This document shows positions 1 through 50,688 of a stretch of 50,688 nt of DNA, piece by piece. This DNA is from Bacteroidota bacterium (GTDB lineage Bacteria; Verrucomicrobiota; Verrucomicrobiia; Methylacidiphilales; UBA1321). The notes beneath the pieces are model-generated. The model was not told the DNA's origin. It did not search any database and worked only from the letters and a program-made list of their open reading frames with translations. Where the stretch lies: contig CAJCII010000217.1 of NCBI GenBank assembly GCA_903970335.1, positions 1 to 50,688 of the forward strand. Reading direction: 5' to 3'. The translations under genes were made by a program, and so were the position numbers. The stretch's first letter is position 1. Each line of letters starts with the position of its first letter.

Positions 1-32
1 TTTTCGCTGATTTCATCCCAAAACCTCCTTAA

Positions 33-475
33 GTTGATGCCATTCGGGACGGACACGCGGTCGTCTTCGACACCGTCACCTATCCGAATTGGCAAAAGAC
101 GAAATACTGCTATTTTGATAACCACGGAGACCAGCGCTTGAAGGAGATCAAAAATTACGTTTGGGGCATGATCAGTAATACGCCGCTATCGGATTTCCAG
201 TACACGTATAATGCCGTCGGAACCATCGCCACGTGGCAGCAGCAGACCGATGCGAATACGCCGATTGTCAACACGCTGAGTTACGGTGGCGCCGACCAGT
301 TGACCGGGTCGGTGCAAAGCGGTGGCGGCAGTGCGTATAACAATTACGCCTACGACCCCGCGGGCAATCGCCTCTCCGAAACCACCGGGAGCGGCACCGT
401 CAACGGCCAGTTCAACCACCTCAATCAACTCGTCGGCTACGGTTCCACCGCCTCGGCCACCACCACCGCGCAAGC
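33..475 (+). pseudogene. RHS/YD-repeat protein remnant
   Basis: The open frame carries tyrosine-aspartate type repeats of RHS proteins: FQYTYNAVGTI, NNYAYDPAGNRLSE and GQFNHLNQLVGYG are typical beta-shell strands. A stop codon lies just upstream (about position 30), and the first potential start inside is a weak TTG at 138, so the 5' part of a normally very large gene is missing. Similarity ends near 475 and the frame then closes with an unrelated tail at 512, so the polymorphic C-terminal toxin region is absent too. RHS proteins are large secreted or surface proteins used in contact-dependent competition. This piece is best read as a non-functional internal fragment left by recombination. 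Confidence 0.75.
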
Positions 476-530
476 AGGGGACAGGCACGAAAGCCATCCA
501 CTTAAGCAGTGAAAAAGTGGAACCATCTTC

Positions 531-920
531 TTACGCCTCTAACTCCTTGATCTGCTCGAAATGCCGGTCCTTGTGGACCACCTCCGCCCCATGAAACCGG
601 GCGCACGCCGCAATCAGCAGGTCGGCAGCCGGGAAGGTAAAACCCTTCGCACGCGTCAGCCGGGCCAGCTCGTAGGCCCCATTCCACACCGATTCGGATG
701 TCTCCAGATCACGAATGCTGCGCCGTAATTCTTCCAGTCTTGGAATTTCCTTCGTGTGGGCGCCCGCCCATAATTCCAATCGAACCATATGGCACCAGGC
801 GGCGCGGTCGTCTTCGATCAGCGCATGCACCTCGGCCCTGATCTTGGGGTCGCCACGAACTCGCAATGCCTCGACCCACGCCGACGTATCGATCAGGACA
901 AACGACCGCGAAACGATCAA
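531..920 (-). CDS. vapC: PIN-domain ribonuclease toxin, VapC family
   Basis: This 129-residue protein has the size and acidic pattern of VapC toxins, which are Mg-dependent RNases that cleave tRNA or rRNA. D11 lies in LIDTSAW at the N terminus, E49 in VRLELW, D100 in FPAADLLIAA and D118 in HKDRHF. These match the four metal-binding positions of the PIN fold, so the protein looks intact. It overlaps the upstream antitoxin gene by four bases, the usual coupled arrangement in which antitoxin is made first. Its neighbour on the other side is a broken RHS gene, so the pair sits in unstable accessory DNA. Confidence 0.9.
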   Translation of the reverse strand: MIVSRSFVLIDTSAWVEALRVRGDPKIRAEVHALIEDDRAAWCHMVRLELWAGAHTKEIPRLEELRRSIRDLETSESVWNGAYELARLTRAKGFTFPAADLLIAACARFHGAEVVHKDRHFEQIKELEA

Positions 921-1120
921 CCGTCCTCCCTCATGCGCCGCAGTTCTTCCTGGGTCATGATCCCGTCCATCGTCCCAAGGAAGCCAAGAACCCTCTTTAG
1001 GCGTTGCCGCCGATTATACTCCTCCATCGCCGTCACGATCGCCTCCCGCTTGGTCTTCGCCTGGCAGTGCTGCATCGCCTCCTTCAGCGTCTCCTCGGGA
1101 ATATCGACCGTGGTTTTCAT
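917..1120 (-). CDS. vapB: VapB-type antitoxin (ribbon-helix-helix)
   Basis: This 67-residue protein starts MKTTVDIPEETLKEAMQ, a ribbon-helix-helix DNA-binding N terminus (strand followed by two helices) as in VapB family type II antitoxins. The residue 30-67 region is charged and probably wraps around the toxin. It is translationally coupled to the PIN toxin gene downstream through an overlap of four bases. Antitoxins of this class repress their own promoter, and an inverted repeat suited to this lies just upstream (1142-1170). The exact antitoxin subfamily cannot be fixed by eye. Confidence 0.85.
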   Translation of the reverse strand: MKTTVDIPEETLKEAMQHCQAKTKREAIVTAMEEYNRRQRLKRVLGFLGTMDGIMTQEELRRMREDG

Positions 1121-1141
1121 GATTCCAAATTACCCGATTTT

Positions 1142-1170
1142 GGATTCCTCCGCAATCTAATCTGGAATCC
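1142..1170. promoter_or_regulatory. Inverted repeat upstream of vapB, candidate operator
   Basis: GGATTCC at 1142-1148 and its exact complement GGAATCC at 1164-1170 are spaced 22 bases centre to centre, about two helical turns. A third half-site, GATTCC, lies at 1121-1126 next to the vapB start. Ribbon-helix-helix antitoxins bind such paired sites to repress their own operon. Binding is inferred from position and symmetry only, and no convincing -35/-10 pair was found. Confidence 0.4.
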
Positions 1171-1225
1171 TTCAAGCCGGATCTAGGTACTTTCCGGTCG
1201 TTTTCAACCTCCACCCCCTCCCGAC

Positions 1226-1318
1226 GCAAAAGTCAACACCCCAACCCCTTCCCTCCCAACGCCTTCCACTCAATGCCCAGTCTGACCTAATTTTACAAGC
1301 CATTTAGGCCGTTTAGGC
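1226..1318 (-). repeat. Dispersed ~93-bp repeat, copy 1 (after lhgO stop)
   Basis: Read on the minus strand, the copy begins around the lhgO stop codon with AAATGGC-type words, continues through AAAATTAGGTCAGACTG and GGGCATTGAGTGGAAGGCG, crosses a G-rich stretch and ends with GTTGACTTTTG. Related copies lie at 23385-23476 and 47973-48064. Copies 1 and 2 share an uninterrupted 25-base identity (1260-1284 and 23418-23442). No open reading frame or strong hairpin with a T-run is evident, so it does not look like a simple terminator. Confidence 0.85.
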
Positions 1319-2509
1319 CTCCTCCGCCATCCGCGCCACGATCTCCGCCCCAATGGCCAGGGACGCCGTCGCCGCCGGCGACGGGGCATTGACCACATGC
1401 AAGGCCCGGGCCTGCCGGATCAGGGAGAAGTCTTGGACCAGCTCCCCCGAGGGGTGCATCGCCTGCGCCCGCACCCCCGCCCCACCCGGACTCAGGTCCC
1501 CCAACCGCAGCTCCGGCACCAGCCTCTGCAGCGAGGCGCAGAACAGCCGCTTGCTCAGGGACCGCCGGACCTCGTCCCAGCACATCCGCCGGTGCCTCCC
1601 CATGAAGCGCCACAGCCCGGGATACCCGAGGGCATCCGCCAGGTCGACCAGGTTCAGGTCCAGCTTCCGGTACCCCTCCCGCGCGCAGGCCAGGACGGCA
1701 TTCGGCCCGGCCTCGACCCCGCCGTGGATCAGCCGGGTAAAGTGGACCCCGAGGAACGGAAAGTGGAGGTCCGGCACGGGATAGATCAGGTGCCGGACGA
1801 GGCCCTGCCGCTCCGGGCTCAACTGGTAGTACTCCCCACGAAACGGGACGATCTTCACCTCGGGCACCTCCCCGGCCAAAGCGGCCACCCGATCCGAGTG
1901 GAGGCCAGCGCAATTCACGAGGTAATCGGCGTCGACTTCCCCCGAGGTGGTGAGCAGCTTCCAGCCCTTGCCATCCGGCACGATTTGGCGGACGCGACTG
2001 AGGAAGCGGACCGTCCCGCCGAGCGCCTCGATTTCCGTGACCAACCGGGCACAGACCTGGGCGTAATCGACAATACCTTCCTCGGGAACATGGAGGGCTG
2101 CGACCCCGCCGACGTGCGGTTCGATCTCCAGCATTTCCTCCCGCCCGAGTAGGCGGACGCCGGTGAGCCCGTTGGCCTCGGCGCGCTCGCGGAGCTGGTG
2201 AAGTCGCTGCTGTTCGTCGGCGTCGGTGGCGACCACGAGCTTGCCGCAGATTTCATGGGCGATGCCGTGCTGCCGGCAGAAGTCGACCATCTGGCGAATG
2301 CCCGAGACGGCGAGGCGCGCCTTGAGCGATCCCGGCTTGTAGTAGAGGCCGGCGTGGAGGACGCCGCTGTTGTGGGTGCTTTGGTGGCGACCCGGCCCGG
2401 CTTCCTTTTCGAGGACAACGACGGTCGAGGCGGGTTGGGTTTGCAGAAGCCGATAGGCGGTGGCAAGCCCGACGATTCCCCCTCCGACGATGACGACCCG
2501 AGATGGCAT
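1313..2509 (-). CDS. lhgO: L-2-hydroxyglutarate oxidase (FAD-dependent)
   Basis: This 398-residue flavoprotein of the DAO/GlpD fold oxidises L-2-hydroxyglutarate to 2-oxoglutarate and passes electrons to oxygen or the membrane quinone pool. The N terminus MPSRVVIVGGGIVGLA gives the FAD-binding GxGxxG at residues 9-14. HNSGVLHAGLYY is the signature region of the LhgO/L2HGDH group, and the C-terminal segment NAPSPAATASLAIG is the usual flavin-contacting end. An in-frame ATG ten codons upstream (2539) exists, but the 2509 start places the Rossmann strand at the usual distance from the N terminus. Its 3' end runs into repeat copy 1. It is divergent from the sugar locus and probably unrelated to it. 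Confidence 0.9.
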   Translation of the reverse strand: MPSRVVIVGGGIVGLATAYRLLQTQPASTVVVLEKEAGPGRHQSTHNSGVLHAGLYYKPGSLKARLAVSGIRQMVDFCRQHGIAHEICGKLVVATDADEQQRLHQLRERAEANGLTGVRLLGREEMLEIEPHVGGVAALHVPEEGIVDYAQVCARLVTEIEALGGTVRFLSRVRQIVPDGKGWKLLTTSGEVDADYLVNCAGLHSDRVAALAGEVPEVKIVPFRGEYYQLSPERQGLVRHLIYPVPDLHFPFLGVHFTRLIHGGVEAGPNAVLACAREGYRKLDLNLVDLADALGYPGLWRFMGRHRRMCWDEVRRSLSKRLFCASLQRLVPELRLGDLSPGGAGVRAQAMHPSGELVQDFSLIRQARALHVVNAPSPAATASLAIGAEIVARMAEEA

Positions 2510-2610
2510 GTTCGGCACGACGTTAGGGGCGGGCGGCAAATGAGGTCAAGACTGTGCGTCAGACCGACGGCGACAGCGCAAGGCGAATGAATATCCTTGT
2601 TGGGGCAAAT

Positions 2611-2633
2611 GAAATTTGGTTCGATTAAATTTC
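2611..2633. promoter_or_regulatory. Inverted repeat between lhgO and the sugar operon
   Basis: GAAATTT (2611-2617) and AAATTTC (2627-2633) form a perfect seven-base inverted repeat around nine bases, in the AT-rich part of the 247-base region between the divergent lhgO and sugar-operon starts. It could be a regulator site or part of a promoter. No clear -35/-10 pair could be assigned, so the role is open. Confidence 0.3.
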
Positions 2634-2756
2634 GCCTTACCGGCGGACGGAAATGACCGACGATTTTTTTATTGCCCACTCCGATCGACCGATCGCCTGC
2701 CCGAAGCGGTACGATGGCTTCGGCCTTAACGCCGCGTGGAGGTCCCGGACCAGCTT

Positions 2757-3758
2757 ATGAAGGAACGCATTTTTGTCATCGGATCGAATGCCTATACGGC
2801 TGCGGCGTTTATCGATTATTGCCTGGAGCAAGGGCTGGAAATCCAGGGCTGCAGCCGCTCGGCGGAACTGGCGACGCCGTTTCTGCCTTACAAGTGGAAA
2901 AAAGAAACGGCCCCATCGGGCAGCTTTGAATTTACCCAACTGGACCTGAATCATCACACGAACGAAATCGTGAAGAACATCCGGGACTTCGGTCCGGAGA
3001 TGGTGGTGAATTTCGCGGCGCAGAGCATGGTGGCGGAAAGCTGGCTGCACCCAGACCATTGGTACGAGACGAATGTGGTGGCGAATGTGCGGCTGCACGA
3101 CGAACTGCGCAAGTGCGCGTTCCTCCGCAATTACGTGCATGTCTCCACGCCGGAAGTTTACGGGACATGCAGCGGCCTGGTGCCGGAAAACACACCAATG
3201 AACCCAAGCACGCCGTATGCGGCCTCGCGCGCCGCGTGCGAACTGCATCTCTCCACGTTCTGGAAGAGGTACCAGTTTCCGTACAGCCTGACGCGGGCGG
3301 CGAATGTCTACGGTCCCGGCCAGCAACTCTACCGGATCATCCCGCGGACGATTTTCTTTTCCAAGACCGGACGCAGATTACCGCTGCACGGTGGCGGACA
3401 CTCGGTGCGGTCCTTCATCCACGGACGGGATGTCGCGCGCGCGACACTGGCGCTGGCCCGGCAAAAGGGCGTGGGGCAGTGCTACCATCTTTCCACGAAG
3501 ACGCACATTTCGATCCGAGACCTGGTCGGTAAAATCTGTACGCGACTCGGCCTGGCGCTGGAAGACGTTGCCGAAATCACCGAGGACCGTCCGGGTAAGG
3601 ATGCGGCTTATCTTCTCGACAGCGCCAAGGCCAAGGCCGAGCTGGGATGGGAGCCCGAAATTTCGCTGGAGCAAGGCATCGAGGAAACGATCCGCTGGAT
3701 CGAGGCAAACCTCGACGAACTAAAACAACAACCGGCCGACTACCAACACAAGGCATGA
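2757..3758 (+). CDS. NAD(P)-dependent sugar-nucleotide epimerase/dehydratase (extended SDR)
   Basis: This 333-residue extended SDR resembles nucleotide-sugar 4,6-dehydratases and epimerases. VHVSTPEVYG (S130-G136), RAANVYGPGQQ and SVRSFIHGRDVA are typical substrate and cofactor elements. Two motifs are unusual: the N-terminal glycine-rich loop reads VIGSNAYTAAAF instead of GxxGxxG, and the catalytic YxxxK is Y154-A-A-S-R158. Related proteins recalled from LPS-type loci carry GSNSFSG and YxxSR, so these may be subfamily traits rather than decay. The ATG at 2757 follows a GGAGG-like site (from 2738) and is preferred over the GTG at 2736. It is the first gene of a tightly packed run, and its stop overlaps the next start (ATGA). 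The substrate is unknown. Confidence 0.85.
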   Translation: MKERIFVIGSNAYTAAAFIDYCLEQGLEIQGCSRSAELATPFLPYKWKKETAPSGSFEFTQLDLNHHTNEIVKNIRDFGPEMVVNFAAQSMVAESWLHPDHWYETNVVANVRLHDELRKCAFLRNYVHVSTPEVYGTCSGLVPENTPMNPSTPYAASRAACELHLSTFWKRYQFPYSLTRAANVYGPGQQLYRIIPRTIFFSKTGRRLPLHGGGHSVRSFIHGRDVARATLALARQKGVGQCYHLSTKTHISIRDLVGKICTRLGLALEDVAEITEDRPGKDAAYLLDSAKAKAELGWEPEISLEQGIEETIRWIEANLDELKQQPADYQHKA

Positions 3759-4825
3759 CCACCAACACCATCCAACCCCGTCGCATTCTCGTTACCGGAG
3801 GCTGCGGGTACGTCGGCAGCGCACTGCTGCCCCATTTGCTGCGTCTCGGACATCACGTGCGCGCCATCGATTTGATCCTTTACTCCGACGCGGGCGTGAA
3901 GAGCCTGAAGGCCAGCCCCGAATTCGAACAATGGCAGAACCGCTTCGAACTAGTCGTGGGCGACCTGCGACACGAGGAGACGATGCGGGAGGCGTTGCGC
4001 GGCTGCGATACGGTGATTCACTTGGCGGCAATTTCGAACGATCCGACCGGAGAGCTGGACGAGGCGCTCACGCGGCAGGTGAATTTCGACGCGATCGGGA
4101 TGATGCTGGCGCTGGCGAAGGAAGCCGGAGTGACCCGGTTCATCAATGCATCGTCGAGCAGCGTTTTCGGGATCAAGAATGTGCCGGACGTGACCGAGGA
4201 ACTGGAGGCGGAACCGCTGACGTTCTACTCGAAGTACAAGGCGCTTTCCGAGTGGCTGGTAGTTGCGGCGGCATCGCGCGAGTTTTGCGCGGTAAATATC
4301 CGTCCCGCGACGATCTGCGGTTATTCGCCCCGGCAGCGTTTCGACCTGACGGTGAACAAGCTGACGGCGGATGCGGTGCGCAAGGGGGTAATTACGGTGC
4401 ACGGCGGACAGCAGCGCCGACCGAATGTGGGCATGAGCGATGCGATCAATCTCTATGCGATATTGACCCAGACCGATCCCGCGCTGATCAACGGCCAGAC
4501 GTTCAACTTCGGCTTTGAGAACCACACGGTGCTGGCCATCGCGCAGCTCATCCAAGCTGAGTTGAAGGACCTGAACGTGAGCATCAAGGTCACGGACACG
4601 AACGACCACCGGGACTATCACATCTCCTCGGCCAAGCTGATCAAGTACCTCGGTTACAAGCCGGTCAGTTCCATCGCGATGGAGGTGGCCAATCTTCGCC
4701 GTGCGCTGGACGGCGGGCAGTTCCCCGACATCGATGCGAGCGAGCATTACAACATGAAGTGTATGAAACTGGCACGGGACAACGGCACCTATCGGTTTTT
4801 ATCGCGTCCACCCTCGCATGTTTAG
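3755..4825 (+). CDS. NAD(P)-dependent sugar epimerase/dehydratase (extended SDR)
   Basis: This 356-residue protein has the full set of extended-SDR motifs: ILVTGGCGYVGS with glycines 15, 18 and 21, ASSSSVFG at 132-139 and the catalytic Y158-S-K-Y-K162. IRPATICGYSPRQRFD and the later MSDAINLY lie in the substrate domain. It is probably a UDP-glucose epimerase-like or NDP-sugar dehydratase-like enzyme acting in the cytoplasm on the activated sugar made by this locus. The ATG overlaps the stop of the preceding SDR by four bases, which fixes the start and implies translational coupling. The exact reaction (4-epimerase, 4,6-dehydratase or reductase) cannot be told from sequence. Confidence 0.85.
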   Translation: MTTNTIQPRRILVTGGCGYVGSALLPHLLRLGHHVRAIDLILYSDAGVKSLKASPEFEQWQNRFELVVGDLRHEETMREALRGCDTVIHLAAISNDPTGELDEALTRQVNFDAIGMMLALAKEAGVTRFINASSSSVFGIKNVPDVTEELEAEPLTFYSKYKALSEWLVVAAASREFCAVNIRPATICGYSPRQRFDLTVNKLTADAVRKGVITVHGGQQRRPNVGMSDAINLYAILTQTDPALINGQTFNFGFENHTVLAIAQLIQAELKDLNVSIKVTDTNDHRDYHISSAKLIKYLGYKPVSSIAMEVANLRRALDGGQFPDIDASEHYNMKCMKLARDNGTYRFLSRPPSHV

Positions 4826-6356
4826 CCACAAGATCATCGAGTTCGGCAAGATCGGCGCGGTCCTCGATCAGGTCCGCGCGGAGGGGAAAAAGATTGTCCA
4901 GTGTCATGGGACGTTCGATCTCATCCATCCGGGCCACATCTATCACCTGGAGGAAGCGAAGGGCTACGGCGACATTTTGGTGGTGACCCTGACGGCGGAG
5001 AAATTCGTCAACAAGGGACCGGGACGGCCCTACTTCAACGACAAGCTGCGGGCGCGCAGCCTGGCCGCGCTGGGTTGCGTCGATTATGTCGTGGTGGTGC
5101 CCTATTCGGCAGCGGTGGAGGCGATCACAACGGTACGTCCGAATATTTACTGCAAGGGCCGCGAATACGCGGACGCAGGCAACGATGTCACGGGCAATAT
5201 CCGCGACGATGTCGCTGCGGTGGAGAAAATCGGCGGCGAGACCCACTACCTCGGCTCGGTCGTTTTCAGCTCGAGCAAGCTGATCAACAGCCACTTCGAC
5301 CATGTACCGGTCGAGGTCAAACAGATTTGCCAGGAACTGGCGAAGAATCACCCGCCGGAAAAAATCCGGGATGCGGTGGAAAATCTTTCCAACCTACGGG
5401 TGCTGGTGGTGGGGGACATTATCTTCGATCGATACAACTACGTTCGGGTGCAGGGGCTGACTTCCAAGAACCGCATTCTTTCCGGACGCCACCTTTACGA
5501 AGACACACAGCCGGGCGGAGCGCTGGCGGTCTTCAATCACATCAAGCAATTCACGCCGCACATCCGGCTGGTGAGCCTGTTGGGAGAGGAATCCTGGAGC
5601 CTGGAGCTTTTACGGCAGTCGGTGAGCGCGGAGCAGGACCTGGTGGTGAAGGACGCCGAGTTCACGACCATCATCAAGCAACGCTTCGTGGAATCGGCGG
5701 GAGTGGACAAGGAACTGAGCAAATTGTTTTCGGTGAATTTCATCGACGCCGAGCCGCCGAGCCTGCGTTTGCAGGAAAAGCTGATCGAGCATGTGGTCGG
5801 TGCGATGGCGGAAGTGGATTTGGTGGTGGTGGCCGATTTCGGCCACGGCGTGATGTCGGACCTGTTGCGGGAATGCGTGCAGAACAAGGCCCCGTTCATG
5901 GCCCTGAACTGCCAGACGAACAGCAACAACCACGGCTTCAACATCATCTCCCACCAGTACCAGCGGGCGGACTGCTTTTCGCTGGACGAACAGGAACTGC
6001 TGCTTTCGAGCGCGCGCAAGCACATCGACTATACGAAGGAATTGGAGGGCTTGCGCACGCGGCTGAAGGCATCCTCGGCCTGGCTGACCCGCGGCGGAGT
6101 CGAGACGATCGGTCTGGCCGAAGGAAGCAAGCCGTTTGTGTGCCTGCCGCTGGAGTCGGCGATTAAAGACACGGTGGGCGCGGGCGATGCGTTTTTTTCC
6201 GTGGCGGCGTTGGCGGCAGCCCATAAGCTACCGATCGACCTGACCACGTTCCTCGGGCAATTGGCCGGGGCGCAGGCGGTGAAAATCATAGGCAATTCGC
6301 AACCGATCTCGAAGGCAACCTTGTTGAAGAGCGCAATGTCCCTGACTAATTTCTAA
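4818..6356 (+). CDS. Bifunctional nucleotidylyltransferase / PfkB sugar kinase (HldE-like, reversed order)
   Basis: This 512-residue fusion has an N-terminal cytidylyltransferase-type domain (about 20-165) with CHGTFDLIHPGH containing the HxGH motif H37-H40, then FSSSKLIN as the counterpart of the usual ISTTKI loop. The C-terminal half (about 190-512) is a PfkB/ribokinase-type kinase with VVGDIIFDRYNYV at its start, VADFGHGVMS in the middle and the catalytic GAGD at 454-457. E. coli HldE, which makes ADP-heptose precursors, has the kinase first and the nucleotidylyltransferase second, so the order here is reversed. The protein probably phosphorylates a sugar or sugar phosphate and attaches a nucleotide. 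It overlaps the upstream SDR gene by eight bases. Substrate and nucleotide (ADP or CDP) are unknown. Confidence 0.85.
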   Translation: MFSHKIIEFGKIGAVLDQVRAEGKKIVQCHGTFDLIHPGHIYHLEEAKGYGDILVVTLTAEKFVNKGPGRPYFNDKLRARSLAALGCVDYVVVVPYSAAVEAITTVRPNIYCKGREYADAGNDVTGNIRDDVAAVEKIGGETHYLGSVVFSSSKLINSHFDHVPVEVKQICQELAKNHPPEKIRDAVENLSNLRVLVVGDIIFDRYNYVRVQGLTSKNRILSGRHLYEDTQPGGALAVFNHIKQFTPHIRLVSLLGEESWSLELLRQSVSAEQDLVVKDAEFTTIIKQRFVESAGVDKELSKLFSVNFIDAEPPSLRLQEKLIEHVVGAMAEVDLVVVADFGHGVMSDLLRECVQNKAPFMALNCQTNSNNHGFNIISHQYQRADCFSLDEQELLLSSARKHIDYTKELEGLRTRLKASSAWLTRGGVETIGLAEGSKPFVCLPLESAIKDTVGAGDAFFSVAALAAAHKLPIDLTTFLGQLAGAQAVKIIGNSQPISKATLLKSAMSLTNF

Positions 6357-6362
6357 GAGACC

Positions 6363-7400
6363 ATGAAAACCAAGGCTGCCATCCTGGTGGAACAGAAGAA
6401 GCCGCTCGTCATCGACGAGGTGGAGATTCCGCCGCTCGGGTACGGCCAGGTCCTGGTGCAGGTGAAGGTCAGCCGAATTTGCGGATCGCAGATCGGAGAA
6501 ATCGACGGAGCGAAAGGCCCGGACAAATTCCTGCCGCATTTGCTGGGACATGAGGGCGGGGGAATCGTCGTCGAGACGGGGCCGGAAGTTAGCCGGGTGC
6601 GCGCGGGAGACCATGTGGTGCTCCATTGGCGGGAAGCGAAGGGAATTCAATCGCGGCCACCGAAATACGACTGGCGCGGGAAAACCGTCAATGCCGGGTA
6701 CATCACGACGTTCAACGACTATGCGGTCGTCTCGGAAAACCGGCTGACGCCCATTCCAGCCGAGGTCGATTTCGAAGTCGCGGCATTGCTCGCAGACACC
6801 CTGACGACGGGGTTTGGGTTGATCAACAACGATGCGCACCTGAAGCTGGGAGAATCGGTGGTGGTAATCGGCTGCGGGGGTATCGGCATGGGCGTGCTGC
6901 TGGGCGCGAAACTGGCCGGGGCGTGCCCGCTCATCGGGGTCGATCTTTTTCCGCACAAGCTCGACCTGGCGCTTTCCATTGGGGCGACGCATACGATCAA
7001 CTCGAAGGAAGTCGATTTCGTGGCAGCGGCGCGGGAAATTTTGGGCGGGCCCTTTGCCGACGTGGTGATCGACGGGACGGGAAATCCCGCCGTGCTGGAG
7101 AAGGCGTTGGCGTTGACCGCGCCGCAGGGGAAATGCGTGGGCTTCGGCGTGATGCCGTACGATCGCAAACTGACGCTGAACACGTTGCCGCTGCATCTGG
7201 GCAAGACGCTGACCGGGTCGCACGGCGGATCGAGTCGGCCCGACGAGGACATTCCCCGCTACCTGCGGATGATGAAACAGAACCAGTTCCATTTGAAAAA
7301 TTTTGTGTCGCATCGCCTGCCGCTGGAGGAGATCAATGGCGCGGTGGAGAAAATGCGTTCCGGCGAAGTAGTCCACGCGATGATTCATTTTTCGTCATGA
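6363..7400 (+). CDS. Zinc-type medium-chain alcohol dehydrogenase, atypical ligands
   Basis: This 345-residue MDR-family dehydrogenase has the catalytic-zinc residues C40 (RICGSQ) and H63-E64 (LLGHEGGG) and a nucleotide-binding VVIGCGGIGMG at 167-177, with D194 suggesting NAD preference. The structural-zinc lobe with four cysteines is missing (HWREAKGIQSRPPKYDWRGK in its place). The third catalytic ligand, normally cysteine, appears as D145 in LLADTLTTGFG. It probably oxidises or reduces a sugar hydroxyl or keto group in the cluster pathway. The start ATG lies six bases after the kinase-fusion stop, and the gene overlaps the transketolase gene by four bases (ATGA). Substrate unknown. Confidence 0.85.
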   Translation: MKTKAAILVEQKKPLVIDEVEIPPLGYGQVLVQVKVSRICGSQIGEIDGAKGPDKFLPHLLGHEGGGIVVETGPEVSRVRAGDHVVLHWREAKGIQSRPPKYDWRGKTVNAGYITTFNDYAVVSENRLTPIPAEVDFEVAALLADTLTTGFGLINNDAHLKLGESVVVIGCGGIGMGVLLGAKLAGACPLIGVDLFPHKLDLALSIGATHTINSKEVDFVAAAREILGGPFADVVIDGTGNPAVLEKALALTAPQGKCVGFGVMPYDRKLTLNTLPLHLGKTLTGSHGGSSRPDEDIPRYLRMMKQNQFHLKNFVSHRLPLEEINGAVEKMRSGEVVHAMIHFSS

Positions 7401-8263
7401 GCACGCTGCCTTCACTTGCGGAATTGCAGGGCATCTCGGCCGAGTTGCGGGGCCAGGTGATCAAGATGTCGCACCAGGCGGGCACGCCCCACCTGGGTTC
7501 TTCCCTTTCCTGCATCGACCTCCTGACGGCGGCGTATTGGACGGCATTGCGGATCGACCCGGAGAAGCCGCACGATCCGAATCGCGACCGTTTTATCCTG
7601 AGCAAGGGCCATGCGGCCCCGGCACTTTACTCGGTGCTGGCCAAGCGAGGTTTTTTCAGTCCGGACTGGCTGGACACCTTTGCCACGCATGGCGCGGAGC
7701 TGGCCGAGCAGCCGAGTCCAAATTGCGCTCCGGGCGTGGAATTGGCGACCGGTTCGCTGGGACACGGATTGCCGGTGGCGCTGGGACTGGCCTTGGCCGC
7801 GAAGATTCAACCGCGGGACTACCGGGTCTTGGTGGTGCTCAGCGATGGCGAGTGCAACGAGGGTTCCGTTTGGGAAGCGGCCCTGCTCGCCCCGGCGCTG
7901 AAGCTGAATCATTTGGCGATCATGGTCGATTTCAACAAATGGCAGGCAACAGGGCGGAGCGAGGAAGTGACGAGCCTGACGCCGTTGCGGGCGAAGTGGG
8001 AGGCCTTCGGCTGGCATGCTGTCGAAGTGGACGGGCACGATCTCGCCGCACTGACGGAGGCGTTGCGCGAGGTGCCGCACCCGAGTGGAAAACCGCTGGC
8101 GATCATCGCCCATACGATCAAAGGCAAAGGTGTCTCCTTCATGGAGGACGACAACAACTGGCACTATCGCATTCCGAAGCGGGACGAGGTGAACAAGGCC
8201 TTTGCCGAACTGGGACTGCCCGCGCCGCAGTTGGCCGCCGCCAAGAGTGGGAGCGCGTCATGA
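7397..8263 (+). CDS. Transketolase, N-terminal (TPP-binding) subunit
   Basis: This 288-residue protein equals the N-terminal pyrophosphate-binding domain of transketolase. It has PHLGSSLSCIDLL, LSKGHAAPALY (H72), ATGSLGHGLPVALG, and the ThDP/Mg motif with D150-G151-E152 and N154 (SDGECNEG). A complete transketolase needs the PYR domain, encoded by the next gene with a four-base overlap, so the enzyme is a split two-subunit form. Its place inside a sugar-nucleotide operon rather than with pentose-phosphate genes suggests that it moves a two-carbon ketol unit onto or off a dedicated sugar precursor. That role is inference. Confidence 0.92.
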   Translation: MSTLPSLAELQGISAELRGQVIKMSHQAGTPHLGSSLSCIDLLTAAYWTALRIDPEKPHDPNRDRFILSKGHAAPALYSVLAKRGFFSPDWLDTFATHGAELAEQPSPNCAPGVELATGSLGHGLPVALGLALAAKIQPRDYRVLVVLSDGECNEGSVWEAALLAPALKLNHLAIMVDFNKWQATGRSEEVTSLTPLRAKWEAFGWHAVEVDGHDLAALTEALREVPHPSGKPLAIIAHTIKGKGVSFMEDDNNWHYRIPKRDEVNKAFAELGLPAPQLAAAKSGSAS

Positions 8264-9180
8264 GAAACGCCTTCGCAGACGAGATCACCGCGCGGGCCAA
8301 AGCGGACGAGCGGATTGTTTTGCTTTCCGGCGATATTGGGAACCGCCTGTTCGATAAATTCAAGGAAGCCTGCCCGACGCGCTTCTATAATTGCGGCGTG
8401 GCGGAGGCGAACATGGTCGGCATGGCGGCGGGTCTGGCCATGTGCGGGCTGCGCCCGGTCTGCTACACGATCGCGCCGTTTTTGACCTACCGCTGCATGG
8501 AGCAGATTCGTGTCGATCTCTGCTATCACCATGTGCCGGTCGTGCTGGTGGGAACGGGATCGGGGCTGGCTTATGCCTCGCTGGGGGCAACCCATCATTC
8601 CTGCGAGGAAGTGGGAATGCTGCGACTCCTGCCGGGCCTGAACGTGATGGCTCCCGGAGACGCTTGGGAGGTGCGCGGCTGCCTGAGCGCGGCCCTGGCG
8701 GACGAGAATCCGACCTACATCCGGATCGGCAAGAAGGGCGAGCCGCTGGTGCATGGATCACGACCGGAGATCCGGCTGGGGCAGGCCCTGCAACTTTCGG
8801 AAGGACGGGAAGTCGCGCTGCTGAGTTCCGGGGCGATGCTGCCCGAGGTGGTCGCGCTGGGCAAGCTTCTGGAAAGCCAGGGCATGCGCCCCGCCGTTTA
8901 CAGCCTGCCGACGGTCAAGCCTTTGGACACGGCGTTGCTGGAGAAGGTTTTTGCCGATTTCCGGGTGATCGCCACGGTGGAAGAACACAGTGTGCTGGGG
9001 GGGCTGGGGGGATCGATCGCGGAGTGGAAAGCGGATCGCCCGAAAATGCCGGGGCGACTGCTGCGCTTCGGCACCGAGGATGTTTTTTTGCACGAGACCT
9101 GCGAACAGGAGGAGGCGCGCGAGCATTTCGGCCTGACCTCGCAAAAGATGGCGGAGCGGATCGCCGCGGCCTTGCGCTGA
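8260..9180 (+). CDS. Transketolase, C-terminal (PYR and C) subunit
   Basis: This 306-residue protein carries the pyrimidine-binding domain with the catalytic glutamate E49 in NCGVAEANMVGMAAGLA, followed by the transketolase C-terminal domain (from about 180, with VKPLDTALL and TVEEHSVLGGLGG). It pairs with the preceding N-terminal subunit, and the ATGA overlap favours equimolar synthesis. It also resembles DXS-type and dehydrogenase E1-beta halves, but pairing with a transketolase N-half argues for transketolase chemistry. Ten bases later the HAD gene begins. Confidence 0.92.
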   Translation: MRNAFADEITARAKADERIVLLSGDIGNRLFDKFKEACPTRFYNCGVAEANMVGMAAGLAMCGLRPVCYTIAPFLTYRCMEQIRVDLCYHHVPVVLVGTGSGLAYASLGATHHSCEEVGMLRLLPGLNVMAPGDAWEVRGCLSAALADENPTYIRIGKKGEPLVHGSRPEIRLGQALQLSEGREVALLSSGAMLPEVVALGKLLESQGMRPAVYSLPTVKPLDTALLEKVFADFRVIATVEEHSVLGGLGGSIAEWKADRPKMPGRLLRFGTEDVFLHETCEQEEAREHFGLTSQKMAERIAAALR

Positions 9181-9189
9181 GACCCGCTT

Positions 9190-9819
9190 GTGAATGCGTC
9201 CCACCCCTTCATCGGAATCGACCTGGACAATACGCTGGTCAGCTACGACACGCTCTTTCATCGACTCGCCTTGGAACAGGGACTGATCGACCCCGATCTG
9301 CCGGTCAATAAAACGGAGGTGCGCGATTTCCTGAGGAAAGTGGGCAAGGAACCGGCTTGGACGGCCCTGCAGGGACTGGCCTACGGTACGCGGATGCGGG
9401 AGGCGGAAGCATTTGCGGGCGCGCTCGATTTCCTCCGCGAAGGGACTCGTCGAGGTTGGAGGATGCATATTGTCAGTCACAAGACGCGGCATCCGATTGT
9501 GGGCGATCCGATTGATCTGCACGAGGCGGCCCGCGGCTGGCTCGACGCCAAATCGATTCACGACGGGATAGGCTTTCTGCGGGAGAATGTCTGGTTTGAG
9601 TTGACGAAGGCGGCGAAGATCCAGCGGATTCGGGAATTGGGGTGCGAGTTCTTTATCGACGACTTGCCGGAGCTGCTGCTGGACCCGCAGTTTCCAACGC
9701 CGACACGCCGCATTCTTTTTGCCCCGCAAGGACCGGGCGTGAAGCCACCGACCGCCGATATTGTCGTCGCCCAAAGCTGGGCGGAAATCACGAGCCTGTT
9801 GACCCATGAGTTCGCCTGA
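9190..9819 (+). CDS. HAD-superfamily phosphatase
   Basis: This 209-residue protein starts at GTG. Motif I is IGIDLDNTLV with nucleophile D11 and acid-base D13, motif II is the serine of HIVSHKTR, motif III is a lysine in ELTKAAKI, and motif IV is the acidic pair in CEFFIDDLPE. All catalytic elements of the haloacid dehalogenase fold are present, so it is probably an active phosphohydrolase. In heptose pathways a phosphatase (GmhB) acts between kinase and nucleotidylyltransferase, and this gene could play that part here, although it is not recognisably GmhB. It overlaps the following kinase gene by 14 bases. Confidence 0.8.
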   Translation: MNASHPFIGIDLDNTLVSYDTLFHRLALEQGLIDPDLPVNKTEVRDFLRKVGKEPAWTALQGLAYGTRMREAEAFAGALDFLREGTRRGWRMHIVSHKTRHPIVGDPIDLHEAARGWLDAKSIHDGIGFLRENVWFELTKAAKIQRIRELGCEFFIDDLPELLLDPQFPTPTRRILFAPQGPGVKPPTADIVVAQSWAEITSLLTHEFA

Positions 9820-10897
9820 TCCATCGGCTGCGGCGCTCGATCCGGCCGTGACCACTCTGCTGAGGCAGGCGGGCCAGGGTGAATCGAGGTATAAACTCGT
9901 TCCGATGTCGGGAGGAGCGAACAACCAAGTCTACCGGGTCGAGTTCGAGGATCGCGTTCCGCTCGTTCTCAAACGCTACTACTTTTCGCCCGACGACCGG
10001 CGCGACCGGTTCCATGCGGAAAAATCATTTTACGACCTGATCATGGCTTCGGGTATGCGCGAGCAAACTCCGCTGGCGCTGGCGTGGGACCGGGAAAACC
10101 GTCTCGGGCTATTCTCGTGGATCGAGGGTCGACGCCTCCATGCTGCCGAGGTCACGCGCGACGCCGTGGAACAGGCCCTGTCGTTTTACTTTGCGATCAA
10201 CGCCCATCGGCATCTCCCAGAGGCGTCTTCGGCACCGAATGCGTCGGAAGCCTGTTTCGATTTGGGCCAACATTTCGAGTGCGTAGAGCGGCGGTTGTCG
10301 CGGCTGGCGGGTGTCGCAACCGATTCGCCGACAGGCCGGGAAGCGGTCGATTTCATTTCCGGACGCCTAAGACCCGCTTTTGAAAAATACAAGGCGCTTT
10401 GCGCGGAAACCAAGCTCGCGAATCCGGCTCCTCTGGAGGGGACACAACGTTGCCTTTCTCCTTCCGATTTCGGCTTTCACAATGCGCTGAACCAAAGCGG
10501 CGACAGGCTGGCTTTCTTCGACTTCGAATACGCGGGCTGGGACGACCCGGCCAAATTTCTTTGTGATTTTCTTTGCCAGCCAGCCGTGCCGATCCCGCGT
10601 CCGCTTTGGTCGTACTGCATCGAATCGCTTTGTCGACCGCTGGCCGGCGGCAGCAACCGTGAACGCATCGCTCTGTTATTGCCGCTCTATCACATGAAGT
10701 GGTGCTGCATTTTGTTAAACGAGTTCCTGCCGCAAGAGCGTAACCGACGGGCCTTCTCCCAGAGGCGTTCCCCGGAGGAAATGGAGAGCCGGATGAACGA
10801 GCAACTTGGCAAGGCCCGGAATTTACTTGAAAGCCTCGCAAGCGTTGACTTAACTCAAAATTCCGGCTTCGACGACAATTTATGCGTCGCACGTTAG
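9806..10897 (+). CDS. APH/choline-kinase-fold small-molecule kinase
   Basis: This 363-residue protein has the aminoglycoside phosphotransferase fold: GGANNQVYRV as the nucleotide loop, K56 in PLVLKRY, a catalytic segment LSPSDFGFHNAL with D221 and N226, and the metal-binding D239 in FFDFEYAGWDDP. The usual HGDLHxxN appears as SPSDFGFHN, so the first histidine is lost but the catalytic aspartate and asparagine remain. In a polysaccharide locus it is more likely to phosphorylate a sugar than an antibiotic. Together with the PfkB domain it gives this operon two kinases, which would allow both a terminal and an anomeric phosphate to be made (inference). Confidence 0.7.
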   Translation: MSSPDPSAAALDPAVTTLLRQAGQGESRYKLVPMSGGANNQVYRVEFEDRVPLVLKRYYFSPDDRRDRFHAEKSFYDLIMASGMREQTPLALAWDRENRLGLFSWIEGRRLHAAEVTRDAVEQALSFYFAINAHRHLPEASSAPNASEACFDLGQHFECVERRLSRLAGVATDSPTGREAVDFISGRLRPAFEKYKALCAETKLANPAPLEGTQRCLSPSDFGFHNALNQSGDRLAFFDFEYAGWDDPAKFLCDFLCQPAVPIPRPLWSYCIESLCRPLAGGSNRERIALLLPLYHMKWCCILLNEFLPQERNRRAFSQRRSPEEMESRMNEQLGKARNLLESLASVDLTQNSGFDDNLCVAR

Positions 10898-10906
10898 CGA
10901 TCCCCG

Positions 10907-13135
10907 ATGACCACCCTACTCTCATCCAAACACCATTCGTCGGAGGTCTATCACGATATTTATGATTTTTCGATCTTCCCCATCAGCTTGGGCGACATCA
11001 TTACGTGGGGAGTAAAGTCCGCGCTTCGCGCCTCTCTCGCGGGGCGGAAAAAAGTGCATGTTCATCTGATTTGCGACACCCAAAAGGCGGGCTTTAATCC
11101 GCTACAACCTGGTACGTATTTGGTGGATTTATTGGTCGTGGAGGCTCTTCCGGCTTTTTATTCCCATCCCCTGTTTTCCGGTTTGTCCCTTTATCGATCG
11201 CGCGAGGACTTTCAGGGGACTTTTTCCAAGATAGCGCTGGAAGACGATCTCGCCCAAGAAGCCTATCGGGAAAACGAGGTTAAGTTCAAAGACCGAAAAG
11301 ATCTCGAACGGACCTGCGAATATTTCGGCTCGCGCTGCACGTTCCATGACGACGTCAACGAACACTACAAGAAAACCGGGACATTCCCGAAAGTCGGATA
11401 CCTGGAACCGAGCCTGGTCGATTGGCATGCCCTGCAATCGCAATTTCCGAAGGAGACATTTTGGGTAACGGTCCAATTTCGCCTGCGCAAGCTGGATGGC
11501 GGGATGCCGATTTTATCGGAGGAAGGCCTACGCCGGGACGCGCCATTCCTGACTTGGTACAACTTTATCAGTGAAGCCAACAAGGAGCACCCCTCTGTCC
11601 GTTTTGTCCTGCTCGGTCGATTGCAGGAAAAACCCCTGGAACTGCTGCGCCTGCCGAATGTGGTGGTGCTTCGCCCGTTAGGCATGAATCTCAGCCATGA
11701 GATCACGGCCCTGCTTCACTCGGACTTGTACATGGGATCGGCGAGCGGATTCGCCCAGGCGGCCCACTTTAGCGAGGTGCCCTACGATATTTTCAACTGT
11801 ACACCCGCAGGGTGTAAGAATTATGGCATACCGTATGGGACGGATCGAATTCCCATTGCCACGCCCCGGCAAAGACTCCACTACGAAGTGGAAGATCCCA
11901 CGATTTTGATGGAATGCCTGAAACGTGCCCTGGAAGAAAGCCCGAAAAAGATCTCCCAGCCCGGAACTCTCGAAACAAATCGCGCCGTCAGTACGAACCG
12001 CTTTTTTCTCGACGATGCCCAAAGCGAGGCGGAACTCTCCGGTATCCTGTCGGTCCAGTTGATCGCCATCGCCTACGCCATCGAGCGCGGCAAGTATCAA
12101 GTCGCCCAGGACGAATTGGCCAAGCTGCGATCGTTGCCGCGATTTGTCCCGCAATGGCCCGATTTCCATTATCTTTCCAATTTGCTCGATACTTTGCTCG
12201 CGGAGGTCAGTGAGGCGGACCGAACGGAAGCCTGGCAAAACCACCGCAACGAACTGCTGGTACAAGTTTCCAGCTACTGTCATCCGACTCGTTTGATTCT
12301 CCGGAGCGGAAGGTACTTCGACAACAATCACTGCTCCGAGGGCTTTCGGCGGGACGGCTGGTGCGAGGAAAGAGCCAAACTGGTGTTTGCCGCCAGCAAA
12401 AAGGGAGATTTCCTGATCATTCAAATCGGTCGATTGGCCCTGGATGAACCGACCGCTCTTACCGTCCGCATCAACGAGCAGAAAGCCGTTCCTTTTGTGT
12501 TGCTCAATGAGCATACGGTCCTGGAGATTCCGGTGCTCGAGTTGAATATACCAACGGAAGTCTTCCTCGAGTCCGACCGGTCTTTCAAACTCAGCACGAG
12601 GGACGAAAAGAAATATTCGTACCAGATCGATGGCGCGGGGCTCGTTTCGAAACAATCGCCGATGCCGACCTCCTTTCGCGGAAACAAGAGCGATCCTCGA
12701 GAGAAAATCGCCTCGGGCATTTACGCGAATGGGAGCGCCAGCAATCTTGCGCGAATTCGCATCGACAACCCCCTCCCCGAGAGCGAAGAGATCATGGTGC
12801 GGGTGACCGGCACGCTGCCCTTGCGGTTGCAGCGGGGACAAAACTTCCGCATCCAAATCAACGACGACGAGGCGCTTGAGACGTTCATTTCCGGCAAACA
12901 TTTCCAAGCCTGCCTTCCCTGCCCCGGGCGACCACGGCATCTTTCCATTCTCCTGCAATTCTGGGACAAAAATGGAAGTGAAATGGAACCGAAGGAAAAT
13001 CGCGCCGTCATCAAGCAAATCGACATCCTTCCCCGCACCTCGAAAAATACCTCCGTCAGGAGCGGCCATCTCGCCAGTGTCAATTATGCGCTGAGCACGC
13101 TGAAGGCGAAAATCGTCAAATCTTCCGCTTCGTAG
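10907..13135 (+). CDS. Large putative glycosyltransferase with C-terminal beta domains
   Basis: This 742-residue protein was not assigned to a named family. Residues 1-360 look like a GT-B type glycosyltransferase: the N-terminal half contains alternating strands (VHVHLICD), and the second half has FWVTVQFR, VRFVLLGR, NVVVLRPLG and a nucleotide-sugar-site-like SDLYMGSASGFAQAAHFSEVP. Residues 370-460 are helical, and from about 460 to 720 two beta-rich modules follow (LVFAASKKGDFLIIQIGRL and a second around 610-700) that may bind carbohydrate. No signal peptide or membrane segment is visible, so it is probably cytoplasmic. It sits nine bases after the kinase gene and may transfer the sugar made by the operon. 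Confidence 0.5.
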   Translation: MTTLLSSKHHSSEVYHDIYDFSIFPISLGDIITWGVKSALRASLAGRKKVHVHLICDTQKAGFNPLQPGTYLVDLLVVEALPAFYSHPLFSGLSLYRSREDFQGTFSKIALEDDLAQEAYRENEVKFKDRKDLERTCEYFGSRCTFHDDVNEHYKKTGTFPKVGYLEPSLVDWHALQSQFPKETFWVTVQFRLRKLDGGMPILSEEGLRRDAPFLTWYNFISEANKEHPSVRFVLLGRLQEKPLELLRLPNVVVLRPLGMNLSHEITALLHSDLYMGSASGFAQAAHFSEVPYDIFNCTPAGCKNYGIPYGTDRIPIATPRQRLHYEVEDPTILMECLKRALEESPKKISQPGTLETNRAVSTNRFFLDDAQSEAELSGILSVQLIAIAYAIERGKYQVAQDELAKLRSLPRFVPQWPDFHYLSNLLDTLLAEVSEADRTEAWQNHRNELLVQVSSYCHPTRLILRSGRYFDNNHCSEGFRRDGWCEERAKLVFAASKKGDFLIIQIGRLALDEPTALTVRINEQKAVPFVLLNEHTVLEIPVLELNIPTEVFLESDRSFKLSTRDEKKYSYQIDGAGLVSKQSPMPTSFRGNKSDPREKIASGIYANGSASNLARIRIDNPLPESEEIMVRVTGTLPLRLQRGQNFRIQINDDEALETFISGKHFQACLPCPGRPRHLSILLQFWDKNGSEMEPKENRAVIKQIDILPRTSKNTSVRSGHLASVNYALSTLKAKIVKSSAS

Positions 13136-13156
13136 ACCTCAACTTTTCTATTTCCC

Positions 13157-13819
13157 ATGGCCTATCTCGATCTGGTATCTCCCCTCCACAAAAAAACCGT
13201 GAGAGACTATCTCGCACGGGTAAACGAAATTCCGAAAGCCGAGGCGGCGCGCCTGGCCAAACAATGGGGAAAGGACTACTGGGACGGAGATCGGAAGCAC
13301 GGGTACGGCGGTATGCGCTACGATGGCCGGTGGCGTCCCGTGGCCGAGCTTCTCGCCCGGCACTACGGTCTGCAAGCCGGGCAACGAGTCCTGGACATCG
13401 GTTGCGGAAAGGGCTTTTTACTTTACGATCTGACCCAGGTTGTTCCCGGGCTGGAAGTGGTCGGCCTGGATATTTCCGCCTACGCCATCGAGAAGGCAAA
13501 GCCCGAAGTGCAACCGTTTCTACAAGCCGGTCACGCGCAAAGCCTGCCCTTTCCCGATGCGAGTTTCGATTTGGCGATTTCCATCAATACCCTCCACAAC
13601 CTCTACTGCCATGAATTGGATGCCGCTTTGCGGGAGATGCAGCGCGTGACCAGGAAAAATTCCTATTTGGTGGTCGAGTCCTATCGCAACGAGGAGGAAA
13701 AGGCGAACCTGCTCTATTGGCAACTCACATGCGAATCGTTCTTCACGCCGGAGGAATGGCAATGGTGGTTCACGCAGACCGGTTATACCGGTGATCACAG
13801 CTTTATTTATTTTGAGTAA
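13157..13819 (+). CDS. Class I SAM-dependent methyltransferase
   Basis: This 220-residue methyltransferase has the SAM-binding motif VLDIGCGKG at 78-86, then VVGLDISAYAIEKAK with the ribose-binding acidic residue and LPFPDASFDLAISINTLHN as motif III. It fits the Methyltransf_11/25 type. The position between a glycosyltransferase-like gene and a sugar C-methyltransferase suggests that it methylates a sugar or glycan, but small methyltransferases of this type act on many substrates. The coding region starts about 20 bases after the preceding stop and overlaps no neighbour when the next gene is taken from 13845. Confidence 0.8.
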   Translation: MAYLDLVSPLHKKTVRDYLARVNEIPKAEAARLAKQWGKDYWDGDRKHGYGGMRYDGRWRPVAELLARHYGLQAGQRVLDIGCGKGFLLYDLTQVVPGLEVVGLDISAYAIEKAKPEVQPFLQAGHAQSLPFPDASFDLAISINTLHNLYCHELDAALREMQRVTRKNSYLVVESYRNEEEKANLLYWQLTCESFFTPEEWQWWFTQTGYTGDHSFIYFE

Positions 13820-13844
13820 TCCGGTTGTCCCTGAGCCAAGAGAT

Positions 13845-14999
13845 ATGAACTCGCCGACAAATTGTCATCTTTGCGGAGTTGGGAAGCTGAGAGCGCTCGA
13901 GGCATTTTCCGACTTTCAGCAAGTCACGTCCGACTGCAAACCGTGGCCCAGCGGAGGCAAAAAGGCCTGTTGCGAAAAATGCGGCACGACGCAGGCGGTC
14001 ATCGATGAAGCCTGGAAGGAAGCCTGCCATCGGATTTACAGTTCCTACACCGTTTATCATCAGGGAGGCGGAAAGGAGCAACCGGTCTTCGACGCGAATT
14101 CAAACGCCGGAACTCCTCGCTCGTTGAAATTGCTGAATAAATTAACGCAGGAAATCGACTTGCCCGAAGATGGTCGCGCCCTCGATATCGGTTGTGGAAA
14201 TGGGAACTTTATCCGCAGTTTTTCCGCAGTCCGCCCCAAGTGGCGGCTAAATGGTGCGGAATACAACCGGCTTTGCGAAACCGAGGTCCTATCCATCGCC
14301 GGGGTGGAAGGTTTTTACTCGGGAGAACTTGAAACGATCCCCGGACCTTTCGATTTTGTCTCTCTGATTCATGTGCTGGAGCACATCGAAAATCCCGTTC
14401 CCTTTCTGAAAAAAATTGCGGCGCTGGCCCCAAACGCCACGCTCCTCATCGAAGTCCCCTTTTTCCGGGACAATCCCTACGAACTTTTGATTGCGGACCA
14501 CGCCACGCACTATACGCCCAACACTTTGGCGAATATTCTGCAGGCCGCCGGTTATTCGATCCGCGCCATCCATACCGATTGGATCCTCAAGGAAATCAGC
14601 GCCGTGGCGATGGCCGCAACGACTGCGCCCACGACAACCGTCGTCAACCCCGATGAGGAATTGGCGACTGCGGTCGATGCCGTTGCCTTTCTGGACAAAG
14701 TGAGAACACACGCCAGGGAAATTCGTTCCAGAGCACAAGCTTTTGGCGTCTTTGGAACCTCGATCGGTGGGACATGGCTTTATTCCGAACTGGATGGGAA
14801 AATCGATTTCTTTGTGGATGAGGACCCTTCGCGCGTCGGGAAAAGGCATTTGGGCGTTGAAATCGTCAGTCCTTCGCAGGTTCCTCCCGGTAGTGCCATT
14901 TTCATGCCCCTGGCCGAACGAGTGGCCCGCGATGTCGTCAAGCGATTGCAAAGCGCTTCTCCGGCCGAATACCATTATCTTTCGACCTCAGCAGCTTGA
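13845..14999 (+). CDS. Sugar C-methyltransferase (NDP-hexose 3-C-methyltransferase-like)
   Basis: This 384-residue protein shows the three-part layout of sugar C-methyltransferases such as TylC3. There is an N-terminal zinc site with C7 and C10 (CHLCG) and the ACCEKCG cluster near 41-47, a central SAM domain with RALDIGCGNG at 111-120 and a C-terminal Rossmann-like domain (from about 280) with FGVFGTSIGGTWLY and FFVDEDPSRVGK. These enzymes add a branching methyl group to a keto sugar nucleotide. The ATG at 13845 is chosen because the zinc finger begins right after it. The longer frame from 13791 overlaps the previous gene. The stop overlaps the next start (TGATG context). Confidence 0.8.
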   Translation: MNSPTNCHLCGVGKLRALEAFSDFQQVTSDCKPWPSGGKKACCEKCGTTQAVIDEAWKEACHRIYSSYTVYHQGGGKEQPVFDANSNAGTPRSLKLLNKLTQEIDLPEDGRALDIGCGNGNFIRSFSAVRPKWRLNGAEYNRLCETEVLSIAGVEGFYSGELETIPGPFDFVSLIHVLEHIENPVPFLKKIAALAPNATLLIEVPFFRDNPYELLIADHATHYTPNTLANILQAAGYSIRAIHTDWILKEISAVAMAATTAPTTTVVNPDEELATAVDAVAFLDKVRTHAREIRSRAQAFGVFGTSIGGTWLYSELDGKIDFFVDEDPSRVGKRHLGVEIVSPSQVPPGSAIFMPLAERVARDVVKRLQSASPAEYHYLSTSAA

Positions 15000-15862
15000 T
15001 GAACACCGGCGTTCTCGTCATCGGCGTTAACGGATTGATCGGTTCGAGCCTGGCGGAGTTGGCTCAGCGAGACGGGATCGACTGGATCGGGACAAGCCGA
15101 AAGGCCAAAGCCGACGCGAACGCAATCAAGGAGCTTGATTTGCTGAACGACGACCAGATTCGCAATTTGTCCTTTCGCCCCAAGATTACGTATCTCTGCG
15201 CGGCGGAAACAAATATCCGCAAGTGCCAAAGCAATCCCGAAGCGACTGGAAAAATAAATATCGAACAGACGGTCAAGCTTGCCAAACACTTGCATCAAGC
15301 CGGTTCGGCCATTGTGTTTTTATCCTCGAATCTCGTTTTCGATGGAAACCATCCGCACGTTCGGCCCGATCAAATGACGGCGCCCCAAACCGAATATGGC
15401 CGGCAAAAAGCCGAGACGGAAAAAATCCTACTCGGCGAATTGAAGCACATTGCAGTCGTGCGCCTGACCAAAGTGGTGCATCAAGATTTTGCGCTTTTTA
15501 AAGAATGGCTTTCGGCATTGTCCCAGAGACGCACCATACGTCCGTTCTCGGACATGCCCTTTTGTCCGATCCAGCTTTCTGTGGTGGCGGAAGAACTGTG
15601 GGTCTTAAGTCGTGACTTCGCGCCGGGGATATTTCAACTCTCCGGCGATGCCGATCTTTCCTATGCTTCAGCCGCACAGTTTCTCGCTCAATGCCGGGGA
15701 ATCGACCACGAACTCGTAAAGCCGCAAACGACCGCCGAAGCCGGTTTCTCCCAGTACTTTCCCAGACACACCACGCTGCTCCACAGGCCGATCCGCACCG
15801 GACAAGAACCCATGCCTGTTTTCACGACCTTGGAGCGAATTTTCGGCTCGCTCCAGCGTTAG
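14999..15862 (+). CDS. RmlD-like NAD(P)-dependent sugar reductase
   Basis: This 287-residue short SDR has VLVIGVNGLIGSSL (glycines 9, 12 and 15), FLSSNLVFDG and the catalytic Y133-G-R-Q-K137. The pattern is that of dTDP-4-dehydrorhamnose reductases (RmlD), which reduce a 4-keto sugar nucleotide. Directly after a C-methyltransferase, which needs a keto-sugar substrate, a reductase that finishes the sugar makes biochemical sense. The start is fixed by overlap with the preceding stop, and a TTG one codon upstream is less likely. It converges with the next gene, 35 bases away. Confidence 0.75.
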   Translation: MNTGVLVIGVNGLIGSSLAELAQRDGIDWIGTSRKAKADANAIKELDLLNDDQIRNLSFRPKITYLCAAETNIRKCQSNPEATGKINIEQTVKLAKHLHQAGSAIVFLSSNLVFDGNHPHVRPDQMTAPQTEYGRQKAETEKILLGELKHIAVVRLTKVVHQDFALFKEWLSALSQRRTIRPFSDMPFCPIQLSVVAEELWVLSRDFAPGIFQLSGDADLSYASAAQFLAQCRGIDHELVKPQTTAEAGFSQYFPRHTTLLHRPIRTGQEPMPVFTTLERIFGSLQR

Positions 15863-15897
15863 ACGACGTCGTACCTCTAAAAGCGGAGCGTCCGGCG

Positions 15898-17022
15898 CTA
15901 GAGTTTGACGAAACTGATGTACTGCTGACCGCGTCCCCAAAGCGCAGAGAACTCCCGGAATTTCGGCCAGGTTCCACGATAGCCTTCCAGCGCCTTGCGG
16001 TATTCCTCCAACGCCACACTCACCCGGCTCTTGGGAAGATCGATCAGTGCGTTAAGCTCCTTCAAGTCGCGGGACAAATCGGCCATGGCATATTTTTTTC
16101 CGGTCTTTTCCTGACCGTGCACCCGCTGATAAATGCGGTCCGTCATTTGAAGCAGGCGCCGGTTGGATTTGATTTCCCGCTGCGGCAGGACAAAACGATG
16201 ATCGATAAACGAGTGGAGGTTATGCCAGTAGCTTTCCTCTGCTCCCGAAACGGAAGAGGCTTCTTTTTCGATGATCTTTTTATACCACCGCCAGTCGTTC
16301 ATATAGTTGGGCGACGCCCCCAACACGACAAAGCGTCCGGCGACGGCCTCGATCGCTTGCGCGATCGAGAAAAGCGGCCCCGTCCAGGGATGCACAATGT
16401 TATCGATCACCCATTCGTCGTGACGGCGCGACATGCCCGGCAAGGCCTCGAAGTGGGGCTTGAAGAACGCGGTCAACTTCGCAATCCGCTCGTTTACCTC
16501 GACTTCCGGCCCGCACTCGTAGAAGGCAAGGTAACGCCTCAACACTTCGCTGATAAGCGACGCGCTGTCCATGCAAGTGATCACCACAACGCCGCCAGGG
16601 CTGGCGAAGCTACAGACATGCTCCAGAAAGGAAGCCGGATCGAGCTGGGTTGGAATGAGTCCTTCGCAGAGCACGAGATCGAACTTCTTTTTCGTTCGAT
16701 ATTGCAGAATATCCTTTTTAATGATTTTAATCGGAATGCGTTTGGCATACGGACTTAAGACTTCCGTCGTTTTTTCGACGCTCCTTTTATTGCCATCCAC
16801 GAGAGTGTAATCGGAAGGACCGAGGCTTGCCGTGAAGAGGGCGTTCTGCCCGGTACCAGGGCCGAATTCCAAGACCGACCGGCCTTTGACGAAAAGGGGC
16901 GGAATGCCCAACTGAATATAGAGTCCGCGGCGACGGTCGAAATGAGTCCGGAGATTGCTGATATCCTGATGCGTGGGAATAACGTCGAGTTTGGTATAGA
17001 AATCGATGAATGGCTTGATCAT
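15898..17022 (-). CDS. Class I SAM-dependent methyltransferase (putative sugar methyltransferase)
   Basis: This 374-residue protein has an N-terminal helical segment, the SAM motif VLEFGPGTGQN (E52-N60), YTLVDGNKRSVE as motif II and FDLVLCEGLIPT as motif III. Its C-terminal 160 residues are mostly helical and charged, without a recognised domain. It is the only gene of the locus on the minus strand and diverges from the MBOAT gene across 238 bases that must hold both promoters. Substrate unknown. A role in glycan methylation is inferred from location. Confidence 0.7.
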   Translation of the reverse strand: MIKPFIDFYTKLDVIPTHQDISNLRTHFDRRRGLYIQLGIPPLFVKGRSVLEFGPGTGQNALFTASLGPSDYTLVDGNKRSVEKTTEVLSPYAKRIPIKIIKKDILQYRTKKKFDLVLCEGLIPTQLDPASFLEHVCSFASPGGVVVITCMDSASLISEVLRRYLAFYECGPEVEVNERIAKLTAFFKPHFEALPGMSRRHDEWVIDNIVHPWTGPLFSIAQAIEAVAGRFVVLGASPNYMNDWRWYKKIIEKEASSVSGAEESYWHNLHSFIDHRFVLPQREIKSNRRLLQMTDRIYQRVHGQEKTGKKYAMADLSRDLKELNALIDLPKSRVSVALEEYRKALEGYRGTWPKFREFSALWGRGQQYISFVKL

Positions 17023-17260
17023 AAGTTAAAAGAGCGAAGCAAACCTGCCGCCCGGGCCTGGGGCAAAGTCGCTTCGTGGAGCGGAACTTATAAAGCAAGG
17101 GCAAGGCTTTGTCATTCTTAAACAACTCCATAAATACGCCCCATTTTTCATTGCCAATACGCCCCAAATAACTGATTGTCCGAATTCCATTGTCCTCGAT
17201 TCGACTTGATTCATCCATGGAGCGCCAGACCGCAGCCAACGGACCGCGATAACCTTTCCC

Positions 17261-18673
17261 ATGTATTATACCGATACGCTCTTTCTGCTGCTCTTTGCGG
17301 GCGTTTGGGTCATCACGCGGCTTCTCCATCCCTGGCCCGCGATCAAAGAATGGTTCCTGATCTTTTTCAGCCTCTTCGTCATCGCCAGTTGGGGCACTTA
17401 TGATTTGACCCTGTTTCTCGTCGTCCTGACGGTCAACTTTTTTATCGCCCGGGCCATCAGCCGGGCAGGCCCGAATAATTCCCGCCGCCTTCTGGCAGCC
17501 ATCATTACACTGGACGTCGCAACTCTGGCGATTTTCAAGTACGCCAATTTCCTGGGCGGAACCTTCGGCACCCTTACCGGCCATGTCATCCCTGCTTTCC
17601 CTCTCGGCATCCCCCTCGCGATTTCGTTCTATATCTTTCACCTCATCAGCTACCTCGTCGATATCCACGCCGGGCGGGTGAAGCTCGCCACTTTCCGCGA
17701 ATATTTCTTTTACCTCAGCTTTTTCCCTCACGTCATCGCCGGCCCCATCGTGCGCGCCTGGCAACTCGTCCCGCAAATCGGCTCCCGCCGCTGGCGCCGA
17801 CTCGACCTCCCGATCGGGCTGCATTTCTTCATTACGGGCTTCTTCCTGAAATCGGTGGTCTCCAATAATATTGCGGGATTCGATGCCAAGGCCATTCCCG
17901 AATTCCAGGGCGGCATCGATTCGGTTTGGAGCGGCACGGCTGATTTCCCCCTCTCCACCGCCGATCACTGGGCGGTCGCCTTTCTTTATTACTGCCAGAT
18001 TTACAGCGATTTCGCCGGCTACAGCCTGATGGCACTCGGGATGTCCCGCCTCCTTGGTTACCGGTTGCCCGCCAACTTTCGTTCCCCCATGCGTGCGGCC
18101 AGTTTTCAGGAATTCTGGCAACGCTGGCACATCACGCTCTCCCACTGGCTTCGCGATTACCTCTATATTCCGCTGGGAGGCGGACGAGCCACGCCGGTGC
18201 GCGTCACCGGAAATGTCATGGTGACGATGCTCCTCGGCGGCCTCTGGCACGGCGCAGGCTGGGGTTTCGTCATTTGGGGGGCCATGCATGGCACCGGACT
18301 CGTCGTCGAGCGGATGCTCGGGCGGCGCAATCTCCCAGCCTATACCTGGAGTTGGGCGGGATGGTGGCTCGTCACCCAAACCTGGGTGACCCTCACGTGG
18401 GTCTTCTTCCGCGCCCCCTCGCTACCCCAAGCCTTTGCCTTCATCCGGGACATGTTCACGCTCAGCCCACACCCGTTTCATCTCGCCGATCAAATCGCCG
18501 GGCTCTGGATCTGCGCGCTTCCGGTTCTTCTCCATCAAACCGCTCCGCTCTTGATCTGGAAAATCGGTCGTCGTCGTTTGCCGCTGGCGCTGGGGTGCAT
18601 GACCGCCGTGTTGCTGGTGCTTAACGTGGTGGTGATTTCACCCGCTAAGGTCTTCATCTATTTCAAGTTTTAG
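17261..18673 (+). CDS. MBOAT membrane-bound O-acyltransferase (AlgI/PatA-like)
   Basis: This 470-residue polytopic membrane protein of the AlgI type passes acyl groups, usually acetyl, across the inner membrane for O-acylation of extracellular polysaccharide or peptidoglycan. The family signatures are present: FWQRWHITLSHWLRDYLYIP with H290, and the catalytic LLGGLWHGAGW with H330. Around ten hydrophobic segments are spread over the whole length. In known systems the periplasmic transfer step is done by an SGNH-type partner (AlgJ/AlgX, PatB), and two such candidates follow directly. Confidence 0.93.
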   Translation: MYYTDTLFLLLFAGVWVITRLLHPWPAIKEWFLIFFSLFVIASWGTYDLTLFLVVLTVNFFIARAISRAGPNNSRRLLAAIITLDVATLAIFKYANFLGGTFGTLTGHVIPAFPLGIPLAISFYIFHLISYLVDIHAGRVKLATFREYFFYLSFFPHVIAGPIVRAWQLVPQIGSRRWRRLDLPIGLHFFITGFFLKSVVSNNIAGFDAKAIPEFQGGIDSVWSGTADFPLSTADHWAVAFLYYCQIYSDFAGYSLMALGMSRLLGYRLPANFRSPMRAASFQEFWQRWHITLSHWLRDYLYIPLGGGRATPVRVTGNVMVTMLLGGLWHGAGWGFVIWGAMHGTGLVVERMLGRRNLPAYTWSWAGWWLVTQTWVTLTWVFFRAPSLPQAFAFIRDMFTLSPHPFHLADQIAGLWICALPVLLHQTAPLLIWKIGRRRLPLALGCMTAVLLVLNVVVISPAKVFIYFKF

Positions 18674-18683
18674 CTTCCAGCCC

Positions 18684-19721
18684 ATGAAAACCGCCGCTTT
18701 CGCCCGCTCCTTTTGGTTCGCGTTACTGCCCACTGCGGCGGTTCTTTTGTTTTGCCTCCACCTCTCGTGGAAACACGAATACCGAAAACTTCCGCCACGG
18801 ATCGGCGCTCCCATTTGGGCAAAGTCCTATGTCGCCTTTTATGACCTGGACGATAACCACGGTAATATCGACTATTACCTATTCCACACGGGCATTCTGG
18901 GATTCGGAGCGCGAATTCAACAGGCGGACCTCCTCCTCTTCGGCACGTCGCACGTTCAGTTTGGCCTGTCCGCAGGCCAGTTGGGGCAAAAGCTCTCCGT
19001 CGCCGAGGGGCATCCCGTCAAAGTCTTCAATCTCGCTCTCGCCTCGTCCGTTCTCTCGACCATCGGCGACATCGTTGCCGCCAATCATCTTCACGACAAA
19101 CCGGCCGTCTTCGATCTGTTTGTGCTCGACAACCCGGCCCATAACGTCGCAGCCAATTTTATGCTCGGCGCACTCTCATCCAATGACCTCGATGCCTATG
19201 TCCAGGTCGGCAAATGCTGGACGGAATTCTGGCGGGACTGGCTGCTCGACGACCTCCTCCCCAACCTGCGCATCGGCAACCCCGCCCGCCACGGCAAAAC
19301 AATCATATTTAAACGGTTTCTCAAATTCACCGCCATCCGCGACTCCACCAACGGCGACGTCATCGCCCTTTGGGTCCCGACCGGTCTCGTCTATCCCAAA
19401 TCGAATCAGCCCGGTCGCCCCATCGACAATTCCTTTCAGCCCTACGCCTCGCTCCCGAACGGCGGAGTCGGACGCCATCTTCAAAACAATATTCTTCAAG
19501 CGCAACACATCCACGCCATTTACACCCTGCTTCCCTTCGATGGCTCCAACCTCGGCACTGTTCCTGCCGACGCCCAACCCTTCATCCCCATTTCCCCCAA
19601 TGGGCTGGTTACTTGGGACGGTTCCCATCTCCTCGGAGAAAGCCGCACCCTCGCCACCGAACGCCTTTTCGAGGGAATGGAAAAACTCGGCATCCACATC
19701 GGTCCCTCCACCCCACCGTAA
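18684..19721 (+). CDS. SGNH-like O-acyltransferase partner of MBOAT, copy 1
   Basis: This 345-residue protein has one N-terminal membrane anchor (about 8-27, FWFALLPTAAVLLFCLHLSW), so the rest should be periplasmic. LLLFGTSHVQFGLS with S89 resembles the nucleophile block of SGNH hydrolases, and TWDGSHLLGESR near the end gives the D312-x-x-H315 pair expected in block V. This is the layout of AlgJ/AlgX/DltD-type partners that take the acyl group from an MBOAT protein. It starts ten bases after the MBOAT stop. The next gene is a close paralogue. Family assignment is by motif layout, not by close similarity to a named protein. Confidence 0.65.
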   Translation: MKTAAFARSFWFALLPTAAVLLFCLHLSWKHEYRKLPPRIGAPIWAKSYVAFYDLDDNHGNIDYYLFHTGILGFGARIQQADLLLFGTSHVQFGLSAGQLGQKLSVAEGHPVKVFNLALASSVLSTIGDIVAANHLHDKPAVFDLFVLDNPAHNVAANFMLGALSSNDLDAYVQVGKCWTEFWRDWLLDDLLPNLRIGNPARHGKTIIFKRFLKFTAIRDSTNGDVIALWVPTGLVYPKSNQPGRPIDNSFQPYASLPNGGVGRHLQNNILQAQHIHAIYTLLPFDGSNLGTVPADAQPFIPISPNGLVTWDGSHLLGESRTLATERLFEGMEKLGIHIGPSTPP

Positions 19722-19771
19722 CTTTAGCTCAGAATTGATTGCAGCCTTAATCCAACGTCGCCTCAACCCAG

Positions 19772-20812
19772 ATGAAAGCAGCCTCTTTCGCCCGCTCCTT
19801 CTGGGGTGCCTTATTGCCTACCGCCGTCGTTTTCCTCCTTTGGCTCCATCTTATTTGGAAGCACGACTACCTCAAACTCTCGCCGCCCGTTCGTCCACCG
19901 GTCTGGGGAAAATCCTACGTCGCCATTTACGACCTTTCCGATGATCACAGCAATGTCGACTATTACCTCTTCTACACCGGCATTTTCGGTTTTGGCCAAC
20001 GCATTAAACAGGCGGACCTTCTCCTTTTTGGTACGTCCCACGTTCAGTTTGGCCTTTCTGCCCAACAGTTGGCGCAAAAGCTTTCCGCCGCCGATGGCCG
20101 TCCCGTCAAAGTCTTTAACGCCGCCGTCATTGGCTCGTCACAGGATATGATTGGCGATATTGTCGGTGCCAACCAGATTCACGATAAGACGACTATCTTC
20201 GATCTTTTCGCACTCAACGCACCTCCACCCGATTCTGCCCCCAATTTCATCCTACGAGCCCTCTCCGCCCATGACTTGGATGCCTATGTCCATGTCGGCA
20301 AATGCTGGACCGATTTCTGGCGGGACTGGCTCCTGGACAGTCTCCTGCCCAGCCTGCATATCGGCAATCCGGCGCATCACGGCAAAATTATCCTTCGCCG
20401 GCGGTTCCTGAAATACACCGTTATCCGCGATTGGAACAACGGAGACGCGATCGCTTTTTGGATTCCTTCCGGTCCGGTCTATCCCAATTGGAATTTGCAC
20501 GCCAAACTTCCCATCGACGATACCTTCCATCCTTACGCCACATCGCCGAACGGCGGAATCGGGCGCAGTTTCCAGAGCGCATTTCTTCAGGCTCAACACC
20601 TCCATGCCATTTACACCCTCCTTCCCTTCGACGGCTCCAATCTCGGAATCGTTCCATCCGATGCGAGGCCTTATGTACCCATCTCTCCAGAAGGGCTGTA
20701 TACTTGGGACGGTTCACACTACACCGGCGAAAGCCGCGCCATTGCCACGGAACGGCTCTTCGAGGGAATGGGAAAGCTTGGTCTCAAGATCGAACCTGCC
20801 TCCGCCCCGTAA
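19772..20812 (+). CDS. SGNH-like O-acyltransferase partner of MBOAT, copy 2
   Basis: This 346-residue paralogue of the preceding gene is alignable nearly end to end with very few gaps. It has the same N-terminal anchor, the same FGTSHVQFGLS with S89 and the same C-terminal WDGSH motif with D313 and H316. Many third-codon positions differ, so the duplication is not recent. The most divergent stretch, about residues 110-160 (for example SSQDMIGDIVGANQIHD), could set a different acceptor specificity. The 50-base gap to copy 1 leaves room for a ribosome-binding site but no obvious promoter. It is the last intact gene of the polysaccharide locus. Confidence 0.65.
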   Translation: MKAASFARSFWGALLPTAVVFLLWLHLIWKHDYLKLSPPVRPPVWGKSYVAIYDLSDDHSNVDYYLFYTGIFGFGQRIKQADLLLFGTSHVQFGLSAQQLAQKLSAADGRPVKVFNAAVIGSSQDMIGDIVGANQIHDKTTIFDLFALNAPPPDSAPNFILRALSAHDLDAYVHVGKCWTDFWRDWLLDSLLPSLHIGNPAHHGKIILRRRFLKYTVIRDWNNGDAIAFWIPSGPVYPNWNLHAKLPIDDTFHPYATSPNGGIGRSFQSAFLQAQHLHAIYTLLPFDGSNLGIVPSDARPYVPISPEGLYTWDGSHYTGESRAIATERLFEGMGKLGLKIEPASAP

Positions 20813-20915
20813 TCCTGACGCATCGGTTTTAACGCCTCCGCAAGGTCAACCCCAACTCTTTTAGGATGGATTTTAGAAGTGCTCACCTCGGTTTGAAAAA
20901 CCTGGCCCATGCTGA

Positions 20916-21260
20916 CGGCGCTCCGGCATCCGGCAATTCCGGGTTAAACACATGGGCGTTTTACGGGCGATGAAATCGGAAGCACACTGGGCGCGTTTGG
21001 CCGCTTATGTCCACGCACCATTCTTCACCCTCGTCAACGACGAGCAGATGCTCGGAGATTCCCTCGACGTGAACCTGCATCTCAAGCCCGACATCGTTGT
21101 GCTCGATGAAGCGCAACGGATCAAGAACTGGAACACCAAAACGGCCCGGGCCATCAAGCGACTGCGGAGCCGCTAGGCCTTTGTTCTCACCGGCACGCCC
21201 ATTGAGAACCGCATTGATGAACTCGACTCAATTGTCGATTTTCTCGACCCGGCTCCATAG
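20916..21260 (+). pseudogene. SNF2-family helicase remnant
   Basis: The frame contains IVVLDEAQRIKNWNTKTARA (Walker B, DEAQ) and, after a TAG stop at 21174-21176, AFVLTGTPIENRIDELDSIV (helicase motif III) in the same frame. In intact relatives the two blocks are continuous and a tyrosine often stands where the TAG lies, so one base change could have made the stop. The P-loop domain and the whole second RecA lobe are missing, and similarity ends at FLDPAP next to a hairpin. It is an internal fragment of a gene normally several times longer. Confidence 0.85.
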
Positions 21261-21284
21261 GTAGGTAGCCGTCGGCCTACCTAC
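21261..21284. repeat. Perfect inverted repeat at the truncation point
   Basis: GTAGGTAG and CTACCTAC form an eight-base perfect stem around an eight-base loop (CCGTCGGC). The hairpin starts exactly where the SNF2 remnant stops and is not followed by a T-run, so it is unlikely to be a terminator. It may be an element end or a recombination footprint. Confidence 0.5.
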
Positions 21285-21663
21285 ACACTCTAGAACGAAA
21301 ATTAGGCTACATCTAAGCATCTGCTAATCAAGCGTAACTCCGCTAGATTCGGTCTAACGTAACACTGCTCGTTCGGTCGCATTTCCGGTCGCACTGGTCG
21401 CAAATCTGGTCGCATTGGAAATGCACTTCCCTTGAGTCTGATTACGCAGGTCTAGCAGATTTAGCCCTTTAGTTATCTTGGGTTTTGAGGATAACTTGAT
21501 CGTCTCCGGATAGGAGAATCGATACAACAGACTGCGATTTGGGACCTTGCCTAAACTGACAAGGGTCACCTAACGCCCAGAGTAAAGTAGGTCAGGGAAT
21601 TGCATAAATTGCCATTGCCTGGGAGAAGAAAACAGGGACAGTTGCGTGAAAAGCATTATTTCC
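21285..21663. other. Gene-poor stretch with GGTCGCA repeats
   Basis: No credible gene is seen. The heptamer GGTCGCA occurs four times between about 21374 and 21417 with 12-, 9- and 12-base spacing, giving a short minus-strand frame rich in Asn-Ala-Thr. The DNA is visibly less GC-rich than the neighbouring genes. Near 21636 there is an AGGGACAGTTGCGTG stretch of a kind often seen next to small repetitive elements. This looks like decayed mobile or intergenic DNA. Confidence 0.4.
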
Positions 21664-22038
21664 TCAGCAGCACGCCACCGGCAACGGCCCTGCCGCCACC
21701 AGCTTCTTCTTCCGCGCATCGACCGCCAGATTCAGCCCTTCCAAGCTTCGTGCGCCCAGCAGCAGCATGTCCCCTTTCTCGGCAAAAACCACCTCGTCCA
21801 CCGTAAACGCCTTCTCCACCCGCACGATGGCAAAGCCCACGCTCCGGGTAATCACCTGCCCGTTCGCCATCGTAAACGCCAGGTCCTTCTTTTCCCGTTT
21901 GATCCCGAGTTTTTCCAAGGTGGCGGCGGCCACCCACGTGTACTCGCTTCCCGTATCGACGAGTAGCTTGGGAATCGTCGCGCCATGCTCGCGGTCGGCA
22001 ATATTCTCGATTCTGGCTCCGATGTAAAAGGTGCCCAT
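21664..22038 (-). CDS. Retropepsin-like (clan AA) aspartic protease
   Basis: This 124-residue protein contains the single-domain aspartic protease signature KLLVDTGSEYTWV with catalytic D28-T29-G30, and the later hydrophobic-glycine element DMLLLGARSLEGL, which corresponds to the second half of the fold. Such small bacterial proteins dimerise to form one active site, as in retroviral protease. No signal peptide is visible. Function and target in bacteria are mostly unknown. It stands alone between an SNF2 remnant and a broken GH43 gene, yet it appears intact. Confidence 0.8.
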   Translation of the reverse strand: MGTFYIGARIENIADREHGATIPKLLVDTGSEYTWVAAATLEKLGIKREKKDLAFTMANGQVITRSVGFAIVRVEKAFTVDEVVFAEKGDMLLLGARSLEGLNLAVDARKKKLVAAGPLPVACC

Positions 22039-22094
22039 GCCTCGACCCTAGCACTCTCACTTTTCCTGCGAAATCCTTTTATCAATGGCTCGCT

Positions 22095-23351
22095 CTATTT
22101 CGCGCCGCCGGGGGAAGAACCATCCGTCGTCGTCGCCTCGGACGAACCCTTGCGCCAGTGCGTCGGCGAACCGGGTTGCAGGATGAAGGCCGGTTGCTCG
22201 TCCGCGATAAAGATTTTCCCGTCCGGCGCGAAATCGATCCGCACAATCCCCGGCTTTTCCCGCCACGGCGACTGGTCGTCGTTGCCGAAGTAGGTGCAGT
22301 ACCAGTTGCCCTGCGCGTCGTGAAAATAATTTCCGCCGCCCCCGCACGGCACCGCTTCGTGCCACTGCGTGTAGGGGCCGGTCAGCGTGTCCGAAATCGC
22401 CGCCACGCTGCTGTAGCGCCCGTGATAAAACGCCGCCGCCGTCAGGTAATACTTCCCGTTGTGCTTGAACATCGAAACGCCTTCCATCCCGACTTGACCC
22501 TCCCGCCACGTCGCATCGGGCGGGTGCTCTACTTGCAGCTTCTGCGCCGGGCCCGCGAACCCGCTTTAGTCCGGCTTCAGCAACCGGATCGAACCGCCGC
22601 CCCCGTTCGTGAAATAGACCTTCCCGTCGTCGTCCTGGAAAAGCGTCGCGTCGATTCCCCCACTCGTCGTCGGATCGTTGGCCAGCGGATTCGCATAAGG
22701 CCCCTCCGGCTTGCCCGTGGTGCTCTTGAGAATGAACGTTCCCCCGCCATGCCCGCCGCTCATGCACAGCGCCAGCAGGACGTCCTTGCCGATAAAGTGG
22801 ATTTCCGGCGCCCAGACGTAGCGCAGTTTCTTCTGGAACGTGCCGTCCTTGTCCACGCTCCAGACCAGGCCCAGGTAGTCCCATTTCTTCAGGTCGGCGG
22901 AACGCCACAACTCCACCCCGTCGTTCCGGTCCCAGATGTTGTCGCCCGACGATCCGGTCATATAATACATCCCGTCCGGCGCCAGCTTGATGATCGTGTC
23001 GCGCAGGTGCAATTCCCAGAGCGGGCGCAGCGGCGGCAACAGCCCATCGCGCACGGATGTCCCTTTCGCCTTGTCCCCCAGCGGCAGCCAGCCCGGCTTC
23101 AGCGGGGCGTTCCCCTTGTACATCACCCCGTCGCGCCCTGTCCGGTACCCGCCGTAACCGTCTCCCTCCACCGGCGCGCCCGGCCCGCTGATACCCGAGT
23201 AGACATCCGGCGGCGATGAAAACGGCGGGGAACTGCGGTCCGCGTGCGGGTCGCGCGCAGGTGAGATGGACGTAGGTGTTTGCGCAACAACGCTCAGCGT
23301 CGAAAGAATCGCCATCGCCGGAAACACAACGCAGGAGAATTCGGTCTTCAT
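22095..23351 (-). pseudogene. GH43-family glycoside hydrolase with in-frame stop
   Basis: One continuous frame of 419 codons encodes a secreted family 43 glycosidase (arabinanase/xylosidase type), interrupted only by a TAA at 22566-22568 (codon 262). The N terminus MKTEFSCVVFPAMAILSTLS is a signal peptide. The three catalytic acids are recognisable: D118 in LHLRDTIIKL (base), D234 in GGIDATLF (pKa modulator) and E290 in GMEGVSMF (acid), the last lying after the stop. The 261-residue product made up to the stop would lack the general acid and should be inactive. No frameshift is present, so this is either a very recent pseudogene or a sequencing error. Repeat copy 2 lies just upstream. Confidence 0.85.
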
Positions 23352-23364
23352 CGGCGGCTTTTTG

Positions 23365-23394
23365 AGTATTCGTCGCCCGTCTCCAAAAAGTCAA
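23365..23394 (-). promoter_or_regulatory. Possible promoter for the GH43 gene inside repeat copy 2
   Basis: On the minus strand TTGACT (23394-23389) is followed after 18 bases by AATACT (23370-23365), a moderate match to a sigma-70 promoter, ending 13 bases before the GH43 start codon. The TTGACT is the conserved tail of the dispersed repeat, so the repeat could donate a -35 box. The other two copies lack an obvious -10 at the right distance. Confidence 0.3.
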
Positions 23395-23476
23395 CCCTGC
23401 AACCTCCTCCCCTCCAGCGCCTTCCACTCAATGCCCAGTCTGCCCTAATTTAATAGGCCATTTAAGCCATTTTCGC
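23385..23476 (-). repeat. Dispersed ~93-bp repeat, copy 2 (after purF stop)
   Basis: The copy begins within ten bases after the purF stop (23481). It carries AAATGGC twice, AAATTAGGGCAGACTG, GGGCATTGAGTGGAAGGCG, a G-rich stretch and the terminal GTTGACTTTTT. It has the same orientation relative to the upstream gene as copies 1 and 3. Downstream genes are degraded (GH43 with a stop, SNF2 remnant). Confidence 0.85.
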
Positions 23477-23480
23477 CCGC

Positions 23481-24983
23481 TCAGAGCTTCCCGTTGAACA
23501 GCCGCGGCGCGGTCTCCTCCGCAAAGACCAGGGAGTCGGCCCGGCCCTTCCGCCGCTCGAAGATCAGCTTGTCCAGGTCGGGGTTCACCGCCACGGGATA
23601 CTTCCCGTTGAAGCAGGCCATGCAGAAGCTGTTCTCGCCCCGACCGGTGGCCCGGACCATCCCGGCGGTGTCGAGGTAGCCGAGCGAGTCGGCCTGGAGG
23701 TACTTGGTGATTTCCTGGTGGGAAAGCTGGTTGGCGATCAGGTCCTTCGGGTCGGGGAAGTCGATGCCGTAATGACAGGGGTGGCGGTGGGGCGGACAGC
23801 TGATGCGGATGTGGACTTCCTTCGCCCCGGCGTTGCGGAGGTTCATGACCCGGGCGCGGGCGGTGGTGCCGCGCACGATGGAGTCGTCGACCACGACGAC
23901 GCGCTTGCCGGCGACGCGGGCCTTGATGATGTTGAGCTTCACCTTGACCCCGAACTCGCGGGCGAGCTGGGAGGGGTTCAGGAAGGTGCGCCCGACGTAG
24001 TGGTTGCGGACGAAGGCGTGGTCGTAGGGGATGCCCGATTCCTCGCTGTAGCCGAGGGCGGCGTAGTTGCCGGAGTCGGGGACGGGGATGACGAGGTCGG
24101 CCTCGACGGGGTGGAGGCGGGCGAGCTCGCGGCCCATGTTGGTGCGGACGGCGCTGACGTTGGCCCCCTCAAGCATACTGTCGGGGCGCGCGAAGTAGAC
24201 GTACTCGAAGATGCAGAAGCCGAGGCGGTCCTTGGGGACGAAGGGCTTGAAGGAGCGGAGACCGTTCTCGTCGATGACGACGATTTCACCGGGCTCGACA
24301 TCGCGGACGAACTTGGCCCCGGGGATGATGTCGAAGGCACAGCTCTCGCTGGAGAGAAGCCACGCGCCATCGACCATGCCGATGCAGAGGGGACGGAAGC
24401 CGAGCGAATCGCGGACGCCAACGACTTCGCGCTCGCTCAGAAGGACGAGGGAGAACGCGCCTTTCACTTTGCAGAGGGACTGGATGAGGCTGCTGTCGCC
24501 GGAATTGGCGGACGGCTGGGCCATGAGATGGAGGATGACCTCGCTATCGACGGTGGTCTTGAAGATGGCACCCGTGGCTTCGAGTTCGTCGCGCAACTGC
24601 GTGGCGTTGACGAGGTTTCCGTTGTGACCGACGGCAATCTGCCCGCGAGCGCAATCGACGACGATGGGCTGGGCGTTTTCGAGCGTACTGGAGCCGGTGG
24701 TGGAATAGCGGACATGGCCGATGGCTCGGGTGCCCGGCAATTTGGCGATCTCCTTGTCGTTGAAGACCTGCGGGACAAGGCCCATGCCGTGGTGGCTCTT
24801 GAACTTGCGGTTCTTTTCGTCCGCGACGACGATACCCGCGCTTTCCTGCCCGCGATGTTGCAGGGCATAGAGGCCGAAGAAGGTTATTTCCGCCGCATGA
24901 GGATGGCCAAACACGGCAAAGACACCACACTCATCCTTGGGACGGTGCTGAAATACGGCGCGCGCCTCGGAAGAATCATTCAT
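23481..24983 (-). CDS. purF: Amidophosphoribosyltransferase
   Basis: This 500-residue enzyme of the first committed step of purine synthesis turns PRPP and glutamine into 5-phosphoribosylamine in the cytoplasm. The N-terminal nucleophile is C19 (PKDECGVFAVFGH), preceded by an 18-residue propeptide that should be removed. The glutaminase domain shows ALQHRGQESAGI and VGHNGNLVN. The PRPP loop VVVVDDSIVRGTTA lies in the C-terminal half. CPPHRHPCHYG and FCMACFNGKYP supply cysteines like those of the Fe-S type of PurF (B. subtilis class). The ATG at 24983 follows an AAGGTGG ribosome-binding site. A longer frame up to 25043 lacks family similarity. Confidence 0.97.
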   Translation of the reverse strand: MNDSSEARAVFQHRPKDECGVFAVFGHPHAAEITFFGLYALQHRGQESAGIVVADEKNRKFKSHHGMGLVPQVFNDKEIAKLPGTRAIGHVRYSTTGSSTLENAQPIVVDCARGQIAVGHNGNLVNATQLRDELEATGAIFKTTVDSEVILHLMAQPSANSGDSSLIQSLCKVKGAFSLVLLSEREVVGVRDSLGFRPLCIGMVDGAWLLSSESCAFDIIPGAKFVRDVEPGEIVVIDENGLRSFKPFVPKDRLGFCIFEYVYFARPDSMLEGANVSAVRTNMGRELARLHPVEADLVIPVPDSGNYAALGYSEESGIPYDHAFVRNHYVGRTFLNPSQLAREFGVKVKLNIIKARVAGKRVVVVDDSIVRGTTARARVMNLRNAGAKEVHIRISCPPHRHPCHYGIDFPDPKDLIANQLSHQEITKYLQADSLGYLDTAGMVRATGRGENSFCMACFNGKYPVAVNPDLDKLIFERRKGRADSLVFAEETAPRLFNGKL

Positions 24984-25105
24984 GCCCACCTTCTTTATAC
25001 ACCATCCGCGACGAAGGAAAAGGCTTTCGACCTTCTTCGACACGTTTTTGACACACTTGTCATGGATTTCAGTGGCGGGAGCGGATTCGCGGCGTTAAAC
25101 ATTCC

Positions 25106-26020
25106 ATGCGCTTGAAACCCGATAACATCCTGTCCCTTCCAGCCCGGCCGGTACCTTATGCCGTTCTGGGTAGCCCGATCAATCACTCCCTTTCCCCGGT
25201 GATGCAGCAGGCGGCTTTCGACCAGCTTGGATTGGAGGCGCGCTATTTTCGGATCGAAGTGGACGAGGAAGGGCTGGCCAAGGCGGTGACGCGACTGCGC
25301 CAAGTGCCGTTCGGAGGCTGGAATTGCACGGTGCCGAACAAGGTGAAAATGGTGGAGTTGTGCGACCGGCGGGCAGAATCGGCGGAGCAATTCGGCGCGG
25401 TGAACACGGTAACGAACGAGAAAGGGGTGCTGGTGGGGCACAATACGGACGGGACCGGCTGGAGCCGGGCCATGCGGGAGGCCTTTGGGCGAGGGCCGGA
25501 CGAAATGCGGATCGTGTTGCTGGGGAGCGGCGGAGCGGGGCGGGCGATCGCGACGCAGGCGATCCTGGAGAAATGTCCGGAGTTGGTGGTGGCGAATCGC
25601 AATCCTGCCCGAGCTCGGGACATGCTGGCGCATTTGAATGCGCAGTTTGCGGACGGCCCACTGGCCCGCACGGCGCAGAACCTACGCATGATCCGCTGGG
25701 AAGACGAGGCGCTGGAGAAAGCGTTGCGCGAGGCGGACGTGGTGGTGAACGCGACATCGGCCGGGCTCGATCCAAAGGCAGCACCGGTGCTTCAGGCGCG
25801 GATGATTCCGGGGAACCTGCTGGTCTTCGATTCGGTTTACGGCGCGGGGTGCGCCAAATTCCGGCAAGAAGTGGAAACCGCCGGAGCGACATGGAGCGAC
25901 GGACTGGGGATGCTGCTGCACCAGGGCGCGGCGGCTTTTTCCCTGTGGACCGGACAAACCGCACCCGTGGAAATCATGCGTCGAGCGCTTCTGAGCAACC
26001 TTCCCGTGCCGACGAAATGA
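25106..26020 (+). CDS. aroE: Shikimate dehydrogenase
   Basis: This 304-residue enzyme reduces 3-dehydroshikimate to shikimate with NADPH in aromatic amino-acid synthesis. The substrate site shows INHSLSPVMQ, GGWNCTVPNK with catalytic K79, GAVNTV and GHNTDGTG. The NADP site is VLLGSGGAGRAIA. The C terminus has the expected GLGMLLHQGAAAFSLWTG with the conserved glutamine. The protein is slightly longer than E. coli AroE because of an N-terminal extension. It is divergent from purF over 122 bases, which must hold both promoters. Confidence 0.95.
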   Translation: MRLKPDNILSLPARPVPYAVLGSPINHSLSPVMQQAAFDQLGLEARYFRIEVDEEGLAKAVTRLRQVPFGGWNCTVPNKVKMVELCDRRAESAEQFGAVNTVTNEKGVLVGHNTDGTGWSRAMREAFGRGPDEMRIVLLGSGGAGRAIATQAILEKCPELVVANRNPARARDMLAHLNAQFADGPLARTAQNLRMIRWEDEALEKALREADVVVNATSAGLDPKAAPVLQARMIPGNLLVFDSVYGAGCAKFRQEVETAGATWSDGLGMLLHQGAAAFSLWTGQTAPVEIMRRALLSNLPVPTK

Positions 26021-26093
26021 GGCAGTTCAGTCAACAAACGAGAATAATGCCGTGCGCAGCCGACGCATTTTGATAAGTTGCTAATTTCATCTC

Positions 26094-26960
26094 ATGGATT
26101 TCTTTGCCCAACCCCTGCTGCAAGCCCTCTGCGCTTTTGTCGTGGGAGCGTGTGTCGGCTCCTTTGCCAACGTGTGTGTGTACCGGATTCCGTTGAACCG
26201 GTCGGTGATTTATCCCGGGTCGCATTGCGCGGCGTGCGGGGTGCCGATACCCTGGTACAACAACATTCCGATCCTGAGCTGGCCCGTGCTGCGAGGCCGG
26301 GCGGCGTGTTGCGGGACACGGGTCGATCTGCGCTACTGGATGGTGGAGCTGGGCACGGCGTTTCTCTTCATGGCGCTGTGGCTGCACTACGCCCCGCTGG
26401 AGGCGGCCATCTACTCGGTGATGGTCACGGGCATCATCATCGCGTGCCTGATCGATCTCGATCACTATATCATTCCGGATCGCTTCAGCCTAGGAGGATG
26501 TGTGGCGGGATTCATCGCCTGCTCGATCGATCCGTCCCTGATGGGCCAGAAAACGGCGCTGGCAGGCTTTTCCTGGAGCCTGGCCTGCGCGATTTTCGGG
26601 GCGTTGTTCCTGCTGGGCATTGCGTGGCTGGGCACGATGCTTTTCAAGAAGGAAGCGATGGGGATGGGCGACGTGAAGTTCCTGGCCGCGATGTGTTCGT
26701 TCCTCGGCGCGATGTCGATCAGCTGGATTCTACCGCTCTCCTCGCTGATCGGCTCGATCCTCGGCCTGACGCTGATTTTTATCCAACGCGGCGCCTGGGG
26801 AACGCGCATTCCGTACGGTCCGTTCCTCGGGATGGCGGCCGTTCTCTGGCTTTTCGGCGGATCGGACTTCATGCATGGCTACTGGGAACATGCCGCGCAA
26901 GTCTGGGGGGAATGGTGGTCCCCGATGGCCGACGAACGACTGCTGAACCACCCGCATTAG
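26094..26960 (+). CDS. pilD: Prepilin peptidase / methyltransferase (A24 family)
   Basis: This 288-residue inner-membrane aspartyl protease cleaves and N-methylates type IV prepilins and type II secretion pseudopilins. The N-terminal part has GSFANVCVYRIP, C45-x-x-C48 (HCAACG) and C72-C73. The second pair is adjacent rather than the usual CxxC, so the zinc site may be altered. The catalytic aspartates lie in LIDLDHYIIPD and GMGDVKFLAA. Several membrane helices follow. Pilin genes are not in the window, so its substrates are encoded elsewhere. Confidence 0.93.
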   Translation: MDFFAQPLLQALCAFVVGACVGSFANVCVYRIPLNRSVIYPGSHCAACGVPIPWYNNIPILSWPVLRGRAACCGTRVDLRYWMVELGTAFLFMALWLHYAPLEAAIYSVMVTGIIIACLIDLDHYIIPDRFSLGGCVAGFIACSIDPSLMGQKTALAGFSWSLACAIFGALFLLGIAWLGTMLFKKEAMGMGDVKFLAAMCSFLGAMSISWILPLSSLIGSILGLTLIFIQRGAWGTRIPYGPFLGMAAVLWLFGGSDFMHGYWEHAAQVWGEWWSPMADERLLNHPH

Positions 26961-27044
26961 GTAGGGCTGGAACGGAGAGTGTTACAGTCAAATAATTTTG
27001 GCCAAAAACCTTGCGCTTTCGCGCGGCAGGGAAGAACTTAATTT

Positions 27045-27668
27045 GTGCTTTCCCGCCGGAGTTCCATTTTAGTTCTTGCCCTGTTGATCCTCGTCCTGAC
27101 CGGCGAAGCTCTGTATTATTCCTGGCGCGAACAGCAGCCCCGGGAAAACGAATACGACCCGATCATCGCAAGACTTTCGCACGACGCTGGGGTGGATCCC
27201 TTTCTGATCCGCGCGTTGATCTGGCGGGAAAGCCGGTTCAATCCGCTGACGCACGGATCGGCGGACGAACGGGGCCTGATGCAGGTGACCCCGGAGGTTG
27301 GCCAACTGTGGGCGAGGATCAACAAGGTGCCGAATTTCAAGGACGACGACCTGTACCAGCCGGAAACGAATATTCGCGTCGGCATCTGGTACCTGAACCG
27401 CTCGATCCATCTCTGGGACCAGACGGACGCGCCGGTGACCTTCGCGCTGGCGGAGTACAATGCGGGGCGGAGCAATGCGAAGAGGTGGGTCGATCCCGCC
27501 GCGCCGCACGACCCGAACGCTTTCCTGAACCGGATCACCTTCCCGACCACGCGCAAATATGTCGAGGTCATCCTGGCCAAACGCGACGAGTACCGGGAAA
27601 AACTGGCGGACAATCGCTGGTACCGGGCCTACGCGGAGGCGAATCCGGCGATGACGCTGACGCCGTGA
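27045..27668 (+). CDS. Soluble lytic murein transglycosylase-like protein
   Basis: This 207-residue protein starts at GTG. An N-terminal hydrophobic anchor or signal (about 7-25) is followed by an SLT domain: ALIWRESRFNP with catalytic E62, GSADERGLMQVTP, ETNIRVGIWYL and ALAEYNAGRSN are the four conserved blocks. It cleaves peptidoglycan glycan strands with 1,6-anhydro formation and should act in the periplasm. A convergent M23-type peptidoglycan hydrolase gene follows eight bases later, suggesting a common role in wall remodelling. Confidence 0.92.
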   Translation: MLSRRSSILVLALLILVLTGEALYYSWREQQPRENEYDPIIARLSHDAGVDPFLIRALIWRESRFNPLTHGSADERGLMQVTPEVGQLWARINKVPNFKDDDLYQPETNIRVGIWYLNRSIHLWDQTDAPVTFALAEYNAGRSNAKRWVDPAAPHDPNAFLNRITFPTTRKYVEVILAKRDEYREKLADNRWYRAYAEANPAMTLTP

Positions 27669-27675
27669 CGAGCGT

Positions 27676-28380
27676 TCAGTAATCGGTGCCCCAGCCGTCG
27701 CGCTGTTCTTTGGTCAAGACCCTGGGCAGGAGCGGCTGCTTGAAGCGGTCGCCACGATGGGCCTGGAGAAATTCACTCGGCCCGAGCCAACCGTCGCGGC
27801 GGGAATCGAAACCCGCGCCGAGGCCCAATCCGACCGTTTGCCGCACCTCCCAATGCAGATGTGCTTTATAGGTGCCGTTCGCATTACCGACCGTGCCGAT
27901 TTTCTGGCCCCGCTTCACGAATTGTCCGGCGGCGACATCGATCTCCTGCAACTGCGCATACATCACTTCCACGAACGGCGGATAGCGCCCATCGGCCAAC
28001 CGGTAACAAATAAAAACCACCTTGCCGAAACCGCTGGAATCCCACGCCACCGAGACCCAGCCGTCGGAGAGGCTGTAGACCGGTTCGCCCAAGGCGGCAT
28101 CGCCCGGCGCGGTGGTCCAGTCCTCACCGAGGTGTCCCTCCTCCAAAAATGGGAGCGTGATCACGGCGCCCGCGCCATCGGGGGGACGCAGGGGCGTATC
28201 GAATTCATCGGCCACCGGCAGATTCGGCAGGATATTCGCGGCGAAGAAATCGGCCCAATCGACTTCGGTCGTCGGCACGGCGGTCGGCACCGGCTTGGGC
28301 CGCGTGGCAAAATCGAGGCCGATCCAGAGCGCGCCAATCCAGACCGCGAGCACCAGCAGATAAGAAATGCGCGAGGCCAT
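27676..28380 (-). CDS. M23-family peptidase-like protein, altered active site
   Basis: This 234-residue protein has an N-terminal membrane anchor (about 5-24) and a LytM/M23 domain. Zinc-binding candidates are H83 and D87 (GHLGEDW) and the HLHWE motif with H174 and H176. The conserved histidine of the usual YAHL segment is replaced by Q143 (VMYAQLQEI), so catalysis may be reduced or lost while zinc binding remains possible. Degenerate LytM proteins often act as activators of amidases. A proline-rich linker follows the anchor. It is convergent with the lytic transglycosylase gene. Confidence 0.85.
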   Translation of the reverse strand: MASRISYLLVLAVWIGALWIGLDFATRPKPVPTAVPTTEVDWADFFAANILPNLPVADEFDTPLRPPDGAGAVITLPFLEEGHLGEDWTTAPGDAALGEPVYSLSDGWVSVAWDSSGFGKVVFICYRLADGRYPPFVEVMYAQLQEIDVAAGQFVKRGQKIGTVGNANGTYKAHLHWEVRQTVGLGLGAGFDSRRDGWLGPSEFLQAHRGDRFKQPLLPRVLTKEQRDGWGTDY

Positions 28381-28401
28381 GAAGGAATCTAGCGCGACTT
28401 C

Positions 28402-29502
28402 TCAAACCTCTCGATGAAAAAGCCGGGCGAGACCTTCGGCACTAGCGGCGCAGCAGCCTTTTTCCGTGATCAAGGCGGTGACCAGACGCGCCGGTGTGAC
28501 ATCGAAGCCGTAGTTGCCCGCCGGGGAGCCATCGGGTGTGACCTGAATTTCCACGAGCGAGCCGTCTGCCGTTTTGCCGCGCAGATGGGTCACCTCTGTC
28601 GGGCTGCGTTCCTCGATGGGAATTTCCTTCAGCCCATCGCGAATGGTCCAGTCGATGGTCGAACTCGGCAACGCGACGTAAAACGGGACCTGGTTGTCCT
28701 TCGCGGCGAGCGCCTTCAGATAGGTGCCGATCTTGTTGCAGACATCACCCTGCGCCGTGGTGCGGTCGGTGCCGACGATGCAGAGATCGACCAAGCCGTG
28801 CTGCATGAGGTGACCGCCCGCGTTATCGACCACGACGGTATGGGGGATGCCGTGGCGGTTCAGTTCCCAAGCGGTGAGCGACGCGCCCTGATTGCGGGGC
28901 CGGGTTTCATCGACCCAGACATGGATGGGAAGACCGGTATCGTGGGCCATGAAAATCGGGGCGAGCGCGGTGCCCCAATCGACACAGGCGAGCCATCCGG
29001 CATTGCAGTGGGTGAGGATATTGAGGCGGGATCCTGCGGGCTTCTTCGCGACGATTTCGCGGAAGAGGGCGAGGCCGTTGCGCCCGATCGCTTCGCAGAC
29101 CGCAACATCCTCGTCACACAATTCGGCGGCACGCGCATAGGCGGCTTCGAGACGCTTCGCCGGAGGCAGTTGACCGACGGCGGCCTGCATTTGGTCGAGC
29201 GCCCACTTGAGGTTGATGGCGGTCGGACGTGTCTTGTGGAGGACGCGATAGGCGGCGGCGAATCCCGCATCGCCCGGGTCGTCGCGTAACGCAAAGCAAA
29301 TGCCGTAGGCGGCGGTCGCTCCGATCAACGGCGCGCCACGGACGGTCATGTTGCGGATCGCCTCGGCGCAATCCCCCATGGTGCGCAGCGTGAGCGTCTT
29401 GAATTCGTGCGGGAGCAGGCGCTGATCGATCACACCGATGGAGCCTGCCGCGTCGTCGAGGTTGCGCCAGATGGTGCGCCACCGTTTACCCTGATAGTTC
29501 AT
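28402..29502 (-). CDS. mtnA: S-methyl-5-thioribose-1-phosphate isomerase
   Basis: This 366-residue enzyme of the methionine salvage pathway converts methylthioribose 1-phosphate to methylthioribulose 1-phosphate. Family blocks seen are [16 protein letters not shown] near the N terminus, [17 protein letters not shown] with the catalytic cysteine, and [20 protein letters not shown] with the catalytic aspartate and phosphate contacts. The length is normal for the family. The related eIF2B-alpha and ribose-1,5-bisphosphate isomerase proteins are less likely given these blocks. No other salvage gene lies nearby. It diverges from the TPR membrane protein gene. Confidence 0.95.
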
Positions 29503-29597
29503 GGTCTATTTCTAAATCGACCGGGCCGAGGTTGTCGACGCATCTCTCCCGAAATCGGGTATCGTCGGAGCCGGATTCGGAGTATAAACCAGCACGA

Positions 29598-31277
29598 ATG
29601 GCGAAAACGTCGAGAAACCGGCCCCGTTCGCCGGGAGCAGTTCCCATCGCAGCAACCGTGCGCTCCGCATCAGCGAAATCGAGAAGCTGGTGGTTATTTG
29701 CGCTGCAAATCGCGGTGATCGTGGCGGCGGTACTTTGGATTTACCTGCCGGTGCGGCGGGGCGGCTGGCTGATGGACGACCTGAATTATTTTACGGAGAA
29801 TCCGCTGCTGCGCGACACAAGCGGCCTGTGGAAAATCTGGTTCGAGCCGGGGAGCTTCATCGAATACTATCCGATCCTGGCTAGTGCCGAGTGGTGCGAG
29901 TGGAATCTCTTCGGCAACGACACGCTCGGCTATCACCTCATCACGATCGTGCTGCATATCGCGAACGCGCTGCTCGTCTGGTGGCTGCTGGGGAAATTCG
30001 GCCTGCGGTTGGCCTGGCTGGGCGGACTGATCTTTGCGGTGCATCCGGTCATGGTCGAGACGGTGGCGTGGATGTCCGAACTGAAGAACACGCTGGCGCT
30101 GTTGCCGTTCCTGCTGGCGATGGGCGCATGGATCGACTACGAGAAGGACAGGAAGTGGCGCGATTACGGGCTGGCGCTGGGCCTCTTTCTCGTCGCGATG
30201 CTGTGCAAGATCAGCATGGTGACTTTTCCCGTGACGATCCTGCTTTATGCCTGGTGGACGCGGGGGCGGATCGGTTGGACCGACCTAAAAGCCAGCGCGC
30301 CTTTTTTTGTCGTCTCGATAACATTGGGAATCGTTTCCATTGCGGTGGGGACCTGGTTTCAGCAACACCGCATGGTACTCGACCTGGCACGAGGGGAAGG
30401 GGTTTGGTCGCGCATCGCCTGCTCGGGGCTGGCGCTCGGCCAATATTTTTTGAACTGCCTCTGGCCACCGGGCCTGATGCCGATCTACCCACGATGGGGC
30501 GTCGATCCTCCCTCGCCGGTGCAATTTCTCCCCTGGCCGATGCTCGGCGGCATGGTTTATTGGCTGTGGAGGAACCGCGCCGGATTTGGGCGGCACGTGC
30601 TACTCGGGCTGGGATTTTTCGTGCTGAACCTGATGCCGTTCCTGGGCTTCATCACCGTTTCGTACATGAGCTACACGTGGGTGATGGACCACTTTCTTTA
30701 CCTGCCGATCCTCGGCTTGATCGGACTGGTCGTGGCGGGACTGGAGCAGATGGCCGGTCGATTTTCCCGGCGCTGGTATCCCTTGGGCAGCGCGGGTGTC
30801 GGTATTGGCATATTGCTGATGGCGTGGGAGAGCCACGGGTACGCATCGGCGTTTATTAACGAACAGGCCCTCGCGACCTGCGCAATCGAGTGCAATCCCG
30901 GGGCCTGGACGGCGTACAATAATCTCGGAGTCGCCCTGCAGGATGCAGGTCGATATGGCGAGGCGGTCGATGTCCTCGAGCAAGGCTTGCGCATCAAGCC
31001 CGAGTACGTCGAGGCCCGCTATAATTTGGGCAATGCGCTGCTCCATGCCGGTCGCTGCCCGGAGGCGATCGAGCGCTACGAGGAAGTCATCAACATGCAG
31101 CCGAATTATCCGCAGGCGCACAACAACCTGGCCGTGGCGCTGGCGCAGATGGGGCGGTACCCCGAGGCCATCGAGGAATTCAAGGCCGAGTTGCAACTCT
31201 ACCCCAACGACGAGGCGACGCGGCTAAATATGGAGAAAGTGGAGCAGGTCGAGAAGGCGGCTGCGCAGAAACATTAG
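29598..31277 (+). CDS. Multi-spanning membrane protein with C-terminal TPR repeats (TMTC/GT-C-like)
   Basis: In this 559-residue protein, residues 30-430 hold about ten membrane helices, and the first periplasmic loop has WLMDDLNYFTENP, the acidic motif found in GT-C glycosyltransferases of the TMTC/PMT type. Residues 430-550 hold three to four TPR units (for example AYNNLGVALQDAGRYGEAVD, ARYNLGNALLHAGRCPEAIE and AHNNLAVALAQMGRYPEAIE). Such proteins may transfer sugars to proteins or lipid carriers. The activity here is not shown. The ATG at 29598 starts just before the basic N terminus, and the longer frame from 29532 is less likely. Its stop overlaps the convergent AIM24 gene. Confidence 0.8.
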   Translation: MAKTSRNRPRSPGAVPIAATVRSASAKSRSWWLFALQIAVIVAAVLWIYLPVRRGGWLMDDLNYFTENPLLRDTSGLWKIWFEPGSFIEYYPILASAEWCEWNLFGNDTLGYHLITIVLHIANALLVWWLLGKFGLRLAWLGGLIFAVHPVMVETVAWMSELKNTLALLPFLLAMGAWIDYEKDRKWRDYGLALGLFLVAMLCKISMVTFPVTILLYAWWTRGRIGWTDLKASAPFFVVSITLGIVSIAVGTWFQQHRMVLDLARGEGVWSRIACSGLALGQYFLNCLWPPGLMPIYPRWGVDPPSPVQFLPWPMLGGMVYWLWRNRAGFGRHVLLGLGFFVLNLMPFLGFITVSYMSYTWVMDHFLYLPILGLIGLVVAGLEQMAGRFSRRWYPLGSAGVGIGILLMAWESHGYASAFINEQALATCAIECNPGAWTAYNNLGVALQDAGRYGEAVDVLEQGLRIKPEYVEARYNLGNALLHAGRCPEAIERYEEVINMQPNYPQAHNNLAVALAQMGRYPEAIEEFKAELQLYPNDEATRLNMEKVEQVEKAAAQKH

Positions 31278-31972
31278 GTATCCGCCGTCTCGGCGTGGAG
31301 GTACATCGATTGCAGACCAAGTCGGCCGGGGCCGGTAAAGCGGTTCATGACCAGATTCATCCCGGCGAAAATTCCGGTGGAAAGGCGCTGGATGTTGGTT
31401 TCCATCCGCACGGACGGGTCTTTATAGAGCCACGCTCCGGGTTCGACGTCGATGGCCTCGCCGGGCGCGAGGACCTTCTCGAAAACGTTGCCGTAGCCGT
31501 GGAGCCAGAGAATGCCGTCGCCGTGAGCGCCGTGGAATTTATCGATGAAAAATCCGGTTCCGCCGAAGAGCATGTTGGCCACGCCCCGGACGCGCTCGAA
31601 GGTGTAATCGATGTTGCCGGTGGCGGCGAGGAACTGGTGCTCGCGGACGTGAATCTCCTCGCCCTGCCGCAGATGCAGGGCGAAGACGTGCCCGGCGGCG
31701 TCGCGGCTGAAGGCGATCTGGCCGGGCCCCTGCGCCTCGGTGGTGAAGATCTGCATACCCGCCATCATGCGCTTGAACGCGCCGCGCATCGCCCGGATGC
31801 CGATGGTCACGCTGGGATGTTTCCAGAGCAGGATATGATGCTCGAAGTAGACCGTTTGGGCGGAGTTCAGCTCGACGGTGAGGGCCGGAACGAGTTCCCC
31901 ATCGAGATGATAGGTGACGCCCGCGAAGGTTTCGTCGGTGGCGGTGCTGGCGAGGAGGGTGGGCCGTTGCAT
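31274..31972 (-). CDS. AIM24 / TIGR00266 family protein
   Basis: This 232-residue all-beta protein of the AIM24 family contains ALTVELNSAQTVYFEHHILLW, GTGFFIDKFHGAHGDGILWLHGYG and the end segment GAWLYKDPSVRM. The family folds as a double-stranded beta-helix related to TRAP RNA-binding proteins, and its bacterial function is not known. No signal peptide or membrane segment is seen. The coding ends of this gene and the preceding convergent gene share four bases, with no room for a terminator between them. Confidence 0.85.
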   Translation of the reverse strand: MQRPTLLASTATDETFAGVTYHLDGELVPALTVELNSAQTVYFEHHILLWKHPSVTIGIRAMRGAFKRMMAGMQIFTTEAQGPGQIAFSRDAAGHVFALHLRQGEEIHVREHQFLAATGNIDYTFERVRGVANMLFGGTGFFIDKFHGAHGDGILWLHGYGNVFEKVLAPGEAIDVEPGAWLYKDPSVRMETNIQRLSTGIFAGMNLVMNRFTGPGRLGLQSMYLHAETADT

Positions 31973-32032
31973 GAGAACGAGTCTAGGGCCACCGGGTAAA
32001 AATCGAACACTATTTTCCGACGAGGCGAGACC

Positions 32033-33736
32033 TCACGACGGCTCCGGCTTTGCGATCACCGCGCGTTTGCACCAGAGTTTGCGGCCCTTGAATTCGATCC
32101 CGCTCAGTTTCGTCACGACGAGATCCGCGTGCTCCTCGGCCACATCCACAAACGTCTGCTTGGTTTGCAGGCGGATGACGCCGACGGTCTCCTTGGGCAA
32201 CTTTGTAATCCCCACGATGACGCCGAGCACATCCCCCGGCTGAATACCGTGATCGCGCCCGACGCCAAGCGTCAGGCGGACCATACCCGTTTCATGCGAA
32301 AGCGCGCCCGACTCGCGGTCGGACTTGCGGCCCGTGCCCATCGTAGCGGGCCGGGGTTCCGGTCGCGGTTCCGAACGGAAATCGTCGTCGCGCCGTCTCG
32401 GCGCAGGCCGTTGTTCCCGCATGGGCGGGCCTTGCACCGGTTTAACTTCCTCCTCACCGAAGAGATGGATGAGCGCGGAGGCGATGTCCGTGGCGGCATA
32501 GCCTTGGTCGAGCAGGCGACCGATGAGCGCGTCCTGCCGTTCGTACTTTCCTTCCTCCAACGTCTGGCGAAGCGAATCGAAAAAGCTGTTCGCGCGCTTT
32601 TTCTCCACTTCCTCCTCGGTCGGGATTCTCTCGCGGCGGATCTTGCCCTTGGTAAAGCGGATGATGCTCTGCATCTTGTAGATTTCGCGGCCTGCGACGA
32701 AAGTGATGGCCCGCCCGCTGCGTCCGGCGCGACCGGTACGCCCGATCCGATGGATGTAGTCGTCCCCGTCGTGCGGCAGGTCGTAGTTGAAGACCACCTC
32801 CACGTCGTCGACATCGAGCCCGCGCGCGGCCACATCGGTGGCGACAAGAAATTCCAGCCCGCGCTTGCGGAACTTCGCGATGACGCGCTCGCGCATGGCC
32901 TGGGTCATGTCGCCGTGCATTTTGTCTGCGGCATAACCGCGCGCCACGAGATGCTCGGTCAATTCGTCGACCATCATTTTCGTCGCGCAAAAGACGATGC
33001 CGAACTTGAAGTCCTCCACGTCGATGAGGCGGCACAGGACATCGAGCTTGAAGCGGCGGTCCACCTCGTAGTAGACCTGCTCGATGGCGGGCATGGTCAG
33101 CGCCTGCGACTCGATGGTCACGTTGACCGGATTCTTCGTAAACGTCTTGATCAACTCCTGGATGGGACGCGGCAACGTGGCCGAAAAGAAAACCGTCTGC
33201 CGCTCGGTTGGTGCCTGTTTCAGCACGGTGCGGATATCGTCGAGAAAACCCATGTCGAGCATCCGGTCCGCCTCGTCGAGGATGACCAGCTTGATTTGGT
33301 CCATCTTCAAGGTGCGGCGGTCGAGATGGTCCATGACGCGACCGGGGGTGCCGATGATGATTTGCGCACCGTCCTTCAGGCCGCGCAACTGGCGATCGTA
33401 GGACTGGCCGCCGTAAATCGGAATCTCGCGCACGCCCTTCTTGAACGAGGCCAGCTTCGCGACTTCCTCGGCGACCTGCACGGCCAGCTCCCGCGTCGGA
33501 CAGAGAATCAGCACCTGCGGCGCACGGACACGGACGTCCACGCTTTCGATGGCGGGAATCGCAAACGCCGCCGTCTTGCCCGAGCCGGTCTGGGATTGCC
33601 CCACCACGTCGGCCCCGGAAAGGAGGGCGGGAATCGCCTGCGACTGAATATGCGTCGCCTCCTCATATCCCATCTGGACGACGGCCTTGAGCAACTCCGG
33701 CGATAGTCCGAGTTCCGCAAACAATTTCTTCTGCAT
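32033..33736 (-). CDS. deaD: DEAD-box ATP-dependent RNA helicase with DbpA-like RNA-binding domain
   Basis: This 567-residue RNA helicase shows, in order, QSQAIP (Q motif), SQTGSGKTAA, PTRELAVQ, GTPGRVMDHL, DEADRML, SATLP, VATDVAARGLDV and HRIGRTGRAGRSG. A basic, arginine-rich linker (about 450-495) leads to a C-terminal DbpA-type domain (MVRLTLGVGRDHGIQPGD onwards), as in CsdA/DeaD proteins that remodel rRNA and structured mRNAs. The ATG at 33736 follows an AAGGTGG ribosome-binding site. It follows gntK on the same strand by 40 bases and may be cotranscribed. Confidence 0.93.
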   Translation of the reverse strand: MQKKLFAELGLSPELLKAVVQMGYEEATHIQSQAIPALLSGADVVGQSQTGSGKTAAFAIPAIESVDVRVRAPQVLILCPTRELAVQVAEEVAKLASFKKGVREIPIYGGQSYDRQLRGLKDGAQIIIGTPGRVMDHLDRRTLKMDQIKLVILDEADRMLDMGFLDDIRTVLKQAPTERQTVFFSATLPRPIQELIKTFTKNPVNVTIESQALTMPAIEQVYYEVDRRFKLDVLCRLIDVEDFKFGIVFCATKMMVDELTEHLVARGYAADKMHGDMTQAMRERVIAKFRKRGLEFLVATDVAARGLDVDDVEVVFNYDLPHDGDDYIHRIGRTGRAGRSGRAITFVAGREIYKMQSIIRFTKGKIRRERIPTEEEVEKKRANSFFDSLRQTLEEGKYERQDALIGRLLDQGYAATDIASALIHLFGEEEVKPVQGPPMREQRPAPRRRDDDFRSEPRPEPRPATMGTGRKSDRESGALSHETGMVRLTLGVGRDHGIQPGDVLGVIVGITKLPKETVGVIRLQTKQTFVDVAEEHADLVVTKLSGIEFKGRKLWCKRAVIAKPEPS

Positions 33737-33776
33737 TCCACCTTCTACGCCGATGCCTGCCCACTCGCCACACCTT

Positions 33777-34274
33777 TCACGCCAACCGGGCAAAGTCGTC
33801 GACCAGTTGATCGACGGTCCGGGAAATATCGAGAACGATGGCGTCGCGCGGTTCTTCCAGATCGGCAAATTGACTTTCGAGCAGGCCCGGCGGCATAAAG
33901 TGATTTTTGCGTTGAGCGAGACGTGAGCGGATCAGTTCGGGCGATCCCTTGAGATAGACAAATCTCGCCTGAGGCAGTCCGGCGACGATCCGATCGCGAT
34001 ATTTTTGCTTCAACGCCGAGCAGGCGAGAAAGAGCGGTGGCCCTTGATCGGCTTCGAGACGAAGTTCCGCGTTGAGCCGGTCGAGCCAGGGCCGGCGGTC
34101 GTCGTCGGTCAGTGGAATGCCGTGGGCCATCTTGGCTTTGTTTTCGGGCGAGTGGAAGTCGTCGGCATCGAGCCAACGCCCCTGCGCGTCCGCAGCGAGC
34201 AACCGGGCCACGGTGGACTTCCCGCAGCCGGAAACACCCATGACGATGAAGAGGGAACCGCTTGTCACATCCAT
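33777..34274 (-). CDS. gntK: Gluconokinase
   Basis: This 165-residue GntK-type gluconokinase uses ATP to make 6-phosphogluconate. The P-loop MGVSGCGKST (12-21) is followed by DADDFHSPENKAKMAHGIPL, DDDRRPWLDRL, CSALKQKYRD, and RKNHFMPPGLLESQFADLE, which are all diagnostic of the family rather than of shikimate or other small kinases. No gluconate transporter or regulator is next to it. A terminator-like hairpin lies in its leader, 26 bases before the start. Confidence 0.95.
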   Translation of the reverse strand: MDVTSGSLFIVMGVSGCGKSTVARLLAADAQGRWLDADDFHSPENKAKMAHGIPLTDDDRRPWLDRLNAELRLEADQGPPLFLACSALKQKYRDRIVAGLPQARFVYLKGSPELIRSRLAQRKNHFMPPGLLESQFADLEEPRDAIVLDISRTVDQLVDDFARLA

Positions 34275-34300
34275 AATCTATGCGAAATCGCCGCTTCGAT

Positions 34301-34346
34301 AAGAAAAAAGACCGGGCGGCAACTCGACAGGAGTCACCGCCCGGTC
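34301..34346 (-). terminator. Rho-independent terminator-like hairpin in the gntK leader
   Basis: On the minus strand GACCGGGCGG (34346-34337) pairs perfectly with CCGCCCGGTC (34319-34310) around a 17-base loop and is followed by TTTTTTCTT (34309-34301). This is a strong intrinsic terminator facing gntK, ending 26 bases before its start codon. No minus-strand gene precedes it, since the next gene reads the other way. It is therefore either an attenuator of gntK or the end of a short leader or small RNA. Confidence 0.75.
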
Positions 34347-34447
34347 AGGGGAGGAATGAATGAAACTAACATAGGAATAGACCCGGCAATGGTCGTGACG
34401 TTCGAGCCTATTCGATTACACTTCGGTAACGGAATCCGGTACCACGC

Positions 34448-36037
34448 ATGAACACCGCCCCAGACCAGTCGAGCCCGGACGAGGATTCCCCCTGGAAGTG
34501 GCTGACCGGAGGCTGGGCGAAAGGCATCTTCGCTGCGGTGCTGGCGGCGGTCGTTTTTTATGTCGAGGAGGACTGGCGCGGGGCCATGGCCTGGCAGGAA
34601 GCGCAGGCGGAAATTGCTGCGGCGGGAGAAAGTCTCGATCCGGCGAAATTCATTCCGCCGACTATTCCCGACGAAGAGAATTTCGGGGCCTTGCCGATCT
34701 TCAAGCTGGAATCCGATCCGAGCGGTTATAATCCGAAGAATTTGTCTCCTTTGGCGATGAATCGGGCCTTGGTTCACGTCGATCAGATTCCCTCCAGCAA
34801 AGACGAAGAGACTGGTTCTTCGTTTCTCCCCTACCTTGGAAACTGGCAGAAGGGCGAGCCAACGGACTTGCCTGCGATTCAAAAACGGCTGACCGAATTG
34901 TGCCGTACCGATTTACCGATTACTCCGCTTCCAGCCAATGCGACGCCCGCGCAACTGTTCGAGCTACTTTGTCCCGCGTTGGCCGATTTGCGTGCGGCGA
35001 ACCAAACTTACCCGCTCTGCCGGTTCAACGAAGATTACACCTCGGAGCCGCCACCGCTCAGACCTTTAGGTGGGGTGGTTGCCCAAATTAAAATGGCGAA
35101 GGTCCTATCCTACGAAGAGCGACTGGCCCTGCTCGACAAACAACCGGGACTGGCGCTCGACGACATGAACATCGACTGGAAAATCGATTCGGGCCTGCGA
35201 AAGGAACCGCTTCTTATTTCCGGCTTGGTTTCCATCGGAGTGGTCGCCATCCAATTAGGCGTGGTGACCGAAGGACTGGCTGAGCATGACTGGAACGACC
35301 GACATCTCGCGCAACTTGATACAGATCTGGGAAAGATCGACCGACTGAGGGAATTCCAGAACTGCGTACGAGGCGAGGTGGCGTTGTTTATGATTCCAAC
35401 CGTCGATTACACTGGAGAGCATCGCACATTCGGACCCGATTTATTCTTCTTTGATCTAAGCCCCGTCTCCATGCGACCACCTTGGGTGAACTTTTTCTCC
35501 AAATGCGCCTCTGGGATCATTCCCAACGGCTGGTTCGACGACTACAAGGCCACCTACGCGAAGACCCATTTACTCGGCACCATTAAAATGGTCGATCCGG
35601 CTTCACGGCGCGTCTTTCCGGAAAAGGAGGCACACGCGCTCCGTTACATTGAAGACGCTAAAGGAACGAGTTACTGGCGTGATTTTCTTACCAGCTCGGT
35701 TACGCCGACCATCCATGGCGTTCGACCATTTGCCTATGCTCAGGTCCAGGTAGACGAAGCACGGATCGCGTGTCGGCTGGAGCGGTACCGGCTGGCGCAC
35801 GGCGCGTACCCGGATTCGTTGACCGCGTTGATACCGGACTACGGGGCCGACCTTCCGCGCGACGTGATGAACGGCGAGCCGTATCACTATAAACCGATGA
35901 AGGACGGAACGTACCTGCTTTACTCCGTTGGGTGGGACCAGATCGACGATGGAGGAAAACAAAGCGAAGCCCAATATCATAGCCCGATCGACGACCCCGA
36001 TTGGGTGTGGGGTAATCATCCCGGCACGAAAAAATAA
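34448..36037 (+). CDS. Membrane-anchored protein of unknown function
   Basis: This 529-residue protein was not recognised. One membrane segment lies near the N terminus (about 22-39, GWAKGIFAAVLAAVVFYV). The large remainder lacks clear motifs apart from a C-terminal region (about 430-500) with RIACRLERYRLAHGAYPDSL, then a DVMNGEPYHYKPMKDGTYLLYS-like beta stretch. That end recalls the periplasmic domain of pseudopilin-like (type II secretion GspG-like) proteins, where a helix is followed by a length-measuring YPxSL loop. It has its own upstream region and is separated from the next operon by 135 bases. Confidence 0.6.
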   Translation: MNTAPDQSSPDEDSPWKWLTGGWAKGIFAAVLAAVVFYVEEDWRGAMAWQEAQAEIAAAGESLDPAKFIPPTIPDEENFGALPIFKLESDPSGYNPKNLSPLAMNRALVHVDQIPSSKDEETGSSFLPYLGNWQKGEPTDLPAIQKRLTELCRTDLPITPLPANATPAQLFELLCPALADLRAANQTYPLCRFNEDYTSEPPPLRPLGGVVAQIKMAKVLSYEERLALLDKQPGLALDDMNIDWKIDSGLRKEPLLISGLVSIGVVAIQLGVVTEGLAEHDWNDRHLAQLDTDLGKIDRLREFQNCVRGEVALFMIPTVDYTGEHRTFGPDLFFFDLSPVSMRPPWVNFFSKCASGIIPNGWFDDYKATYAKTHLLGTIKMVDPASRRVFPEKEAHALRYIEDAKGTSYWRDFLTSSVTPTIHGVRPFAYAQVQVDEARIACRLERYRLAHGAYPDSLTALIPDYGADLPRDVMNGEPYHYKPMKDGTYLLYSVGWDQIDDGGKQSEAQYHSPIDDPDWVWGNHPGTKK

Positions 36038-36063
36038 TCGGGCCAATCCGAACATTGCCCGAT
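36037..36063 (+). terminator. Weak hairpin after the 529-residue gene
   Basis: ATCGGGC (36037-36043) pairs with GCCCGAT (36057-36063) directly at the stop codon of the preceding gene. Only a short, mixed T content follows (CCTTGCCGATTCTT), so termination would be weak. Confidence 0.3.
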
Positions 36064-36172
36064 CCTTGCCGATTCTTAACGAATTATTGGATGTGACAAA
36101 AATTTACGCCCACTTAGTCTGTGGTTTGAACTCGCTCGAAGAGACCGGCCACCCCATCTGCGTCGACCGCCC

Positions 36173-37510
36173 ATGCCCAACCCGAATCCGCCCACGGCAG
36201 AAAGCTCCTGGCAGCAACGGGCCAGCCATCTCGCGCTACGGCTGAATTTCCATCACTGGCTGGCGCGGGTCGTCCCGCTGTTTTTCCTCCTGCTCGTGGC
36301 GCTGGCGCTTTTCGAGATTTTTCGCCGTGAAACCGGGCTGTCCACGCGCTGGAGCGGATCGTTTTTTTCGCTCGGTCTGATCGTTGCCACCGGTTGGGCC
36401 TGGCTTCGAGCGCGGAACCATTTTTGCACGACACAACAAGCCTTGGTCCGGCTCGAAACCGTGCTGGGGCTGCACAACCGACTTAGCGCGGCGCAGGACG
36501 GCATCGTGCCCTGGCCGGTCCCGCAGGGGAAGATCGACGACAGCTACACGACGAATTGGAAGCAAATCCTGGTGCCGCTGCTGGCCGGGAGCCTCTTTGT
36601 CTGGAGCGCGCATGAGGTGCCGGTCAGCCGGTTGAAACTCGGCTCCAGTAGCGACCCGATTTCCGAGCCGCCGGAATTCGCGCAGGTGCAAAGCTGGATC
36701 AACGCGCTCAAGACGGCGGACCTGATCGAGCCGACCAAGCTCCAGGAAATCCAGAAAGCGCTCGACCAGATGAAGGAACAACCGGCCAAAAACTGGTACA
36801 CCCAGGACAACCTGGAAGCGGCCAATTCCCTGAAGGAATTGACGGAGCAATCGATGGATTCGCTGGCGCAGGACTTGGACAAGGCGGACAGCGCGGTGCA
36901 GGCCATGCGGGAAAAGGTGGCAAGCCCGAGCGACGGTTCCAGCCTGCAACCGATGGTGGACGAGCTGAGCAAGGCCGGGGAAAACCTTGCCTCGGGCAAT
37001 CTCCCGCTGAAACGGGAACTCGTCGATCAGTTGCGTGGAGGCGAATCGGCCTCGGACAAGTCGCTGAGCGCGAAACAACTCGAGGAGCTGCACGACCGGC
37101 TCAAAAAAGGAGAAACGGCGGCCCGCACCGCAGCGAACGGCAAGGGCGATTTCAGCGACGAAATGCAAAAGGCGATGGCCGACGCCGCTTCCGGCAAGGG
37201 CGAGGGACGCCGGAGGGTGGGATCGGGAGGACGGGGCGGCGGGACGGAGTCGGCCCCGCTGGAATTGCAACCGCGCGAAAATACCACTCCGCCGGGCACG
37301 CTGACGCCGGTGAGCAACGACGACATGAGCCGGGCGGCCCTGGGAGAAACGCTCAAGGTCACCGCAAGCGAGCACAGTGTGGACCCTGCAGCCTATACCG
37401 GCCCACAGAATGCTGGAGCAGCCCAAGTGGCGGGGACGGGCGGGCAGGCGGTGTGGAGAAGCACCTACGATCCCCAGGAAGCCGACACGCTGGACAATTT
37501 TTTCAAATAA
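36173..37510 (+). CDS. Membrane protein with coiled-coil region, first gene of MoxR/VWA operon
   Basis: This 445-residue protein has two N-terminal membrane segments (about 35-50 and 65-82) and a third short one near 128-142, then a long charged helical region (about 175-330) with coiled-coil character, then a glycine-rich, low-complexity segment (GRRRVGSGGRGGG) and a C-terminal tail. No enzyme motif is seen. Comparable long helical membrane proteins accompany MoxR-VWA operons in PVC and related bacteria, so it may be a scaffold. The downstream MoxR gene starts four bases after its stop. Confidence 0.6.
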   Translation: MPNPNPPTAESSWQQRASHLALRLNFHHWLARVVPLFFLLLVALALFEIFRRETGLSTRWSGSFFSLGLIVATGWAWLRARNHFCTTQQALVRLETVLGLHNRLSAAQDGIVPWPVPQGKIDDSYTTNWKQILVPLLAGSLFVWSAHEVPVSRLKLGSSSDPISEPPEFAQVQSWINALKTADLIEPTKLQEIQKALDQMKEQPAKNWYTQDNLEAANSLKELTEQSMDSLAQDLDKADSAVQAMREKVASPSDGSSLQPMVDELSKAGENLASGNLPLKRELVDQLRGGESASDKSLSAKQLEELHDRLKKGETAARTAANGKGDFSDEMQKAMADAASGKGEGRRRVGSGGRGGGTESAPLELQPRENTTPPGTLTPVSNDDMSRAALGETLKVTASEHSVDPAAYTGPQNAGAAQVAGTGGQAVWRSTYDPQEADTLDNFFK

Positions 37511-37514
37511 CCCC

Positions 37515-38540
<1,026 letters not shown>

Positions 38541-38552
38541 ACCGTTACCGCC

Positions 38553-40358
38553 ATGCGTCGCCCGCTCTTAATGTTCGTTCTGGGGACTGCATTGGCAAAC
38601 GGACTGTGCCCGGCCGCCAGCTCGCTCGACCGGACGACCGAAGGTCAGGACGTGACCGTGCACATCACCTCTCCTTTTTCCGACCTTCCTCCCAGTGGCG
38701 ACGTGCCCTTTCGGGTCGACATCAAAAACGACCGGAGCACGCCGGGTACCTGGCGCGTTTTCTTTCAAGGCAGTTCCAACAGCCTGGGGGCCACGTACTA
38801 TGCCCAGGACATGACCGTAGCGCCGAACACCACCGGCTCGTTCGATGTCCTCGTGCCGATGCCCATGTTTTCCGCCGATTGGGGCGGAATCAGCCTGAAC
38901 ACCGGGGTATCGGGTCCCGGAATAGCTAACGCCAGCGTTTTCAGCTCGTTTTACACCAATACTCCCGGGACCCGATCGCCGTTCACGATCATCGGGTCGA
39001 ATCTCCTCGGCACCATCGGGACCGGTCCGCTCGAATCCTACGACAAGGACGAGGGCAAGACCTTTTACGGCAGCGACGTCGATGCCGACAACCTGCCCTC
39101 CGATTGGCGCGCTTACTCCGGCGTGGCCGTTTTCCTCCTAAAAGACACCGAGTGGCTGACCCTGAGTTCCGCCCAACGCGCGGCGATCAGCGATTATGTC
39201 GCGCAGGGTGGCCACCTGACGATCTTTACCTCGGACAACCCCGACACCCGAACACCGCAACTGCAACTGCCCGCGCCCGACGGGAAGGCAGGGAGCTACG
39301 GCTTTGGTGCCATCTCCGTTGTTCAGACCGCCACGTTCCCGCCCGCTGCGGATGTTCTTTATACGATCATCGAGCAAGAGCAAGGCCCCTCCGGAACCGC
39401 GCAGGCCACCGACCAGAATTTTTCGACGTGGGGCCTGCGCCAGTTGGTCGGAACCATTGCGGTCAGCGGGGCCTTCATTCTGACCTTCGTCCTGCTCTTT
39501 GGCACCCTCATCGGCCCGATCAATCTCTTCGTCTTCGCCCGCGGCAGTAAACGCTTTCGGCTTTTCTGGACCACGCCGCTGATCTCGATCGTCGCCTGCC
39601 TCACCCTGATCGCAGGCATTCTCCTGACCGATGGTCTCGGCGGCGCCGGTCGGCAAATGATTGCCGTCTTCAGCCTGCCGGGCATGAATCGCGAGGCGAT
39701 CGTCCAGGAACAAGTCGCGCAGACCGCCGTGCTCTTCTCTACCCGCTGGCACAACGATCAAAATTATCTCATCACACCCATCTCGGCCCAGGCCATCAAC
39801 GACGCCTCGGCCCCCACCGGCGTCCGGCTTTATTCGTCGCGCACCGACCTCGCCGACTCTCCCGATACCTTTCGCCAGCAGGGAAACGAATTTTCCGGCA
39901 ACTGGTTTCGCAGCCGCACCGTGTCGGGACAGTACCTTCAGGCCGTGCGACCGTCCCGTTCGGTTCTCACCCTTTTGAATCCCCCAGCCCCCGGATCGGC
40001 CCAGCAACCGCCCGTCGTGCTCTCCTCTTTTCCGCAGGAACTCACGACGGTCTTCCTTCGGGACCGGCAGGGGAGTTATTGGACCTGCGAGCACCTGGAA
40101 CCGGGGAATAAAAAAACCTGTACCGCCAGTGAGGCCTCCGACTTCTTCCATTTTTGGGCCACCGCGTGCGCCAATGCCGGGGGCAAACTTCGTCCCCTCC
40201 TGAGCGAAGCGGCAGGCCGTAACGGTTGCTTTTACGCCACCGGAATTCCACCGGCGAGCGACACCCTGACCACCCTGGGCGAAATCCGCTGGCAAGTCGC
40301 CAGCGGCGTCTACCTCGGCCCATGGGTTGCTGCGCCTCAGTCGGAGACCGGACCATGA
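38553..40358 (+). CDS. Signal-peptide membrane protein with central membrane helices
   Basis: This 601-residue protein was not recognised. It has an N-terminal signal peptide (about 1-22), an Ig-like beta region (about 30-150) and an amidotransferase-like alpha/beta region with DTEWLTLSSAQRAAISDYV and GGHLTIFTSD near 195-230. Two membrane helices follow at about 295-325 and 333-360. The C-terminal 240 residues have no clear motif. The stop overlaps the start of the ABC ATPase (ATGA), so it is probably part of the same membrane complex. Confidence 0.6.
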   Translation: MRRPLLMFVLGTALANGLCPAASSLDRTTEGQDVTVHITSPFSDLPPSGDVPFRVDIKNDRSTPGTWRVFFQGSSNSLGATYYAQDMTVAPNTTGSFDVLVPMPMFSADWGGISLNTGVSGPGIANASVFSSFYTNTPGTRSPFTIIGSNLLGTIGTGPLESYDKDEGKTFYGSDVDADNLPSDWRAYSGVAVFLLKDTEWLTLSSAQRAAISDYVAQGGHLTIFTSDNPDTRTPQLQLPAPDGKAGSYGFGAISVVQTATFPPAADVLYTIIEQEQGPSGTAQATDQNFSTWGLRQLVGTIAVSGAFILTFVLLFGTLIGPINLFVFARGSKRFRLFWTTPLISIVACLTLIAGILLTDGLGGAGRQMIAVFSLPGMNREAIVQEQVAQTAVLFSTRWHNDQNYLITPISAQAINDASAPTGVRLYSSRTDLADSPDTFRQQGNEFSGNWFRSRTVSGQYLQAVRPSRSVLTLLNPPAPGSAQQPPVVLSSFPQELTTVFLRDRQGSYWTCEHLEPGNKKTCTASEASDFFHFWATACANAGGKLRPLLSEAAGRNGCFYATGIPPASDTLTTLGEIRWQVASGVYLGPWVAAPQSETGP

Positions 40359-41332
40359 GCCAGGAACTTGTCCTCGACGTTCGTCACCTGCGCCGTTCCT
40401 TCGGCAAAGTCCACGCCGTGCAGGACGTCAGTTTTACCGTCCGGAAGGGGCAGGTTGTCGGCTTCATCGGCGCTAACGGTGCGGGCAAAACCACGACCCT
40501 GCGACTGCTCGCCACCCTCGACTCCCCCGACGCGGGCACCATCGAAGTCCTCGGTTGCGACGCGACGAACTATCCCGAAAAAGTGCGGGCCCGCCTCGGC
40601 TGGATGCCCGATAACTACGGCACCTATGATAACGTCACCGTGGCGGAATACCTCGATTTCTATGCGCGGGCCTACGGCTATGTCGGGGCCGGGCGCACGC
40701 GGCATGTGGACGAAATCATGGCCTTCACCGAACTGACTTCCATCCAGGACCGCCTCATGCACACCTTGTCCAAAGGCATGGGACAACGCCTTTGCCTGGG
40801 CCGCGCCCTCATCAACGATCCCGAACTGCTCCTGATGGACGAACCCGCCGCCGGACTCGACCCGAAGGCCCGCATCGAATTCAAGAACCTCGTCCGCATC
40901 CTCTCCCAGCAGGGCAAGACCATCCTCATCAGTTCCCATATCCTTTCCGAGCTGGGCGAAATGTGCGACACCATGCTCTTCATCGACAAGGGCCGCGTCG
41001 TCCACCATGGCTCGTCGGAAACCCTGCTCCGCGGCGATGCCGATTATCTCCGCCTCGAGATCGAGACCCTCGGCCCGGTGGATCGCCTCCTCGCCTGGGC
41101 CGTCCTCCAGCCGGGCCTCACCTTCGTCGAATCGACCAATCGCGGCGCCCGCTTCGATTTCGCGGCGAAAGAACAAGGCGATCTAGCCCAACTGCTGCGC
41201 TGCGCCGTGCAGGACGGCATCCCGGTCTGCGATTTTCATCGCCTGGAACGCCGCCTGGAGGATGCCTTCGTCGAGGTCCTCAAAAAATCCAACGGCCCGG
41301 TGCCCGCCACCCCGCCGCCCTTTAAGCCATGA
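40355..41332 (+). CDS. ABC transporter ATP-binding protein
   Basis: This 325-residue ATPase has Walker A GANGAGKTTT, a Q-loop region GWMPDNYGTYDNVTV, the signature LSKGMGQRLCLGRAL, Walker B LLLMDEPAAGLD and the H-loop in ILISSHILSEL. It belongs to the group that includes drug, lipid and Gld-type exporters with two-gene permease partners. The C-terminal extension (about 230-325) is typical of that group. It couples to the permease gene downstream through an overlap of four bases. Confidence 0.93.
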   Translation: MSQELVLDVRHLRRSFGKVHAVQDVSFTVRKGQVVGFIGANGAGKTTTLRLLATLDSPDAGTIEVLGCDATNYPEKVRARLGWMPDNYGTYDNVTVAEYLDFYARAYGYVGAGRTRHVDEIMAFTELTSIQDRLMHTLSKGMGQRLCLGRALINDPELLLMDEPAAGLDPKARIEFKNLVRILSQQGKTILISSHILSELGEMCDTMLFIDKGRVVHHGSSETLLRGDADYLRLEIETLGPVDRLLAWAVLQPGLTFVESTNRGARFDFAAKEQGDLAQLLRCAVQDGIPVCDFHRLERRLEDAFVEVLKKSNGPVPATPPPFKP

Positions 41333-42780
41333 ACTTCATCACCCTCTTTTTTTCCGACGACCGCAAGCTCGACGATTGGCTCAGCCCGATTCTGGTCAAG
41401 GAGTTGCGACAGGGCATGCGCGCGCGCGTCTTCGTCATCTCCTTTTTGCTTCTCCAGCTCTTTTTGATCGTTCTCGTCCTGGGCAACGTCGCCGCGCAGG
41501 ACGACCGCAGCACCCTCGAATTCCAGAATAATTTCTTCTGGGTCATCCTCGGCTTTGCCCTCCTCGGCCTGATGCCCCTGCGCGGTCTTGTCGCCATCTC
41601 CCTGGAAGTAAAGAACCACACCATGGAAACCATCATGCTGACGCGGCTCACCGCCTGGCGGGTCGTCTTCGGAAAATGGAGCGCCCTCTTCGCCCAGAGC
41701 CTGCTTCTCGTCTCGGCGGTACTGCCCTACGTCGTCCTCCGCTATTTCATCGGCGGAGACGATGTGGTTTCCGATTTCGAGTGGATCCTTTTTATGCTCT
41801 GGATGTCCGGGTTGTTGATAGCTGCCTGCATCGGAGTTTCGGCCCTGGGCAATTTCGTGATTCGGATCGTCATCCTGGTCTGCATCGCAATTCTGACCCT
41901 TACCGCGATTGGAAATTACGAATCCATCGGCGCCGGTCTCGATAAAGCCTGGGAAATCGTGGCCTGGCTTGTCGTCTTCGGCTTTTTTATTTCCGCCATT
42001 CTCTTCGAACTCACCGCTACCGGCATCGCTCCGGCCTCGGAAAACCATGCCCTTCGCCTGCGCCTTCTCGCCCTCGCTTTTTTACTCGTCGCCTGGGGCC
42101 TGGCTAGGCTCGCCCAAAGCGATTTCACCCCCGGGATTTGCATTCCCGCGATTGTCCTCGTCGCCGTCTGCTACTTCGATTTGGCCGAAAAACCGCGTCT
42201 CCTCCCCAGAATGGTCCGGTCGATGGCGCAGAGGGGATGGCCGGGCAAAATCGCCGCGATTTTTCTCCTGCCCGGCTGGCCCAGCGCCCTGCTTTTTTCC
42301 ATCGTTGTCGTTCCGTTCGCGGTGTGGCTTTATTGCGCCACGGCCAAACTCGACCCCGATCCGGGATGGCGCCTGCCGCTCTTCTCCACCTTCGGCTCCA
42401 TTTTTACCCCGATCGTCATCTGCCATTTTTTCTGGCCCAGGAATAAACAGGTCCTGCTCATGGTCTTCATCTATAACCTCATCCTTTTCGGACTTGGTTC
42501 GATTCTCGGCGGGTTTGCCGACCTGACCCACACCCCGATCAATAAAGTCCTCGCTTTCCTGCCCGGCCTTCCCGTCTTCTTTACCGGACTCGCCTCCGAT
42601 TCGACCAAGGATTACACCCCCTTGTGCCTCGTCGGCAATGCCATCACGCTCGTCATTCTCCTCTTCGCGCTGCTCGTGGGCAGTCGCCGGTATTTCCGCG
42701 AATTACTCGCCCTCTTGCGCTCGGCCCCCGACGTAAAACCCTCGCCGGACCAGCCTGTACCGGAAGCGGAGATCAAATGA
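41329..42780 (+). CDS. ABC transporter permease
   Basis: This 483-residue polytopic protein has about twelve hydrophobic segments spread along its length, for example ARVFVISFLLLQLFLIVLVLGNV (beginning near residue 31). ELRQGMRARVF just before the first helix matches the cytoplasmic start of ABC-2 type permeases, which contact the ATPase. It should form the membrane part of the exporter with the preceding ATPase. Its substrate is unknown. The stop overlaps the DUF58 gene start. Confidence 0.8.
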   Translation: MNFITLFFSDDRKLDDWLSPILVKELRQGMRARVFVISFLLLQLFLIVLVLGNVAAQDDRSTLEFQNNFFWVILGFALLGLMPLRGLVAISLEVKNHTMETIMLTRLTAWRVVFGKWSALFAQSLLLVSAVLPYVVLRYFIGGDDVVSDFEWILFMLWMSGLLIAACIGVSALGNFVIRIVILVCIAILTLTAIGNYESIGAGLDKAWEIVAWLVVFGFFISAILFELTATGIAPASENHALRLRLLALAFLLVAWGLARLAQSDFTPGICIPAIVLVAVCYFDLAEKPRLLPRMVRSMAQRGWPGKIAAIFLLPGWPSALLFSIVVVPFAVWLYCATAKLDPDPGWRLPLFSTFGSIFTPIVICHFFWPRNKQVLLMVFIYNLILFGLGSILGGFADLTHTPINKVLAFLPGLPVFFTGLASDSTKDYTPLCLVGNAITLVILLFALLVGSRRYFRELLALLRSAPDVKPSPDQPVPEAEIK

Positions 42781-43673
42781 ATGCTCTTCTCGCCGAAGAC
42801 AACCCCGCCACCCGGAAACGGGAAATTGCGCGACTGGCCGAACAAGTATGCCTGCCCTTCCGCTCCCGGGCCTGGCGCGGTTCGTCCGGTGCGTGGCAGG
42901 GACTCAACCAAGGCAGCTCGATCGATTTTCAGGACCATCGCGCCTATGCGCCCGGCGACGATCCCCGCCATCTCGATTGGGCCGCCTACGCCCGTACCAA
43001 TCACTACACGATGAAGCTCTTCCGCGAGGAGGTCAGCCCCCGTCTCGACATTGCCCTCGATGTCAGCGGGTCCATGGCCCTGACCAGACCCAAGGAGGCA
43101 CGCAGCCTCGACTTGCTCCATCTCGTCCTGAGCCTCGCGCTCCACGACGGCATCGGCCTCCGCCTCTACGCCGCCCATTCCGCCGGTCAGTGGCGTCGCC
43201 TTGACACCCAAGCCGCCCTCGCGCTGCAAGCCCTGCCCTTGTTTAATTTCACGGCCACCGACGACCAGGCCGCCCGCCTTCCCCTCACGGAAATCCCCTG
43301 GCGCGCCGGATCGCTCCGCATCCTCATTTCGGACCTCCTCGTCCCGCAACCTCCCGAACGGGAACTCGCCGGCTTGAGCGCGGACCATGGTCGCGTCGTT
43401 ATCCTCGCCCCCTACCTCCAGGCCGAGGCCGAACCCGACTGGAACGGCAATCTCGAACTCCACGATTGTGAAACGCGGCAAGTCCGCCAGCAGCGGGTCG
43501 AACCCTATCTTCTCTCCCGCTACCGGAAAAGCTATCGGCGTCATTTCGATCTCTGGCAGGAAGAGGCGCGACGGCGGGGCGTCCCGCTGGCCCGGATTTC
43601 CAGTGAACTTTCGCTCAGCGTGGCCTTGCGTCGGCAGGCGCTTCCCGCCGGCGCATTCGAAATACGACATTGA
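42777..43673 (+). CDS. DUF58-family protein
   Basis: This 298-residue protein has the DUF58 block: SSIDFQDHRAYAPGDDPRH, LDWAAYARTNH and KLFREE, followed by a VWA-like core DIALDVSGSMAL. DUF58 proteins are found next to MoxR ATPases and VWA proteins. Their function is unproven, but they are thought to be chaperone partners or metal-binding adaptors. The ATG at 42777 is fixed by overlap with the preceding stop. No signal peptide is seen, so it is probably cytoplasmic. Confidence 0.9.
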   Translation: MNALLAEDNPATRKREIARLAEQVCLPFRSRAWRGSSGAWQGLNQGSSIDFQDHRAYAPGDDPRHLDWAAYARTNHYTMKLFREEVSPRLDIALDVSGSMALTRPKEARSLDLLHLVLSLALHDGIGLRLYAAHSAGQWRRLDTQAALALQALPLFNFTATDDQAARLPLTEIPWRAGSLRILISDLLVPQPPERELAGLSADHGRVVILAPYLQAEAEPDWNGNLELHDCETRQVRQQRVEPYLLSRYRKSYRRHFDLWQEEARRRGVPLARISSELSLSVALRRQALPAGAFEIRH

Positions 43674-45436
43674 ACGGCCTGCCCTTTGTCTTCGCCAACC
43701 CCTGGGGTGCGCTGGCTTTGCTCGGCCTGCCTGCGGTCATTGCCATTCATTGCCTGCAACAAAAGTCCCGCACTCTCCGGATCAGCACCCTTTTCCTGCT
43801 CGATCGTCTCTCCCTCGATAGCCAACAGGGCAGTCGCTTCACCTGGATGCGCCAGTCCCTCGCCTTCTGGCTCCAGATTCTCTGTGTTCTTATCCTCACC
43901 TGGCTTCTGCTCGAACCCCACTGGCTCCGCGCCGATGCCGTCCAGCGCGTCGTCCTCGTCCTGGACAGCTCGATCTCCATGCGCGCCTTTACCGACGACC
44001 TCGTCGCCCGGACCTCGCCTCGTCTCCGCGCCCTCGCCGCGCTCACTCCGCGCACCTACTGGACCCTGCTGGAAACCGATCCCTCCCGCCCCACGCTCTA
44101 TGAAGGACTGGACCTGATCGCCCTCGAGGAAAAACTTCACGCCTGGCGTCCCTCGATGCCCGGGCACGACCCCACCCACGCGCTCGAACTGGCCCGCTCC
44201 GTCGCTCCCCGGGACGCCCTCGTGATTTTCGTCACCGACCGACCTCACGACGTGCCCAGCGGAATCGATCTCCTCGCCATCGGCGAACCCATCGAAAACT
44301 GCGGTTTGGTCGGCTCCCGCGTCCTTGGCACCGGACCCGATCTCGAATGGCAGGTCATGGTGCAAAATTACGGGCAAAAAACCGCCCACCGTTCCTGGTG
44401 GATCGAACTCGCCGGACAAAAAACCGACCCGCAAACCATCGACCTCGATCCGGGTCACTCCAAAATCCTGCGCGGAAAATTCCCTCCCGGTCTGGACCGA
44501 CTGGAGGTTTGTCTGAATGCCGACCGCTTTACCGTGGACGACCGCATGGCCATCGTTCGTCCCCAGCTCAAACGCCTCACCGTCTCTTCGCAGGGCGACG
44601 ACTCCACTGCGGACATCTTCACTCGCCTGATGCAAACACTTCCCGCCCTCGATCCCGCCGTCTCCGGCCAACCCGCCGATGTCGCCTTCATCGGCACCAG
44701 TTCCCAGATACCCATTCCGGACAACACCCACCCCGCCGTCGTTCTCTTCGCCAACACCATCGTTAACAATCTCTTCGTCGGCGAACCCTTCGCGGCCGAT
44801 GAAGACCCGTTGAACCAGGACCTCAGTTGGCAGGGCCTCGTTATGCAACCGGGAGATGCCGTCACCTTGGCCCCGCAAGACCATGTGCTGCTCTGGAAGG
44901 ACCGCACTCCCCTCATCTATTTTCGCTCCATTGCCGGGAACCGTCGCCAGCTTGTTTTCAACTTCGATTTTCCCACCTCGAACGCCACCAAGCTCCCCGC
45001 CTTTGTTCTCCTCATCCGTCGCTACCTGGAATCGATTCGGACGGACAAAATTGTGCCGGAAATCCGTAACGCGGAATTGAACGAACCGTTACTCCTCGCT
45101 GCCGATCCCACCGGTGGGCCCGTCGTCCGGCACGATCCCGACGGAACCGAAACGACCTTTTCCCCGCGTATTCGGGTGACCCTGAACGCTCCCAACCTAC
45201 CCGGCTTTTTCTCTATCACTCAAGGCGGACAAACGCTGCTCTCGGGTGCGGCCCAGTTCGCCGATGCGCGTGAATCCGATTTCCGCACCGCCGCCACCGT
45301 CGATACCCTCACCGACCATCGCGCCCGGCTCATGCAACTGCGTACCAGTTCCGAGGCCCTGACCCCGCTCTGGCTCCTGCTCATCGGTGTCTTACTCCTG
45401 TCCTACTGGGCCGCCACCAACCCACGACTAAAATGA
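43670..45436 (+). CDS. BatA-like membrane protein with VWA domain
   Basis: This 588-residue protein starts at TTG, overlapping the DUF58 stop. Two N-terminal membrane segments (about 12-26 and 64-82) surround a basic loop with ISTLFLLDRL, the signature of the aerotolerance BatA N-terminal domain. A VWA domain follows with VVLVLDSSISMRA, the DxSxS metal-binding site. A membrane segment lies near the C terminus (about 565-582, LWLLLIGVLLLSYW). It is probably anchored at both ends with most of the protein outside, and its ligand is unknown. Confidence 0.85.
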   Translation: MNGLPFVFANPWGALALLGLPAVIAIHCLQQKSRTLRISTLFLLDRLSLDSQQGSRFTWMRQSLAFWLQILCVLILTWLLLEPHWLRADAVQRVVLVLDSSISMRAFTDDLVARTSPRLRALAALTPRTYWTLLETDPSRPTLYEGLDLIALEEKLHAWRPSMPGHDPTHALELARSVAPRDALVIFVTDRPHDVPSGIDLLAIGEPIENCGLVGSRVLGTGPDLEWQVMVQNYGQKTAHRSWWIELAGQKTDPQTIDLDPGHSKILRGKFPPGLDRLEVCLNADRFTVDDRMAIVRPQLKRLTVSSQGDDSTADIFTRLMQTLPALDPAVSGQPADVAFIGTSSQIPIPDNTHPAVVLFANTIVNNLFVGEPFAADEDPLNQDLSWQGLVMQPGDAVTLAPQDHVLLWKDRTPLIYFRSIAGNRRQLVFNFDFPTSNATKLPAFVLLIRRYLESIRTDKIVPEIRNAELNEPLLLAADPTGGPVVRHDPDGTETTFSPRIRVTLNAPNLPGFFSITQGGQTLLSGAAQFADARESDFRTAATVDTLTDHRARLMQLRTSSEALTPLWLLLIGVLLLSYWAATNPRLK

Positions 45437-47949
45437 GCCTGAACGCCCCCGAGTGGCTTCTGTTGGTGCCACTGCTCCTCTTTCTCGGCTGGTATGTTCC
45501 GACCATTCAATGGTTGCGGCCCCTGCGCCTGCTCAGCCTCGGCCTGCTCGTCTTCGCCCTCTGCGATCCCCAAATTTCGCGCTTCAGTCCGGGTCTCGAT
45601 GTCTGGGTCCTTGTCGATCAATCCTCTTCCGCGGCCGATGCCCTCGCCGCCCATGAAACCGAAATCGAGGACCTGCTCGCTCGTTCCAAAGGCAGTTCGG
45701 ACAACCTCCATTTTCTCGATTTCGCGGAAGACGTCGAGGACCGGGAAACCGAGTCCGACCGCGTCTACGAAGGGGACCGCGATTCCACCCGCATGGCCAA
45801 TGCCATCGAGGTAGCGCTGGCCCGGATGAAGCCCGACCGCGCCGCGCGGCTGCTCGTCCTGACCGACGGCTATTCCACGGAACCTCTCACTGGCCTCGAG
45901 TTCCGCTTGCTCTCCCAGGAAGTCCCGCTCGATTACCGGCTCCTCGAATCGCCCAATCCCCAGGACTACCAGGTCGATTTCCTCCACACCGCCGAACGGG
46001 TCCGCCCCGGTGAACCTTTTCTCATCGAATTTCAAGTGAGCGGCCAGCCCGATGCCATCGTGCCCTATCAAATCCTCCGCGATGGCCAGGGCATCGGTAG
46101 CGGAACCGTCGAAGTAAAGGGCGGTACGGGATCGCTTCGTTTCACCGATCGCGTCTCCTCACCCGGGGCACACCATTATCAAGTCCAGATCACCCCCGAA
46201 CACGATGCCATTCCCGGCAATAACCTCGGCCAAAGCTGGACCGAAGTCGTCTCCGGTCCCCGCGTCCTCCTCGTCACCGATTATCCCGACGATCCGCTCA
46301 TCGCTACGCTCCGCCAGGAAAAAATCGATGTGGATGTCGAAACCAAACCCCGGTCGCTTGTCCCCGGTCGCCTCAGCGGGGCCAAGGCCGTCATCCTCAA
46401 CAACGTCCCCTCGTACGAAATCCCTCCCGATTTTCTCTCCCTCATCGATTTCTTCGTCCGGGAACAAGGTGGCGGCTTGCTCATGATCGGCGGAAAATAC
46501 AGCTTCGGCGCGGGCGGTTACTCCCAGTCCACCCTCGACGATCTCCTCCCCGTCTCGATGGAACTTCGCACCGAGCACCGCAAACTGGCCGTCGCCATGG
46601 CCATCGTCATGGACCGCTCCGGCAGCATGTCGATCGCGGTCGCCAACGGCCTGACCAAAATGGACATGGCCGACGACGGGGCCGCGCGCGCCGTCGAACT
46701 GCTCGGCCCGCACGACGCGGTCTCGGTCATCGCGGTCGATACCGAGCCTCACGTCATCGTGCCGCTCACGGAAGTCGGCGATGCCGCCGGGGAAATGACC
46801 GGTCCCATTCGGCACATCGCCAGCATGGGCGGCGGCATCTACATCGACGTCGCCCTCCGCGCCGGTTGGAAGCAACTAAAGGATTCAACCGCCGGTCAGC
46901 GACACCTGCTCCTCTTCGCAGATGCGAGCGATTCGGAGGAACCCGGCGACTACAAATCGCAGGTCGACGACATGGTCAAGGCCGGCGTCACCATCAGCAC
47001 CATCGGCATGGGCTCCGCCAGCGACAAGGACGCGGGGCTGCTGGAGGACATCGCCAAACGCGGCAACGGTCGGTGCTACTTCGGCTCCAACCCGGAGGAA
47101 TTGCCCACCATCTTTGCGCAGGAAACCGTCGCCATCGCCCGCTCCGCTTTCCTGAAGGACCCGGTCGATGTCCAACCCGCCTCCGGCTGGGCCGAAATCG
47201 CCGCGCAACCGATCTCCTGGCTTCCGACTGTCGACGGCTACAACCTCAGTTATCTCCGGCCCAATGCCACCGCCGCCCTCTTCTCGAAGGACGAATACCA
47301 GGCGCCGCTCGTCGCCTTCTGGCAACGCGGGCTTGGTCGCACCGCCGCCGTTTCCTTTCCGCTCGGCGGTGATTTTTCCCAGCGCGCCCGAAGCTGGAGC
47401 GAGTACGGTAATTTCAGCCGCACCCTCACCCGCTGGCTTCTCGGCTCGGAAACACCACCCGGACTCGGCCTGCGCACCCGCCTCGTCGGAACGGAACTTC
47501 AGGTCAGCCTCCTTTACGACCAAGCGTGGGAGGAGCGGATCTCCCAACATCCGCCCCTGCTCCAGATCGCCATCCAAAACAATAACGGCACCTCGGTGAC
47601 CAGTTCCCCGCTCTGGGAACGGATCGCCCCCGGGCGCTACGATACCACGGTGCACCTCCCTGCGACCCGCTACCTGCGCGGTGCCGCCCAAGTGGGGCCC
47701 TACACGATCCCCTTCGGCCCGATTGTCGCGGGGGCGAATCCCGAGTGGACTCGCGACCGGCATCGGCTGGAGGAACTCGAGGCGCTATCCTTGGCCAGCG
47801 GCGGCACCCAGCGCCTGGACATGTCCTCCATCTGGAGCGCTCCCCGGGCGACGGGCACGACGCCTCTCCGCCGGGATGTCCTGATCGCTCTGTTCTTCGT
47901 CCTGCTGGCGGAGTTCCTGCAGACCCGGCTGGGGTGGAGGGTCCGGTAG
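45433..47949 (+). CDS. Large membrane protein with VWA and amidotransferase-like domains
   Basis: This 838-residue protein has N-terminal membrane helices (about 8-22 and 28-45) followed by a first VWA-like region with WVLVDQSSSAADAL. A glutamine-amidotransferase-like region (about 275-365: RVLLVTDYPDDP, FVREQGGGLLMIGGKYSFG) precedes a full VWA domain with VMDRSGSMSIAV (DxSxS) and LLLFADASDS. A C-terminal membrane segment lies near 812-830. Amidotransferase-like VWA proteins of this type are common in MoxR operons. It is the last gene, and repeat copy 3 begins shortly after its stop. Confidence 0.85.
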   Translation: MSLNAPEWLLLVPLLLFLGWYVPTIQWLRPLRLLSLGLLVFALCDPQISRFSPGLDVWVLVDQSSSAADALAAHETEIEDLLARSKGSSDNLHFLDFAEDVEDRETESDRVYEGDRDSTRMANAIEVALARMKPDRAARLLVLTDGYSTEPLTGLEFRLLSQEVPLDYRLLESPNPQDYQVDFLHTAERVRPGEPFLIEFQVSGQPDAIVPYQILRDGQGIGSGTVEVKGGTGSLRFTDRVSSPGAHHYQVQITPEHDAIPGNNLGQSWTEVVSGPRVLLVTDYPDDPLIATLRQEKIDVDVETKPRSLVPGRLSGAKAVILNNVPSYEIPPDFLSLIDFFVREQGGGLLMIGGKYSFGAGGYSQSTLDDLLPVSMELRTEHRKLAVAMAIVMDRSGSMSIAVANGLTKMDMADDGAARAVELLGPHDAVSVIAVDTEPHVIVPLTEVGDAAGEMTGPIRHIASMGGGIYIDVALRAGWKQLKDSTAGQRHLLLFADASDSEEPGDYKSQVDDMVKAGVTISTIGMGSASDKDAGLLEDIAKRGNGRCYFGSNPEELPTIFAQETVAIARSAFLKDPVDVQPASGWAEIAAQPISWLPTVDGYNLSYLRPNATAALFSKDEYQAPLVAFWQRGLGRTAAVSFPLGGDFSQRARSWSEYGNFSRTLTRWLLGSETPPGLGLRTRLVGTELQVSLLYDQAWEERISQHPPLLQIAIQNNNGTSVTSSPLWERIAPGRYDTTVHLPATRYLRGAAQVGPYTIPFGPIVAGANPEWTRDRHRLEELEALSLASGGTQRLDMSSIWSAPRATGTTPLRRDVLIALFFVLLAEFLQTRLGWRVR

Positions 47950-47972
47950 GCTGGAGGGGGCGCGAAGGGGTT

Positions 47973-48064
47973 TTAAATGGCGTAAATGGCTTATAAAATT
48001 AGGTCAGAGTGGCGATTTAGTGGAAGGCGCTGGGGCAGAGGCGGTTGGAGTGTTGACTTTTGGG
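47973..48064 (+). repeat. Dispersed ~93-bp repeat, copy 3 (after VWA operon)
   Basis: The copy begins about 24 bases after the stop of the last operon gene. It reads TTTAAATGGCGTAAATGGC, ATAAAATTAGGTCAGAGTGG, AGTGGAAGGCGCTGG, a G-rich stretch, then GTTGACTTTTGGG. The orientation relative to the upstream gene matches copies 1 and 2. The plus strand here aligns with the minus strand of the other two. Confidence 0.85.
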
Positions 48065-48329
48065 TAAAATAGGGAAGCAGCGGTTTTTGCCGGAAAAACA
48101 GGCGGCGAGGGGTGTTTTCCTTCCTCTTTGGGCGTGCCTTGGAGCCCATAGGCTGAGCGGAAACGTCCCCAACCGGACAGCCTCGGGATGCGACAAGGGA
48201 GTTGCGGGGAAAAGCCCTGCGGACGGCAGTAGCGTTCCCAAATGGAGTTGAGAGAGTTTGGGAATAAGAAGAGGTTGCTGTTTATTAATAAAATCCGATT
48301 GACAACTGTTCTTGGTTGGTTCAGGGTGA
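48065..48329. other. Non-coding stretch with palindromes
   Basis: No gene is recognised between repeat copy 3 and the next open frame. TTCCCAAA (48235-48242) pairs with TTTGGGAA (48257-48264) to form an eight-base stem, and TTTATTAATAAA (48281-48292) is a perfect palindrome. TTGACA at about 48299 lacks a -10 partner. A small RNA or decayed element is possible but not shown. Confidence 0.35.
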
Positions 48330-49130
48330 GTGGGTAGCTACCCGCGCCATGAAACGCCCTTACCATCGCAGCGAGCGGACGTGCGCGGATGGGGCGCTTT
48401 CGTTCAAGATGATGGGGCCTCGAATGGGACCGATCTTATTTACGGCTACCATACCGATTGGGGCGGTGAAAACACTACCGATCCGAATCTTTGCCCGGAA
48501 TCCTTCGGGGTGACCTGGTCGTCAACTAGCGGCTATGGTTACGTCACGATCAACGGCGTAACCAATAATGCGACGGCCGATCCGGATTATGCCTTTGCGC
48601 TCGGCGTGCAGCGTGCCACCAACTATGCCTCACCGGCCGGTTCCGGTTCGTACGCATCCTGTTACCCGCTTCAAGACAACCGGAATGGGACGGTGATCGG
48701 CCTGGGGGGGACAATGAGGCACTTTACGCTGTCCGATTCCTGGAATACCAACACCGCGCAGATGGATGCCAATCTGTTTATCACGGGCAGATCGATCGTC
48801 GGCTCCCCTTCCGATCTGAGGGGCTACGCGCTTTTGCCGCCGGGCGGCGGGTATATTACGGCGGGCGGTTCGACCCATTGGATGACCAATGCGGTGCCGG
48901 TGGCGGTGAATTCGGCGGGGCAGGTGCTGGGGCTGGAGGGTTCGACGACGAATAGTGTCGCCGCTACCGTGGCCGGGGAGAATCCGGCCTGGAGCGGGGC
49001 ACCCTATTATTCCAATACCAATACGGTCTATAATATCCCGACGATCTGGTTGCCGCAGACCAATAGTGGTGGCACGGTGACCGGTTATACGCCCGCCCGA
49101 CTGACGATGCCTTCAACCAATATCACATGA
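48330..49130 (+). pseudogene. Orphan fragment of a large secreted or surface protein
   Basis: The frame begins with GTG and has no signal peptide or clear start context. From about residue 20 it is rich in Asn, Thr, Gly and Ser (WGAFVQDDGASNGTDL, GYGYVTINGVTNNATADP, PVAVNSAGQVLGLEGS), like a stretch of a long beta-rich surface protein. No family was recognised, and the 266-residue length is short for such proteins. With the RHS remnant at the other end of the window and an IS element nearby, it looks like a piece left by recombination. It could still be a small intact gene. Confidence 0.45.
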
Positions 49131-49249
49131 GTAAGGAATACATCGAATCGTTACGCGTGCGAGTCGGGCGAACGAGCGTACTTCGGGAGAGTGGGGCGCA
49201 ATTCATCGGAGGCTGTTCAAGGTGAGCAAAACGCTCTAATCATGGCGTT

Positions 49250-50332
49250 ATGGCCCTGGCTGACTCACTCGAACAAATCGTTAATCATTTACGCCTCGGG
49301 CGCTTTCCAAACGAGCAAGCTGTTTCACAGGGAGTGGTTTTAAGAGTCCTCAGCGAATTAGGCTGGGATACCTACCATCCTGAAACTGTTTGGCCAGAGT
49401 TCGCTCTGAGCGGCCGACGTGCCGACTTTGCTCTTTGTTTTCCAGCGCGAAAACCAGTGGTATTTATTGAAGTAAAGCAACCCGGAAAAGGCGATGGGGC
49501 GGATCTGCAACTTTTCGAGTATGCGTTCCACGAAGGAGTGCCCATGGCCGTGCTTACTGACGGAAAAACCTGGAGCTTTTACCTTCCGGCAGAACAGGGA
49601 AATATCGAAGAGCGACGAGTGTATAAACTTGACCTCGTTGAACGCAATTACAGCGAGTCCGCTGAAAAACTTATCAAGTATCTAGCTTACGAGCGGATCG
49701 TGAGCGGTCAGGCTCTTGAGGAGGCGAGAAAGGACTACCGCGACCGGAATCGTCGACAACTGGCTAGCCAAAGCATTCCTGACGCTTGGAGAGAATTAAT
49801 TGAATCAGAGGATCCTAGCCTTTTTGATCGACTCTCGGGAGAAGTCGAAAGCAAATGTGGCGTGATACCCGACCTGGATGACGTGAAAGCATTTTTAGAT
49901 ACGCTTAAGCCCGAGCGTCCCACAGTCACGAGGCCGCCGGTTTCGATACGCTCTGTCGAAGGAGGTGCCGCGATTGTTCGCCAATCTGGAAATGGCCCCC
50001 ATCAATTCATTTTTCGTGGAAATTCCCGACAATGTCGAAACGCCAAAGAAGTTATGGTCGAAGTGCTAAGGATGTTTGCAAATGCGGATCCCTCTTTTGC
50101 AAAAAGATGCGCCAATGACCCTGAAAACCTTGGTCGTTCTCGAACTTATATCTCGAATGACCCGAACGAACTTTACCCGAACGCTCCTCATTTGGCCGAA
50201 AACCATGAGCGTTTCCATCCAGATTGGGTCGTGGCGACGAATCTTTCCAACGACGCAAAAGTGAAAGTGCTGAAAATGGCCTGCAGAGTCGCTGGAGCAA
50301 GTTGGGGAAGCGACCTTCAAATCGGTCTTTAG
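49250..50332 (+). CDS. HsdR N-terminal-domain (PD-(D/E)xK) nuclease-like protein
   Basis: In this 360-residue protein, residues 25-80 match the N-terminal nuclease domain of type I restriction subunits: SGRRADFAL has D59, and VVFIEVKQP has E74 and K76 (D-Xn-ExK). The helicase motor of HsdR is absent, so this is a stand-alone nuclease-domain protein with its own C-terminal domain (about 250-360), which was not recognised. It lies eight bases before an hsdM start, the order seen in type I-like defence loci. The region is visibly less GC-rich than the flanking genes, which suggests acquisition by transfer. Confidence 0.75.
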   Translation: MALADSLEQIVNHLRLGRFPNEQAVSQGVVLRVLSELGWDTYHPETVWPEFALSGRRADFALCFPARKPVVFIEVKQPGKGDGADLQLFEYAFHEGVPMAVLTDGKTWSFYLPAEQGNIEERRVYKLDLVERNYSESAEKLIKYLAYERIVSGQALEEARKDYRDRNRRQLASQSIPDAWRELIESEDPSLFDRLSGEVESKCGVIPDLDDVKAFLDTLKPERPTVTRPPVSIRSVEGGAAIVRQSGNGPHQFIFRGNSRQCRNAKEVMVEVLRMFANADPSFAKRCANDPENLGRSRTYISNDPNELYPNAPHLAENHERFHPDWVVATNLSNDAKVKVLKMACRVAGASWGSDLQIGL

Positions 50333-50340
50333 AAAGCATT

Positions 50341-50451
50341 ATGCGTCACATCAAGATTACGCTCCGGCAGCTCGAGACCTTCCTGTTGAAGTCCGCCGAC
50401 AATCTGCGGGGGAAGATGGATGCGTCGGAATACAAAGAATATATTTTCGGA
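50341..50451 (+). pseudogene. hsdM: hsdM N-terminal fragment, interrupted by IS element
   Basis: The first 37 codons encode QLETFLLKSADNLRG and KMDASEYKEYIFG, the conserved start of type I restriction-modification DNA methyltransferase (HsdM N-terminal domain). The similarity stops exactly at the glycine ending at 50451. The frame then continues only 16 codons to a stop at 50502 through unrelated sequence that begins CAGTGGTGTCC. The gene is therefore broken after residue 37 by the IS element that follows, and the rest should lie beyond the window. Confidence 0.85.
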
Positions 50452-50688
50452 CAGTGGTGTCCAACTGTTGAGGAAAAGTTTTGTTGTAAGTTATTGGATT
50501 GAAGGGGAAAGGGAAAGAAAAAGGGTGTGAGCGACATGAGCGAGGCTCCTCTATTTTGGCTGGATGCAACCGCCGAAAATGGTTTTCTCGCAGCTCATGG
50601 ACTGGATTCATCCGCAGACTTTCCATCGCATCGTGGCGCGGCATCGCGGTGACTACAAGGTGCAGAGCTTTTCCTGCTGGGACCATTT
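50452..50688 (+). mobile_element. IS4-family insertion sequence, left part
   Basis: The left end is placed at about 50452, where hsdM homology stops and CAGTGGTGTCCAACTG begins. About 130 bases later a transposase gene starts. The right end, the inverted repeat and the target-site duplication lie outside the window, so the exact end is not proved. Confidence 0.7.
50579..50688 (+). CDS. IS4-family transposase, N-terminal part (runs off window)
   Basis: The ATG at 50579 opens MVFSQLMDWIHPQTFHRIV, followed by VQSFSCWDHF. This matches the start of the IS4 transposases whose N-terminal DUF4372-type domain reads like FAQLxDFxPxxxFxxxVxKYxG...KSFTCWxQ. Only 36 codons are in the window, so the DDE catalytic residues are not visible. 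Confidence 0.8.
   Translation, partial: MVFSQLMDWIHPQTFHRIVARHRGDYKVQSFSCWDH

What the first reader, a model, noticed from the sequence alone, without database searches (positions are those of the whole stretch)
1226..48064. Three copies of a ~93-bp repeat, each right after the stop codon of an intact gene and before accessory DNA
Copies at 1226-1318, 23385-23476 and 47973-48064 share the order AAATGGC words, AAATTAGG(T/G)CAGA, AGTGGAAGGCG, a G-rich stretch and GTTGACTTTT. Copies 1 and 2 have a 25-base exact match. All three follow a stop codon by about 0-25 bases (lhgO, purF, the VWA gene) in the same direction as that gene. Each is followed by degraded or mobile-type genes (VapBC plus RHS remnant, broken GH43 plus SNF2 remnant, orphan fragment plus IS-cut hsdM). 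It is not a typical intrinsic terminator. Options are a small non-autonomous mobile element, a 3'-end regulatory RNA, or an insertion hotspot.
Basis: partly seen in the sequence, partly recalled or inferred. Interest (0 to 1): 0.78.

Follow-up and report, generated by a model that had tools for sequence, protein, structure and literature searches.

The report
Stop-codon-hugging palindromic repeat family
The three repeats belong to a family of roughly 75 short, partly palindromic DNA elements that spread through the genome of one uncultured soil Verrucomicrobium, mostly landing right behind the stop codons of intact genes and, in the comparisons made, absent from its relatives; it is a new variety of a known kind of small bacterial repeat.

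Summary
In the 2.88-Mb Verrucomicrobiota MAG that holds the window, a sequence model finds about 75 loci: about 24-31 are the full 90-bp form (all three window copies), and the rest share only a ~50-bp palindromic core. None of 68 copies checked lies inside a called gene. In 24 of 31 full-form copies the left end is close behind a same-sense stop codon; only one copy is arranged the other way round. The core 19-mer is absent from 84,980 GTDB species genomes, and 59 relatives have no full-form hit. Orthologues of 13 genes that carry a copy have homologous C-termini but no element in congeners. At convergent gene pairs with conserved neighbours, congeners have short or overlapping spacers where this genome has a 60-80-bp element. 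The best-folding copies (z about -9) sit between convergent genes; the full form folds weakly, with no compensatory changes. It is not an intrinsic terminator, not in Rfam, carries no GTAG/CGTC tag, and is not linked to the genome's RAYT transposases. Most likely: a lineage-specific, non-autonomous, REP-like mobile element biased to gene 3' ends. Its mobilising enzyme is unknown. 'Followed by accessory DNA' is only partly general.

The parts
1222..1321 (-). Copy 1 of the 90-bp full-form element (strict match 1227-1314; palindromic core 1261-1315). Its left end overlaps the TAA stop of the lhgO-like gene.
   Evidence: BLAST 84%; R1 90 bits; R2 51.8 bits
1313..2539 (-). Host gene of copy 1: FAD-dependent oxidoreductase (lhgO-like)
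   Evidence: Pfam DAO 1.7e-60; stop at distance -2
23382..23479 (-). Copy 2 of the full-form element (strict match 23383-23472; core 23419-23475), 8 nt after the purF stop
   Evidence: BLAST 83%; R1 87.3 bits; R2 57.8 bits
23481..25043 (-). Host gene of copy 2: purF. Congener orthologues end with the same C-terminus and have no element.
   Evidence: Pfam GATase_7 3e-19; orthologues L131, L132
47967..48066 (+). Copy 3 of the full-form element (strict match 47975-48064; core 47972-48028), 25 nt after the stop of the VWA gene
   Evidence: Query copy; R1 85.9 bits; R2 48.6 bits
45433..47949 (+). Host gene of copy 3: VWA-domain protein
   Evidence: Pfam VWA 1.9e-14

Best explanation
The repeats are copies of a lineage-specific family of small non-autonomous elements, REP-like or MITE-like in behaviour. 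The core is an imperfect palindrome of about 50 bp (consensus TGGCCTAAATGGCCTATAAATTTAGGTCAGACTGGGCA; best palindromic members GGCCAGTC[C/T]GACCTATA..TAGGTCAGACTGGCC). A subfamily of ~24-31 copies, including the three window copies, carries a conserved 3' extension (AGTGGAAGGCG..G-rich..GTTGACTTTTGGGG) and a weaker hairpin. Copies multiplied in this lineage and landed preferentially directly behind stop codons, oriented with the upstream gene; sometimes the left end (TTAAAATGG or CTGAAAATGG) itself supplies the stop. Shown: family, copy number, position and orientation bias, absence from orthologous sites, folding gradient. Inferred: that spread was by transposition-like copying, by an enzyme supplied in trans (not identified), and that the post-stop hairpin modulates the upstream transcript or its translation, as reported for E. 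coli REPs within 15 nt of a stop codon (PMC12306157, citing earlier work).
For: 38 BLAST and 84 model hits in one genome; core model ~75 loci. Zero full-form hits in 59 relatives, 7 of them congeners; core 19-mer absent from 84,980 GTDB genomes and IMG/VR; core model: only weak hits in congeners G005 and G003. No copy inside a called gene. Left end within -30..+60 nt of a same-sense stop in 24/31 full and 22/37 core copies; left-only versus right-only 23:1 (sign test 1.5e-6) and 15:5 (0.02). Congener orthologues of 13 genes (names mostly by eye: nuoH, argF, pyrC, pyrB, acs, dinG, pfkA, rluD, manA, ilvD, obg, uvrB, purF) keep homologous C-termini without the element. Sites with both neighbours conserved: C89 carbonic-anhydrase-like pair, 68-bp spacer made of the element versus overlapping stops in G006; pfkA pair, 79 versus ~25 bp in G006; C202 pair, 114 versus ~27 bp between stops in G004. 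Hairpin z-scores -9.6, -9.3, -7.4 for palindromic members; stronger folds in convergent spacers (p = 3e-4, n = 7).
Against: No transposase is linked to the family: the two Y1_Tnp (RAYT-type) matches in this genome have different palindromes and none of the core nearby. No terminal inverted repeats or target-site duplication could be defined, because flanks in congeners are too diverged. Insertion is inferred between species, not within one. The stop-codon bias could partly be selection removing insertions elsewhere. Gene ends were called with a home-made codon-usage script.
Confidence: 0.78

Rival explanations
1. The repeat is a functional transcription-end module (unusual terminator or 3'-UTR stabiliser) that this lineage copied to many gene ends and keeps by selection. 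Symmetric copies would serve convergent genes, asymmetric copies single genes.
For: Position and orientation at stop codons. The most stable hairpins lie in convergent spacers and make up nearly the whole spacer. Upstream genes are intact and mostly housekeeping.
Against: Congeners do without it at every orthologous gene end examined. No U-tract: 2 of 65 copies are terminator-like. The full form has weak hairpins and 0 of 10 predicted pairs with two-sided changes. Some copies lie in divergent spacers (C204).
Confidence: 0.15
2. The full-form repeat marks the left junction of, or a hotspot for, inserted accessory DNA and rearrangement.
For: At nuoH, argF, acs, obg and pyrC, congeners agree with each other on the downstream neighbour but this genome differs immediately after the element; the nuo and arg gene blocks are collinear up to the element. 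At acs about 1.7 kb of DNA lies between the element and the neighbour found next to acs in G004. In the window each copy is followed by degraded or mobile-type genes.
Against: pfkA, C202, C89 and C204 core copies keep their neighbours. rluD and ilvD copies are followed by apparently ordinary genes (by eye). Rearrangements also occur without the element. No second copy or attachment-site pair was found at far junctions.
Confidence: 0.2
3. A REP family mobilised by a RAYT (GTAG/CGTC superfamilies).
For: Intergenic palindromes, many copies. GTAG REPs often supply the TAG stop of flanking ORFs (PMC3733652), and TAG is over-represented before copies at distance 5 or more (20/27 against 25/104, Fisher 5e-6). 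Y1_Tnp genes are present.
Against: No GTAG or CGTC tag in the consensus. Palindromes near the RAYT-type genes do not match the core. TAG lies at variable distance from the palindrome.
Confidence: 0.06

Closest known systems
REP sequences (GTAG/CGTC superfamilies; E. coli REPs)
   Same: Small intergenic palindromes in many copies. Many E. coli REPs lie 1-20 nt from an ORF's 3' end (PMC12306157); some GTAG REPs supply the stop codon (PMC3733652).
   Different: No GTAG/CGTC tag, no associated RAYT, longer (50-90 bp), with an oriented non-palindromic 3' extension in the main subfamily.
Bacterial MITE-like small mobile repeats (such as the enterobacterial RU elements of 103-168 bp, PMC2759123)
   Same: Short repeats of about 100 bp in multiple intergenic regions, without autonomous coding capacity.
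   Different: No terminal inverted repeats or target duplication found; strong position and orientation bias to stop codons.
MIRUs of Mycobacterium (from memory, not tested)
   Same: Tens of bp, inserted at gene ends in the direction of the upstream gene and overlapping its stop codon.
   Different: MIRUs carry small ORFs and sit between operon genes; here every full copy has stops in four of six frames and 17-18 of 24 copies in the other two, and most copies are not tight operon spacers.

Membership tests
[quoted passage not shown]
   Consensus of 24 full and 33 core copies has no such tag
REP (GTAG/CGTC superfamily) | Multicopy intergenic palindrome | tested here: met
   ~75 loci, none inside called genes; palindromic members z -7 to -9.6; full-form members fold weakly
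REP (GTAG superfamily) | RAYT gene flanked by copies of the repeat | tested here: not met
   Y1_Tnp loci at C148 and C36 lack the core; genome 84% complete, so a missing RAYT cannot be excluded
MITE | Terminal inverted repeats | tested here: not met
   Left end AAATGGCC, right end GTTGACTTTTGGGG; not inverted repeats of each other
MITE | Target-site duplication | not testable with these tools
   No close strain with an alignable empty site; congener spacers too diverged
Intrinsic terminator | GC-rich hairpin followed by U-tract | tested here: not met
   2 of 65 copies; 0 near copy 3
Known structured RNA (Rfam) | Match at gathering score | tested here: not met
   0 in the window; only sub-threshold hits in six other loci

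The most novel reading that the evidence does not exclude
A mobile element whose insertion is actively guided to the ends of translated genes (for example through the stop-codon region, terminating ribosomes, R-loops or 3'-end hairpins), giving a selfish element that lands safely behind intact genes and can supply the host gene's stop codon; the TAG excess and sharp -2..+10 nt spacing would be traces of that targeting.
Probability: 0.2. Interest if true: 0.75.

Novelty: new variant of a known kind. Interest (0 to 1): 0.5.

Why it matters
The family is clearly bounded, restricted to one lineage as far as searched, and has measurable orientation, spacing and folding rules. It offers a test of how non-autonomous palindromic repeats spread without a RAYT, whether they target gene ends or are only tolerated there, and whether a hairpin a few bases behind the stop codon changes expression of housekeeping genes, so far discussed mainly for E. 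coli REPs. It also warns that such repeats can alter C-termini and break up assemblies.

Tried and rejected
Integron attC: no GTTRRRY/RYYYAAC core sites, and copies are dispersed singly (by inspection). Protein-coding or in-frame element: no frame open in all copies. RAYT-REP. Structured RNA of the full form: no two-sided pairs; Rfam empty, and the sub-threshold mir-4436, SSRC10 and Ysr141 hits taken as chance. Core-hairpin covariation was only modest (covariation 0.134 against 0.106 in shuffles, reached by 1 of 500). Replication-strand or GC-skew orientation: no consistent skew. Literature searches for the same repeat in Verrucomicrobia found nothing matching.

Full report
OBSERVATION. The three copies exist as described: 1227-1314 on the minus strand, 23383-23472 on the minus strand, 47975-48064 on the plus strand. 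Copies 1 and 2 share CGCCTTCCACTCAATGCCCAGTCTG exactly. The 19-mer GGGCATTGAGTGGAAGGCG (up to 3 mismatches) occurs only at the three copies, with none expected by chance. [quoted passage not shown]

EXTENT. The window is contig C217 of a 2.88-Mb, 84% complete MAG. The closest named PurF relatives (88% identity) are Verrucomicrobia / Ca. Methylacidiphilales MAGs. BLAST with copy 3 finds 38 places. A sequence model of 24 full copies (R1) finds 84 hits, many matching only the first ~55 positions. A second model built on that shared core (R2) finds about 75 loci. Conservation is sharp from AAATGGCC to GTTGACTTTTGGGG and fades on both sides. The family therefore has a core of about 50 bp and a subfamily of ~24-31 copies with a 40-bp oriented extension; the window copies are of the latter.

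ANATOMY. In the most symmetric core-only members the sequence is visibly palindromic: C137 reads GGCCAGTCCGACCTATATTTTTAGGTCAGACTGGCC, folding at -34.8 kcal/mol with its flanks, z = -9.6. Other members replace the left arm by GGCCTAAATGGCCTA, which still pairs partly with the same right arm. Blocks of GG recur every 9 bp on both sides. A two-helix structure is paired in 87% of cells, against 17-56% when slid by 1-3 columns, but covariation is only modestly above shuffles. The full-form subfamily has mismatches in the inner stem, weak folds (z about -1 to -4) and no two-sided changes. RNA structure is therefore not what conserves the full form. It has no frame open in all copies, no Rfam match and no intrinsic-terminator signature (2 of 65 copies).

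POSITION. With gene ends called by a codon-usage script, no copy lies inside a called gene. The left end lies within -30..+60 nt of a same-sense stop in 24 of 31 full-form copies; only one full-form copy has the reverse arrangement alone (sign test 1.5e-6). For core-only copies the counts are 22 of 37, 15 left-only, 5 right-only and 7 between convergent stops. Distances cluster at -2..0, where the element's TTAAAATGG or CTGAAAATGG supplies or overlaps the stop, and at 5-10 nt. Copies in convergent spacers have the most stable hairpins (mean -22.6 against -14.3 kcal/mol, p = 3e-4, n = 7), and there the element makes up nearly the whole spacer. At distances of 5 or more the stop is TAG in 20 of 27 genes against 25 of 104 other genes (Fisher 5e-6); this is unexplained.

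LINEAGE RESTRICTION AND INSERTION. The core 19-mer is absent from 84,980 GTDB species genomes and from IMG/VR (records very near the window's own genome may be left out there). R1 finds nothing in 59 relatives, 7 of them congeners. R2 finds only weak hits in congeners G005 and G003; G005 carries a different repeat with a similar style of core, 8 copies at 95-98% identity. For 13 genes that carry a copy here, congener orthologues end with homologous C-termini and are followed by unrelated DNA without the element. Three convergent pairs keep both neighbours: at C89 the congener's stops overlap while this genome has 68 bp consisting of the element; at pfkA the spacer is 79 bp here and about 25 bp in G006 (longer in G003 and G004); at C202 the spacer is 114 bp against about 27 bp in G004. 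This is the signature of short insertions behind intact genes. Most gene names are by eye from the translated sequence; Pfam was run only on window proteins.

ACCESSORY DNA. In the window, each copy is followed by PIN/VapB genes, a GH43 split over two frames, or an HSDR_N fragment. Elsewhere the picture is mixed. At nuoH, argF, acs, obg and pyrC the congeners agree among themselves on the downstream neighbour and this genome differs directly after the element; at acs about 1.7 kb separates the element from the expected neighbour. Other copies keep their neighbours or are followed by apparently ordinary genes. In one control block the five junctions without an element are conserved in G004 and G006, but no unbiased count was possible. 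I treat the breakpoint link as suggestive.

MECHANISM. The best-supported reading is a small, non-autonomous, REP-like mobile family whose copies persist, or insert, directly behind stop codons. Sequence evidence shows multiplicity, lineage restriction, orientation and site bias, and filled versus short sites. The copying enzyme is not identified: two Y1_Tnp matches exist, but nearby palindromes differ. Reported E. coli data say that REPs fewer than 16 nt from a stop codon can lower translation (PMC12306157, citing earlier work), and some GTAG REPs supply TAG stops (PMC3733652). A similar effect on the upstream genes here is inference, most plausible for strongly palindromic members and least for the window copies.

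VERDICT. It works like REP/MITE repeats but fails the tested markers of GTAG/CGTC REPs (tag, RAYT) and of MITEs (terminal inverted repeats), so it is filed as a new variant of a known kind.

Noticed in passing
L231, L233, L235, L237-L241 (congener G005): A different repeat of more than 150 bp, 8 copies 95-98% identical, with palindromic core TTATCTGGCCTAAAAGGCTTATAATTTTAGGCCAGATAAGCC and the same 9-bp spacing style; looks recently mobile.
   Followed up: partly
copies with stop-to-element distance 5 nt or more: Stop codon TAG is strongly over-represented before copies (20/27 against 25/104 of other genes); cause unknown.
   Followed up: partly
L296, acs downstream region: About 1.7 kb between the acs element and a toxin/antitoxin-like pair (YoeB-like by eye) that directly follows acs in G004; contains a long foreign-looking ORF and other hairpin repeats (GTTCCCAAGTGCAACTTGGGAACGAGG).
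   Followed up: partly
C85:33409, C190:7660, C1:9103 (L023, L015, L009): A second conserved block, roughly TGGAGGGnGCGGCTCC..GCG.CGGGGCTGA, lies directly upstream of three copies; possibly another repeat family.
   Followed up: no
L215 (C148) and L223 (C36): RAYT-type Y1_Tnp genes with their own nearby palindromes (CCTAGGGCAACGCCCTAGG; CCGTCGCACGGAGTGCGACGG), unrelated to this element.
   Followed up: partly
L299, ~150 bp downstream of the manA copy: A group II intron reverse-transcriptase-like ORF (by eye) starts just behind the element.
   Followed up: no
window 21664-23351: A GH43 gene split over two frames, next to a retroviral-type aspartyl protease domain protein (PF13975).
   Followed up: no

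Follow-up and report, generated by a model that had tools for sequence, protein, structure and literature searches.

A verrucomicrobial split-transketolase operon predicted to make a nucleotide-activated, C-branched surface sugar

Gene content and organization of the locus

The window (the whole stretch of DNA that was analysed; 50,688 nucleotides of contig CAJCII010000217.1, assembly GCA_903970335.1, assigned by GTDB to the Verrucomicrobiota) contains a run of eight forward-strand genes (2757–10897) which, as the initial annotation described, overlap or almost abut and encode all of the predicted families, including a dedicated split transketolase (TK) within a sugar-nucleotide operon. The gaps between these genes range from −14 to +9 bases, with ATGA overlaps at three junctions (3755, 7397 and 8260). 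Beyond 10897, the spacing stays at 25 bases or less through four further genes (Table 1), and the run probably extends to 15862. The initial annotation overlooked that the methyltransferase gene MT1 is part of the operon unit. A gene for an MBOAT acyltransferase is located near the operon within the window.

Table 1. Genes of the operon and its downstream extension
Gene	Predicted product	Coordinates	Strand	Matches and motifs
SDR1	dTDP-glucose 4,6-dehydratase-like SDR	2757..3758	+	Pfam GDP_Man_Dehyd 4.7e-44
SDR2	epimerase/reductase-like SDR	3755..4825	+	Pfam Epimerase 1.3e-31; motifs SSSSVFG, YSKYK
NT_PfkB	N-terminal nucleotidyltransferase + C-terminal PfkB kinase fusion	4818..6356	+	rfaE_dom_II, rfaE_dom_I
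ADH	zinc-type alcohol dehydrogenase	6363..7400	+	ADH_zinc_N 4.8e-25, ADH_N 1e-14
TKn	split transketolase N-terminal half, ThDP-binding	7397..8263	+	Transketolase_N 2.4e-36
TKc	split transketolase C-terminal half	8260..9180	+	Transket_pyr 1.1e-34, Transketolase_C 1.9e-18
HAD	HAD-fold phosphatase/phosphotransferase	9190..9819	+	Pfam HAD 7.1e-05, below curated cut-off
APH	APH/choline-kinase-fold small-molecule kinase	9806..10897	+	Pfam APH 5.8e-09; Foldseek top: choline kinases, APH enzymes
	742-aa protein, family-less	10907..13135	+	neither Pfam nor NCBIfam match
MT1	class I SAM methyltransferase	13157..13819	+	Methyltransf_31 3e-22
MT2	SAM methyltransferase	13845..14999	+	Methyltransf_23 1.1e-18
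SDR3	RmlD-like reductase	14999..15862	+	RmlD_sub_bind 4.9e-31

The nearest solved relatives of SDR1 are dTDP-glucose 4,6-dehydratases, and its top sub-cutoff NCBIfam match is TIGR01181 (193 bits). The motifs STPEVYG and YAxS(R/K) are conserved in the family alignment; compared with RmlB, TPE replaces TDE, which puts Pro at the catalytic Asp, and YAxSR or YAxSK stands in for YxxxK, which leaves it uncertain whether SDR1 acts as a 4,6-dehydratase. The fusion protein NT_PfkB matches rfaE_dom_II (3.9e-27, residues 15–156) and rfaE_dom_I (1.1e-25, residues 187–495), both under the equivalog cut-offs. Its domain order, with the nucleotidyltransferase first and the kinase second, is that of HldE reversed, and it scores 121 bits against the HldE equivalog PRK11316, for which the cut-off is 521 bits. 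The catalytic motifs HPGH (HxGH) and GAGDAF (GAGD) are intact and largely conserved across the family, and this HldE kinship supports the suggestion of a heptose-like activation enzyme made in the initial annotation.

The HAD protein retains the conserved elements DxDNT, SH(K/R), K and DDLxE, and for its confidently predicted model (pLDDT 95.9) Foldseek found HAD phosphatases, 5'(3')-deoxyribonucleotidases among them; profile searches of the family returned no specific subfamily, and the fold is generic HAD. No acetolactate synthase (ALS)-type TPP enzyme (TPP_enzyme_N/M/C) was found by Pfam search among the operon proteins. No pathway in the libraries searched corresponds to the product, in keeping with the initial annotation, which could name no standard pathway from these genes. 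Xylulose, an idea from the literature, was rejected as the product after searches returned nothing pertinent.

Conservation of the gene set and exchange of the two-carbon enzyme

The gene set was found again in many other genomes at approximately 35–75 % protein identity and hence is not a chance association. Verrucomicrobiota contain further copies of the unit, and other phyla contain parts of it. A search of plasmids gave no close DNA relatives. The loci compared comprise 43 of TK type and 11 in which the TK pair is replaced by a pyruvate-dehydrogenase-E1-type alpha/beta pair (alpha-KADH2 type) in an otherwise equivalent gene context; none of these 54 loci carries both types. The N-terminal half in the window is a Transketolase_N protein and not an E1_dh alpha subunit, whereas sister loci such as L033 encode an E1_dh alpha subunit together with a Transket_pyr/Transketolase_C beta subunit. 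The NT_PfkB tree requires about five changes between the two types, at least four of which are forced by well-supported branches. An ALS-like gene lies near some of the E1 loci.

MT1 is a conserved module member: of the 54 loci with a TK or E1 pair, 51 also encode it, although this figure is partly due to locus selection. SDR2 is encoded in 37 of the 43 TK loci and 10 of the 11 E1 loci, and ADH in 38 of the 43 TK loci, while no SDR1 was detected in 19 of the latter. The HAD and APH genes are confined to the TK type (33/43 loci versus 0/11 E1 loci). MT2 and SDR3 travel together, both being present in L117, L118, L120, L129, L132, L141 and L145. The 742-aa protein, with a single relative among the fetched loci (L118), lies outside the conserved module; it is possible, as a guess, that it is a glycosyltransferase.

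E1 pairs of the alpha-KADH2 type are known or proposed to attach two-carbon (C2) branches to keto sugars (PMC12247030; PMC10338323). However, in Streptomyces griseofuscus a closely related E1 pair belongs to a non-sugar, secondary-metabolism cluster, which, together with the MBOAT acyltransferase near the operon, would fit a different explanation, in which the split TK and the E1 pair are unrelated local suppliers of metabolites (e.g. acetyl or glycolyl groups for polysaccharide acylation) and no C-branching occurs. This explanation is improbable, given that the pairs are conserved together with MT1, SDR2, ADH and NT_PfkB in dozens of loci and that related split TKs in Methylovirgula and Paenibacillus have a CDP-sugar context.

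Active site and relatives of the split transketolase

The ThDP catalytic residues (H26, H66, H261, E411 and H473, in E. coli TktA numbering) are all present in the window TK, TKn retaining H26, H66 and H261 but having Q in place of H100. The substrate/phosphate pocket in TKc, on the other hand, is altered by H461G, D469L, R520K and the loss of S385. All module TK C-terminal halves carry H461G with catalytic E411 and H473 retained, while R520 is replaced by K in all but one (E) and D469 by L in all but one (N). The genome's ordinary TK (L004) and the solved split TK 6yaj both keep H461, D469, R520 and S385. As this second TK of the genome is full-length and ordinary (contig C178), the window TK is not the sole one, and together with the altered pocket this makes it unlikely that the window enzyme acts only in the pentose-phosphate pathway, the outcome that the initial annotation had named as its own refutation. 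D469L was rejected as a unique marker of the module, being present also in the catabolic split TKs L059, L060, L061 and L156.

Split TKs approximately 35–38 % identical to that of the window are encoded in FGGY-kinase/transporter operons of Agrobacterium and Rhizobium, a likeness that might suggest a sugar-catabolic operon with its own split TK. The operon nevertheless lacks a transporter, an FGGY kinase and a regulator and encodes a nucleotidyltransferase, SDRs and methyltransferases instead, its TK falls in a distinct clade and carries R520K, and a catabolic role is highly improbable.

The nearest solved relative of TKn is the split TK 6yak. Among other relatives, a Methylovirgula split TK lies inside a CDP-ketosugar cluster (rfbF-rfbG-SDR-rfbH-TKn-TKc) and a Paenibacillus split TK lies beside rfbF-rfbG in another; both also carry H461G and R520K, and the tree groups them with most module TKs. 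In Methylovirgula the pair occupies the place expected of yerE in an rfbF/G/H cluster. The window TK is likewise a split TK set in a predicted nucleotide-ketosugar biosynthetic cluster, and, judged by these sequence features, it probably has a ketone-accepting, sugar-branching role.

The initial annotation had proposed that two-carbon transfer builds a branched sugar, a proposal to which the TK/E1 exchange, the pocket residues and the rfbF/rfbG-linked relatives lend support. It placed this transfer first, with phosphorylation, nucleotidylation and modification by SDRs afterwards. In a rival reading with this order, the TK makes an unusual higher-carbon or branched ketose phosphate, which isomerase, kinase and nucleotidyltransferase then activate. 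Lincomycin octose formation offers a precedent for such an order, sugar phosphates are the usual TK substrates, the operon has genes for a kinase, a phosphatase and a nucleotidyltransferase, and the HAD and APH genes are exclusive to the TK type. Nonetheless, E1-type pairs in the same slot are not expected to yield sugar phosphates, the phosphate-pocket residues are altered, and the precursor in the rfbF/rfbG-linked clusters is glucose 1-phosphate; this order is probably wrong, and an upstream TK seems unlikely. Transfer onto an activated keto sugar is favoured because the E1 pair repeatedly takes the TK slot, the phosphate pocket is changed and the relatives are linked to rfbF/rfbG.

Proposed pathway and its significance

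The operon is predicted, with a probability of roughly 60 %, to supply a surface polysaccharide with a C-branched sugar in nucleotide-activated form, its TK branching a nucleotide-activated (NDP) keto sugar with a heptose backbone. The backbone itself is probably a heptose: the window operon lacks a SIS gene, but phosphoheptose-isomerase-like SIS genes lie near NT_PfkB in many sister loci and a gmhA-like gene is present elsewhere in the same genome, which together with the HldE-like domains of NT_PfkB suggest this assignment.

Gene content, conservation, the TK/E1 exchange, the pocket residues and the position in the tree are observations; substrate, donor, branch position, order of steps and the roles of HAD and APH are given here as we infer them. 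A phosphoheptose isomerase encoded at another place in the genome would convert sedoheptulose 7-phosphate to a heptose phosphate, to which the PfkB domain would add a phosphate at C1. Dephosphorylation would follow, perhaps catalysed by the HAD protein, before the nucleotidyltransferase domain attaches the nucleotide. On this nucleotide sugar SDR1 would introduce a ketone in the manner of a 4,6-dehydratase, and the split TK, acting after activation rather than as a maker of the sugar precursor, would attach a two-carbon ketol (hydroxyacetyl) unit at the keto carbon, generating a tertiary carbon bearing a C2 branch. ADH and/or SDR2 may reduce the branch or the ring (alternatively, ADH may serve as reductase or oxidase of a branch or ring position), and MT1 would methylate the branched product. 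More tentatively, the product may be a nine-carbon sugar, a heptose with a 1,2-dihydroxyethyl or hydroxyacetyl branch, representing a previously undescribed class of surface sugars formed by a split TK on an NDP keto sugar, in which the C2 enzyme can be exchanged as a cassette while the backbone machinery stays the same, TK giving a hydroxylated branch and the E1 pair an acetyl-derived one.

C–C branching of sugars is carried out by YerE-type enzymes in LPS and by E1-type pairs in antibiotics. Like the route proposed here, YerE/yersiniose yields a C-branched surface-polysaccharide sugar built on a nucleotide keto sugar, but it uses a single-gene ALS-type decarboxylase, absent from the window operon, and a CDP-hexose precursor (CDP-3,6-dideoxy-4-ketoglucose). 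The alpha-KADH2 pairs of aldgamycin, kibdelomycin, paulomycin and everninomicin are two-gene ThDP enzymes that place a C2 branch on a keto sugar, as the E1 pairs filling the slot in sister loci may do; they give an acetyl branch, whereas the window TK would give a hydroxyacetyl one. The ADP-heptose pathway (GmhA, HldE, GmhB) shares the kinship of the kinase–nucleotidyltransferase fusion and, in sister loci, the SIS isomerase. It differs in that the window fusion has reversed domains and scores far below the equivalog cut-off, the HAD protein has no GmhB match, and dehydratase-like, TK and methyltransferase steps are added.

For miharamycin and amipurimycin, split-gene TKs have been proposed that would add a hydroxyacetyl unit to a keto sugar, and a 2025 review counts 13 such sugar-branching candidates, all from Streptomycetes, as a proposal only, with none characterized in vitro (PMC12247030). 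As in the window, these are split TKs in biosynthetic clusters; compared by description, not by sequence, the present operon is distinguished by being HldE-like, containing methyltransferases and occurring in Verrucomicrobiota and other phyla. The more than 40 related split TKs of the sugar-nucleotide operons share a clear pocket signature and, together with the matched E1-swapped operons, make the Streptomyces proposal directly testable. If the window TK branches an already activated sugar as proposed, this would constitute a new route to branched sugars, here in several bacterial phyla, and the module TKs could yield biocatalysts for alpha-functionalised tertiary alcohols.

Operon and flanking genes

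The initial annotation had described an eight-gene operon, and the operon proved real when family matches, coordinates and junctions were all checked. It encodes, in order, SDR1, SDR2, a nucleotidyltransferase-PfkB fusion (NT_PfkB), a zinc alcohol dehydrogenase (ADH), the N and C halves of a split transketolase (TKn and TKc), HAD and APH, with ATGA overlaps at three junctions and a largest gap of 9 bases. Downstream of APH, a 742-aa protein without a family, MT1, MT2 and SDR3, an RmlD-like reductase, follow on the same strand. The genome (2.88 Mb, 243 contigs) is 84 % complete, and Verrucomicrobiota records are the nearest named relatives of the operon, which would place the genome in this phylum.

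Several neighbouring genes are listed in the table. MT2 and SDR3 travel together, at ~40 % identity, beside related loci L117, L118, L120, L129, L132, L141 and L145, and possibly constitute a second sugar subpathway. The divergent gene immediately upstream of the operon encodes, judged by translation, an FAD enzyme resembling L-2-hydroxyglutarate oxidase (LhgO), relatives of which lie within 20 kb of the recurring gene set in L116, L118, L122, L141 and L152; it is possibly a pathway member, e.g. in donor supply. An MBOAT O-acyltransferase precedes two paralogues of ~345 aa each, possibly DltD/AlgX-like; the first gave no Pfam match. Relatives of both kinds occur in locus L033, and the arrangement in the window suggests O-acylation of the operon's polysaccharide. 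A putative PIN-domain (VapC-type) protein was read from translation alone.

Positions of features in the window and in loci fetched from other genomes
Feature	Source	Position	Strand
Putative PIN-domain protein	window	531-920	-
LhgO-like FAD enzyme	window	1313-2539	-
Eight-gene operon	window	2757-10897	+
MT1	window	13157-13819	+
MT2	window	13845-14999	+
SDR3	window	14999-15862	+
MBOAT and two paralogues	window	17261-20812	+
ALS-type enzyme	L033	3794-5599	
Two split TKs	L053, Solidesulfovibrio carbinolicus plasmid	12519-15536; 20899-25083	
Twin TKn-TKc	L118, genome G461	7664-8900; 12078-13300	-
Heptose-type genes	L058, Synechococcus phage Sf-FS3	5762-10747	

Recurrence of the gene set and exchange of transketolase for an E1 pair

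The NT_PfkB fusion was detected in 24 of 388 genomes of a phylum sample (E <= 1e-40), and MT1 in 41 of 384 genomes of the class and 20 of 388 of the phylum (E <= 1e-30). Mapping of the window's proteins onto ~60 stretches fetched from other genomes revealed a recurrent set, or module, of NT_PfkB, SDR1, SDR2, ADH, TKn, TKc and MT1, with or without HAD and APH, in many arrangements; many loci were picked for MT1 or NT_PfkB, so the counts of these two genes partly reflect that selection. Among 22 stretches picked on NT_PfkB only, nine contained the transketolase (TK) pair, seven a pyruvate-dehydrogenase-E1-type alpha/beta (E1) pair and six neither, with MT1 present in all nine TK and five of the seven E1 stretches. 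The order HAD-APH-TKn-TKc-MT1 is found on a Solidesulfovibrio (Thermodesulfobacteriota) plasmid that also carries SIS and NT_PfkB. Of the two split TKs on the S. carbinolicus plasmid, one bears the module signature; the other, located close to genes for acylneuraminate cytidylyltransferase, retains an ordinary pocket. The near-identical TKn-TKc copies on either side of MT1, APH and HAD in L118 represent a recent duplication or an assembly artefact. The whole operon is present in L005, a contig labelled Akkermansia muciniphila, a label that may be wrong for this MAG.

TK and E1 are INTERCHANGED: across 65 loci, TK was found in 43, E1 in 11 and both in none, the E1 pair (Pfam E1_dh, 3.4e-64, with Transket_pyr/Transketolase_C) occupying the position of the missing split TK. 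The exchange can be followed by comparing ADH-MT1-E1b-E1a-SDR2-NT_PfkB-SDR1-SIS (L037) with ADH-MT1-TKc-TKn-NT_PfkB-SDR2-SDR1-SIS (L123). A quick NT_PfkB tree (LG+G4) contains at least five changes of TK/E1 type, four of them forced by well-supported branches. HAD and APH accompany the TK type only (33 of 43 TK loci versus 0 of 11 E1 loci). For aldgamycin, kibdelomycin and others, E1-type pairs are the known or proposed enzymes that add C2 branches to keto sugars (PMC12247030), and such a pair has been hypothesised for the eurekanate of everninomicin (PMC10338323). Since TK and E1 interchange, the simplest reading is that TK performs the corresponding job. Several E1-type loci (L033, L034, L037, L039 and L135) have an ALS-type ThDP enzyme nearby; ThDP carboligases of at least two kinds therefore come together in these clusters.

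Relationships and substrate pocket of the transketolase

A tree built from 56 TK C halves groups most module TKs with the Methylovirgula and Paenibacillus TKs linked to rfbF/rfbG (support 94/90), separately from the solved Carboxydothermus split TK 6yaj and from the catabolic TKs (clade support 100/100). A second module group of seven rows, including L049, L141, L148 and Solidesulfovibrio, adjoins the first with weak support. In Methylovirgula, the order rfbF-rfbG-SDR-rfbH-TKn-TKc places the split TK after CDP-3,6-dideoxy keto sugar genes. The Paenibacillus cluster comprises rfbF, rfbG, a methyltransferase, an SDR-fused TK N half and a TK C half.

Ordinary TKs grip the substrate phosphate with H461, R520 and S385 and sense the acceptor hydroxyl with D469. 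Module C halves were aligned with the ordinary TK of the window's genome (L004), 6yaj, the Agrobacterium/Rhizobium catabolic split TKs (L060, L061) and the rfbF/rfbG-linked TKs (L056, L057), in E. coli TktA numbering, positions 461-473 being anchored by the motif THDS..GEDGPTH. All module TKs have G in place of H461; D469 is replaced by L and R520 by K, with one exception each (N and E, respectively), and position 385 is not Ser, while R358, E411 and H473 are retained. At 461, 469, 520 and 385, L004 and 6yaj have H, D, R and S, the Agrobacterium/Rhizobium enzymes S, L, R and S, and L056/L057 G, A or Q, K and Ser; the Azospirillum TK L055 has G, S and R. The sugar-nucleotide-linked TKs are recognisable by H461G combined with R520K; D469L was discarded as a marker, since the Agrobacterium/Rhizobium catabolic TKs also have L. 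The loss of the phosphate-holding and D469 residues suggests that a sugar phosphate is required neither as donor nor as acceptor. Position 100, the contact to the donor C1-OH, is H or Q, unlike in the genome's own DXS, which has neither in the same alignment; a hydroxylated two-carbon unit would thus be weakly favoured.

Sugar backbone and order of reactions

NT_PfkB contains both HldE domains in reversed order, scoring under the equivalog cut-offs, with motifs HPGH and GAGD intact; no further HldE domain II was found elsewhere in the window's genome. SIS genes lie near NT_PfkB in many sister loci, their top models being sedoheptulose 7-phosphate isomerase (E ~1e-18 to 1e-25, under cut-off). 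The window has no SIS gene, and a gmhA-like gene is located on contig C228 of the same genome. Given the HldE-like fusion, the SIS genes of sister loci and the gmhA-like gene in trans, the best guess from these sequences is a heptose backbone. On phage Sf-FS3, nucleotidyltransferase and PfkB are encoded by separate genes, together with a phosphoheptose isomerase and carbamoyltransferases; this is a phage-borne heptose-type module.

SDR1 resembles dTDP-glucose 4,6-dehydratases, but has TPE instead of TDE, and YxxxR/K. The confident predicted structures of HAD (pLDDT 95.9) and APH (pLDDT 88.3) resemble, respectively, generic HAD phosphatases, with 5'(3')-deoxyribonucleotidases among the matches, and choline kinase and aminoglycoside-kinase folds. 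The two could provide the phosphatase of the heptose route and a second phosphorylation; alternatively, their target may be the donor.

Streptomyces clusters are the only ones for which sugar branching by split TKs has been put forward, as an unverified idea (PMC12247030). The initial annotation was right in kind in expecting a branched or higher-carbon sugar made by two-carbon transfer, and probably wrong in placing transfer before activation: the split TK would put a two-carbon branch on the ketone of a nucleotide-activated, probably heptose-based, sugar.
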